DNA from: Tetrahymena elliotti 4EA
Lineage: Eukaryota > Ciliophora > Oligohymenophorea > Hymenostomatida > Tetrahymenidae
DNA: 64,000 bases
Direction of reading: 5' to 3'
NCBI GenBank assembly: GCA_000231825.2
Contig: JH720321.1
Span: 101,227-165,226, forward strand
Shown here piece after piece: positions 1 to 64,000 of the stretch. The notes under the pieces were generated by a model. The model was not told the origin of the DNA. It was given only the letters and a program-made list of their open reading frames with translations, and ran no database searches. The translations under genes were made by a program, and so were the position numbers. Position 1 is the stretch's first letter. The number at the start of each line of letters is the position of its first letter.

Positions 1-3000
1 TTTCCTCTTCAACATCAGAATCTAAATCACTAGGCTTAACATAAGGATATTTATCTTAAATATTTGAATCAAAAACACTTTTTCTATTTCTGTATGTTTC
101 AACAAAAACAAGAATACCTGAGTAGAAGAAAAAGGAAAGAATTAAAAACATTAAATCTGCACCCATAATAGTAAATTCAATTTACTCGGGCTCTCCATTA
201 AGTTTCTATTAATACATTATGAATTTTCTGCTTGCAAGATTGCTAAAACCATCATATACAGCAAAGCTTGGAAAAATTCTTAAAACCCATGCTACTATGT
301 TTCCAACTGAATGTGTGGAATCAAAAAAGTGTAAAATTGCAACTATAACAGCACCAACTCCACCAATCATAAAATGTATAAAGAACTAAATAATTTAAGC
401 ATTTCCAAAGTCTGTATGTAAAAATGAGAACAAGTATGTAAATGGTAACAAGCTTAATCCATAAAAGATAAACAAAATTGTAAAGTAAATATAATTTCCA
501 TCTTCTGTTAAAGAATCGAGTTTAAAAGCATAAGAAAGGAAATAGCTTCCTATTGTTGGAATCAAAAATTTAATATAATCAATAAAAAAGTTAGAAATCC
601 AATAGGCTTTGAGAGAAACACCGCTTACAATCTACTGATGTTTAATATGTTCAGTTCTTTCTCTTACTATGAAAGAAATGATACTAGCTGGAATAAAAGA
701 AATACCCATAGAAAAAAACATCACTGAATTAACTCCTTAAATAATACCAACATAACTATTTAATTTTTTTAAATTTACTTATAAATGAATTAATTATTTA
801 AAAAAAAAGAGTTTACTTTCTTGTAGCAGCTGTTAAAGCAAGCGGTTTATTTGTGATATTAATTTAAATATTTTTTCCTGTAATACTCTTAATTATGGCA
901 TTATTAATTAGATGAATAGACATAGGAATTCCATCCAAACTAACCGTATTCACAAATGAAGTATATTAAATTTTATTTCCTTAAATATTTTACAAATAAT
1001 ATCCAAATTTAACTTCTGTTGTTTTTCTATCGAGAAGAGAATTATCAAATTGTTAGATGCTATTGATATTTTATATGTAATTATAAGAGGTTTGATGAAA
1101 TGCTTCTAAATTATTTATTATATTTTCATAGCTATATTATGGTAAATTACTACTATAATAAATTTTTGGACTTTCATCAAAAAATATTGTTGGATCAAGT
1201 TCATATGATTTATAATCATTAAAATCAGTCATATATGCAATAAACAATCCAAACGCAATAAGTATAATTGGAAGAATAAGCTCACAGCATAATCCCTTCT
1301 TATCTCTTTTGAAATAATGAAGTCTTTTCTTGATCAAAGCCCAGAAATGAGTTAAAAATAACCAAGAAGGATCAACTATCCTTTCTATAAATTTTTTATC
1401 TGGCTAATTTTCAGTGTCTTAGTCTTACTTTTCTTCTGGTTTATGAGGTTAAACTAAATGATTGTCATTCATGCTTGCCACTTTTAAAAAGACTTCCTCT
1501 AAAGTAGTAATAGAAACACCATAAGATCTTATCATTAATTAATTTTTTAATTTTTCTATTTCATTAAACATCGTTTCAAATTAGGGAATATATTTGTAAG
1601 GAACTTAGAAAGCTATTTCAGCTGAGTAGTCGCTGATGAGACTACACTCTGGAAAATGGTGCTATATAAACTAGATAATAGGCTCAGAAGGAGTAATATT
1701 TTATTCCTTGACAATTGTCAAATTGTATCCATTACCAAATTTTTCTTTTAAGAATACACTAGAACCAACACATTTTACTTATCCATCAGATATGATTCCA
1801 ATTCTGTCTCCAAGATAGTCAGCTTCATCCATAAAATGAGTAGTAAGAATGATAATCTTTTATTATTTATAGTTCTTTACCATTTCCCAAATGTGTCTTC
1901 TAGCTTAGACATCCATTCCACTTGTTGGCTCATCCAATAGAACAACTTGGCTTTCACCTTTGTTTTATTCAAACAAAGGTAAGTAAAAATAAAAATTCAA
2001 ATAAATTTAATACCTATAAAAGCAATAGCTACAGACAATTTTCTTTTTTACCCACCTGAGAGAGTAGAACTCAATGAATTAATTTTTTCAACTAAATCTA
2101 CATCTTTGATGATTTTTTCTATAGCCTATGGTATTTCTCCAAAAGGAATTCCTTTTAAAGTAGCAAATAAATGAAGGTGCTCTTTGACTGTTAAAGAATC
2201 AAACAAGATATCATGTTAAGGGCATACACCTATTAAATGAAATAAAATAAATATAAATTAATCAATTAAATAAAAAAATTATTTTAAATATTTCAAAAAA
2301 AATTAAATTACCTAAGATACTTCTTATTTTGTCCATGTCTTTTGTAATATCTAAGCCTTTAATCTAAGCTGTTCCTGAAGATGGAGGAATCATTCCAGTT
2401 AGCATAGATATGGTTGTAGATTTTCCTGCTCCATTGTGACCTAAAAAAGAAAATACCTAGCCAGAATACATTTATAAATTGATTTAATCAACAGCTTTTT
2501 TCAAAACACCCTCCGTCTTAAATTCTTTGGATAGATTTGAAATCTTAATAGTCTAATTAGATTTTTAATTTAATATGAATTTATTGTTAAAAAATCTAAA
2601 AAATATGTTTACCTTATTCTATCCTTCTTAATTTTGTAAAGAAATATCAACAGTTTCATTATATGAAAGCTACTATTCTTCATCAACACTTGCACTTATT
2701 TATTTTTTCTTTGTAACTTTATTTCTTAATTTACATCCTATGAAGAAAAGCCAATGTTTTCTTTATCCAAATTCATTAGAAATAACTTGATCTAAATACA
2801 AGAAAAGACAAAAATAAGCAGCAAAACTAATCCAACATGAATTAATAGAGTAGATAAGCTTAGATCTATTGCAAAGTTCGTGAAGTTTATCCATAGTAAC
2901 AATCTCATCTCTAGATTAGTATATTACAAGTATTTTCATAGCTTATGTAATTGCATTAAAAACCTAACTTGCTGAACCTTAATTAGCTGCGTTATCTTGA

Positions 3001-4215
3001 GTCTTTTAAATAATAATTCAAATTAAAAAAAATTTTTTAACAAAATATTTTATTTACTTCGGGGTTTCCTTGGCTAAACGATTGTATAAATTAATAAAGA
3101 AAAAGGAATGTTGCTCCAATAATTCCAGTTCTTTATTTATGAAAGAAAACAGTAATGAATAAACTTTAAGCCAAAAGGCAAGCTCCAAAAGTAAAATGCA
3201 AAACATAAAGAACATTGAAATCAGCTGTTGTGAAAAAGTAAACTTTGAGACCAGCACTAACAAGTAAAGAAATCAAAGCATAGACAATCAGGTATGTCAA
3301 AAACCAGCTTGCGTAAAATGCAGTTTTTCCAAGACCCATCATCATCATTCCTTCTCTAATTCTTTTTTCTTTCTCATGTAGGATTCTGGAGGATAACCTT
3401 AAATAAGGGACAATCATAGGAATGATAATAAATAAATTCATAAAAGATCCTGCGTAAGTGTATAAATCTGACTTTTAATATGTTTCTGTCTTCATTATAG
3501 AAATACTAGGCTCTATTTGAAGGTTAGGATTTCCACTTTCTATCTATAATATGAGGTTATCAATCCAGTTAACTATTCTAGTGAAACCAGAATTAATATA
3601 CTTAGGAAAGAGATCGTTTTATTCAAAATCTATGTAATCTGTTCTTAACTCTCTAGGAATATCATGAGATTCAGTTAAGTTATAAGACAAAGTATATTCA
3701 TAAAGACCGTCTGTCAAACTATCGAAAAGAATTCCAAAGCAAATTTGAGGAGGATTAGCTATAGGGTAATCAGATGATTTTATATGACTTACAAAGTCAT
3801 CAGGAGTATCAAAGAATTAAACTTGAATGCCTGGGTAATCTATTTATTTAAATGTAAAATATTTTTGTATTCTTAGAAAATAATTGGTCTTACTTAATAA
3901 TATTTATGAAATTTTTTGAGTGAAAGGAACATTAGGAGCTATTCCAATTTTTCCTCCTATTTTAGGGTCTGAGCAGTCTTTAATTGTGCTGTATATTCCA
4001 TTGCTAATTAAAGATTGATCCCATCCTGGAGTTAGAGTAATGGCTTCATTTAGATAGCTTCTTTAGCTTACCTCGTAACTATCAGATTAAGCCATAAAGA
4101 TGTAGAGGAAAAAGACAAATATTAATGGCATAAATATTTCACATAAAGTACCTCTTAATTCTCTCTTCCAAAGATAAAAGTTTTTAAATATGAGTGCTAG
4201 AGTATGAGTAATCAT
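1..4215 (-). CDS. ABCA-family ABC transporter, 5' part (3' end outside window)
   Basis: Multi-exon gene read right to left. The ATG at 4215 opens a protein beginning [20 protein letters not shown], the usual ABCA cytoplasmic start before the first membrane helix. A large extracytoplasmic loop follows (about 4.1-3.5 kb) and then a cluster of membrane helices (about 3.45-2.75 kb). NBD1 is complete: Walker [10 protein letters not shown] at 2415-2441, signature LSGG at 2051-2062, Walker [11 protein letters not shown] near 1920-1950, and an H-loop segment [17 protein letters not shown] near 1800-1860. The second membrane half starts near 1330 with [20 protein letters not shown]. The last visible residues ([12 protein letters not shown]) match the linker that precedes NBD2 in ciliate ABCA proteins, so NBD2 lies beyond base 1. 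Family knowledge predicts an ATP-driven lipid or amphipath transporter. All catalytic motifs seen in NBD1 look intact; the substrate cannot be read from the sequence. Confidence 0.95.
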
Positions 4216-5193
4216 TTTTTCTTTATATTTCTATAGAATTAATAATTTTTAAAACTATTATATGTATGAAATTAAAATTATATTTATAGATTAAAATAAG
4301 GTTCTTTTAATTAAATTAGAAATGCTTAAATGATATAGACAAAAAGAATTAAAGATGAAGAATAAATAGATTATTTAAAACTTAAATTAATTTATAGAAT
4401 TCATTAGATTGCAGAATTTATTTGAAATTATATTAAATTTAAATAAGAAAATAACAGAATTTAAAGAGTAATTTACTATTCACAGTATTGAAAGGTATAA
4501 TTTATTTTTGCTATATCAAATTTATTAGATTATTATACTAAAATTTAAAAGCAAATCACCAAACAGAAATTAATTTAAGATTACTACATTTAAAAAAAAT
4601 AATTTTAACTGTTATTCACATTCATTTTTGAATTTTTCAGATAAAAATAACTCAAGAAAAAAATAGAATAAATGAATTTTTTTAGAAATAAGATGCTAAT
4701 ATAAAATTATATTTTTATTTGTGAATTAATCTAATATTGACTTTTCAAATTTATGTCAGAATAATCATGAAAGTTCAATTTTTAAAAAAATTTAAATTTT
4801 AAAAAAGAAATAGTCAAACAATCTAAATCCATAAAAATTAACTTGTTTAAATGTTAATAATGTAAACGAAATTTAAAGTAAAGCAGAAGAATAATGATTT
4901 TTATCAATATTTTGCTTTAATAATTCCCTTTCAAGATAAAATAATTTCTTTTTGATTTTTAAAAATTGTTAAGAAAATATTTTTGTTGACAAAAATTTAC
5001 ATAAAATCTCCTTTTGATATTATTGATTTAAAAAATTATTTATTTATCTATTTTATAATTAATTTAATTTTTTTCATATCTCAGATAATTTTTATTTTTT
5101 CAAGAATAGGAAACATGTACAGTGTTTTAAATAATATTAACATTTACAAAATAATTTTTATAATTACATAAAATAGTGTTTACAAAAAATAGT
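4216..5193. other. Intergenic region upstream of the ABCA gene
   Basis: Very A+T-rich DNA between the ABCA start and the stop of the next minus-strand gene. It must hold the ABCA promoter and the 3' end signals of the neighbour. A 62-codon plus-strand ORF (4983-5171) is almost all Ile, Phe, Leu, Lys and Asn with no family resemblance, as expected by chance when only TGA stops translation. I see no convincing gene. Confidence 0.6.
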
Positions 5194-8100
5194 TCATTTA
5201 GATTTAAGATTTGATTTATCAATTTTTTAAGATTTATCAGTAGTTTTATTCATTAAGGCTATCAATTTTTCCATTCCAAATTGCATTCTAAACAAAAAAA
5301 ACAATTTAATTAATAAAAAAAACAAATAAAAAGACTACTTCATAGAATCTTAGAAGATTTTCATTGTTTCTTCTCCTAAATTTTGAATCAATATGTTGTC
5401 CATTCTAATTTTATTAAAAAGATAAATTAATTTCATGTTAATTTTGAAAAAAATTTGAATTAAAAATGTATTTATTACCTTGTGCCTTCTGACTTCAAAA
5501 TAATTTACTCATATGCCTTAAATAATTTCTAATAGTTTTTGTATTAGTTTTGCTCAATGTCATGTAAAAGATTGTTATTATCAAAGAGATCTGTTTATTT
5601 TTTGTTTTTATTTAATAAGCCTTTGAATTTATCTCTGGCTTTCTTTAATATAGGTAAGTGTTAGGGCTAGATATCTAGATTTTTCATTTTTTTTTCTAAA
5701 TTTTTAACTTCTCTGAGCATTTCCTCTTTTTTAACCATGTTTTTGTTGTTGTCAATAGAGAGAAGAGGTTTGGGGAAATAATTGAATAAAGCAAGTTGGT
5801 TTTAGTCAAGCAAAAGGCATTTTAATTTTTCAAGTTCTTTAATTTTATTCAAAATGACTATTATATCAATATCTTTTTGTAAAAAGGTGTTTGCTTTATC
5901 AATCATCATATTTTCTCTTGTGCAATAAAACTTTCCACATGACAATTTGTATACAAAATACTTAAATGTCAAACAAAGCTTTTATCTTTTGGAAAAAACT
6001 TTTTGGAATTATTTTGTCATATAATCTTTTCTCATTTCTTCTTTATAGGCCTCTTCAAACTTTGTATTAGTTAACTAATTAATTTTCTTTTTTCCGGGCT
6101 GAAGAGTATTAAACTTTCTCAAACTCTAAAACGAAGTAGATTGCTTACCTGAAGTTTCTTAAACAGCTCCAAAATCACTATAAGATTTTATTCTTTTTTA
6201 TGGTCTTTATCCGAATTTAGCATCAAGTAAAGGTTAAGGTTGAATAGTATGAAAAACTGTATTTTTTGATTTTCTATTAATAGTTACAGAATCTCCTTTC
6301 TTTTCAAAACTTTCTATGTCAGATTCTGGTTCTATAGAAGAATCAAAAAATATTAGACTTTGTTTTTCGTTCTATGGTTTTTCTTAAGAAAGAATTAGTG
6401 TAGGGTTAGATTTATATTATGGAGAGCTTAGAGTTTGAACATTTTTCAATGTATTATATTATTCATAATTTTAATTTTATTAATCATTTGGATTTGGATT
6501 AGAATCAAAAATAAAGTGAATTTAAGTTGATGGTGTTTTCTTATCAATTTAAGTGAGAGAAAGAGGATTTGATGTTGAATATTTTAAGATATCATTTGTT
6601 TATGTTTTTGCATAATTTACACTTTAAAATTTCTTTTTGTTATGACCTAGTCTTTTTTGCTTATTATCATCTGCTTCAGTTAAGCTAAGTTTAGCAGGTC
6701 TTTTTTAAACATATTTAGGAGATTTCTCTTATTTTATATTTGTATTTTTAAGATCTTCAATCTCTTCAAAATTGATTTTTTTTTAATTATTTTTGTTGCT
6801 AGTGTTGTTAATACTATTTGTTTAATTGGAAAAGGTATTTAATATTATATCATTTTTTAATATATTTTCATTTTCTTTCAGATCACTATTTACATTTAAA
6901 AATTTAAAATGCTTGCTATTATTATTTTATCTATTACTCAATTAATTATTTAATTACTAGTGACTTGAAAGCTAGTAGTGCATTCTTTCTGTGCTTATTT
7001 AATAATCTTTATCACTCATCAAAGGTGTTAGAGGTTAATTTACTTGTATTTATACTCTTTTTGTAGATTGTTCTGGTTGATTTTCTAGATCCATATTTAA
7101 TCTATTATTAGGACTTAATGTAAAGTCCATGCCTGGACTATCATTTGTAATAATATTAATACCAGGATTCTATTTTATTTATTAATTGTTGTTCAGCTTT
7201 TATGTTATTTGTTTTGTAATCTGAAATATTTTATTTTATTTTGGCTAATTTGTGCAAGGGTTTACACTATTATTAATTTTAAAATCTTTATTATCTCTTT
7301 TCGAACTTTCTATCTCGGGAGAGCATTAAATTGATTTGCCATCTTTTGTCACAGTATTAGTTTATATATCAAAATCATATATTTCATTAGCCAGCTCTAT
7401 GGTGTAGTAAGACTAATTGTATATTCCAACTATTTTTAAAATTAATATAAATTAATTCTAAATAAAATTATCATTAAACTTTTAAGTCCTATTTTTTGAT
7501 TATAAAAACCTTTTTTATATTTTTATAAAAGAGATATTAAAAAAATCATCAATCAAAGTTTGAAATTTTTTAGTTTTTGGAAATATTTCCATTTGCTCCA
7601 AACTTTTTTTATTTTTTTAGGAAGAGTTTTTATTTTAAAATTCAAAGAATTATGTATTTATTGAAAGCTTTGAATTTTATTTTTTTTGAAGTCATAATAA
7701 TAAACTCTAATTAGTCATACTCTAATTTACTTATTTGATATTTGTGAAATTAATTTCAATTTTGTTAACATTTTTAATTTACAATATTGTCAAAATGTGA
7801 TAGAAATTAACAAATTATCCTCAATCAACTTAGAGAAAAGAATTTTTGAAATTGATGCTTTCAAAAAATTAATAAGAAATTATTGATTATATTTATTGAT
7901 GAATAAACTGAAATTATTTTATGATTTCTTTTTTCTTGAGATTTTTTATAAATATTTGCTATTTATTAAATATTTTCATTCAAATGAGTTGCTGTTTTAA
8001 TAGTAAGATAAAAAAAATAATTTAAATGTAATTCTTATTTAATTACCTAAAAAACCTGCTACCACCATAACAGATTGTACGAAACCACCAATTACTGCAA

Positions 8101-9502
8101 TTAAATTATCAACTTTTAGATAGGAAATATTAAATTATTAGAAAAAGCGACTTCTATTAAGAAAGAATGCTCCAAATTAAGTATTGTTTCCAAAAGTATA
8201 CTATTATCTATAATCGCCTTACTACTAAACAGCTAAAGATTAATTTTTAATATTAGTCCAAGGATAAAGAGAAGTATCTTCAGAAATGACATTTTCTGTC
8301 ATATAAATATCTGCAGTCGTATACATCTTAATAATTTGAAATATAAATTAATATAAAAAATAGCTGATAAACTTATTTACATATCCAGGTTAAATTTAGA
8401 AAAATACGTCATTGGCAACATATCTTGTAGAGAATTAACCAACTTAAGTTGGATTTATTATATAATTAGAAATCAAAAATTATATTCTGATTGTGCTTGT
8501 ATTATAATATTTTTATTGAGTCTCAATAGGAGGACATACAGGTTTCCATAAATTAGGTGATTTTTATGGGTCAGTTTGGTTTTAGCAGCCTGTTACAGTG
8601 AATTTTAAAAATGAATATGAAGGACTAGCAATTTGACCTTCTACAGTAAAATTAGTGCCATATCTAAAATTAAATAATGAAATATAACAAAATAAAAGTT
8701 GAAGGAATGTAAAATATCAAATTTGGCTTGTAACTAAATTGAATAATATTTATTAACTAATCACATAAATTTAGTAAAATTTATGTTAGTAATACTGCAT
8801 TAAGAATTAAATTTACTTTGGACATAGGTAATTAGAAATATTATAGGTATTGTATTATTCTTATGTAATAATTATATCATCTTCTCTATTTAAAGAATTC
8901 CAATGCTTGAAAGTGCATTGTTCTAGTTATACATCAATCTAGTTAATTTTATTTATTAAAAGGTTGTTTATATCTTTCGAAAATCAACATTTATATTACA
9001 GTTTGTCTTAATTAAGTACCATTAGGTAATAAGGTATATACTCTTTGTTGTAGAGTTATATTTAGATAAGGATTATTTATAAAATCGCTTTGTATCATAT
9101 TCACAGAGATCATAAATTTATCATAAGTTAGATTTAATGAAGAAGGATTATCTGAAAATAATCTATTCTACTAGACGTTAAAATTAACTAATAGAAATAA
9201 AATGATTATTAACTTGCTAACATTTAAATGAATATTATTGATTGATACCTTTCTCTAAAAAATCTTTGGTCTAATTTTATAATAAAATGAATGATAAATA
9301 GTTTTATGCAAATATATTTCTACTATAGTAATATAAATTATAATCTTACTGAACTGTAAAAAAAGATAAAAACAATAGTGGCAACTAAACAGGCAATCAT
9401 TCCTCCAAATGTTGTTTGGATTTAGTTATCCTCATGAAAATTAAGGATGACCCTCTAGCCAAAAATATCTAAAAACTTTAGTCTGTTCAAAAATTTACCC
9501 AT
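5194..9502 (-). CDS. Ciliate two-pass membrane protein, family copy A
   Basis: Multi-exon gene from the ATG at 9502 (MGKFLNRLKFLDIFGWRV) to TGA at 5194-5196. The N-terminus has the pattern seen in a large ciliate family: a short basic/hydrophobic stretch, an 'xxDIFG' motif, 'TTFGGM', then a membrane helix (MIACLVATIVFIFF). A non-cytoplasmic region containing SEDTSLYPW and FGAFF follows, then a second hydrophobic segment (IAVIGGFVQSVMVVAGF). The long cytoplasmic tail is polar and Asn/Ser rich. It ends in a helical module (about 5.2-5.95 kb) with DIDIIVILNKIKELEKLKCL followed by FNYFPKPLL, shared with copies B and C. No enzyme motif is visible. The function is unknown; a surface or receptor-like role is only a guess. 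It lies in tandem with copy B, same strand, and a conserved intron is 617 nt here but 41 nt in B. Confidence 0.88.
7430..8046 (-). other. Expanded intron of membrane-protein copy A
   Basis: Runs from GTAATT (5' end at 8046) to TAG (7430). It splits the same Val codon (G|TT, before GIYNQSYYTIEL) as the 41-nt intron at 13195-13235 in copy B, so the two introns are orthologous. About 575 extra nucleotides are present here; they are T/A-rich and show no ORF or terminal repeat that I could recognise. Confidence 0.75.
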
Positions 9503-10996
9503 TTTCTTTCTAATTTTATATTGAATTTTTTTGTTTCTTTAATAAATACAATGCTTACTTCTTTAAAAATTTTAGAAAAAATTTGTTTAAAAGTTTTAAT
9601 TAAGTAAAAAATCGATTTGAATAAAATAATGTTAAGATAAATGATAGAGCATAAATTAAATATAAACAAATGTAATTCAAGTTAAGGAATGTATTGTATG
9701 CAAACCATTCAAGTAAAAGTTGTTTATAAAAATCTATTTTATTGTTTTTTTTATGTTTTTACTCGTGATATTCATATTTAAAAATTAACTCTTGTCAAAA
9801 TAACTCATTCAATTATCATTTTAGAAATAAAGCAAAAAAATTATTGATATAATTAGATAAAAGGAAGAAATAATATATCATCAAAGATTGATTTGAATTG
9901 AACTAAAAATTGTAAGTTAAAAATACGATACTCAGCAGCTCCACAAAAATTAAGATTTTCGGAATACAATTTCCCCAAAAATAATAATTCAAAAAGAAAG
10001 TAAATAGAATTGATTTTTTTTTTGTCAGTTCTAATAATTGAATAATTAATTTGCTTCAAATGATAAAGAAGAAATATTAATTATTTTTTCTAATTATAAC
10101 ATAAAAATTTTTTCTCAAAAAGAATATTTTTGTTTCTTCTTTCTTCAATAATATAAATTTTATTAAATTCATCATGAAAAATATTTTTTTTATTTTATCA
10201 TATTAGTATTTTTTTACTCATAAAAATATTTTTGTTACTTCTCGCTGGATGATTAAAAGTTTATTAAATTAATCAGAAAAAATTTCTAGAAAGAATTTTT
10301 AAATTAAAAAACATATTTTTCTTGACAATAACATTACTTACAATCTATTTTACTTAATAAGAAAATTTTTAACTTTATTTTCTAATATTCAATAGAAATT
10401 AAATATTTAAAATTTCTTCTTTGATTTTATGAATATTTTTAAATCTTGGCTCTTTTTGAATATTCATTACTTCTATTAATGTTTTCATGCTTTTAAGTTA
10501 GTTTTTCATTTAATTAAATATCTTCAGGATCTGAAAAAAGCTTACATTATTTTATTAATATAAATGCTAAAAATTATTGAAGAAAATTCGAATTAAATTT
10601 TACATTGTAATAAGTATATTTATTATTTATATAAAATATAAATTTTGTAAAAATTTAATTTCATCTTCTCGAATGAAAGAATTAATTAAATAATTTAGAT
10701 GAAATCACTATTTAATATTATCAAAAATACATTAATAAAAAGAAGTATAATTAGTACTTTGATTTCAATATTTTTTGTTTGAGTGATTAAAAAACACTTT
10801 ACTGTCTCTTCATTGAAGCTTACTTAATTTTTTAGTATTAGTCCTAAAAATATAAAGAAACATTTTTCTACATTTTTAAATTTAAGGTGATTTGATCCCA
10901 TTTATTTTAATGAGTTACTAAGTGAAATTAAGTTATTGCTTTTCTAAGATAAATTTACAAAAATATTATAAATATTTGGAAATAATTATATTGATT
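9503..10996. other. Intergenic region between membrane-protein copies A and B
   Basis: About 1.5 kb of extremely A+T-rich DNA. Two imperfect copies of a roughly 70-90 nt segment stand near 10118-10200 and 10218-10290 (each carries an 'aatatttttgtt' start and a 'tttattaaatt' core). The minus-strand ORFs at 9487-9669 and 9853-10059 are low-complexity and judged spurious. No gene is supported. Confidence 0.55.
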
Positions 10997-13900
10997 TCAA
11001 TTTAATTTTTTTTATTGATTCTCATAAATATTTTAAGATTTGTCATATTATCTACTCATCAAAGTTTGCAGTTTATCCATTCCAAATTTCATACTAAATA
11101 AAAAGAAAATTAAGAACATAAATTGGAATAATAATTTACTTGATAGAATTTTAGAATATTTGTTTTGTTTCCTCTCCCAAGTTGTGAATCAAAATTTTAT
11201 CCATTCTAAATTAAAAAAATTGTTCAAATAAGTATTTATAATAATAATAAATACCTTGAATATTCTTCCTTATTGATAATTGATTCATATGCTTTATATA
11301 ATCTCTAATAATCTTTGTATTTATGCTGGTCTAGATTCACCAAGAGATCAGTTTGTCTGAAAAGCTCTTGCTGATTTTCCTTTTTAGTGATTAGATTTTT
11401 AAATTTATTTTTAGCTTTCTTAACGATAGAAATATGCTAAGGTTTAATATCAAGAGTTCTCATTTTTCTTTCTAATTATTTTACTTCTTTTAGAATTTCT
11501 TGTTTATTGACGATGTTTTTATTTTTATCAACTTAAAGGAGAGGTTTAGGGAAGTAATTGAACAAAGCTAATTAGCTCTAATCTAGTAGCAAGCACTTGA
11601 GTTTTTCTAATTCTTTAATTTTATTCAAAATGACTATTATATCAATATCTTATTATAAAAATGTGTTTGCTTTATCAATCAGCATATTTTCTTTTGTGCT
11701 GTAAATTTTTCCGCAAGAGAGTTTGTAAACAAAATATTTCAATGACAAATTAAGTTTTTGTCTTTTGGATAAAACTTTCTATAATTACTTAGTCATAAAA
11801 TCTTTTCTCATTTCTTCTTTATAAGCATCAAAGAATTTTTATTTTTAATCATTTTTTTAATTATTCTAGTTGTTGTTTATCATCTGCTTTTAATTTTTTA
11901 AACTCCTAAATGAGTCTTATTTCATTCTAGGATCTTCACATTAGATATTAATTTCACTGAATGATCTCATTTTTTTACCTTCAAATTAATTTCCTCTAAT
12001 AATGCTTTTAGAGTTTGGCTGAATAGTGTGGAATATTGGATTCTTTAATTTTCTATTTCTTTCAGGGGAATCACTAATTTCTATATCAGATTCTGGCTCT
12101 ATTGATGAATCAAGAAAGAATAAATTAGCTTATTCGTTTTATGGCTTATCACACATACTAAGAAGTCTAGGGTTAGAAAAGCTCATCATAGGACTTAAAG
12201 GGACATTTAAATTTTTTAAATCTTCATGGCTATTTTATCTATCCATCACTTTTAGTTCAAAACCTTAATTATTTTGACTTGATAGCATTTTTTTATCTAT
12301 TTAGCTTATTGAATAAGGGTTTGCAGTGGAATACTTTAAGATATCTTTTGTTTGTGTTTTTGATCTTTATGTAAAATAAGTTTTAATTGGCTTCATAACT
12401 TTACTTTTTTCTTCAATTGTAAACTGAATACTTTCTTTTTTAAGATCTATTGACTCATCCTATTCTAAAATCTCATCATTCTATGGTGAGTCTTGACCTA
12501 CATTTCCTGTGTTTTTGTTATCATAAATGTTTGTAGAAATCCTATCGCTCAAGCCTTAATTTTATTTTTCATTTGAGATTTAGCCATTCTTAGCATTCTA
12601 ATTTAAGTCCTCTTTAAATTAAACGATCACGCTTTTTTAAATTTTAGATGTTTAAGCAAATTTGGGTTTATTTTAATTTTCAATTTTCTCTCCAAATCTT
12701 AGATTTTTTTATTTAATTGACTAAGTATTTCCATTTAATATTTGTCCTGAATAGCTTTTTTTAACTACAATATTCTAATCTATTTCACTTTTAAATAAAT
12801 TTAAATCATTTATTTAGCGAGGAATCTCATTTTAGATCACAAAATCCTTTTCAACAACTTTCTAATTAAAATTAAGATTTGGATTTTAAGTTACATAAAG
12901 CTTAGGACTATCAAGCGAATTTATATCACTAGCTGGCTATTCTATTTTACTATTTTGGCTTTAAATAGGCTATTCATTAAATTTCTTAGTAAACATTTTT
13001 GCATACTTATAAATTTGATTTTATTCTGATTACTCTCCAGGAAAACTATTGACATTATTTAATTTTCCTTTATCTTAGTCTTTTTTATCCTTTGATTTAT
13101 CTTTTTTATCTTGATAATTTATATCGAAATCATAAATTTCATTAGCCAACTCAATTGTATAGTACATCTCATTGTATATCCCAACTAATTATTTTATAAT
13201 TTATTCTAAATAATATTAAAATATAAATATTTTACCAAAAACACTTGCTACTAAAACTAATGATTGCACAAAACCTCCAATTTAAGCTATTAATGAGTCA
13301 AATTTTTCATAACTAATAGCATATATCTATTTAAAACGACTACGATTGAAGAAGAATGCCCCAAAAACTGTATTATTCCCAAAAGTATATTACTGCCTAT
13401 AATCTCCATATTGTTAAGCAGCGAGAGTTTGATTATTTATGCTTTTCCATGGATATAAAGATGTATCTTCAGATATAATTGTTTCTGTCATATAAATATC
13501 AGCTGTTGTATACATCTATTTTTAATTATTTAAATTAGAACTCCATTATATAATAAATAATTTTTACATATCCTGGTTATAATTAGAAAAACACATCATT
13601 AGCTATATATCTAGTAGCAAAGTGACCTACTTATGTAGGGTTAATAATATAATTTGAGAATAAAAACTAAACCCTGATTGTGTTTTTACTGTAATATTTT
13701 AACTAATCTGCAGCAGAAGGACATACAGGTTTCCATAAATTAGGAGAGGTATCAGGGTTAGTTTAATTTTAGCAGCCAGTTATAGAAAACCTTAAAAATT
13801 AAAATACTTCATTTGCTGTCTAACCCTAAACAGTTAAATTAGTACCTAGTCTAGTAGTTATTAATAAATTATTTAAACATTTTAGTTAAAGAAAAAAGAA

Positions 13901-14658
13901 TTTTGTTTTTAGCTGCAAAAAATAAAGTAAATTCTAATTCAAATATCTAAGGAAACTAAAAAGAAGAAACAAACTTAATAATAACACTTACTTTGGACAT
14001 AAATAATTAGAAATATTGTATGAATTGAATTATTGTTAAGTTATTATTGTGTCTTCTGGTTTGTTAAGAGCACTCCAATGCTAGAAAGTGCATTGTTCTA
14101 GCTAAATATCTATCTATTTCATTTTAAATGAAAATGAATTATTTAATTTATAAAAATTTAATTATCTACAGTCTGTCGTATTCTAGTCCCATTCTCAAGT
14201 AATATATTTGCTCTTTGCTGAAGTGTGATGTTAACATATGGACTGTTAATAAAATTATCTTATATCATATTTACAGCAATCATAAACTTATCATTTGTCA
14301 AATTTAATTATGAAGGATTGTCTTAAAATATTCTGTTGTCTTGCACAATAAAATTAACTTTTAAAGAAAAATCATTTTAAATATAAAATTTTTAACCCTC
14401 AAATTTAAAATTTGGCATTACCTTTGTCTAGAATGTCTATAGTCTATTAGTATTTAAAATATTATTTAAATTATTTAGGTAAGTAGAATTAAAGTAAATT
14501 ACTGAGTTATAGCAGAAGATTATGGCTAATGCACACACACAACTGGCAACTATCCCTCCAAAAACAGTTTAAATGAGACTTTTACCATGAAAATTCAGTA
14601 TTACTTTTTAACCAAAAATATCTAAATATCTAAATTTATTTGCAAATTCTGAAGCCAT
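10997..14658 (-). CDS. Ciliate two-pass membrane protein, family copy B
   Basis: Close paralogue of copy A, in tandem on the same strand. The ATG at 14658 gives MASEFANKFRYLDIFGQKVI; TGA is at 10997-10999. The order is the same: DIFG, 'TVFGGI', first membrane helix, non-cytoplasmic region with TADIYMTE and ISEDTSLYPW, FGAFF, second hydrophobic segment, then IYNEMYYTIELANEIYDFDI and a long polar tail. The tail ends in the shared helical module (DIDIIVILNKIKELEKLK, FNYFPKPLL, about 11.0-11.75 kb). The membrane and non-cytoplasmic parts are nearly superimposable on copy A, while the Asn/Ser/Lys-rich middle of the tail has diverged strongly. This pattern fits tandem duplication followed by drift in a disordered region. 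No catalytic motif is visible and the function is unknown. Confidence 0.88.
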
Positions 14659-16426
14659 CGTATCCTATTTGTTATTCTTGTAATATATTCTACTCAATAT
14701 TAATTTAGTAGGCAATTTTTTATTACTATTTGTTTAGTTTTTATGTTTACAATTAATTGCTTTTCTTTATTACTTAAAATTAATATCACTATTATCATTC
14801 AACTTTGTGAAAAAAATATACCTTCAATTTATAATCATCATATTTAATTTAAAATAAGCTTTTGATGTTTTCTCCCTTTTACATAAAAATTAATAAAGCA
14901 ATGTTTGATATCTTGAAAATACAAAAATTTAAGAAAATATACATTCATGTTATCTCATTATTAATAAATCATTCAAGAAAGAGATCAATTTATCTAAATT
15001 CAAGTTTAAAAAAAAATAAGAGCAAAGATTATTTAACTATGAGTAACTCTTATTTTACAAAAAGTAAACAAGACAATTGAAATCATCGAATAGCTTTACA
15101 TTTTTAAAATTAATAATAAGCATCATGAGAGATCTTTTTCATCTATTTATTTATAATTTAGATTAATAAAAGAAAATAATTTATTGGCTACTTCAATAGA
15201 AACTAGAATAACAAAATAATCTATTTTTCTTCATAAATTTATTTTTTGAAAATTTTTTACAAAGATAAAAATGTTTACAAAAAGAAACAGATAACTTAAT
15301 TTCACAAACAAATTTATTTCAATATGTGAAAAAATTAGTTAAGCCTCAAAATTAAAAAATAATATTTTCTTTGCCTATGAATTATTAAAATTTTTTTGTG
15401 TAAAAGATAAAAAAAATAATGCCATTGTCACAATCAATTAATGAATTTATACTAAGATTAAGATAAATGAAATTTAAAACATAAAAATTATTTCTTTATG
15501 TTTCATAAAACACTTCATAAAATAAATTTAAAAGAATAAATAATACTACAATAAAATTTTTAAAATAAATCAATTATTTTTTTTATTTGATGAGATACAA
15601 AACAAATTCAATAAATAATTGTTCAATCATCTCAATTTTGATTAGAATAATAAGAATACATCAATCAAATTTATAAAACTTATCCTTTCATTATTATCCA
15701 AAGTAAAATTGAGAAATCAAAATAAAATAATAAGAGATGAAACTTAACAGGAAAACATCAAGAATGAGTAAATGAATTATTCCTAGTTATTAGTACTGAA
15801 TTTTTTAATACTTGCTAGCAGAATTTTAAACTAAGAAGATTAAGTACGAAAAATAAATAAAACCTATATAGAGTTAATTAGAAATATAATTTAATTAATT
15901 TATTTTGTAACAAGAGTTTTTAAGTATTTTTATATTTATTTAGAATTATCAGATAATAAATTTTTGATACTTTTCTTATAGAAAATAAGTAAGTCATATC
16001 GTAAGTAAAATAATTTAGATAGGGTAATGAAATCAAGATTAATCAAATAATATATTTGATAAATATTTTCATAAATTTATGAATAAAAAAAAAGAAACAA
16101 TTAATTTTTTGCTATTTTATTGTTTAACTGAATGAATTTCTTATTTATTAATTGAATTTCAATAATTTTATTCCATAGTAAAAAAATGAGAAAACTAACA
16201 TCAACTAAAAAGTCTAAAAAGCTTTAGAATTATAATATTTATTTTAACAAATTCTATAAAATAAATTTTATTATATAAAGAAGAAGTTTTTTTTTTTGAA
16301 GTTTAAAAGCTTATTAAGTTTGCAAACACGATATGTATTTATGTAGTATATTTATTTTTGAGTAACATAATGTAATCTTTTTAATGTATTTATTTTTAAT
16401 TAATTCTAATCAAAGTAGTGTACTGA
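14659..16426. other. Intergenic region upstream of copy B
   Basis: About 1.8 kb, very A+T rich. A 72-codon plus-strand ORF at 14862-15080 (Lys/Ile/Asn/Ser rich) has no family signature and overlaps the presumed promoter of copy B, so I did not call it. The 3' part (15.1-16.4 kb) has homopolymer runs only and contains the 3' flank of the p25-alpha gene. Confidence 0.55.
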
Positions 16427-16876
16427 TCAAATTTTGACACCTCTAACATTAGCAGATGTTCTGTCACAAAGTTGAGAAATATCAGAGATTTTACCACTTC
16501 CAATATCAATAGTAGAGGGACCACCATTGGCATAAACACCAGTGTAGAGACTCTTATCATCATGGAATCTGACTGCATCAGCTTTAGTACCTGCATAAGA
16601 AGGACCATTAGAGGCGTTAACCTTTTCTCTAAGGTCTGAAGGAGAAATACCTTTCTTAGCAGCGAATTAGTTAATACCTTCTTCAAATTGTTTGATGTTG
16701 ATGCATCTAATTGCAGAAGATCCCTTGACTTTGGCAAATACTAAATCGACATCAGTAGCAGTAAGCTTCTTATCAAGTAAGCCACAATCTTTAGCAAATT
16801 TGGCAAAAGTCTTGCCATCCATTTCAATTTTACCACCAGTGAATTTTTTAAAGACTCCTTCTAAGCTTGAATTCAT
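16427..16876 (-). CDS. p25-alpha (TPPP-like) protein, copy 1
   Basis: Intronless 149-residue ORF from the ATG at 16876 to TGA at 16427-16429, once TAA/TAG are read as Gln. The N-terminal half (VFKKFTGGKIEMDGKTFAKF, KDCGLLDKKLTATDVD) is the helical EF-hand-like part of the p25-alpha domain. The C-terminal half carries FHDDKSLYTGVYANGGPST and ends SANVRGVKI, typical of short protist TPPP-like proteins. Family members bind tubulin and promote or stabilise microtubule bundles, so a ciliary or cortical microtubule role is a reasonable inference. The coding region is clearly richer in G+C than its flanks. It forms a same-strand pair with a same-length paralogue 1.5 kb upstream; compared with that copy it uses more A-ending Lys and Gln codons. 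Confidence 0.95.
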
Positions 16877-18378
16877 TTTTAAGTATTTTAAGTTTTATTT
16901 AGTTTTTATAATGTATTTTATTTTTATTTTTTAATTTAATTATACTAAATTTAAAGAGTTCAATTAGCTATATTTAAAACTAAGGCCATGCTAAATATCA
17001 AGTAAATTAAAATGCTTGAATTTTGTTAATTATTCAGCAGCTACAGATAGATTTATATCAGTTCAGTAATTAAAGTTATAAATTTAAAAGATCTAATCAT
17101 TTTAATTAATTTAATTAACAAAAGGTAATAGAACAATTCTTTTTTTCTATTGGTATGATTAATTCGCCATAGGATTTATTATGAGGTTTTAGATCATCAA
17201 GTCCAGTAAGTATATTTTTTTCATCTTATAAAAATCCTATTAGCTAATAAAAGTAAATCATTTCAAAATGCATTCATTTAGTTTCTTTGTTTATGTGTTT
17301 TCAATATAAATCATATAATAAAGTTTTATTCCAAAAATTTAATTTTACACATTCATAAAAAAAAATAAAATGCCTGCACCAAGCTGATTTCCTTATAATT
17401 TAAGAATTATAAAATTTCAAACAAAAGTATAACTTTATTTGTTAAAACTTTCAAACGATCTTTACAGACTAATAAAAAGGGATTTAGAAGATAATTAATG
17501 TAAATTAGAATGGCTGGACGCTCTTTCTTGTCAAATAAATAATCAGTTAAAATGTAAATTTTAAATGCTTAGCTTTTAATTTCATTCATCAAATTATTGA
17601 AAAAAATTTAATAAATCTATGCAAAAAATAAAGAAACCAAATTGATTTAAGTTAAAAATTTTAATAAAAAATGAAATATTTTTTAAAAAGTTTTGATTTC
17701 ATAATTGAAATTTATTATGCAGAAAGGTTGAAAGCCTTTTTTAAAATGAAATATTTAGACAAAAAATAACATGAAAAAAATACAAAATTAAGAATTTTAT
17801 GCTCATAATAAAGAAATCTAAATCATTATTTTATCATTTGAAATTTTATTTTAGAATAAAAAATTTTCATTTTCTAGATTTATTAAAGCAAATTTGAAAT
17901 TTATTTTTCAAAATTTATTTTTGGATTTAAAACAATGAAATGTTTATTGATTCTAAATTTAATTTATTTTTTCTATTAATATTTTACTTTAAGTTTTTTT
18001 AAAAACAATAATTAAATTCTACTTATATTTTGGTTTTTTAATATTAAAAAGTCAGCAAAATATTTTTTTAATATTTTTAATATGTAGCTTTGTCTTAAGT
18101 TTTTTGACATTTGATCACATATAAAAAATGAAATCTACAATAAAGTTATAGTTCTCAGAATATCTTTTTTTATTTACAGATTATTGATTATTTTATTGGT
18201 AAAATTTTGTAGTATTTAAGATCTACAAAAATAGTACTACTTATTAAGATTGAGGTAATTGAAAGGTTATGAATATTAATTATTCAAATGGTACAAAACA
18301 AATAAGTAAGAGTTACAATAAAGTGTTGAATAAATGTTTATAATGTAATTCAGTTAATATAAAGTGAAGTATAGTTTA
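16877..18378. other. Intergenic region between the two p25-alpha genes
   Basis: About 1.5 kb of A+T-rich DNA containing the upstream region of copy 1 and the downstream region of copy 2. No extended ORF with protein-like composition and no RNA gene is seen. Confidence 0.55.
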
Positions 18379-18828
18379 TCATTTCTTGACACCTCTAACA
18401 TCAGCACCAGTTCTGTCACAGAGTTAGGAGATATCAGAAATCTTTCCATTTCCAATGTCAACAGTAGAGGGACCACCGTTGGCATAGACACCAGTATAAA
18501 GACTCTTGTCATCATGGAATTTGACGGCATCAGCTTTGGTACCAGTGAAAGTGGGACCACCAGCTGAAGTAACCTTTTCTTTAATTTAGTCAACAGTGAC
18601 ACCCTTCTTGGCAGCCATTTATTCAAGACCCTTTTCAAATTAAGCGAAAGTAATAGTTCTAACAGCAGAAGAGGTCTTAACCTTAGCGAAGATAAGATCA
18701 ATATCAGTGGCAGTGAGCTTCTTATCAAGTAAACCGCAATCCTTGGCGAATTTAGCGAAAGTCTTGCCATCCATATCAGCCTTGTTGGCAGTGAATTTCT
18801 TGAAAACACCTTCTAAACTAGCTTGCAT
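18379..18828 (-). CDS. p25-alpha (TPPP-like) protein, copy 2
   Basis: Intronless 149-residue ORF, ATG at 18828, TGA at 18379-18381. It starts MQASLEGVFKKFTANKADMD and has the same layout as copy 1: helical half (KDCGLLDKKLTATDIDLIFA), then FHDDKSLYTGVYANGGPST, DISQLCDRTGADVRGVKK and stop. Most differences from copy 1 are conservative or lie in loops (GGKIE/NKADM, NASNGPSYA/TSAGGPTFT). Codon choice is strongly biased toward AAG, GTC, ACC and GCC, as in highly expressed Tetrahymena genes, which suggests this is the more abundant copy. By family knowledge the protein should bind tubulin or microtubules; nothing in the sequence separates a ciliary from a cytoplasmic role. Confidence 0.95.
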
Positions 18829-19217
18829 TTTTGTTGATTAATTTGTTATTTTGATATTTATTTTGTTTAATAAAAATTTTTTTGATTATAAAAATTATAT
18901 TTTAGAAAAAGATTGCATCAGATATAAAGGCAGATTCCTATCAACTTTGATTAACTTCGATAAATTTTATCGACCAGTTATCAATAATTAGAACATCTAA
19001 TTAATTTATAATTTTTTGATGAGATGGGGAAAGAAGCTTTACCCAAAGATTAATCCTGATATGCTTGAATTTTATTATCTCTTCAATAAAAGTCACTCAT
19101 TTGTTTTATTAATGCTGGATTAAAAATAAAATTTGATCAAGAGTATTTATCTCATTCATTTAATTTACCGTTCTAATTGTTCTTGTAAAATAAAGATTCA
19201 CTGGTTTTTTTTGTCAT
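18829..19217. other. Upstream region of p25-alpha copy 2
   Basis: A+T-rich DNA of about 390 nt that should include the promoter of the strongly codon-biased p25-alpha copy 2. No recognisable motif beyond T/A-rich tracts. Confidence 0.5.
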
Positions 19218-19890
19218 TCAAGCTAAATAGACTACAGTATTCCTTTTTAGAAGCTTGAAAAAATGAAACAATATCTAAAAAGTGAATGAAAGGTAATTTA
19301 ACTTTATTCTGTTCATTAATTCCATTTATTTTAGCTTCTTTTATTTATGGTTATACTATTTCTATGATAAAATGATATAAACTTTGTTGATTTATTGAAA
19401 TAAAAATAAAAATAAGTAGGATTATTATAATTTCTATTGATTTTGTGGAAAATATCTTCCAATTATCTCTTCAAAATAAAACCACTTCCTATTATTAACA
19501 ATTTTTTTGTTTTACATATGTAAAATATGCAAATTTTTGTTACTTAAAGCAACTGTCCAATGTAAATTAAAATGTTCACTATCCCTTAGTTAAGGTAGCA
19601 GCTTAAATACAGATAATTGGCTAGCTTTATCAAAATAATAAGGGGATTTGCCAATTTAGATTAGTTTTTTGGATTTAATAATTTCTATTATTGAAAACAT
19701 AAAAGATTAAAACATAATAGTATAAATGGGAGAGTTTGAAATGGGTTTAATATTATTTAAAGGTTTTATAAAATGTAGCAGGTACTATAACCTTAAAATT
19801 AAAACTCCTTTTCAAATCTCTTAATAGTTTAGATTCTTTTGTACATTTTAAAAGTAGCTTTTAAACCATATCAAACCCCAAAAGAAAATG
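19218..19890 (-). pseudogene. Possible frameshifted gene remnant, unknown family
   Basis: Two overlapping minus-strand frames with more protein-like composition than the flanks. The upstream frame (about 19880 down to TGA at 19630-19632) reads VQKLLLKCTKESKLLRDLKR and then VIVPATFYKTFK. The downstream frame is 161 codons, ATG at 19698-19700 to TGA at 19218-19220, and contains YYFDKASQLSVFKLLPQLRD, FNLHWTVALSNKNLHILHM and WFYFEEIIGRYF. No GT...AG intron joining them was obvious, so a frameshifted remnant is the simplest reading. A short real gene in the second frame, or chance, remains possible because TGA-only stopping makes long random ORFs common. I recognise no family. Confidence 0.3.
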
Positions 19891-21457
19891 AATAGTTTAA
19901 ATTGTAAAAAATATTTTAAACTGTTTTGTTTTCTTTAGGTTGCCATAAATAGCTTTATTATTTTCAATCTATAACTTAAAGAAAGTATTTTATTTATGGA
20001 ATATGCCATTTCATGAAAAGTTTATATCCTTTGAATGAGTACAATATTATTTAGCATTATACATCAAAGACTTTAATTAGATTAGTCCAGTTAAATTTTT
20101 CTATACAACATTCAAAATTCTGTTTCTCTGAAATATCCATATTTAAACTATAAAAATCATGATTTTTGGTGAAAAATGGAAAGAAAATGCAAATATAAAT
20201 GCAAATACATATGTAGTCTTATCGAAAAATTAAAAAATAAAACAATATCTTAAAATAATACCTATGAGCATTATTGTTAATAAATAAATAATTCGTTGTT
20301 TGATTTTACTGGCATTATAAAGATTAGATTAGTATGTGTATATTATTTAATTCAGCTTTAGAGATATTAATAATTTTTGATGTAAATTAAAAAGTGTATG
20401 TTACGTGTTATTAAGTGGAAAAAATAATGCTATTAATTTATAATTAATTTTATGATTCCCTCATAAGCTATACGAATTTTTATTGTAACAAATCCTAAAA
20501 GGATGTTGAGAGTAGGTTTATTTTATAGATATTTATTATGAAAATATTTTATAATATTCAGAAATAATAGAAAATTTTAATCAAAAAGCATTAAAATATT
20601 CGAGCATTTTTTTATTGTTTATTTATTAAACTAAGATAAGGAGTAAATGAAAATATACTTTTCTCATTATTTTCTAAGTAGATAAAGGTTTTTGCAAATA
20701 ATAAATAAATATTCATCTAAATATTTGTCGTTTTAACTAAGCGATTTTCAAAATTAATAAATAGTAAAAATTGAATATGTGTTTCATGCATTTAAACAAA
20801 GAAATATATAATTGAGTGTAAAATATAAATATATTGGACTATAATATGGTAAATGTAATATTATTATTAAAAATAAAGGTATTGACATGGATGAGACATC
20901 CAATTAGAAGTTTATTAAAACACTGGTTAAAAATAAATAAATTTTTATTGGTTTGTTTGTATCAGAGAGAGAAATAATATTTATTTTCAATTGAGACCAT
21001 CAATAAATTAGTAATTGGTTGATATTTATTTATTAAGGTCTTCTTGTTTTCTTGAAAAAGAGTGGTGTTAAGAATAACTGAACCAAAAGTATTTGTGTGA
21101 CTCTTATTAAAGTTTTGTTTTTTTTATGCAAATGATTATGGTTTTTAGTTTTGATGAGATAAATAAATTCTTATGGATCTTTCTATTTGTTGGTTATTAT
21201 AATTAATTTTATGATCATTCATCCAAACCTGATTTCTTTTTTGTTTTATCTTTCGTTACATTTATATAAATAGATTAATATTGATATCAATTTTCTCAAA
21301 CCAGCTACTTAGCATTCATTTTGTCAAAAATACTCAAGAATTTATTTAAAGAAAGAAACTATGTTGACCTTTTCACAATTATTTTATGAGTTGAATGAGT
21401 TATTAATTTTTTGTTTGAAATAAACCTTCATTTTTGTTTTAAATTAAACATTTTATT
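19891..21457. other. Intergenic region, no gene seen
   Basis: About 1.6 kb of A+T-rich DNA upstream of the remnant and downstream of membrane-protein copy C. Short open frames occur on both strands, but none has balanced composition, and no tRNA-like fold or tandem array stands out. Confidence 0.5.
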
Positions 21458-24400
21458 TCAATTTTGATGAACTTTTGTGAATGGCTCAATGGAAATATTC
21501 AAGATTGAGCTTTCTCTAAAAGCTGGCAAGCCTGTAATGTCTTCCTTTTGCAAGGTATCATTCAATTTTTTTGAGCTGCTTTCATAGTTTATTTATCTCT
21601 TTCCTTAATAATTATTTTCTACTTATTATTTCTTATTTAAATTTTTGGAAATTGCATAATAATCTTTGAAATTTTATCCTCCATTCATAAATGTCACTTG
21701 AGATATATCAGAGGTTTATTAATCTAGGTTATTAATAGCGGCTTTGAAGCAATTTGGATAATTTTAGTTGCTTGGCTGCATGTAGTTATCTTTAATTTCA
21801 TGTTTTTCAATTTTTTCATCAGCAGGGATCTCACAATTATTATAGTCATTATTTATTTCAGCATCGCAACTATTGTATTCACTGCTAAATTTGCTGCTGT
21901 TTGAGCTTGAAGAGGATAAATTATTTTAATTGGAGAAAAACTAGTTGAATAACCCTTATTTCGGGGTTTTCACTGTGTTTTTAGGTGCTTCTATGTCTTA
22001 GGCTAAATGTAAATTGGGTATTCCAGGCAGCTTTTCTAATATTTTGATATTTTGATTAGAAATTTGATTGGGAGTACTCAAATTAGGAATATCTTTTTAG
22101 ATAGATTATTATGAAATCAATTTTATCTACTTTTGCTGCTGTGAAGCACTCTGCTAAGAAATAAAATGGCAGGTTACTTACTAGCTAGAATTTTACTAAG
22201 GTAATTGTTATTGATTACTTTGTTCTGATGTTTACTTTTTTAATTCATATTTTTATACATTTTCTTGTTAAGAAGTGCTATTTTATAGTTATGAAATTTC
22301 ATGAACAAATGATTTATTTTTATCTTAAATATGAGAAGGATATTTTTGAATATAAGCTGAGCCTGATTCTTCGTTTTCATGATTTAAATCACCAAACTAT
22401 AGAGTTCTTTGTTTCATAAAATGAAGAGTATTTTTCTTATTAAAACGCCTAGTATTATCATATTTGTGCAGAAGTTATTCAGGATTTTAGTAAGACAATT
22501 ACTTTTTAGGAGAGTTTGAATTTTAAAATTTATTGTCTTAAATTTTTATTTCTTAAATGTCATTTTCATTCAATTCAATACTCTCTGCAGGTGAAATATT
22601 TTAGAGTCCATTCAAAAACATATTATTATCTTACTTTCTTTTAGGAGAGTGATTGATGCTATTAATGACAGATAAATTACTTCTTTTACCATATCCGTTA
22701 GGTGAATAAGTAGGAGAGTCTTGTTAAAAGTACATTTTCTTTGATTCATCAAGCATTTCTATCAACTTTTAATCAAGGGAATCCAATTATTTACCTTTCT
22801 GTATAATTTACTAATAAGCAAGCATAGCCTCTGATGCTTTACTAATATAATTTTTATCATTGAAAAACATTTAACGAGCCCATGCCTGATTCAATGTATA
22901 TTTCTCACATTCTTCTTGCTATTATTCAGGGTCTAATCTTACTATAGGTCTAGGAAGATATTCAAATATTTTTCTTTAATTTTCATTGAGAAATAGCATC
23001 TTTAACTTGTCTACTTCAATCAATTTCTTCATTATAAAAACAATATCCAATCTTTCATTTACTTTCCTCATAGAAAATTTTATTTACTTATTCTTAACTT
23101 CATTTTTTAGACCTAAAAAATATTTTATATAATCCCACAATTTCATACTTAAGGTTTTCTCATTTGATTTGAACAACTTTTTAAATACAGCATCTGGATC
23201 TTCTTTTTTATGGGCACCAAGCATTGTACTAGCCTTCATGCAATCCTCTGGTTTCATAGAGTGTTAGCTGACAAAACTTTTAAGCATTGTTCTAACTAGC
23301 TTCACTTTATCTTTTTGTAAACTTAATTAATTTTATGTATGTATAGGTGACATACTCTTTCTACTAGGTAACCCATTGACAGAAAGATCATTCAGACTTT
23401 AATTTTTTCTTCTAGCTATTTTCAGCAAACTTAGTTAATTCATTTTATTGATGCTAGTATTTTTTTAAACAGTTGGAAAGATCTATGGATGATTATTCAC
23501 ATTGCTGTAATTTGTAGTTAAAATAGGTTAAACCACTGTTGTATTTAAACTTTCTGTATAAGTTACAGGAGGGCCATCTTTCAAATTATTTTTTGTGTTA
23601 ATCTGAGAGAATTACTTAGAGTTATTCCTCATAAAATTTAATTATATTTAATTACATTAGTTTTCATTCAAATTAGATTTGGTATTTCTTAAATCATTTC
23701 TACTAAATCCTTTAGAAAGCTTTATTTCTTCATTTTTTTCTTGGTTTTCTTCCTCCTCTTGTTCTTCGATTCCTTCAAAATTAAATAGACGATTCACTAA
23801 CTCTGTTTTCAAAGACAATTTTGAAATAGGATTTGCTAATAAAAACCCTGCTATCAATAAAGCCTTTATAAAACCTCCAATAGTAGCCATTAATTCTGTG
23901 ACTTTCATATATTTTCTCTATATTAAAAAAATTCAAGGATTAATTTAAGATTTTCTATACATTTCAAAAAGTCAGCTAGTAAATATCTTAATTTTAAAAT
24001 TAATAGCCTTTTGTAATTGATTCTTCAAAAATATCTTTGTTCAGATTACAAAAATTAAAAATAATTAATTACAAATTCAATTTAGATAAATCAAAAGGAT
24101 ATTTCCATTCTTTTGCATCAAAGAACTGAAGAATTAGATCAATTTAATTTAAAAATAAATTATGTTCATTTAAATAATTTTTTTACTCTTTTGACAAAAA
24201 AAATAATGTATTTATATTTGAAACAAACAAGACAAAATAGTCAGAAATTGTTCACTTATTAACATCTTTTATCTAAAAATAGCACTTTGAGTTAAATTTG
24301 AAAAAAAATAATCAGCCTTTTTTAAGTCTTGAACAAATGTTTAATTTTTCAAACTTTTAATGAATTAAAGTAAATAGATTCTTTTTTTTATTTAAATGTG

Positions 24401-25482
24401 AAAAAAGGTTTGATTTATTAGAAAATTAGATACTATGAAAAGAGTAAAACCAATTAAGAAGTTTTATATTGAAAAGAGTGCTAAATTGTGTTTAAAACTC
24501 ATAAATTTTAATTAATTACAACTTTTTATTATGATTTTAAAAAGTATAAAATTCTAAATTAATTTACTTTATAAATGATAAGCTTTGGATCTGTTTCTGT
24601 TTGAATTACCAATAAAGTATTTTCAGAAGCTTTTTAAGTAGTTACTGAATAACTTTTAAAAGAGAAAAAATTTTCATTTTCCAAATCTGTCCACAATAAA
24701 CCAGTATCAGTCTTAATTTATCCATGTTAATTTCTTAATAAAATTGTTTATTAGGAATTTATATCTACTTTTTAGACTACATTTTTACGATATTTAGTCA
24801 GAGTGTCTGAGAATTTTTATACATCCATAATTTAATCTGTAAAAAACAGACCTATATATTCAAGTTACTGAATAAGATTAGTGTCTAAAGGCTATTTAAA
24901 CTATATTTCTATTTTGATAAAATTGTATATTTATGAACCATTCTCTCCTGTTAAGTAGTGATTTAAGACTTCATCATTTTTCATGCACAATAAATTTGTA
25001 AGATCAAACTAGCTAAATAACTTTTAGTTGCTAGATTGTTGCATCATTTCAAGTTAATCACAGCTTTAAAATTTTGAAATTTATATTTAATTTACTATTT
25101 TAAAATCTCTTTAGTCTACTATAAAACCTGTAACTTCAAAAGAATCCTACCAATTTTCAATTAATTAGAGGTTTTTATCAAGGGCTCCTAAAGCAAAAAC
25201 AATACCAGAAGACTTGTAGGTTGCTCTTTCAGCTTCTGAATTGGTTTAGCTGTTGTTATCTTCTATGGATAGATCTCTTTCTAGCTATTCAATTGTAATA
25301 ATACTGGGATTTTACCTTAGAAGTATCTCCAACCCAAGTATAGTTAGCATAGATAAAGAAAACAAAAATATAATTAGAGTCCAAAATCCGCCCCAAGGGG
25401 TCTTGTGAACTTTCTTTTTTTCAAAACAAAGATCTATTGGTACTCCAAAGGTATCTATTTTGCGAAGATAATTTAACCCCAT
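21458..25482 (-). CDS. Ciliate two-pass membrane protein, family copy C (divergent)
   Basis: Third member of the family in copies A and B. The ATG at 25482 gives MGLNYLRKIDTFGVPIDLCF; TGA at 21458-21460 follows IEPFTKVHQN. The 'DTFG' and 'KTPWGGFW' motifs precede the first hydrophobic helix. A non-cytoplasmic region of about 250 residues leads through YMKVTELMATIGGFIKALLI (second membrane segment, about 23.83-23.91 kb) to a long polar tail. Its helical module, ERLDIVFIMKKLIEVDKLKM then FEYLPRPIVRL (about 22.94-23.06 kb), aligns with DIDIIVILNKIKELEKLK and FNYFPKPLL of A and B, which ties all three together. The rest is far more diverged, so this is an older duplicate. A 650-nt intron sits just before the second membrane segment. 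No catalytic motif; function unknown. Confidence 0.85.
23918..24567 (-). other. Long intron in membrane-protein copy C
   Basis: From GTAAATT (5' end at 24567) to TAG (23918), joining ...DPKLIIYK to RKYMKVTELM in phase 0. At 650 nt it is about ten times the length of the usual introns in this window. The interior is A+T rich with no clear ORF. Confidence 0.7.
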
Positions 25483-26342
25483 TCTCTTTGCTTAGAGAAC
25501 GTATTTGAAACAGTTGAACGAATTCGTTGTTTAGTAGAAATTGAATTATTATAATCTAGATAAGCGATTAATGGCTGCTTTTTTATTAAACTTTGAGTCG
25601 ATCTGTATGATGCTTTGGGGATTAATATATGATAGCTGTTTGTTATTCAATCAATGTTTAGCTTCTCTTTAGTTAGTATATAAAGTTTCCTTATTAATAT
25701 ACCTTTGGTATCTAAAGTTTAATTTAATTTATCCTAATTAATTTAATAATATTGTAAAGATTTTTTTTTTGTTTATCAAGTTAAATCTTCTAATGACATA
25801 CGAATGATCAAAATTTAATATTTTTTTTACTTTTTTATGCAATTTAAATTGCATAAAGCTAATTCTTATTTCTATTTATTACTCAAAATTAAAAGGCTAT
25901 TTACTTTTCCTCCACTTTTGAAAATACTTTGGGTTTTTAACATAAAAAAATCTATTTATCTGGGCCAGTAAAATTAAATTTCAAATAGATATTCGTTTTT
26001 TTTATTTAAAAATTCATACTTAAATCAAAAAATAGAAGTAATTAACGATATGGTTAAGCATATTTGTGTATTTGTGTGTAGCTTAATTCTAAAAACATAA
26101 ATTGGAATGAATTTCTTTCTCAACCTTATCAGATAAGTATTATGAATAATTTTATGGTCTATAATGTTTAAATTAAGATAGTAATTAGTGTAAGGATTAT
26201 TCAAATTATCAAAATTGGATAAACTGATTTCAGATATTAGATTTGTTTTGTTCACACATAATACGAACTTAGAGTATTATCTATTGATATGATATACGTA
26301 ATAAGACTTTTAAACAATTTAATTTCCTAAATATTTTGATAA
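25483..26342. other. Intergenic region upstream of copy C
   Basis: About 860 nt holding the presumed promoter of copy C. A 76-codon minus-strand ORF at 26025-26255 (no ATG; it would have to begin at GTG) has fairly balanced composition and could be a downstream exon of the ORF at 26343-26732, but I found no splice pair that makes this convincing. Confidence 0.4.
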
Positions 26343-26732
26343 TCATCTATACCATTCTTAAAAGAAGACGAGTATCATTTCCTTGAACTCACTTCTATTC
26401 CATAAATATGCACAAAATACAAGTACCTAGACCTTTAAATTGTGTAAGTAACTCAATATTTATATTTAAGTCTGAGAAAATAAACAAATTAAATGGCAAT
26501 CAATCAATTCCTCAAATTAAAGACAAATTTATTTTGTCATGTTACTATTTGGCAAGATAGAACAATAAATTTAAGTATATGTAAGTCTATGAGCCGAATA
26601 TAAAGAATTACTCAAATTTACAATCCTGAAATCGTAGTGTCGTTTTTTACCATAAATTTCTATTATTTCATCTATTTCCCAAAGTAAGAAACATTCTAGT
26701 CTAGAATACCTACGGAATTTAAATGACATCAT
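26343..26732 (-). CDS. Hypothetical ORF, 129 codons, unsupported by family match
   Basis: ATG at 26732 to TGA at 26343-26345, reading MMSFKFRRYSRLECFLLWEI, DEIIEIYGKKRHYDFRIVNL and onward to ILVFFQEWYR. Composition is more protein-like than in most spurious frames here, and local G+C is above the intergenic background. Against it, it uses Arg and Ser codons (CGT, CGA, AGG, TCG) that the confident genes of this window largely avoid, and it matches no family I know. It could be a lowly expressed small gene, one exon of a larger one continuing toward 26025, or an old remnant. Confidence 0.3.
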
Positions 26733-26831
26733 TCTTTAAGACTATAATTTCTAATTTTGTTTTTCTAGATTATCTAATATAATATTAATTTACAGTAATT
26801 CCTTTCTTTACTAGACATTAAATTTCGCGTT

Positions 26832-26903
26832 AGCAGGGTGGCGAAGTGGAATCGCGTTGGGCTCATAACTCAAAGGTCGGAGGATCGAAACCTCTCTCTG
26901 CTA
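26832..26903 (+). tRNA. Initiator tRNA-Met (CAT)
   Basis: 72-nt intronless cloverleaf. The acceptor stem AGCAGGG/CTCTGCT has one G-T pair; the D stem is GCG/CGC; the anticodon stem TTGGG/CTCAA encloses loop CTCATAA with anticodon CAT; the T stem is GGAGG/CCTCT. The T loop is ATCGAAA rather than TTCGAAT, and the first pair is A1-T72; together these are the hallmarks of eukaryotic initiator rather than elongator tRNA-Met. No CCA is encoded, as expected in a nuclear gene. A T tract follows four bases downstream. The internal A and B boxes should drive transcription by RNA polymerase III. Confidence 0.97.
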
Positions 26904-26906
26904 AAA

Positions 26907-26913
26907 TTTTTTT
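26907..26913 (+). terminator. RNA polymerase III T-tract terminator
   Basis: Seven T residues begin four bases after the discriminator end of the initiator tRNA, and after one C a further T run follows. This is the standard polymerase III termination signal. Confidence 0.85.
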
Positions 26914-26920
26914 CTTTTTT

Positions 26921-26939
26921 TAATTAATTAATTAATTAT
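26921..26939. repeat. Short TAAT microsatellite
   Basis: About four and a half copies of a 4-nt TAAT unit just downstream of the tRNA terminator. Such repeats are common in A+T-rich intergenic DNA. Confidence 0.7.
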
Positions 26940-28637
26940 TGCACCATGATTAAAATTTTTTTTTCCTCTTAATGACGCAATAGATGATAAAAATATTGAA
27001 CAAATTTTATTTAAAAAGTAGATTTGTATTAAATGTATCACAATATCTGAATAGCCAAACTTTAAATGCCCAATAAATTTGTAGTTAAGTTAAATTGATA
27101 TTAGTAAAATACATAAAAAATAACAAATTATTTATACCTAATTTAGATCTCGATTATATTTTAGTCAAAAATGTGCTTGAAGATTTATTGGTATCATATT
27201 TTTATTAAGCTATTCATTTTTCTTTTTTAAAAATCTAAATTTTCATATTTCTAATCACAACTTAAATTAATTATTTTTAAATCTTAAAACAGATAAACTA
27301 TAATAAAATAAAAATAAATATTGTTTAAAAATAAATAAAACAAAAATATTAAAATTCTATTATTATTTTCAAATAAAAATTAATAATCTTCCTTAGTTTA
27401 ATTACAAATTATTTTCTCCTGAATAGTATTTAATCAAAAAATAAATAAGGAAGAGATTTATGCAAAATCTTTAGTAAAATAATGGGGTTGAGCTAATAAT
27501 CGAAATACCACTTATACATATAATGTCGTGTTTATTTACAAAATTGAAAAAATATCTTTTTTAAGAAACAAAAATAAATAAAGTAATTTTTATTTTAAAA
27601 AAATATAAACTTAATTTTTTAGATAAACATTATATTCAAAAAAAACTTGAAGAAATTAATTTAAAAGAGAAAAACTAAAATAAAATTAAAATAAACTATT
27701 TTTGAAAGATTGTTGGTATTAAAATTCATCAATTATTTATTTTTAAAAAATAATTTTTCTTTTCATTAAAAATTTATCATATTATCTAGTTATTTAAAAA
27801 ATCAGTAATGTTTGTGTAAGATATTATATTCAAAATAATGTTTTATTCTTTTTTATTCTAGTCCTTTATCAATAGATTATATCTTTGATAGATTAATATT
27901 AAATTTAAAATTACAATTTAATTATTTATGCTGTTTTTTTTTTTTAATATTAAAATAAATACATCTATCTATTTTGAATTAAATGATAAATGATCATCAA
28001 TATTAATTTTATGCTGTTATTTATTAATTTTAAGCCATGTAAAAGGTTTATTTGATAAGAAGAAAACAATTTGGTTTTATATGACAAATGATAAAACTAT
28101 TTTATTTTTATATTATTTTGAATGTCTATAAATAAAATTTGTTAACTTTTTATGTGTAAATGATAATATATTTTTTTTAATTTTTAGTGTCAATTGTGCT
28201 TTGATTTTTATAAAATGCAAAAGTTTTTTTCACAAAATTAGAATTTATAGATGAATGTGTTTTGTTTTTAAATTATCAAAGATAGACTGATGATTCATGA
28301 TATTGAAATTTTTCAATTAATTTGAAAATTTTTGATAAAGATTCATTATTTTGACAAAATAAAATGTGCTTTAAAACGAAATTTCAAAAAATGAATGATT
28401 ATAAACTATTATAATGATTAAATTTCATGGTCAGGAAGGATAAAGAATTTCTAAAAATTGTAAAATAAAATCATAATAAAAAATTTAATTGAAATAAAAG
28501 TAAAGGAATCAAAGCATTAACCTTAATTGATTGACGCAGACTAAATAAACATAAAAATAGGCAACTTTTTAGGGAGAAGAAGCAATAAATATCAGGAAAG
28601 TCATCATACATATAAGCTGATCTTCAATTTCATTTAA
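26940..28637. other. Intergenic region between tRNA and coiled-coil gene
   Basis: About 1.7 kb of extremely A+T-rich DNA with many homopolymer runs. I find no ORF of balanced composition and no structured RNA. The last few hundred bases should hold the promoter of the gene starting at 28638. Confidence 0.55.
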
Positions 28638-29537
28638 ATGAACTTAAAAAATGATCATGAAGATTCTTTGATCAAGGAGTTAATTTCAAAAGTAAGTTAA
28701 TAACAGCTTAATTAAGTAATCAATGTCCTTTCTCTACCTCCTCCAGATCTTACAACATTCGTCAGCATGCTTCTTAAGGATTTTTCAAATGATCAAGAAG
28801 TACTAAATCTTATGTCATTTGCTGTAAAAAGTATACAATTAATTAACTAGTTTCCATAGCTTTACATTGAGATAATTAATCAGAATTTAAGATAATCAAT
28901 CTATAACATCATCTTAAATGAATAAAATGATCATTCATAATTGATTATTTTCTACCTATAGAATAAAACTATATACTTATTAAAATAATAGAATGTCCAC
29001 CATATAAAAGTGATGTGAAATATGAAAATGAATACAGATTGTTAAAAAATAAAAATGAGTAGCTTATAAAGTAGTGTTATCAATTAATTTTGAGTAAAGA
29101 CTAACTTTAATAGAGACTCCAATAATTAGAGGTAATTAATACTTATAATATTTTACAGGTGACCTCAAATTAAATATTAATTAAAATAACCTGATTTCAT
29201 TTTGAACTCAAATACTCTTCAATAATAATATTGTTTTTCTTATGTTTGTTAGTCAAAAGTCAGATTGAAATATTATGAGGCATTGTATTATGAATTATAA
29301 GAATAAATTAATTCAAACTAAGTTAATGATATGCTTTAACTAGTTGAGGCCTTTAAATATATTCAAAGCATGGCTAGTAATCCTCAAAATATGTAAGAAT
29401 TGCTCCAAATTCATATTTTTAAACATTTTTTTCTATCTAATCAGGACACAGAATTTCTTGAAAAAATAAGAAATTACTTAAAATAATTAGACAATCAATT
29501 AAAATGCCATTTATAATTCTAATACTTAGAAATCTGA
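28638..29537 (+). CDS. Small helical/coiled-coil protein, 215 aa, three exons
   Basis: My model joins 28638-28830, 28962-29131 and 29253-29537 (648 nt including TGA). The introns, GTATAC...CTATAG (28831-28961, phase 1) and GTAATT...GTTAG (29132-29252, phase 0), keep frame and follow GT...AG. The protein starts MNLKNDHEDSLIKELISKV and has a short Leu/Pro segment (LSLPPPDLTTFVSMLL). It then becomes charged and helical: ENEYRLLKNKNEQLIKQCYQ and LSKDQLQQRLQQLE look like a coiled coil, followed by KVRLKYYEALYYELQEQINS and FLEKIRNYLKQLDNQLK before the stop. No signal peptide, membrane helix or catalytic motif is visible. I do not recognise the family; a structural or adaptor role is possible but not shown. 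It faces away from the tRNA and converges with the channel gene on the other strand. Confidence 0.72.
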
Positions 29538-30327
29538 CCAAACAAATAGTTTTATAACTCCAATTGTAAATTTATTTATTCTTAATAACAATTTTTGTTT
29601 AATTTTGTTTTTAATTGTCAGAAAAAGCCATAGATATAAAATAATTCATATTAGTAATCACAATAAAGTTAAAACGATCATAAAAATGATTTAACTATTT
29701 AAAGCCAACATCAGCAGAATAATTCTTTAAATTAACAAATAAACTTATTTAATCACGAAACTGTAAATATCTAAAAGTTAAAATATGAACAAATTTAATA
29801 AAACACAAATAAGGATAAGCTTTTAAACAGCTTTGAAGTAAATCAAAAAAATATTTAAAGTGGAATTTTATCTAATAATAATTCCTAAAATAATACTAAG
29901 ATTAGTTTATCTAATGATTAACAACTCAACTAATAACTTTATCATTAGATTAAAGATAATAGCAACAGCTAACTCTTTAATCTATTCTCTTAACTAACAC
30001 ACAATAAATAATTTATAGATAATTTGATTTAAAGTGTATAAAAAAGTAACTTACAAAATGATTGATGAATTAAAAATATTAATTCCTAAAAAAATAATTA
30101 ATTTATATAAAAATTATAACTTATATTAAATAACTTTTAAATTCTTTACTATGTATATTTATTTTACCTAATTAATTACATTAAAGAAAGTGTACTTCTT
30201 TTTGTAATGGCTCATACATATAAAATATATATTTTTAACTTTTAAAATTGAAATTGTAAATTCCTTTTAAAATAATAAATAAAACATAAAATAAATAAAA
30301 AGATATATTTATTTGTTCTTATTTCTT
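29538..30327. other. Convergent intergenic region
   Basis: About 790 nt between the stop of the coiled-coil gene (+) and the stop of the channel gene (-), so it should hold two 3' UTRs and no promoter. Only A+T-rich sequence is seen. Confidence 0.55.
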
Positions 30328-33300
30328 TCACTTATTATTTTACTGAAAAATTCTATGGTTATGAAAAATCTTAGGATAACGAGAGACATATTTGCTATAA
30401 ATACCATAAGATAAAAAGGTTGGTTTATAGCTATCTGAGTTAATCTCAGAAGGGTAATTAATAATATTCAACTAGTCATTAAAAAACATTGATCTTCTGG
30501 GTATAAAAGAGGACACTAAAATGTTATTTCTTCTACCTTTTGTAATATGACCTTTACTATCTTTATTATGCTCTGATATTTTTTTGCAGAAAACGTGATT
30601 AAAGTTATTATGAGGAAAGAATCTTTTAAATATTTTAATTCTATCAAAATTATTCATAGAAATTTAACTACAATTTAACTCTTCATCAAAAAGCATCTTT
30701 GACTACTTAGCAGTACAGGCATAACTTTTTCCATTTTTCTTCAAAATATCTTCAAAAAATTATAAGATATCCTATTAGTTGTATTTATTGGATAATGTAG
30801 AAATCATTTGAGAAGCAGGCATGTTTAATATTTACATACTTTTACTATTTGAATTGCTTTCATTTTGCTCATTTTAATAAAAATTAAAGTTAAAATTTTT
30901 TTATGATAGGTTTGACTTATTTTGTAGAGGTGAAAAAGAATTTAAATTGACGTCGTTTAATGAATGAGATAAATGGCTATTTGAATCTTCTAAATGATTC
31001 ATATTATTGTATGATGATATTGAATTTTAACTTATCTGATAGACTAAATTTTTTAAAATACTTCCATTCAAAAAATTTAACATTTCAATTGTACTTTTTG
31101 ATTATTAATCATGGAATTCTTTTATTTTCGTAAGCCCTCTGGCTGTTTTTCTGTAGCTTGAAGAACTCTGAATTGGGTTTATTGTTTCTTCATCACTAAG
31201 ATTAGCTAAATAAATGTCCTCAGAGCTTAGCTTTTTTTTAGAAGAATTATTTTTTTATTTTGAGCCATTCTTTTCAATTTTTTTAACCTTTTACTTCTAT
31301 TCTAAAGAGTTTAAATTTGATGACAATCTTGCATTCGAAATGGATTTTTGCACTTAAATTGAACTTTTGATGTTTGTAAATGAATTATTTAGTTAATCAT
31401 TGCTCATTTCTATTTAATGTTCTTCTTCTAACTTAACATCATTTTCTATATCTGGATTTTATTCTTTGAATATTGTACTTTTCTATGGATTAAAATCAGA
31501 TCCTAAATTTTAGATTGACTTTTAAGATTATGCAAATCTAAAAATTTCATTTTCAAAATGTGATTCTTAAAAATTGTGATTTTGGAAAATAGAATTTTTA
31601 TTTTATCTTTCACTAATTTTTTACTATATTGTAGATTTTTGCTTATCTCCATGAAATTTAATATCTTTTTTATCTAAAATATAAGAAGATTATTATGATT
31701 GATCTAAAAATTCTGATGACTCATCCGAAGAAGTTTAGTAGTCTTCATCTTAATTATCAATATTATTTTGAGATTACTAAAAATCTACATATGTATTATT
31801 AAAGTATTTCTCAGCTTAAGTATTAAAGTGTCTTAATTATTTCTTTAATTTTTTGCAAATTTCTGCATTCTTCTATGCAACATATCTATTATTATTATCG
31901 TCATCATAATTTATTATTTTTTAAATAAAAAGAAAATATTTTTATTTTACTTTGGACTTTGCTTTTTCTTTCTTCTTTCTGTTTTTTATCTGTTTTGAAA
32001 GATGCTGAAATTGTATCTTAGATTCTAAAATTGAGTATCAAATTTTTGATGTATTGTAGGACAATCATATGCTATATGTCCTTGCTATTTGCAGATATAA
32101 CATTCTAAAGATATACAGTTGAGGTTTTTTTGCACTTTTATCAATTCTTCTATCATTTTAAATCTTTCAAAACCTTCACTGTTTTCTTTTAAAATTTTAA
32201 TGAATTTATCTCTATCTATTTTATATAATGTTGATAGATTTAAACTACGAGCACAAGCTTTACGAGCTAAACCTGAAAAAAAAGATATTTCTCCAAAAAA
32301 ATCCTTCTTCTTTAACTGCTTAAATACATGGAAAGAATTATTTCTATTTAATTTACTTAGAATAAAACTGCAATTCGGTGGAGTTAATTGATATATTTCA
32401 ATAACACCACTTTCTATCAGATAAATAGATTGATCTTAGCTGTCTCCTTGCTCAAATATTATTTCATTAGGAGATATTTGAATTTCTTCCATTATAAAAG
32501 CCAATTTAATCAACGTTTATTCTGAAAAGTTAAATTAAAATATTGAATATGTCTTTAAAATTCTTTAGTTAATCTCAACAGTGATTTCATCTCTTAGCTT
32601 TTTAGTTAATCTTTTTAAAATATTACTTTCTGCTTATAAATTTCTATCTTTCTACTCATTAGACAAAAACTAAAGATAATGCCTAACTCTACTTTATAGT
32701 GGTATGTTAACATTTTTCCTATTTAAATATCTTTAATTTAATCTTAAAATCTTTTATTTTTATTAAATTTAAATTTACCTCTAAATAGTTGTAATATTGT
32801 CATTCAACTCTTTAGAAGACTTTTCTATTTCTTAAAGAATGAAGCCAATACTATTAATCGAATATGCAAACATGCAACTAAATAAAATCATTGCAAAAAG
32901 TATAAAAATTGCCTCAACATAATTAGTTGCAGCAATATCTCCATATCCAACTTATAAATTCAATTAAAAATTTTTCAAAAAACTAAAATAAAAAAGATTT
33001 TATTAATACCTGTTGTCATTGTTGTGATGGCCCAATACATTGAGTATGCATATTTTTCTATATAATTCTCATCTTTTAAATTATACTTTTATAGCCAAGA
33101 AATTTAGTAGCCATTTTACACTTCATAATTTCCTATGAAATACCAACACAAACTTGCTATTTTTTCAAATTAAAAAGATGAAATATTTAAAAATAAATTT
33201 TTAAGAGTTTTTTAATAAAAGTTAAAAAAAGAAAATTTACCTATGTGAGCTACAGAAAATACGTTAATGAGCTGATTGCATAACCTGATCAAATGTTTTT

Positions 33301-34636
33301 GATTTTCTGTTAAGTTAAATACAAAATATAATCTATTTCGTTTTTCTTAACAACCGTTTAGCTTAGAGAAAAGTAGTAGATTTATTAAAAAGATAATCAT
33401 ATCATTGTTTTAATTATAAACCAAATTTTTATTGAAAATTAATCTCCATCCTATAATAAACAGACAAAGTACATCAGTAATAAATACACTTGAACTAATA
33501 TACTTCCAAGCAATTTTTTTTCTCTTAACAACAATTACATCTTTATCAAAATAGGATGTGTTGAAATTCACAAAAATATCAAACAAAATTAAAAAGAAAG
33601 CAAACTCAAAGTAAAATTAAGCTTACTTACTATCTTATTGATTAGAGCAGAAAAACAGCAATATCGAGAAGGAATATAAAAAAGAGTAAATAAAAATAAT
33701 TTAAAAAAAGTCCCAATAAATCCTAAAAGTATCAATAGGCATAAATAAAGGTGGTAAGGGAATTTTACAATACTATACAATATTCATAAAGAGTGCTGCA
33801 GACAAAGTTCTTAACTTATTTTCTTCATGCGCTTAATTAACATAAGAAACGTCCTATAATAATTAACACTATTTATCTTCTAAGTGTTGTGGAAGTCTCC
33901 TATTTTACTTCAAGGTTTTTAAGATAGTAATAAAATGTTTAATATGCTAGTTAATTCTCTCTACTCTATTAGCTGATTTCCTTATGACTTTGCTAATAAT
34001 CTTAGCTGCCTTTAGATAGTTATTGACACTTACAATTTATGATTCTTGAATTTATTTGATGCTAATTTTTTATATATTTTTTGTTGAGTAACTTTATTCC
34101 ATCATTTTTACTGAGCAAATATTGTTAGTTTCAATATTATTACTTTCATTTTTCTTGTTACTATCACTCATTTTAAAGATTACTTATTTAGATTTAAAAG
34201 ATTTTTAAGACTCTAAAGAACTACTTTTTTCTTCTTCCTTAAAACAAACTTATCTTTCTTTCTTTTGTGTCACAATTTATATTTTTTCATCAGTTTTCTA
34301 TTTTGAAAGACTATCTCTGACTCTGGCTTACTAAACTAAATTAGCATTCCCTTCATGCTTTTAACCAAGAGAACTCCTCATAGAGTTCTATTCATGTACT
34401 TCAAGGTTACTTTTATTGGATACCTATTCTGAATTCTTAACATCTTCATTACAGCTTCTTAAAGAAGAAACCCTTTTTGATTAGATAAAACTTGTTTAAC
34501 AATCTATTAAAGATAAGTTAAAACTATCATCATCTCCCTTTAAGTGATACTATTCACTTTCATCAAATATCTTCCTTTGTATAGATTTATTATTAAATGA
34601 TTCAGTATCGCAAGGTAGAGCTTTTAAATTTTTCAT
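30328..34636 (-). CDS. Cyclic-nucleotide-gated K+-type channel with zinc knuckle
   Basis: ATG at 34636 (in-frame TGA just upstream) to TGA at 30328-30330. A Ser/Gln/Lys-rich N-terminal region of about 250 residues precedes the membrane helices (about 33.8-32.8 kb). The pore is MYWAITTMTT|VGYGD with an intron (32952-33009) splitting the Val codon; GYGD is the K+ selectivity filter, and the following IFILFAMILFSCMFAYSINS is S6. A linker leads to a cyclic-nucleotide-binding domain (about 32.5-32.1 kb) whose phosphate cassette reads FFGEISFFSGLARKACA, with the Glu and Arg that contact the nucleotide present. Next is CYICKQQGHIAYDC (about 32057-32103), a CCHC zinc knuckle, which animal CNG channels lack. 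A tail of about 500 residues, Asn/Ser/Gln rich, completes the protein. I infer a ciliary or plasma-membrane channel opened by cAMP or cGMP. It is divergent from the pseudo-dynein gene. Confidence 0.93.
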
Positions 34637-36404
34637 CTACTCTCAATATTTTTTTTCTTAATTAATTTATGTTTATCAATCCTAATTCTTTTTTAACAAA
34701 TATAAAGGTTCAAGGAATTCACTATTAATAAACATACATAAATAGGAAAATTTATTTATGCTAAAGCTATGAATGATTATTAAGCTATTTCCAAAACACT
34801 AATTTAATCAACTTTTAATTTATTTAACTTGTTGATTTTTTATTTTTTTCATTTATTAATATTTATGAACTACCAAAATTCAGCAAATAACTGAAATAAA
34901 ATTTCTATTAAATTTAAAAAGCTTCTACAATTATTTTAACGCTTTTTTAATCAATAAATTTCATTTTTTCTATCAAAAATATGCTTTATTTTTTAAGGTT
35001 TGTTGCACTTTTTTCTGAATATATTTTTTTTAGAATTGCAAAATATTAATATTATTAACATTTTTAAATTATATTTGATAAGAGAGCAACATAATTCAAC
35101 CAATAAATTAAATAGCGCTTATAAGTAGGAAAAAGTTGTATAAATATTAAAATATGTATCAAATTTATTTTTTATCAAAGTTAAACCTAATTATTTCTTT
35201 TTATGATAATAAGATCACTTTTCAAATTTGCAAATTTTATTTTTTATTTTTTACTCCATTAATTTCTTAATTATCTTTTTTTAGAATTGCCAAATTTTAA
35301 TACAATAATGAATATTATAATTACATTTGAGAGCAACATAATTCAATCAATAAATTAAATAATACTTTATGTAGCTTTCAAAACTTTAACAATTAATATT
35401 AAAATTTGAAAGTATGCAATTTTTATTTTATCAAAAATAAACCAAGTATTTTCTTAAATTACAAAATTAAAATCTACAAATTATTTTTTTTAATGCATAA
35501 ACTTCGTTTTTTCAGTCAAAATAAATTTAGTATTGTATTTTGCACATACATTATGTATTCTTTTAAGAGAAATATATTCAACCAATAAATCTATTATAAA
35601 TAAATGTGCTTTAAAAATAATCATAAAATTAATTTATCTATTTAAACATCTGAATTTATTTTTTTTCCAATACAAATAAACTTTCTATTTTTAGAAATGT
35701 AAATTATTTACTTATCAAAATTAAAAACATTATCACTCAAATAATAAATTAAAGGGAATATTCAACTTAATTTAAAATATTATTAAATCTGTTATTAATT
35801 TTTTTAAATTTACAATATTGAATTTAAAAAAAGCTCTTAATTATTCTTTATGTGTGAAGTGATAGTATTTTAAAGCTTTAATTCTTAGACTGAAATAATA
35901 TTTTATATATTGTTTTTATCTTTATTTTATCAAAAATATTTTTTTAATTTAAAAAAAATCAACTATTTTACTATATTTACATATGATTAAATCAAATTCT
36001 AATTTTACTTTAAAATTTTAAGAATTTTCGATATTAAAAATGTTTTAAGAAATTTTTGTCAAAATTTTTTGCTAAAAAATAATAATCTCCTTTGTTTCTC
36101 TATTTTAGTGGATTAAATTTTGTAAAATGAGCAATTTAATATATTTAAGAGTTCTATTTATTTACAAAGCTAAGATTTAATGAGTATTCATTTTAAAAAA
36201 TTATTATCTATCTCTCTATCTATCAATTACTTAATCAACATTATGATATCTTACTTTATAAATCTTTTCTTTTCAATTTGAAGGTTAATCATTAACTAAA
36301 AAATTTATTATGATCTTTTTTGCCAATATTATAATAATATCAGTTTTTTAATTATTAAATAGTAATTTTAAATCAAATAACATTTGGCATTTCATTTAAT
36401 TAAC
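34637..36404. promoter_or_regulatory. Shared upstream region of channel and dynein-like genes
   Basis: About 1.77 kb between two divergent start codons (34636 on - and 36405 on +), so both promoters lie here. It is very A+T rich, contains no supported ORF (the frame at 35406-35588 is low complexity), and includes a degenerate direct-repeat array of about 250-nt period at roughly 34.95-35.76 kb. No specific factor-binding site can be named. Confidence 0.6.
34950..35760. repeat. Degenerate direct repeats, ~250-nt period
   Basis: At least three related units. 'TAGAATTGC' occurs at 35031 and 35282. 'GAGAGCAACATAATTCAA' occurs at 35082 and 35329. 'ATTCAA(C/T)CAATAAAT' occurs at 35094, 35341 and 35576. 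Upstream segments such as 'TTATTTT(TT)ATCAAA...AAACC(T/A)A' near 35165 and 35420 keep the same spacing. A weaker fourth unit may lie near 35650-35760. The steps are 235-251 nt. This is larger than one nucleosome repeat and resembles a decayed tandem duplication in the shared promoter region. Confidence 0.7.
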
Positions 36405-39400
36405 ATGGATAGTGAGAATTCAAAGCAAAATAGTTTATCTAATTCTCAAAGTTTGCCTAGCATTCATTAAGGATTGAAAGTTCCTTTCTAAGCTCTCTTA
36501 GCTATGAAAGATTTAGAAGAGTTAAAGAAAAAATATGGAGATCAAAGGGGAAATTCTTATCAGCATGTATATTTATTTTTAAATAACACACTTCATATAT
36601 TACCATTTAAAAATTTAAAAGTAATTAATTCATTTATACTATTACTTAAAAGGGAGGGTTAAAAAGAAAATTAAAATCATTCTCAACTTTCAAAGGCTAG
36701 TAGAATGCATTAGATAAGAAATAAGTACCTTCCATCCCTAAAGCGAGAGATAAAAGCTTTATAAATGTCATCAAAAATAGTGAAAACCTTTAAATTTTAG
36801 ACTAAGATGATTTAAGTTATGAAAATGACAAAGTTGAAGCAGCAAACATACTTAAAAAATAATTAAAGGCTAATGTAGTAAATAGTCCTTAGTTTAAGAT
36901 TAATGCCAAGTAATTCTACAGTAGAAAGTTTGATAACATATAAGTAATATTTATTTTAACTCTTTCAAAAATCACTTAAAAAATTTTTGTTCTACATGAT
37001 GATTTAAATCATCAAAAAAGCTCGCTGACCAAATATTTAAAAATGTTTTAAATAATTCTTATATAATATTAAAAGAAATAAACATTAGGAATACACTCGC
37101 TTATGCTTGATAGTCGTACAAGACAAATTAGATTTCCTAAGATAACTAAAATGAAAACTGATGATCAATTTCAATCAATTATGGAGAAGTCAATTGTAAA
37201 TCGTAGAGAAACAGAAGATTTGTTATTAAACATTTCTCGTGTAATTGGTGGCCCAGGTTTAAGTGAGCAAAATTCTTTGATGGAAGATAAATAGAATTTA
37301 AATTTTTCATTAAACAAATCTCATCATGATAAGACTTTAATTTTACATAAAAATTAGAGTGAAATTTTATTTTAAAACACACAGCTTTGTTATAGTAATG
37401 AAGAAGATGAACACTTTTAGAAATAGCTAGGAAATATAATTAATGACTAATCAAATTAGGAATATTGGGCTGATACTTCTAACATTAAAGATTAAAAATA
37501 AAAGAATATTAATTTACAAGCTTTAGAAATCTAAGATATGTCTGCCATTCACAGCAATAGCAAGGTATACAAAAAGGATAGCATAATATCTAATATGCTA
37601 ACTCCATTTAATAGAAATAGTATTTAACTGCAAGATTAGACACCTTCTCTTTTTAACTAAAAATCGAGAGGATTTAAAGGCAGAAAAAATTTTAGTTAAT
37701 CTCCAAACAATAATTCAAGTAAATACATGGAGGATAGTATTATTTAAGGATATAACTTAAATGAAGATAGTATAGGAAACGATTTCAATGATTTGTTTCA
37801 CTCGCAGAATAATAGAGCTATTAATTAAACATTTGAAGATGATTTTTGTGATCCAACTTTAATGATTGAACCTCTTGAAGAGCAGGAAGCAAATATTTTA
37901 AATATTAATATCCCACATAAGAATAACTTTAGAATTGAACCATTAGATTAATATGATGAATATGCATTGCAAGATACCAACTTTAAAGAAATGCTTGCTA
38001 CAGGTCCTCAATAAGCAATGTCTCGTTGGTAAGATAAAAGTGGAAAGGTTTATTGGAAAAACTGTATTGTATTAGAATATGATGAATAAACCAAATTCTT
38101 TACAATTCAATGGAGCAACATATAAAAAGCTAAATATAAAAAGGTTAAGAGGCTCAACCTCATGTTTTACTTTGATGATCCTGCTGAGTATAAAAAGAGG
38201 TATCTTTATATATATATATTTTTTTTTTTTTGAAATAGTTGTTCAAAAACTATTTTTGATTGAACTTTAATTTATTTAAATAAATATCTGATCTTTTTTT
38301 ATCTATTTTTGATTGTTTTTTATTAATTTTTCCTTAAAAGATATCGTGCAGCAGTCAAAAAGAGAGAGGAGTTTTTGCTAAATTAATAGTTGACTAAACA
38401 TATTGATTAGAAGTAAGGATAAGAGGCTATTATTTTACCTATTGATAGCTTGAGCTAAACAATTGACATAATTTTGGAAGGTCATTAGAATTAGGTTGAG
38501 AAAAAAGAAAAGATAATGACAGAAGTTATAGGTCTTTATAAATTTTAATTAGTTAAATTTGATACTGAATTTGAGTCTGTACAATATGATGTAAACACTT
38601 ACTACTAAAAGTTTTTACCTTACCTTAGTGCAAATAATTTTGTAAATAAACTTCCTTTGAAAGACAAAGAAAAATTTGAATTTCATGAGGTAGGATAAGA
38701 TTCAAGCTCTTAAAGCTAACAAGTAATTAGATATATAACAAACAAACCTCATTTAGTTTAGGATAAAAACAATTTAAAAATTTATAGTTGGATAGATATT
38801 AATAATAAAAATAAATTAAGTGTTTAAGAATTAGCTTCTCTTTAAATATCATAAGTAATGTTAGGGTTTATCTCAAATATTGAGTATTTAGATTATTTTA
38901 AATAGTTCAGGACATTCAAAAAGACTATTTAGGTAATAAACTTAATAAAAATATTATTTTATTTACAAATTTATTTTTAAAATTTAGGCAAGCAGCTTTG
39001 AAATAAACAAAAACTACACATCAGAATTTATGAGAGCTATTGAGTAAATTGATAGATTAGCTTACAAAGTTGAGAAAGGAATAGATGAAATGAAAATAGA
39101 TTTCTAACAGTAACTCTTTGTTGATTCCTCAAAACTTCTTTACTCACTATCTAATAAGCTAATAAAAAATGCTATTGAAAAATCATTCAAAGTATGATTA
39201 ATAAAAATAATAATAATTTTTAAATAGATTTTTAAAATTAAGAAAAGTGCTGCTTAGTTAATTGAAGAATTTGAGAAGTTTTATGCTTTCTTACCCTTAC
39301 CAGAAATAGGAATTAAAGTTATCAAAAAGTTGCCTGAATAATTTTTCTTAAAGAGAACTCAATAGAGATAGGTGATGCTTTTAGATTCAGATTAAAAAAT

Positions 39401-42400
39401 TCAGGATAGACTAGTGAAACAATAATTAAATTTTATATCAAGTATTTAATAATAAAGAGAAAGATCTTTTTTTTAATAAAACGATTACAATTAAGCTTAA
39501 TAATCTCAAATGAATTCTAGAGATAGCAAAGCATAACAAGAAATTATGTTTATTACATAACAGTAAAACTCGAAAAATGCAATTGAATCATCAAGAAAAT
39601 CTGATATTTAACCCAACTTAAATTTATAAATTTAAACAACTTCAAATGATTAAGGTTAATAATAATAGTAACAGTCGTAGCAATAAATTAGTAAAGGTAT
39701 TGAGGAAAGCTTTCATGCTATTATTTTTCCTATTTACAAAAATTTATAAAGTCAGGATAGACAAATTATAAATTCAATAGCATAAGCATTGCAAAATTAA
39801 TTTTTAGAAAATCAAAAGCCTTTGATTCAGCTCAATTTCATTAATCCTAATTTAAATAATCTTCCTCAATTTGCTAAATATGAAATAGAATGGGTTCTGA
39901 ACAAGGTATTTCTTTTTTTTGACTAAAATATTCCATAAAATAATTTTTTAAAAAAGGAAAATAAAATTGAAAAAAGAAATTATGAACAAAGAAAAAAGTA
40001 AAGGAAAAAATATAGAGAAATATTCTACTCTCAACATGAGACCTCAGAAATAGTATTAATTAAGTAGAACATTCAGGAGAAAGAAGATAAGAAATTACAT
40101 ACTCGTGTTAAAAAAGTAACACCCAATCCAAACGAAGACTAAACAGAAAATAAAATAGTAACTTTCTAATTTCTAAAAAACTTTTAATAATAATATCTTA
40201 ATAATTAAAAGTAGGATGAATTCTAATGTATAACAAAAGGAAGATTTGATTTCATCAATTTTCAATATTTAGTCACAACAACTTCTCCATCACTTAATAA
40301 CTTAGAAAAATTGATTAAAGAATCTTTTAATATCCCTTTAGATAAAATTACTCAGCTCTATTAAATAGGTAATCTTCTAAATAATTTTTCATATTTTTAA
40401 TTAATCATTCATTAAAAAATTAAAAAGAAAGAAATCTTTTAGTAAAAAATATTAATCATATTTCTTGAAATTTATTTTGAAGATTTTAATATTGACAAAA
40501 AAATTGTTTCACCAAACATTTCAAAGATTAATGAAAATTTTTAATTAATAATTTAATTTCTAACTTTCTCTTGAGTCCATTCAATAATTATTATTTACTT
40601 TTAAAAATCAAAATTTTAAAGATTTAACTCATAAAATAAATTATTATATTTAATTGATGACTTTCTAACCCTTTTGAATATTAAAATTAAAAAAATATTA
40701 AAATAGGTTCATAAGAATCAATTTTGTATGAATCAGAAGAATTTTAGATAGATATTGAAGCTGTTAAGTCTGCTTTGTAAGAAATTATGCCTTGGAGTTT
40801 TTATAGTATTTATGCTTTCTTGGTCCTGATAAACAGCTTTTCTTTTCATTTTACTCAAAAAAGATATTATATTTAAGGTATTTTTATTCACTTGTTCTTC
40901 AATATGAAATTAAAGACTATTTTTGTTTTAAAAAGATATTTAGACTGAGTTTGATAAAAAATCTTAAGGTTTATATTTTATATGTGAAGAAATTAACATT
41001 TTAGAAAAAGATTTGATGTTTTTCAAAATTGGTTTACCTAACTACTTAAATTTTGGTTTAATTTTACTCAAAACAGAAACACTCAAGCAAGAATTTATAT
41101 AATTAATTCAATTTTACATAAACTAGTTAAAGAAGAGTATTATTCTTATATCAAGTTATTTCAAATTCATCATTTTAATATTTAAAAAAGTTATATAAGA
41201 TAAATTGGTTTCTCAACTTTAATCTACAAGATAATAAGTTTAAAATTTCACTGATAAACTTCAAAAAAATCCAGCTAATATTAAAGATTATTCTGAAATT
41301 TCTGATTACTTATCAAGCCAAGCAATCTTAGAATAGTACACCGATCTATAGAATTAGATTAATTATATAAATGACCTTATGAAAGTCTCAGATGAATATT
41401 CTTTAGAAATTTCTTTTGATACTATTCAAATGCAAGTTGAAAGTAGATCCTGGATTTTATAACTTAGAAACATTGAATAAGAGTAACTAAAAAGGTTACA
41501 ATAAATTAAGTAAAAAATATTTTAATTTACCTAAATATGATGTCATCATTTTAAATGTCACCTTTTTTTCATATTTTTTTATAAAAAAGACCTAAATTTG
41601 AAAAATCTTTAAAAGATAGCATTGTAAATCTTTTAGCTAATTTCGAGCAATAAAAGTAGGTTTCTGAATAATTAAAATAGCAAGGATCTTTAGAAAATAT
41701 TTTTATCCTTTCTTCATAGACAAAAAATTTAAAGTAATTTTTTTGTATAGTTTGAAGATTAATTTACTAAAAAAATTTTGAAGAATCGAACTTGATGAAA
41801 TTTACCAAAAGGCTTAAGAATTGAACTAATATGAGCATTATTTAAAAATGAGTCCAATTACAAATTTTAGTGAAATTGAAATATGTTTGAACGATTTAAT
41901 GAAGTATTATGATTTATGGGATTTTGCAGAAAGGTGGAAACTTAGATATGAAGAGTGGACAACAAGACCTCTAGTTTTTATGGAGTCTAAAGAAGTCGTT
42001 GATACTTTGAATGAAGGATTCTAATTATTGCCAGATTTAATTTTAGATTTCAAAGACAATCCATTATTCATAGAAATAATTAACAAATTAGAAGAAGAAA
42101 TCTAAAAATTCAACGGAGTAATATATTTAAGAATTATTTTCATCTCAAGATGTTTTTTTTATTTTAAAACAGTATACGCATATCATTATTCAATTGAGAG
42201 ATAATTGCTTTAAATAAAGACATTGGGATGAATTAATAGAAGAAATCCAGAAAAATAAAAACCAATAAGATTTTAGAAAAATAGATTCTGGCTCTGTAAC
42301 TCTCTAAAGATTAATTGATGAAAATATTTAAAGCTATTCAAGTCATATTAATAAGCTTTACCTAATAGCTTAGTAAGATTACTAAGTAATTTATTCGAAA

Positions 42401-45400
42401 ATTTTTAAAATTTTGTTTTATAATTTAAGATAAAAATAATTTAGTGGATAATTAAAATTTTTATTTATTTGATTTATTCAGAAGGATACTTTAACAAATT
42501 AATTTTTTTATTTCAAAGATTGAATTAGAGCTATAAAAGATTGAAGCAATCTTGAAAGAGACATTCTTGAGGACATTCCCTTACTATTTAGATGTTTCTT
42601 AGGAGTTCACATTTAAGATTATTAAAAACACCGCCGATGTCATTAAAAATCTATCAGAAGCTAAATTTAGAGCTAATATTTTAATAAAAAATTTAGTAAT
42701 TATTGCTTGTTATTAAATTATTATTACTTTAACAATTTATATTTTTTAGTCTTTTGCAGATATTTTTAAGAAGAGAATGAATTCTGTTTATAAATTAGCA
42801 AGAAATGGCAAGAAAGCAATTAAGATTATCAAGAAAGTTTAAAATTCTTTATTAGATTATGCTCCTCTTTTTGTGTAGTTTTAGTCTTATGAGAATGCTA
42901 AAACAAATTAAGTAAATTAATTTAAATATTATTAATATAGACTAATTTAAAATGTTCTTATCTAATTTAAGGGTGATAGATTTTTTTCAAATGACTTGAT
43001 CAAACTCTTATAATCACTTATTGATGATTTTAGTTAGCATTTTGATGTTTTAACTTTACCAGGGTTAAACCTATTTAACTTATTTTCAGAAACAGAATCA
43101 TAGGAAAGGTAATCAATTCATGATTTAAAAAGTTTTTAAAGTTTTAATTACAAATAATTATTCAAAGATCTTTCCCTCAAAGTGACGAGTTTAGAAGAAG
43201 ATTAAAAGAAACCGAAAATTTTAGTAATAAATTAGTTCAAGAAGTAAAAAAAGTACTTACTAGACTAAGATATAAATGTAGTAGATTATATTTTTTAAGT
43301 GATGAAAGTATAATTGAGATATTAAGACTATGCAATTAGGTGTCTAATCCTTAGCTTATGATAAATAAACTATTTTTACCTCTCTACTAAGGTTTTAAGT
43401 CACTTAAAGTTAATAGTGTTAGTAAAGAAGCTAACATGAATTTGGAAAATGAACAATTTATTATTACAAACTATGCAAACATATTTAACATTGAATCTAT
43501 TGTAATTTACATAAATTGAACAATATTTTTATTTTTGACATTTTTATAAGTAAAACAAATTAGATGAAATTTTGGTATTAGATGATAAGATAAATATTGA
43601 TATTTCTAAAGGATTAGAGAATGTTATTGATGGACAAATAAAATTAGAAGAGTCTATGAGATATTTATTAAGAAAATAGTTTCTTAAAAACACATAAACT
43701 TTGACTAGATTGGGTTTAGATTATCATGAAATTTACAGATTATTACACCAAAAGAATGAAATAACTTTCTAAATAGCTTATTTGAATATCGATATTTGTT
43801 TTTATCATGATCTAACTACTACAATATTAAATAGTGAAGAAAATGATGAAGTGCCAGATCTAAATCTTGGTGACTTCCTTTAAAAAATTAGAATTTATAT
43901 GCAAAACTTTATAAACAATCAAATTTAAATAGGCCTTTCAAAAGTAATTTTATTAATTTTTATTATTTTCATAATTCATTAATAATATACAGAATGAGTT
44001 ACTAAAGTTCTCAGGTTTGGTTATGCAAAGTCTCAATCATCAAAACATTCTTCAACGCTTTATAGATTAAAAAGTAGACACTTTAGCAAGCTTTGACTAT
44101 TTGGGTCTGCCAAAATTTTCAGTAGAAGTTGAAACGAATCAAATTTTAAAAATCCTCTAACAAAACAAACACAACTAAAAAGAAAATCCTTTATTTTAAT
44201 TGAATCAGTAAGAAATAATTTAACATATGTTAAAGTCAGCCAAAGTAGCCTTAGAAAATAGAGAATCCACAGATTATCCTAATCTTTCAGAAAACTCTGA
44301 ATTTTTTTACTACTTCAGTCTCATTGATAACCCTGAATTGATCAATGTAAATTTAATGTGTATGAATTACAAGGTAATAATTTTCTTTTCGTTCTTTATT
44401 TTTTTTTGAGAGCAAAATTTATTCATTTATTTTATAAAATAAAAAATATTTTCCATTTTTTTATTTAATAAATGTCTTTGAATCTTTTTAATTTTTATAA
44501 ATTTATTGAAGAATTTTTGCTATTATTAAAAGTGTTTTTTTTAAACTTTTTCTAAATCCAAAATTATATTTATCAATAAATACTTCATTAACAATTATTT
44601 ATAAATTAGAGAGGATACACATGGGAATTTATAGCTGGAGATCATTATACTTTTGTAAATACTTACTAGACTGAAAGAATGCTTTTTAATATAATTGGAG
44701 CTATATCAACTAATACTTCTATTTTGATTAGAGGTCCATAGTCTTCAGGTAAATAATCCACAGTTAGCTATTTGGCAACTATTTTAGCAAAACCTTATTT
44801 TACTTGGAAGTTCTCAGATTAAAATGATTTCTCTTCTTTGAACCAAGTCTTGATTGGAACTGCTTAGGGAGGCTATATTACTCTTATTTAAAATTGTGAA
44901 TATTTAAATACAGGTATGATTTCTACTCTTGCTAATATCATCTTTTAGATCAGAAACTCTTGTATTTCAAAAACAGATATCCTTGATAGTAATAATTGCC
45001 CTATCAAAGTAAATTTTAGTATGATAATTAACAGAATAAAAATATAAAATGTAAAAAAGGTTAGTGAACATTGGGGTTTATATGCAAGCTTTACTGTGAG
45101 ATAAGACTCTTAAGTTTTACAATTTTCTTAAATACCGAATATTTTGGAAAGTTTCAGAACTGTAAGTATTGTTTAACCAGATATTCAGACTATTTTGGCA
45201 GCTAAGCTAACTCTAATGAATTTTATTAAACCTTTAGAAACAGCACAACGTTTGCACGTTTTCTTTTAATTATTTACATCTAGTTTAGGCAACTCTCACT
45301 TTTTGGTGGATTCGTTTAAACAACTTGATGTTATGTAATAATAATAAAAAGTTTTTACAAAATATTAACTAAATTTTAAATAAAAGAACTCTTGATTAAG

Positions 45401-48400
45401 TTTCATAGACAGAATTCAACCAACATCTTTTTAATCCAAATGCAAATACTTTGATGAAAATTTTAAGTCATGCTGAGTACTTTTTGTTTGAAAAAAAAGT
45501 ATCCAATGAGGATGAGATAGAAAATTACACCCTTTTATATTCTGCAATTAATGCTTATTATTCGCATGCTCTTTCATAATTCCATCTTAAACTTCTCAAT
45601 AACTTGTTTATTAAAAGTAAAAATTATCATAATATTTCTTTAATGTTAATTGCTTTCTTTTTTTAAAACAGCATTCCCTGAAAGTCAAGTAAGTGAAGGG
45701 TATTTGTTCAAAGATTTTTAGGATGATGCAGCTAATGATGAGGAGGAAGGTGATGGGAAATAAAAAACTGTTTAAATTTTACAAACTCCTTAAATTTCCT
45801 CCTAAAATCTGCAATAAAATAAAGATGAAAACCATGATGATGACTTTGAGCAGCATATTTTTGATTATTTCTAAAAGGTTCACAAAATAAAACCTTCAGA
45901 AAGATTCATTGATACAATTTTAGACATGATATTTAATATAAATATCAATAAAACTATCCTCTTAGTAGGTTTGAATTCAAAAGTTAAAGATTATGCAATG
46001 AATGCAGCAGCATATGTTAGCTCTCTTTTTGAAAAAACCTAGTTTTAAAAAGTAAATTTTTATAAAAATAATTTCAATTAAAGAAATTTTTATTCATTTT
46101 AAGCATTACATAACTCTTGATGCTAATGATTACACATTTTTGATGGGAGAGCATGTAGATGGAGTATGGAGAAAAGGTATTCTACAGCAACTACTAGAAT
46201 CTATAACTTACATGAGTGATATTAATATGTATTCAGAAGTACTTAACTAATATTATAGATCAAATTACCTTAACTTCATAACTTCCCCTGCTAATCCTCT
46301 AGAATAGCAAAACAAAATCTAAAATTTAAAGTCAAAATCAATTGAATCAAATGCTCTCTTAGTAAACCAAATTATTTTTTTATTATTTTAAACTTAAAAA
46401 AATAACTTAAATATAGAAAAAAAACTAATAAAGTAAATCCAGATATCCCGAAAACATTTTAACTTAAAAAGATTGGATAATATTTGAAACAAGCAGCACA
46501 AATTTCAAAGGGTAAATGATTTAAAAGACTCAATTTATTTTCAAGAATTTCTAAACCAATTTTAAAAAATATTGAAAAAATAATAAATTATTTATACATA
46601 AAGGAATTAATCTAAATTGATAGACTAAATGATAAAAAGCATAGAATAGAGAACATTATTTTTTGATAATGGATAATAAATTTAGCTACACAATACACTT
46701 AAACTTATTCTAAACTTGGATTAATTAGATAATATTACTCCAGGCTGCTTAGGGAATTTCTAAATTTTTAACTTTGGTTATAATAATTGTGTTTAAAAGA
46801 ATTCAAATAATAACATAGTTTCTTATGGTTTCCACTGGAGCATTAAAAATGATTTCGAACGTTGGATGGATACACTAATTCATTAAAATAAGTTTTTCAA
46901 TTATTGTGAAAAAATACTTAGAACTTGTTATATTTATTTATTTGAACCTATTTTAGTATTCTTGAAAGATAGTCTTGAATAGAACTCTTCTGGTGAAGCT
47001 CGAAAAATATTCAATAATCCAGGAGCTATTGTTGATATAATATTGCATTAATAGTAAAACTTTTTATCTCTGCTAGAGATATTTATGAATGAATTCCGTA
47101 AAACTATGGTAGCTCAAGGAAAATATGCCATCACCAGTAATTCAACCACAATGAAAGTAATTTATTTTATTAACACAAAATATGAAAATAACAATTCTTC
47201 TTTTACTATTAGGATGTTAGGAGCAAGGCTTTTTATACATTTATTTCCCTGTAAAATAAAAAATAATCTTCTCCAATCAAAAATTAAGATCTAAATGATT
47301 CTGAGTTATAGTTAAATACTGATGCCTTTTACTTAGAAAAAGAATTTAGAGCTCCTGTAGAATCAATATTCCTTTTTAGTTTGGTGTAAGGTATGTGTAG
47401 TAGTTATATCAATCCACAATTCTTATCTTAACTTACTGAACATTGCTTAGGCTGTGTTAAGAAACTTAAATTAGCTCATGAAAATATTTTTTCTTCTAAT
47501 TTCAAAGCTTGTTAAAACTTCAGCAAATTACTCAAATAAAATAAGGTAAAAAAATCTTTTTATTTTAAAAAAATCAAAGTTTTTATTTAAAATTATATTT
47601 AATAAAAAAATTTGATTATATAAAATAGTCTTTAAGTGTACTTGATTTAATTTATGATATAAGAGAGCTAGCTTGGGTTAGGCTGTCAGAGTTTATTATC
47701 CCAGAAAATATTCCATTGCTTGATAGCTCTTTAAGCAATGACCATTTAGAACTAACTGAAATTGTTCGTTTGAATAAGAATGCATTACAAGTAGAAGAGA
47801 TGAGGAAGTTGATGGAGAATAATTAAGAAGTTGTTTATTAGTTACCAACAAATGATAAATATGTAGTCTATTTGTCTGCTCCATTTAAAATGACAAAGTA
47901 TTTAATAGACTATTTGATGGGGTACAAAAGAAATATCTTTGTTTTTTCAGCTCCCTAAGCAGGAAAGACCAAACTATTTTAATATTTAGAAAAGTAAATT
48001 ATTTTATTTTTGAATAATAAATTAATTTGAATTTAAAATATTTATTTAGATAACATTTAGAGAAAAATACTTACAAAGTTAATGTCATTTAACTATTAAG
48101 AAATACAAAAATTAATCAATTTTAGCAGTTTTTTGAGAACTCTTTAAGCTTCAAAAATTTTTAGACTAAATAATCAGAGATAGGAAAGTGTTCTTATGCA
48201 TTCATAGAAGATCTCAACTTAGTATCTCTTGAAGGGCCCAATATTATTGGTTGCTTGAGATCTTTAATCACTCATGGAGGATGGATTTCTCAATAAAAAA
48301 ATAGATTTTTGAAATTTGAGAATTGTAATGTAATGTGTAATTATTCATCAAGAAAATTGCTTTCTGAAGATTTTTCGGTAAAATAAAATTCTATTGATTA

Positions 48401-51400
48401 AAAAATCTAACTTATTTCAAAATTTTTCAACTAGAAATTTGTTCAATTGGGATCTTGCTTGAGAGAGATGTTTTTAGTCAAATTTCCTGATATGAACGGT
48501 GACCATTTATCTGGAATATTTATGGAAATATTAAAAAAATCACCAATGTTTAACACAAAAGAAAAAATGTAAGCAAACATTTAAGCAGCTGACTTATTGT
48601 AAAAACAATTAGCCAAGTTTGCTCACAATTACATGAGCAGCATACCTAAACTAACTCAAATCACTTAAATATTTAAAGTAATTCTTATTTTTAAAGTTTG
48701 TTCCATCATTTGATTTAAAATTTAATAAAAAAAGATAAATTTCAACATAAATAAAGTTCTTATTTTAATTACTTCTGCTCTGTCTCATAACAATATTGTT
48801 TAAAATGGGCTACTTAATGAAAGCCTATTTAAAGAGATTTGGAGATATATTCTTGATACATGCTTTTTAGATAGTTTGCCTTGGAACAAAAGTGCATTTT
48901 TCTTTGAAAAGCTTAAAAATAACTAAAAAACAAATGCTAAGAATCAATTTATATTTAATCTTTTATAGGATAATATATCTGATTCTGGTAGTGATGAAGA
49001 TGATTCTTAATATATCTCTCCTCTAAAAAAGTGCTCTTCTCCTTTAAATTAAAACAATAATATTTAGAGTTTTAGTCTAAACTCAGAAAATACTAAAACT
49101 TAAAAATAGGCCTTTGAAATTCAAAATTTCCTAATCGAGACTTTGTACAGCCCCAAAAGAACTAAGTATTTCTCAATTTATCCTTTTTAATTTTATCAAT
49201 TAAACATTTTTTAATTGAAACTGATCCTAAATAAGTTAAAAACTCAAAAGAAAAATAAAATTTTGGTAAATTACTTGTATTTGAAAGAGAAAAAACTTTC
49301 TCTTTTATTTTTTAGATTAAATGTTAAAAATATTTAATATTTATTTCTAAAATAATATTACTTTTTAATACTTTTATATTTTAAGAAAATATTTTTTGGT
49401 AAAAAAATTAATCAAATGATGTTATTTAGATTTGTTTTATAATTTAAGATATTATTTACACATCAAATTATAATTGAAAAAAATTAATTAATTTATTGAA
49501 ATAAACAAATTAATAGTATTTTTTAAATATTTTAAAAGGAGAACTTTGGAAACTTAAGGATTAATTAAATTAGGTTAAGTGAATAGGGTTAGATAATCAA
49601 AGTTGATAAATATGGAAATGGAGAGATAGTATTATAATTTAGAAAATATTGACTAATTTGAAAATAGGACCAGATTTTTGAACTAATATTTCAGTTAAAA
49701 AATTGACAAAGGATAGGAAAGTTTATTAAAATAACTTTCTAAGTTATCACAGGAAAAGTTTTAAAAATTTCCTGCAAAATTGCACAAATTTTTCATAAAT
49801 ACTATGACTTATTATTTCTCTTAAACAGGAAGCGAAAATAAAAGTAAATTCAATAATTAAGATGTCAAAACTGTTTTCATTCCTCATAACTTAACTAGTG
49901 TATAGTAGTCTAATTTACAGGCTTCTCTTGTCAAAATAGAGAATCTTAATTAATCCTAATTTAATATTGATCAAGATTAGAATAAATTGATATAAAATAT
50001 TTCAGATAGAGACTAATTTTATTTTACTCATGAAAATAAAAACAATTTTACCTCTTACCTTAAGAATAAACTATTAGAGTATTTGTTTTAGTCTCCTTCA
50101 TAAAAAAATGAAACTTAAGCTAACAAAAATTAGAAAGAAGCAAATGGAGTATTAAATGAAAAAGAAATAGGCAATGAATATTTTAATGTCCAGGCTTATT
50201 GGGATATATAAATATAACTTGGCGGAGTTGAGAATATCTAAAGTGATTTATCAGCAATTGTTAACAATATTTATATTTTAAAGCAAAATATTTCTCTCTA
50301 TACTCCTAGCCCAAAATCTGAGCTTATTAAATTTGTTAGCTATTTAATGGGGTCTAATTACATTTAGATTAAAATCTCTTCTGAAAATTGTGTTTCCATC
50401 TTTTTACAATCAATTTTAGGTAAAATAAAAAAATATTTAATGAATTTATTAATTATAATTGTAAATAGAAATTTTGAAGGGAATAATTGATGGAAATCCT
50501 GTACATACTTTAATTTAGTTTACAATCTCAGACTTAAAAAGCAAAGAATTCAAAAGAATATTTGAAGTTTTCTAGATAATTAAAATAATTATCTAAAATT
50601 CTAATTTGGAAGGTATTTTCAGTTAAAAGTAGCTGAAATTATTGCTAGATCCTTGGAAATAATCATAAATTAAAAAAATCACAACGTAAATATTCTATAT
50701 AAATAAATATTTAAAGTTGAAATTAAATTTTAAAATAAAGATTACAATAAATGGAGGCTAATATTTCAGAGAAAGACATAAAGCAGAAATTAGGAGGATT
50801 TAAACCTAATTTAGTAGAAAATCATCTGATTTATATCTTAAAATAAAAGCTATTGGATTATATTAGCTTTGTTATTGAAATAAATCCTGATAATTATAAA
50901 GAATATTTAATTCTTAAAGATTAAATTCCAAAGTCTTTTACACATTTTAATGATCATTTTTCTTTTTCATCCAAAAACACAGAAAAAAGTGATTTCTAAT
51001 TAGATGAAATTGATAAGCTTATCAATGAGCCAGTAACTTAAGAAGCTATGGGAAAATATTGGCAGATAGAAAAAGGAGTTAGCTAAATATTTGAAATAAA
51101 TTATTTCTAAAATTCTAGTAAAAGCCTTAAAGAAATAGAATTTTATGTTCCTCATCTAGCTAGAATGATTCAAAATAATTTACAAAATACAATAAACAAT
51201 CTTTCTTCTAAAAAGAATGTCTCTCAAATAATAAATATTGACATGATTAAATAACCAATTAATAATAAACTTAAATCCTTACTAGAAGAGCTGTTAGAAT
51301 ACAAAGTAAAATATATTGACATGAAAAAGCAGTATGAAAATTTGCAAAAAGTAATTTTAAATTCAAAAATAAAGTATTTTTAAGTAATTTTTTTATTTAA

Positions 51401-54400
51401 TTTAGCTCTATGATAACTATAAAAATTTTAATAATTATAAAATGAATTATACTAAAATATAAAATACTCATGAAAGGGAAAAAATTCAACGTGAAGGTAA
51501 AAGAAAGTCTTCCATAAACAACCACTTATTGACTGATTAGAAAGGATACCAATCTGAGAATTAGATGACATTATAAACAAGTAAAGTAATCAATTAATCA
51601 ATTAATTCATCTAGAAGATTTAATAGAAGTGGATCTAATGATATGAATCAATCATAGGATGATCAAAAAATGATGGAATCCCATAAAATTTACATAGAAG
51701 AAATAAAAAATGAAATGAATGAGACTTTACATAAACTAGAAGCAGCTAAAAGAATTTACTAAAATGCATTCTTAAATTTCAGATATATAAATCTCCTCTT
51801 ATGCTAACTTTTAAAGACCATTCATTATTACAGGTATTTTTTACAATTCAAATATCATTTTTTAAGGATTTTACTAGTTTATCCAAAATAATAAATTAAT
51901 CCTGTAATTGTGGAATTTTAAACAGGAATATTGCTATATCTATATTTTTTTTTCAAATACCAAATACTTTTAAATTTCATTAATCAAACTTTAAAATATT
52001 TTTGCAAACATTTTTTTAAAAAATAAATGAAAATTTAATTGATAGTCTAAATTAATTTGATAGGAAATACCTATTTTTACTATTTAAAATTCCAATACAA
52101 TGTAAAATACATTTATGAAAATATTTTTTTTATTTAGGAGATTAATTAATTTTTTTTAAATAAAGGTAAGAATGTAATCCCATATTAACATTTTAAGAGG
52201 GAGAATTAGCTAAATATGCATATGATATTTCTCTTTACTGCTTTTCTGCTCTCAAATATCCAGCTTAATATAGAGAAAATCTTTTTGATGTGTTACTTTA
52301 ATAAAATAAGAAGCTAAATATTCCTTTCTATAAAGTAAATTATTAAATATTTAAAATTATCTTAATTTTTTTAAAAGTTATTACTAGAAAGCCCCACTTC
52401 ATATCTAGAATAGCTTATAAATGGGACAGATTTAGGAATTAATATAATAAATGAATATTCTTTAATTCATTTCTTAGTTAATATTGATATTCTCCCTCTC
52501 TGTATTACTGATGAAACAGGTCTATACTTGCAGTAAATTTTTTTTTGTGATTTCCTTTAAATATGTAGATGTTCTAAATAAGTTTATTTTTAAAAACTTT
52601 TTTTTTGAAATTAATATGATTCAATTTGTAGGTATTGCTATTTAAGGATCTAAATATTAAAATACAATTTTGACTTATTTAATGAATTTATTTTTCAAGA
52701 TTATTTTCAAAAATTTAAAATATGTTTTTCTTATAATATTTATATTTAATATATATAGATATCTCTAAAATCAATGCACATAAAAGTAGAAACGTAGTAT
52801 ACATATTGAATATAGCTCTGTAGATGAAGATAGCTTGGAGAATATTGAAAATGCTATTTTGAAAGGTTCTTATCTAGTTTTACATAATCCAGATGAGGCT
52901 TTAGTTGATCTGATTTAACCAATTTTAAATTTTAAATATAAAAATTTAATCAAGAGCCTTGTTCTATTTAAGAATTCATAAAATTAATAGAAGTTAGAAG
53001 AACTATTTACTTTTAATTAAAAGAGAATTAAATTACATCCTTAATTTAGATTGATTATTATAAATTCAAGCTACTCAAGTTTCTTAATTAAGAGCTTCAA
53101 TTCAGCAGCTATCTTTGTCCATCTATCATTATAAGATGTAAAATAAATTAAAATTGTTATTTCAGATTATTAAAAATTTAATATTAAAATAGAAAAAATT
53201 CTTCAGCAGCTTTGTCTATGACAACATTTTAAATACTTTTTTTTCATCAGAGAAAGAAAAGGTGATTAAGGGGGAGATATTTAAAAGAGAAATTTTATCA
53301 AAATAAGATTATACACTTGAAAAAATATTACCAATAATTTCTAAATTAAGTTTAAGTGAAAAGGATTCTTGGAATTAACTTATTTAGCTTCTTCCTCACC
53401 ATATTGTTTATCAAGCAGCAGTAAAATAATTAAAATAAAATTTAAATTCGTCAATTTATAATAAATTTATAAAAGGAAAAGGAAGGATTAGCTGATAGCT
53501 TAGGTGATGATGATTAAATTTTACAGATTGGACAGATTTCAAACTAATATATTTAAAAGAATTTTGAAGACATTGAAAAAGATTAATTAATGTTGAATGC
53601 TTAACATGTTGAGATAAATAAAAGCATAAATATAGAGAATTCAGCTTCTTCTATGAATGGCAGTGGAGGTAAATAAGGAGATATCACTAAATAAAGCAAG
53701 AACTTAAGAGAAATTTATGGAGATATAAGTTTACATTCTTAAATTGGACAGCAACTTTAAAATATGAAAGATGAAGATGAAGAACTAAGAATTTCTACAT
53801 ATTAAAGATAAACAAGTATAAGAAGACAGAATACTTATAAATAAAAGACCTCTTCTTTAAAAAGATAAAATACAATATACAGTTAAGTTTCATAAAATGA
53901 AAGTGAGGCTGAATCTAAAAGCGATGCAGATAATAATTTACCATAATTCTGCTTCTTTAATTTCGAAATAGTTGACTTGCAGCCAAACAGCTCTCTCTTA
54001 CCAGAATATCCAGTATTAATCTTATTATTATAAAATATAAATAAATGACCATTATTTATTTTTTAATAATTAGTCTTCAAAGCTGATAAATATTGCATCT
54101 AAATTCAAAATTCTCATAGAAATTTTGTATGGACTAAAATTAAGCTATAAAGAGGTTGTTACTTAAATAGAAAAAGAAGATTCTAGTATTAAATACAGCG
54201 ATGAAAATTTCTTATTAGTGTTCAAGCAAGTTAGTGATTGTTTGAAGTTGAATTAAATTAGTAACATTTAAGCCACATAATTTAATAAAAGATTTGCTTC
54301 TATGTTCTATCATTATTTATATTGCACTCTCAGAGAAGATCATTAGACAGTATGGTAGCTTACTCTCTCATTTTTCTTCTAAATATCTGCATTAAATGAT

Positions 54401-57400
54401 ACAAAATAGATTAACTATACTTATCTTTAATAAAAAATTTTGCTTGAGTAGAGAGTAAAACCTATTGAGAGCATCATATTTAGCAAGTTAAGCACAAACA
54501 GATATTGGGATTCATTTATGACTTCCTTATTAGATTTATATGGGTAAATTTTGAGAGATATTTTTATTAAATGAAATAATAGTATTATTAAAATATTTAG
54601 CATTTTATTACTTTTGTTTTTAAAAATTTATTTTATTTAAAATAGATCATATGAAAACTTAGTTGCACCTCTGATCAATTTCAGTCATTAGTTTGAAGAG
54701 AAAATTATGAATGATTAAGATAAATCTAAAATAATTAAAAATATTTATAATTCGTTTAAATAATTTAGTATGGTAAAAAAAGATTGTCAGAAGAATTAGG
54801 AATAAAAGTTAACTTCATCTTAGCTATTAAATCAAAAGTCTTCATTTTACTCTAAAAAAAATCCTATGCAAGATCCTTCAAATTTGGAAAAAATAGATGA
54901 GTTAAATCATAGCATAGATAGTTAAATTAAACCAACTTAACAATTCTCAGATAAAAAAAATGAGAAATTGGATATTTTACTTTTAGAAAGTAAAAAGGAT
55001 TCTAATTCTAGTTCAGATTAAAGTGATTCAGGCTCAGAAGAGAAAGATGTAAAGAAGAAGCTTTTAAGAGAAGATTAGTAGGTAAATAACTAATAAGAAG
55101 GTATAAATGTTTAAGATTCTTAAAAAATTGAAACAAAAAATCCTTCATAGAATGAAATTAAAAATAGTAAAATGAATACATATAACAAATTAATGGGTGA
55201 TGAGGATTCTGAAGACGAAGGGTAAAAACTTGAAGACCTTAATATTCTTTAAGGAAGTAAATAACCAAATCAAGAAAATCCATAGAAAATTACTAGAGCT
55301 ATGAGCGAGTATTACGATACCTAAGGAAATGAAGTAACAAAAAAGCAGTCAGAACAAAATTAATACTTAGAGTCGATAGTTGATTTGATTGATAATGAAA
55401 ATTTATAATCAGATATTGATATCTAATAATAGGAAAATAATGATAATGTAACACCATAATTAAATGAATAGCCTATTTCAATTAAATCGGAATTGGTTGT
55501 TTAGATAGAGAGGGAATAAGAAAATCTTATGATTTAAACCAATTAATCTAATCAAGTTTTAAGTGATCAGAATATCTAAAATAAAGGCTCAAATGATGAT
55601 AAAGAGATTAAAAATAATGAAAAAAAAGAAGAGAAAAAATTATCCTAAAATTAAATTTAGACAACTAAGAATGATGTAGTAAATCAGATAAATTAAGAGT
55701 ATACAATAAAATTAAATAATTAAGATCAAAAGCAAATAGATATTATTCAATAAGATTAGATTTAGAATAACAACATTAATTTAGAAAATAATCATATTTA
55801 AGATGAATTTAAATAATTACCTGAAAAGTTAAACCTTGAAAGTTAGCATTCTAAAGATGTAGAAGAAAATGAAGATGATGATAGAAGTTAGTTGAATAGT
55901 GTTAATAGCTCTTTTATGGAATCCCCTAAAGGTTATATGGTTTAAGAAGAAGATTTTAATAGTCCGATACCATAAAAATAAAATTAAATAAAACTTGTTC
56001 CTTAAAGCAATTTCCTAATTTAATTTATAGAATAAAAAAAGATTAGCTAACAAATTATTGATATTCCTAATGTCAGAAACTAAGATGTCAAGGAAAAAGA
56101 TTACATGATACGAATGGAGCAAGAATTTAATCTTAATTAAGAGTAAATATTTATCAATTTTAAATTTTATTCAAATTTTTTTTTTAATAAATCAATTTTT
56201 GTTGAAAAAGTTTTCTTTTTAAATTTTTTTATTTGAGTATTAATTTTGAAAATATTAAAATAAATAAAGAATTTAAAAACCTAAAGAAAAAATTGGTTCT
56301 TAAAAATAATTGGACATTAAAAAACTGAATTTCATTGGAATGGAGGAGTAAGGAAAATAGGAAATAAATCTAGAATCTAGAGGAAGAAACTAAGAAAATA
56401 AAAATTAATCTGCTGAAAATGAGAATTAATTTGGTAACTTTGTAGAAAAAACAGACTCTATAATTTAGTTGTATAAAGAAAATAATAAGAGGCCTGGACT
56501 CGGTCTCCCTATTATAAAATCAAAGTTTGATAATCTTCGTTATGATAATGATTTGATGTGGTTTGGAATTAATTCGTACAAAGCAATTTTCCATTCTTCT
56601 TAAATTTTAGGAAGCAAAGAAATTTAGAATACTCTTATAAGTTTAGAATCAGAAAAAGTAAATTTCAAAGAAAGTATATTTGGTTTTTAAATTTTACTTA
56701 TTTTATTTAGGATATTTGGAAAAACATATTTTTCTTAAGCCACTCAGAAATTCTTAAGGATGAGAATAATTATTTGGACATGATGAAAGAGAAGCTGGGA
56801 GATTTTAATTTAACTTTATTGATGAAATTCTTTAGGCCTGACATTTTAGAAGATTTGACTAATGTTCACTTAACCAAATAGCTATCAAAATATTTTGTTT
56901 CTCACACAAAAGTAAGCAATCTTAAAATTATTTTTCAATTAATTGTAATCCACACATAAAATTAAAAAACAATTAAAAATATAAAAGACTAATTTGAATG
57001 CACATTCCAGAGCTAATTGGTACAATAAACCTACAGTTATATTTTATGGCCATCTAAATAAAGTAATTTTTCATCAAAATTAAATACAAATTCATTAAAA
57101 AATAATATTTAGACTATAAATGAGTTGCTTGAACTGAAGGCTTGCAAATAAAATCCAAATATAAAAGTAAAAAGAATTCCCTTAGGCTCTATTAGTAATA
57201 AAGTAATTAAATAAGAACTTAAAAATGCATCTGTTAAAGGAGATTGGGTAGTTTTAGAAAATATAAAATCTGTTCCTTATGACCAGCTAAGTTAATTAAT
57301 CAAAATAATAAATAATGCTTTAAATAGTAATGAAAACAAGAATGAGTATTTTAAAGTTTGGATAACCCAATAGTAAATGAATAAAAGTTATGAATTACAA

Positions 57401-60400
57401 GAAAATCCTGGTATTGTTTAGACTCATAGAAACAACAGCCAAACTTTACTTTAACAATTTTTCTTCAACTGCTTTAAAATGTTTATTAATCGTCCAAATA
57501 ATATCAAAAATAATTTAAGCGTGCTTTATACTCTTGAAATACATGAATACTTAGCATTTGTTGAAAAAAAAGTAACTCAAACACTACCATCCAATTATAA
57601 TTTTAGTACTTTAGGAAAATAACTTTAAAGTCCAATTCACGAAACAATCAAATACAGATTTTAAAAATAAAAAAGACATGAAAATATAAATTATTCATAC
57701 AATATTCATAGTGTCTTTATTGATAGAGTAGCTTTAAGAGAAAAAAATAAGCATTCTGTTAACATACTAGAAAAATTCTCTAACAAAATCAAATTCAACA
57801 TTTTCTTTATCTTTTCTATTTTAAGATAAAGATAAAAATACCATAGAAAATTAGCTGAGTATTATCAATAAAGTGAGCTACTATTCTTCTCAGATTTAGA
57901 TCTTCTATATATAGGTAAATATTTTATATTTTTTTTATATTATGTGATAATGTATTTAATGTATCAAAAGTTGAAGATGGGTTCCACTTCTTAAATTACT
58001 ATTCAATAAATCCATCTCTATTTTTCAGGACTTATTTAAAACTCATCTTTTCTGAAGAAATGCCATACAACGCTCACTCAACATGGAATATTGCCTCAAT
58101 GAGAGATTTGCTTGAAGAGCTTGTGTTTAAAGGAATTGATAAATAAACAATTTACACTTCAGGAGACTAAAAGTACACTTTATTTATTGATTAACCTAAT
58201 TAGACTACTGAAGAAACCATCTTTAAAACAATCAATGAATTACCTAATTTGGACTCACCACAAATAATTGAAATATCACCTAATACTGAGATTCAGTATG
58301 GATTTAATGTAATACTTATTTTCAAATGAATAATGAATATTTATTTTTTTGTTTGAAATCATTAATTAATTTTCGTTTGAATTTAATTCTAATAGAGATC
58401 ATAGAGATTAATGGCTAGAATACATAAGAAGGTATATCTTTAAGAGTAACTTGGAAAAGAAGCAGAAATGCTCAAAGAATTAAAAACCTAAATTGAATAA
58501 TCTACAGATGAAAAAGATAGTCTTTCAGATGTAAGCATAGTTTCATCAAATGATAAAAATATACAAAAAGGTGATGATTTTATATTATAGCAGATAGGAT
58601 AGATCTATGCCTATTGGATTAATCATATTGATTTATTGGGTAAAAATATGACTATTATCTAAAAGATTTAACAAATTTAAAGTGAGTTTAAGATTTTGTT
58701 TGAAAAATCTTAAAATTTAGATTTATTCTAAAGTAAATTTGGTAATAGTAAAATTTAAGAAGAAAGTAACTCAGACTCAGACAGTTCAAGTGATATGAGT
58801 GAAGATTAGAATGCTTAGAATATTATATTAAATAAATACTCTAAGAATGCATTTTAAATAAAATTAAAAAAGAATAATAATGATTCAGATTCTTCATTTG
58901 ATTCTTCTTTTTCAGATTCAAGAAATGAATAAGAAAGCCAATAAAGTAAAAATAAATTGAATCAATCCCCATAAAAATAGAGCTTTGTTGCAGAAGATTA
59001 AAATTTGAAAAAGGATTTATAAAAATGGCTATCAACTAAACCTTTACATGATGCTCCAATAATAAGTAGAAAGAGTAACTTATAAAATATAAGAGAAAAA
59101 AGTGAAACTTAGTTCAGCAATAATAGATTAAGCTCTCCTAGAATTAAGTCTTCTGTAAGATAACCTTCTATAACAAATGTAATGGTAGGTAATTTATAAA
59201 GCTCACCTCTACTTAATATAAAACCTAATTACAGATTAAGTGTTGCTAATATCTCTTAACCTCACAGGTAGTCTGTATTTTTTGGAAAACAATTTATAGT
59301 TGAAAATTAGAATTCTCCTTCTCCTAACTTGAATTCTCCTTCTCATAACTTGAACTCTCCTAGTAAGAACTCTCTTATATAGTTATAGCAGAGTCCCATA
59401 GGCAATAACAGCCCTACTTTCCATCCTAGAAAAGAATCTATCTTTCTAAAACAATCTAATATAATTGGATAAAATTTAATTAAAGCAAGTTATTCTGATT
59501 AGACACCCTCCAACAAAGTAAGTGATTCTATTCAGCTATTAAATTCACAAACAACATGCAATACAAAAGAAACAAATTAACCTGTCTATAATGTAATATT
59601 TTTTTTGTATAATCTATTATTATAATAATTATTCTAATTTTTTTTAGTCTACATTGCAAAACGAGCTCTAAATTGCTAAATCTTTACTTAAAAGAATCAT
59701 CACTGATCTTGATGGAGTAATATAATTTGTTTTGTATCGTTAGAGCTCTTTTACTTAACAACAAAGAATTTTACTCTAAGCAGATTTGTTGAAAACTTCT
59801 GAATAAGAATCCATTTTAATTGATATATTAGAAAATAAAGTACCACAAAATTGGTGGATTTAATCATTTTTGATTAGAGAAAATGATTTATAATAATACA
59901 TGAAATATTTAGTCCTAAAGCTAGAAACTCTTAAGCTTATTTTAGAGGAGAGAAGATGTAAAATGTATCCTGTAATATAGCTAGATTAAATGTTTGATCC
60001 TTTCTTCTTGATCTCTTCTTTCTTAACATACAAATCTACTGAATTAAATACTAGTATATTTGATCTTAAAATTGAATGTGAAATATAAGATAAACCATAA
60101 ATACAATAACCTACTGATGGCTCTATGTTAATAAATGGTTTTTTCATAAAGAATGGTAGATTGAATGACTAAAATGTTTTAGAAGTAGAAAATCCAAGAG
60201 AATTTGAATATAAAATTCCAAACATGAAAATAATAGTGAAAAAGAAAATATATAAAAACAGCTTTTACAAAGTATAATATTGAAACAAAATAAATAAAAA
60301 AAACATTTTATTTTTTAATAAATAGAACTATGCTTCACATGTGACTATGAATTTTACAGATTAAAGTTTGTATGATTTTGAAGGTACTTACTATGCTCAA

Positions 60401-60685
60401 AATCAATTCATTAATGGAACAAAAAAAATTTAAAAAGTAACTTTAAATTGTAACATAATTTTAATTTATTTTTTTCTATTAAATAATTAGTCTGAATTCA
60501 TAGGTAAAAAAGCTTCTGCTGATTCTAAGCAATATATTGTAAGATTACCAGTTGTAAACTCTTTGACAAATCATCTTTTTAACTCATTCCCAATGAGAAT
60601 CTATTTCTACTTTAAATCATCTAAGCCTTAAGAGTTTTGGGTGAAAAGATCAACTGAAATCTATTTATAACAAGAATTTTTATGA
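36405..60685 (+). CDS. Highly divergent, probably non-motor dynein heavy chain-like protein
   Basis: Giant gene, ATG at 36405 (MDSENSKQNSLSNSQSLPSI) to TGA at 60683-60685 after RSTEIYLQQEFL. I count about 45-50 short introns, leaving about 20 kb of coding sequence, near 6,500 residues; canonical heavy chains have about 4,000-4,700. Dynein order is complete: tail, linker with LRDNCFKQRHWDE, AAA1-AAA4, stalk position, AAA5, AAA6 and C-terminal domain; each block is listed separately. The identification rests on block-by-block agreement with conserved heavy-chain landmarks. Odd points: the AAA1 Walker B acids are absent, AAA2 and AAA4 P-loops are gone, no microtubule-binding domain is visible, and there are large disordered inserts. 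I infer a catalytically dead scaffold, probably ciliary or cytoskeletal. It could be the ciliate counterpart of animal DNHD1, another non-canonical heavy chain; that is untested. Two separate genes split near 49.2-49.6 kb is the main alternative model. Confidence 0.88.
38010..38197 (+). other. Dynein-like gene: N-terminal Trp/basic module in the tail
   Basis: Reads MSRWQDKSGKVYWKNCIVLE, then YDEQTKFFTIQW and KKVKRLNLMFYFDDPAEYKK, ending at a GT splice site. The pattern (W..GK.Y...V..YD....F.I.W....K.V.RLNL.F..D) suggests a small beta-barrel module of SH3/Tudor-like type. A similar-looking block occurs in the N-terminal tails of some axonemal heavy chains, as far as I recall. It may be a docking site. 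Confidence 0.5.
41850..42390 (+). other. Dynein-like gene: linker (DHC_N2) region
   Basis: Contains YDLWDFAERWKLRYEEWTT, then VVDTLNEGFQLLPDLILDF, and after an intron the linker landmark LRDNCFKQRHWDE (42194-42232; canonical form LRNPALRERHW). It continues with VTLQRLIDENIQSYSSHINK. Helix order and spacing match the linker that swings over the AAA ring in motor dyneins. This is the strongest single family landmark in the gene. Confidence 0.88.
44610..45340 (+). other. Dynein-like gene: AAA1 with degenerate Walker motifs
   Basis: GYTWEFIAGDHYTFVNTYQT corresponds to the canonical 'YGYEYLG...TPLTDRCY' entry into AAA1. Walker A is GPQSSGKQS (44733-44759) instead of GPAGTGKTE: the Lys is kept, the following Thr is lost. 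At the Walker B position (44871-44900) the sequence is GYITLIQNCEYL where motors have 'GAWACFDEFNRI', so the Asp-Glu pair is Gln-Asn. The IPNILESFRTVSIVQPD block (canonical 'LPDNLKALFRPVAMMVPD') confirms the alignment. Since AAA1 is the main ATPase of dynein, hydrolysis here is very unlikely. Confidence 0.85.
45890..47540 (+). other. Dynein-like gene: AAA2, P-loop lost
   Basis: NKTILLVGLNSKVKDYAMNA (near 45947-46006) occupies the Walker A position but has no GK[ST]. GEHVDGVWRKGILQQLLESI (about 46147-46210) aligns with '[20 protein letters not shown]', the AAA2 landmark. Further on, SYGFHWSIKNDFERW corresponds to the 'FSLIWSVG' segment. The fold is therefore recognisable, while phosphate binding should be absent or weak. 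Confidence 0.75.
47640..48960 (+). other. Dynein-like gene: AAA3, best-preserved nucleotide site
   Basis: FVFSAPQAGKTK (Walker A at 47947-47970) keeps GKT and loses only the first Gly. Walker B region AFIEDLNLVSLEGPNIIG (about 48198-48250) keeps an acidic 'FIEDLN' where motors have 'FIDDVNMP', and ITHGGWISQ matches the 'DHGGWYD' landmark. The C-terminal part SIPKLTQITQIFK and FKEIWRYILDTCFLDSLPW correspond to 'PSKSHYLFNLRD' and 'LWIHECYRVFSDRL'. AAA3 is the one module that may still bind ATP or ADP. Confidence 0.8.
50200..51120 (+). other. Dynein-like gene: AAA4, P-loop lost
   Basis: IVNNIYILKQNISLYTPSPK and ELIKFVSYLMGSNYIQIKI fit the AAA4 entry 'ICRILRQPRGNALLVGVGGSGRQSL...'; the glycine-rich loop is replaced by YTPSPKSEL (about 50299-50325). 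Later, LKQKLLDYISFVIEINPDNY and IPKSFTHFNDHFSFSS match 'VRENLHVVLCMSPVG...FPSLVNCCTIDWF'. The alignment is clear enough to place the following stalk. Confidence 0.75.
51130..51830 (+). other. Dynein-like gene: short stalk region without visible MTBD
   Basis: FYVPHLARMI (about 51147-51176) matches the 'YVTPTSYLELI' segment that opens the stalk. One charged helix follows (LKSLLEELLEYKVKYIDMKK), then an intron, then a polar stretch rich in Ser, Asn, Gln and Arg (KRKSSINNHLL ... SINSSRRFNRSGSNDMNQ, about 51500-51670), and a second helix (EEIKNEMNETLHKLEAAKRI). Total length is about 200 residues where motors have about 350. The globular tip that binds microtubules appears to be replaced by a disordered linker. 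Confidence 0.7.
52190..53460 (+). other. Dynein-like gene: AAA5
   Basis: GELAKYAYDISLYCFSALKY then PAQYRENLFDVLL match the canonical 'GDVLLAAAFISYSGPFTSEYREKL'. LLLESPTSYLEQLINGTDLG and IDILPLCITDETGLYLQ match 'EW...GLP.D..S.ENAII...RWPLMIDPQ.QA'. DSLENIENAILKGSYLVLHN, PQFRLIIINSSYSSFLIK and FNSAAIFVHLSLQDV match the AAA5 core. The canonical 'IDPQGQA' is not conserved. Confidence 0.8.
53490..53960 (+). other. Dynein-like gene: Gln/Ser-rich insert after AAA5
   Basis: About 155 residues of low-complexity sequence: acidic start (LADSLGDDDQILQIGQISNQ), a Ser/Gly patch (SASSMNGSGGKQGDITKQSK), then basic Gln/Thr/Ser repeats (RQTSIRRQNTYKQKTSSLKR, QNTIYSQ). The RRQNT/LKRQNT repeats look like basophilic kinase sites. 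Canonical heavy chains have only a short connection here. Confidence 0.65.
54080..57400 (+). other. Dynein-like gene: AAA6, interrupted by a large insert
   Basis: The first part (54.08-54.8 kb) contains FASMFYHYLYCTLREDHQTV, matching 'VYRYVCRGLFEKDKL'. The core resumes near 56.5 kb: DIWKNIFFLSHSEILKDENN, then LTLLMKFFRPDIL (canonical 'CLLRCIRPDK'), VKRIPLGSISNKVIKQELKN and GDWVVLENIKSVPYDQL (canonical 'ISLGQGQ...A...G.WVLLQNCHLA'), and YFKVWITQQQMNKSYELQEN (canonical 'FRLWLTS...FP..ILQ'). The 'SPGADP' motif is replaced by FYGHLNK. About 550 residues of insert separate the halves. Confidence 0.82.
54830..56480 (+). other. Dynein-like gene: acidic Gln/Asn/Ser-rich insert in AAA6
   Basis: Roughly 500 residues of disordered sequence containing DSNSSSDQSDSGSEEKDVKK, MGDEDSEDEGQKLED, DNENLQSDIDIQQQENND and NEKKEEKKLSQNQIQTTKND. 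Many Gln come from TAA/TAG codons, so a standard-code reading would see only stops. Clusters of S-D/E look like casein-kinase-2 targets. One intron (about 56148-56300) interrupts it. Confidence 0.7.
57400..60685 (+). other. Dynein-like gene: C-terminal domain with insert
   Basis: INELPNLDSPQIIEISPNTE (about 58225-58285) matches 'SLPLVDSPEVFGLHPNADI'. An insert of about 360 residues (58.5-59.59 kb) follows, with SNSDSDSSSDMSEDQ, FDSSFSDSRNEQ and a three-fold NLNSPS-type repeat near 59320-59370. Then ESILIDILENKVPQNWW (canonical 'ALLDNKVPELW'), LINGFFIKNGRLND (canonical 'VYIYGLFLEGARWD') and the final strands to IYLQQEFL. This is the long C-terminal domain type found in axonemal rather than fungal cytoplasmic dyneins. 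Confidence 0.8.
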
Positions 60686-61120
60686 TAAAAAATATTACTT
60701 AAATTTTATAATATTGAATTAATTATACATAATTAACATCTAAATTTTTTAATCTATTTTATTTATTCTTAATATGAAAAAAAGCAATTTATAGTAAAAA
60801 AATCAATATGTAGACATATTTCCAGTAAAGCATTTTTAAGAATATTTTTCTTAGATCTAATCATACATAATTTAATTATATATTTTTACATACCGAATAG
60901 TTATTTATGTTAGTATATTGCTATAGAAGAAATAATTTGAATTTGAGAATCTCTTTAAGTATTATTCTAAATAAATTTTTATTATTTTTGAATTGTAATT
61001 TATATTCAATTGAAATTTTAAACATTTTTTAAAAAGAATTTAATAATTATTACAAATTAGAGCTACAAAAAATCTCCTAATTAAAAGGAAATAGGAATAA
61101 TAAATATTTAGTTCAAAAAA
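60686..61120. other. Intergenic region after the dynein-like gene
   Basis: About 435 nt of A+T-rich DNA between two same-strand genes; it must hold the 3' end of the dynein-like transcript and the promoter of the membrane-protein gene. No ORF or motif stands out. Confidence 0.55.
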
Positions 61121-62798
61121 ATGGATATTAGTAATAGTGATAGAAAAGAATTAGCAGACAAAGATAAAATCAACTTTATAGCTGCATTTTTCCATCATTT
61201 AGATGTCATATTTACTATCATATCAATAGTTGTGTTTTCTGATAACAAGAATAAATCTATTTTAGGGATTGCAATAACTCTTTTAATCATTGAAAGAGTA
61301 TATCTAGTAAATTAAATTTACATTAAATTTTCAAATCTATTTTTAACCTAGCTCAACTCGATAATTGAAAAGAATTTTCCTTTTATTGCTTTTTAGCAAA
61401 AATTTCAATATAAATTTCATTTTTTTATAATTATCAAATTAATAGTTTTTCTACATTGGTGTAAAGACTTATAAATGGTCTTAAGCAATTATGGCTTTAG
61501 TATTTTTAGATTATATTGGAGAAATGTGTAAATCAGAGGAAGGAAGAGGAATGAGATTGTTTTTAAAAAAATACTTAAGAGTATTTTTGATAAGCTCTCC
61601 TTATTCTTTATTCTGCTTCTTTACTTTTTATAGAGGATCTGAATCCAGAGGATTGATTTTAGCTTGTGGCATAATCCATATTCTGAATACAGCTTAAACT
61701 AATTTGGAGTATTACACCTAAAATATTTTAACAATAAAGGCTAAACAAAAAATTTACATTTATACTTTTATTGCTTGTGAATTTTTTTATAGATTAGTAT
61801 TTTTATCATTATTTAGAATGATGATACACCAATCTGGTATTATAGGTTATATGATAGGAGAGTTTTGTCTTAATTTCTTGTTAGAGTTTATTGTTTGCAA
61901 GAAAGAAGGCTAAGAAAAAAGCTTTTGGGTTTTTTCAACTCTCTAAAAAGGTTGGGCAGGAGCTTTTTATTTCCGTTTAGAGGATACGATGGTGTAAGAT
62001 TCAGATGAATGGAACTCTGAAACTAGAAATCTTGATAATTATAGATAGCAATTAAGAGTTTAAAATTAATTTAAATCACTTCGTAGTAAGCTTTTTATCT
62101 ATTTTAGGTTCTTGGAAAATATATTTTTAACAATTGTTGGAATTGTCTAGTTTGCTGATGGTAAGTAAAATACAGGCCTCTTTGTATTAGGAATTATTCT
62201 TCTTCCATTTTACTTGGTATGGCACATTAAATATTATCGCTTCACCTTTTAAAATTAAGAAAAATCTAGCAATGCTAATGATTCGGTTGTTTAAGCAGCT
62301 GTTCAAGCTGTTTCAAATAAATACAAAGAAGAAAATAATGACAATAATCACAAACCACTTCACTCAGAACAAAATGGATATACTCCAGAATCAAACAAAT
62401 ACAAACAAAAAGATCCTTATATGTAATATCCTAGTGAAGTTACATAATAAAGTGATAAAAAACAAGTTTTACAGTCTAATCATCAAGATGGAGAAAATGT
62501 TAGAAATTTTGGCGCCTTTAATAAAGCTGATTCTACACCACCTGCTATGCACAAAAAGAATTAGCATTCTTAATAAAGAAATGATTTTAACAAAAATATA
62601 GATATAGAAATAGGCTCATTACATGAGAAAAAATCTGAAGAATAACAAGAATAGTAACTCAAAAAAAATTATAGATCTAATCCTGGTGGTAGCGTTGATA
62701 AAAATAAGAATCAAAAGAAAAGCATCTAAAAAGAATAGGATTATGAAGACGATGATCCATATGGATAGGCTGATATTAATGCTTTTGCTATTGAATGA
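61121..62798 (+). CDS. Multi-pass membrane protein with hydrophilic tail, 512 aa
   Basis: Two exons, 61121-61306 and 61446-62798, joined by a 139-nt phase-0 intron (GTAAAT...AATAG); TGA at 62796-62798. The protein starts MDISNSDRKELADKDKINFI. Hydrophobic helices include FHHLDVIFTIISIVVF, ILGIAITLLIIERVYL, YLRVFLISSPYSLFCFFTFY, GLILACGIIHIL, FFYRLVFLSLFRMMI, a pair near 61840-61890 and a last helix LGIILLPFYLVW, so about seven or eight segments. The C-terminal 180 residues are polar and Gln/Asn/Lys rich, ending GQADINAFAIE. The arrangement (helix pair, SSPYSLF, conserved loops, late helix pair) faintly recalls the XK/XKR scramblase fold, but no motif proves it. I therefore leave the function open. 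Confidence 0.82.
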
Positions 62799-64000
62799 AA
62801 GGTTTTATAGTACTCAAATATTTAAAAACAAAATACAGATTACATAAAAAAGTAAAAAAAAATGAAAAAATAAAATAAAACTTATTTATTATTATTTCAG
62901 AACTTAAAGTATTATTATTAAAAAAATAAATTAACATGATATAATTTATCATAACTATTTGTTTATCTAAACATATCTATATTTTTTTCCATTTTACATT
63001 AAGTTTTAATTTAAATTCATATTGAATATTTCACATTTTTATTTTATAAAATTAAAATACTACTCGCTTAAAAACTCCCGTCTTTCCTTTTATTAGTATT
63101 TCACTCCAATTTCTCAAAATTTGTGTAATTTTAAAAAATTAAATATTCTATTTGAAAGCTAAATTCTTTAAAATATATTTTCAAAGAAAATAATAACCAA
63201 GAACTCTTCATATCTGCTAAAATAAATAAAGCTCCTATTTATTAATTTGAGTAGGTAATATTAAATTATTCATTTATGATAGATTTTAAATATAATTTCG
63301 TTAAGAAAATTTCCAATATTGAAAAAGTAAGAATTGCATATCTATTTAAAGGTTAAATATAAAAATCATGAATATATTTTTTAGTAATTGTACTTTAATA
63401 AAAAAGATTTAGAGATATAAGTTTAAAATTAAGATTTATTGAATAACTAATTAAAATGTTTTTTTGAATTATTAAATATATTTATAAGCTTTATTTTTTA
63501 AAACATCATTTCAGCTTCAAACAAATATTTAACCAACTTACTTTTTTTGAGCATTTGATAGTCTTATTATTTTCAAAATATAGTTCATTTAATTTTAGAT
63601 AAGTTTAGTTTTATACAATATCATAGATATTGCAAAATTAAATAGTTTTTTAAAAAATAAATACAAGACTAAAAGGCTAAGTATATTTTAGAATTTCAAT
63701 TAATAAGTATATAATTTTGTTATCTTCGTTATGTCTAGTTGATAAAATTCTTCAAAATGTGATATGATAGCATAAATTATTCTCAACTAACAAAAAGGGA
63801 GGATAGTCATTTCTATTAATGAATTGATCTTAAAAATTTAAATCATTTTATTTTTTGAATAATCTAAAAATAAATTAATTGGGGTTAAATTTCATTTACA
63901 TACTTATTTTCAAAAATAGTTAACTTGATTTTTCTAGAACCAAAATTTAATGCAGATTTTGTTAACAAAATTTTGTAATTAAGTTGTAATAGCATGCATT
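62799..64000. other. Intergenic DNA to the window end, no gene seen
   Basis: About 1.2 kb of very A+T-rich DNA downstream of the membrane-protein gene. I checked both strands for balanced ORFs, tRNA-like folds and repeats and found none convincing. The start of a further gene may lie beyond the window edge. Confidence 0.5.

Follow-up and report, generated by a model that had tools for sequence, protein, structure and literature searches.

Without hydrolysis at AAA1, a dynein makes no power stroke. RNF213 and midasin contain dynein-like AAA rings with some dead units; to our knowledge, both lack the DHC_N2 and Dynein_C domains that the gene described here has. Table 6 of PMC3341644 credits Tetrahymena thermophila with 25 dynein heavy chains, and the relevant passage of PMC9776847 gives ciliary peptide counts for Dyh3 to Dyh25, with Dyh21 missing from that passage and no counts there for Dyh17. 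The animal gene DNHD1 is characterized in a passage of PMC8754002 as a "ghost" orphan heavy-chain gene, perhaps turning pseudogene, and an excerpt of PMC9916431 gives its product as 4,753 residues and links it to sperm-flagellum defects. Compared by description only, DNHD1 resembles the gene reported here in being non-canonical and outside the ordinary set (passage of PMC8754002).

We analyzed a 64,000-nucleotide stretch of the Tetrahymena elliotti genome (the window, C29:101227-165226) and searched that genome as a whole (≈90 Mb in 134 contigs). All coordinates are window positions on the plus strand unless stated otherwise. With a probability that we put at roughly 0.6, the gene at 36405..60685 encodes a catalytically dead heavy chain of axonemal-dynein descent, from a family with at least six members, that likely serves as a large fixed scaffold. 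The six-gene family is the main result and what is new here; it was invisible to the first-pass annotation, which had been made from the single sequence.

Our own Viterbi gene model, built with genetic code 6 (in which TGA is the sole stop) and predicted splice sites, comprises 44 exons separated by introns of 43 to 373 bases and encodes 6,752 residues. It recovers the start at 36405 and the stop at 60685 of the first-pass annotation, and lengthens the product from the ≈6,500 residues proposed there. The region scores 1054, compared with 95 for its reverse complement and 60 to 120 for five simulated sequences, under retrained parameters whose training set included the gene itself. The same method, run on ten ordinary dynein loci for a positive control, yielded models between 4,418 and 5,434 residues long, some of which reach the ends of the fetched stretches and possibly have spurious ends; GPAGTGKT and C[FL]DEFNR were found in each of the ten. 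Every landmark block named in the first-pass annotation of the window gene could be located, in order, along the model, as listed here with the other features:

36405..60685 (+), whole predicted gene (Viterbi model, code 6, control scores)
36405..37927 (+), N-terminal extension, residues 1-479 (gene model, predicted start codon)
37928..38380 (+), N-terminal module, residues 480-583, common to six family members, two ordinary loci and three PDB chains
41881..43465 (+), linker, Pfam DHC_N2, residues 1523-1941 (E=5e-25, above cut-off)
42194-42232 (+), linker landmark LRDNCFKQRHWDE
44616..45296 (+), AAA1, Pfam AAA_6, residues 2214-2440 (E=3.5e-14, above cut-off)
44733..44756 (+), AAA1 Walker A, GPQSSGKQ (ordinary GPAGTGKT; alignment)
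44871..44906 (+), AAA1 Walker B position, GYITLIQNCEYL (ordinary ..[FL]DEFNRI), both acidic residues gone (alignment)
45968..45991 (+), AAA2 Walker A position, GLNSKVKD, lost (alignment)
within 46152-46169 (+), landmark DGVW
46474..46497 (+), AAA2 Walker B position, WIIFETSS (WIIFDGP in, for example, ordinary chain D54; alignment)
47893..48341 (+), AAA3, Pfam AAA_7, residues 3158-3288 (E=9.9e-14, above cut-off)
47947..47973 (+), AAA3 Walker A, SAPQAGKTK, GKT retained, S for the first G (alignment)
48195..48284 (+), AAA3 stretch from FIEDLN to HGGW (profile alignment and coordinates)
within 48195-48218 (+), landmark FIEDLN
within 48270-48284 (+), landmark HGGW
50236..50963 (+), degenerate AAA4, no Pfam match; within it YTPSPKSEL at the Walker A and HTLIQFT at the Walker B position (profile alignments)
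51069..52169 (+), shortened stalk, microtubule-binding tip not recognisable, a polar stretch instead (length comparison)
52257..53059 (+), AAA5-like region, residues 4287-4464 (hhalign E=0.0023; also inside the family alignment)
within 52260-52289 (+), landmark QYREN
54782..56140 (+), polar insert of ≈450 residues upstream of AAA6 (composition)
56828-56842 (+), landmark FFRPD
57119..57382 (+), AAA6/D6, Pfam Dynein_heavy, residues 5667-5754 (E=9.2e-9, above cut-off; 34.7 bits in the genome search)
within 57245-57268 (+), landmark WVVLEN
58732..59592 (+), polar insert of ≈290 residues (composition)
59774..60334 (+), C-terminal domain, Pfam Dynein_C, residues 6486-6654 (E=7e-13, above cut-off)
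59834-59857 (+), landmark NKVPQNWW

The heavy-chain order from linker to C-terminal domain, first proposed from these landmarks, is borne out by five Pfam domains and by a collinear profile alignment. The Pfam scan took four spliced pieces of the protein (residues 1-1441 and three gaps between pieces lie outside it) and returned DHC_N2, AAA_6, AAA_7, Dynein_heavy and Dynein_C above the Pfam cut-offs in the correct order, with no Pfam match of any kind in the 1,330-residue middle piece. Aligned to a profile of ten ordinary chains, residues 1322-3353 match at E=1.8e-30 (HH-suite probability 99.8%), residues 5493-6053 at E=6.5e-7 (92%) and residues 6434-6665 at E=3.7e-4 (36%). AAA4 and AAA5 of the window gene are detectable by profile comparison only: the AAA5-like region is collinear at a probability of 12.7%, and AAA4 is collinear yet insignificant (single-sequence E=0.26). 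A profile of four family members gives one alignment with the ten ordinary chains that runs from tail to AAA6 over 2,741 columns (E=2e-76). The predicted protein is thus a dynein heavy chain by descent. The C-terminal piece had no match in the PDB at E up to 1, and a single-sequence structure prediction of AAA1 (exon 17) was set aside at a mean pLDDT of 35.2.

A genome search with the window AAA1 recovered four relatives, C94, C28, C4 and C59 (39%, 28%, 32% and 34% identity, respectively), which rank above the sole two ordinary loci matched. The AAA_6 profile returned 25 ordinary loci and five weak matches, namely C94, C4, C28, the window gene and C59; these counts are lower bounds. A sixth member, C115, is by sequence the weakest of the family. 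It is absent from the matches of the AAA_6 genome search; with C28 as query, its AAA1 piece was found at E=7.2e-4, last of 23 rows and below 13 ordinary-locus matches, and its N-terminal module at E=1.5e-9, ranked below ordinary locus C65; its DHC_N2 match is below cut-off. The three pieces lie on one strand in the correct order, and the aligned AAA1 carries the Walker B pattern of the family. The number of ordinary loci equals that of the published T. thermophila chains in the table cited above (PMC3341644), a match by number only, and the six family genes come on top of the 25 ordinary loci. A candidate seventh member at C20:343873 shows a DHC_N2 match and, beyond it, nothing but unclear coding, and was left uncounted; the stretch C20:343200-346199 (DHC_N2 at 50 bits, no AAA_6 or Dynein_heavy match listed) is possibly a tail-only or truncated dynein.

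The six share a changed Walker B stretch in AAA1. In an alignment of the family with ten modelled chains from the 25 ordinary loci, this stretch reads GYITLIQN in the window gene and GYWLYIKN, NYWLYVTN, NYWINLTN, GFWLYIKS and GFWVHIQN in the five relatives, compared with AWxC[FL]DEFN in most of the ordinary chains and [FL]DEFNR in all ten. Walker B of AAA1 is lost in all six family members and intact in 10/10 modelled ordinary chains; the MNPGYAGR loop is likewise found in 0/6 and 10/10, respectively. Over 1,057 columns, a branch of length 2.34 parts the six from the ten, with an ultrafast bootstrap support of 100%. Family members are on average 30% identical to one another and 17% identical to the ordinary chains, which average 43% among themselves. 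The window gene, its own Walker B replaced, is closer to the five other members (25-27%) than to any of the ten ordinary chains (≤18.5%); C115 shares 24-30% with the members, and these two genes are the most isolated. We conclude that the window gene is one of at least six predicted genes that have lost the AAA1 Walker B and stand apart from ordinary chains. That relatives in the same genome have this AAA1 defect suggests that a family of non-moving dyneins has been retained for some other task.

The exact place of the window gene inside the family has 83% support, and the introns add little to it. The window gene has 0, 1 and 0 intron positions in common with C94, C28 and C4 (≈0.6 expected by chance), whereas these three share 8 to 11 with one another, so that intron sharing, which had been expected to back the family link, did not do so for the window gene in this comparison. 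Taken with the 83% placement, this chance-level sharing leaves some small probability for an independent origin of the window gene with long-branch attraction; the contrast in introns also suggests an early split inside the family or wrong splice calls. The comparison of the six as one family covers C94, C28 and C4 models cut off by the fetched stretches and partial models of C59 and C115; the C94 model has gaps in AAA1 and AAA2 and probably misses one exon (a further match lies at C94:198197-198682). In the genome search, Dynein_heavy was matched within the family in the window gene only and Dynein_C in C28 only, the Dynein_C of the window gene being seen only in the spliced protein; these Pfam models thus miss most of the C-terminal halves of the relatives.

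Dynein heavy chains are usually regarded as motors, and here at least six large, apparently dead ones stand beside 25 ordinary ones. The family would allow the reuse of the dynein ring as a building block to be tested, and gene knockout is routine in Tetrahymena. It also bears on whether animal DNHD1, a possible pseudogene-to-be in the passage cited (PMC8754002), is an isolated oddity. None of the open-access papers listed in our literature searches describes a dead-dynein family of this kind in its title or in the opening of its abstract.

The stalk of the window gene is short. From the landmark at the end of AAA4 to the AAA5 landmark we count 312 residues, compared with 416-463 in the ten ordinary chains (measured between slightly different end points) and 444-455 in C94, C28 and C4; the missing length is about the size of a microtubule-binding domain. 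No tip is recognised in the predicted protein, in which residues 4141-4200 are 80% polar or small; the loss of the tip put forward in the first-pass annotation is visible as shortening. C94, C28 and C4 keep the length of the stalk, and their tips are strongly diverged. Isolated stalk profiles were uninformative, both against ordinary chains (best E=0.0047 for the three relatives and 0.22 for the window gene) and for the window gene against its relatives (E=0.012).

The tail suggests a link between the family and the axoneme. An N-terminal module of ≈100 residues, for which Pfam has no clear family, is common to all six members, C28 having served as query. The ordinary loci C65 (E=4.7e-10) and C38 (E=6.6e-4, weak) carry it too, and a profile search finds it in the PDB chains 8glv_JG (E=7.1e-11), 9y6s_6k, annotated as IDAa heavy chain (E=2.4e-6), and 9e5c_6a (E=3.5e-6), all three from entries that we take to be axonemal. 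The window gene thus carries the module of a chain named for inner-arm dynein a, a module also present in two further PDB chains, and HGGW in its AAA3 is presumably of axonemal type. It resembles inner-arm heavy chains in linker, AAA ring order and Dynein_C, and the three listed above in the N-terminal module as well; it differs from inner-arm chains in having lost the AAA1 Walker B, the sensor loop and the standard P-loops and in its shortened stalk, and its product is ≈2,200-2,500 residues longer than 9y6s_6k, 8glv_JG and 9e5c_6a. The module shared with the IDAa-named chain suggests an axonemal origin, and we read the family as descending from an axonemal chain, most likely one of the inner arm. 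The motor domain of the family is separate from those of the ten modelled ordinary chains, a set that does not include the module-bearing C65 and C38.

Our best guess for the function is a non-motor axonemal scaffold, a ciliary role for which the shared tail module is the basis. The tail would dock the protein to the axoneme in the manner of an inner-arm dynein tail, the locked linker and ring would provide a rigid spacer or a platform for binding, and interaction or regulatory surfaces could be found on the polar inserts; relatives that keep the length of the stalk might be passive cross-links.

Two other placements of a dead heavy chain have to be weighed. The family and animal DNHD1 could both stem from one ancient non-canonical heavy chain, which would place the window gene in the DNHD1 class as a ciliate representative. 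The accounts of DNHD1 as an orphan "ghost" heavy-chain gene (passage of PMC8754002) and of its tie to sperm-flagellum defects (excerpt of PMC9916431) fit such a reading. So does the behavior of the family AAA1 profile in the PDB, where among the best 60 of 90 matches DNAH10 is at the top (1.3e-24) and many classes lie near it at about equal strength, as would be seen for an early or fast branch. The N-terminal module argues against it by tying the family to the IDAa-named chain, and we consider common descent with DNHD1 unlikely. Among those 60 matches, and among the 16 PDB matches of another search, no chain bears the name DNHD1. It is an equally speculative and doubtful extension that ciliates hold a second ancient lineage of dead dyneins, with at least six paralogs in Tetrahymena beyond the classical 25, that are permanent parts of cilia or cortex and have DNHD1 as a surviving relative; if true, the "ghost" DNHD1 would be no decaying duplicate but a functional pseudo-motor of ancient origin.

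Alternatively, the dead motor could serve as a scaffold at a non-axonemal site such as the oral apparatus, the basal bodies or the cell cortex. The cortex of ciliates is elaborately structured, and the large polar inserts and shortened stalk would suit such a site; set against this is the tail module held in common with chains of presumably axonemal PDB entries, and we are inclined to doubt a non-axonemal location.

Whether any nucleotide chemistry survives turns on the remaining sites. The AAA1, AAA2 and AAA4 sites had been proposed to be lost, which holds for AAA2, for AAA4 and for Walker B of AAA1, but the AAA1 P-loop (GPQSSGKQ) is degraded, not erased. The window gene has neither the GPAGTGKT of a working AAA1 nor the DE of its Walker B, and a P-loop of the form [AG]x4GK[ST] occurs neither in the predicted protein nor in the three forward frames of 36405-60685; the ring of nine of the ten ordinary chains contains three such P-loops and that of D132 two. 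Searched for across the genome, a DNA pattern encoding GPAGTGKTE gave 20 matches, which fall at 20 of the 25 ordinary loci; none falls at a family locus. Of the five ordinary loci without the pattern, the three that were modelled all carry GPAGTGKTE after splicing. We rejected the possibility that other splicing restores the Walker motifs, since each of the eight Walker A and B positions in AAA1 to AAA4 falls within a single exon and the forward frames hold no standard P-loop. The loss of the AAA1 Walker B and MNPGYAGR loop and the lack of a standard P-loop support the idea that the protein derives from a dynein and has a dead motor; judged by its sequence, the motor is dead, and we infer a protein unable to make a power stroke. 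The P-loop of ordinary AAA4 reads G-x-G-G-S-G-[KR]-Q-S, to which the GKQ in AAA1 of the window gene is similar; because ordinary AAA4 has G[KR]QS, GKQ need not abolish binding, and the case for a dead motor leans more on the missing Walker B. In the ordinary heavy chain at C132, the AAA3 P-loop aligns as GGSGTAKT, without GK.

Among the family members, AAA1 Walker A is complete only in C59 (C59:554500-560999; GPQATGKS, Walker B gone), which may still bind nucleotide. The GK of AAA2 is lost in 4/4 alignable members, C94 and C115 being gapped there, with the lysine and T/S retained in C28 (GAPGKKKT) and C59 (GRSGKNKS); that of AAA3 is lost in four of the five members with sequence, the exception being the window gene. 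Nucleotide binding may thus persist in the family through AAA1 Walker A of C59, the AAA2 residues of C28 and C59, and AAA3 GKT of the window gene, in whose product the merely degraded AAA1 P-loop could also contribute. That AAA3, and perhaps AAA1, bind nucleotide and reshape the ring without force is compatible with SAPQAGKTK and FIEDLN in AAA3 and with GPQSSGKQ in AAA1; we nevertheless judge such a retained switch to be quite improbable, given that the first P-loop glycine of AAA3 is replaced, that Walker B and the sensor loop of AAA1 are gone, and that 4/4 relatives with AAA3 sequence lack its GK. Decay of an ordinary dynein into a pseudogene, which low Pfam scores beside ordinary chains and chance-level intron sharing with relatives would fit, is hardly credible for 6,752 codons without a stop that score about nine times the best control, retain the domain landmarks and have family members with the same layout.

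A 500-residue piece of one dynein chain of this genome differs from PDB 7k5b_B, the beta chain of an outer arm dynein, at only four of its residues, as fits a close relative of T. thermophila, the source of that entry. Within the window, an open frame on the minus strand (31404-33068) encodes a cyclic-nucleotide-binding domain and a CCHC zinc knuckle, with weak ion-channel matches below cut-off. Two further minus-strand stretches, 651-2087 and 2905-4479, encode membrane domains of the ABC-2 transporter type, one of them below cut-off, together with an R1 domain like that of ABCA1, and probably represent one or two ABCA-like transporters.
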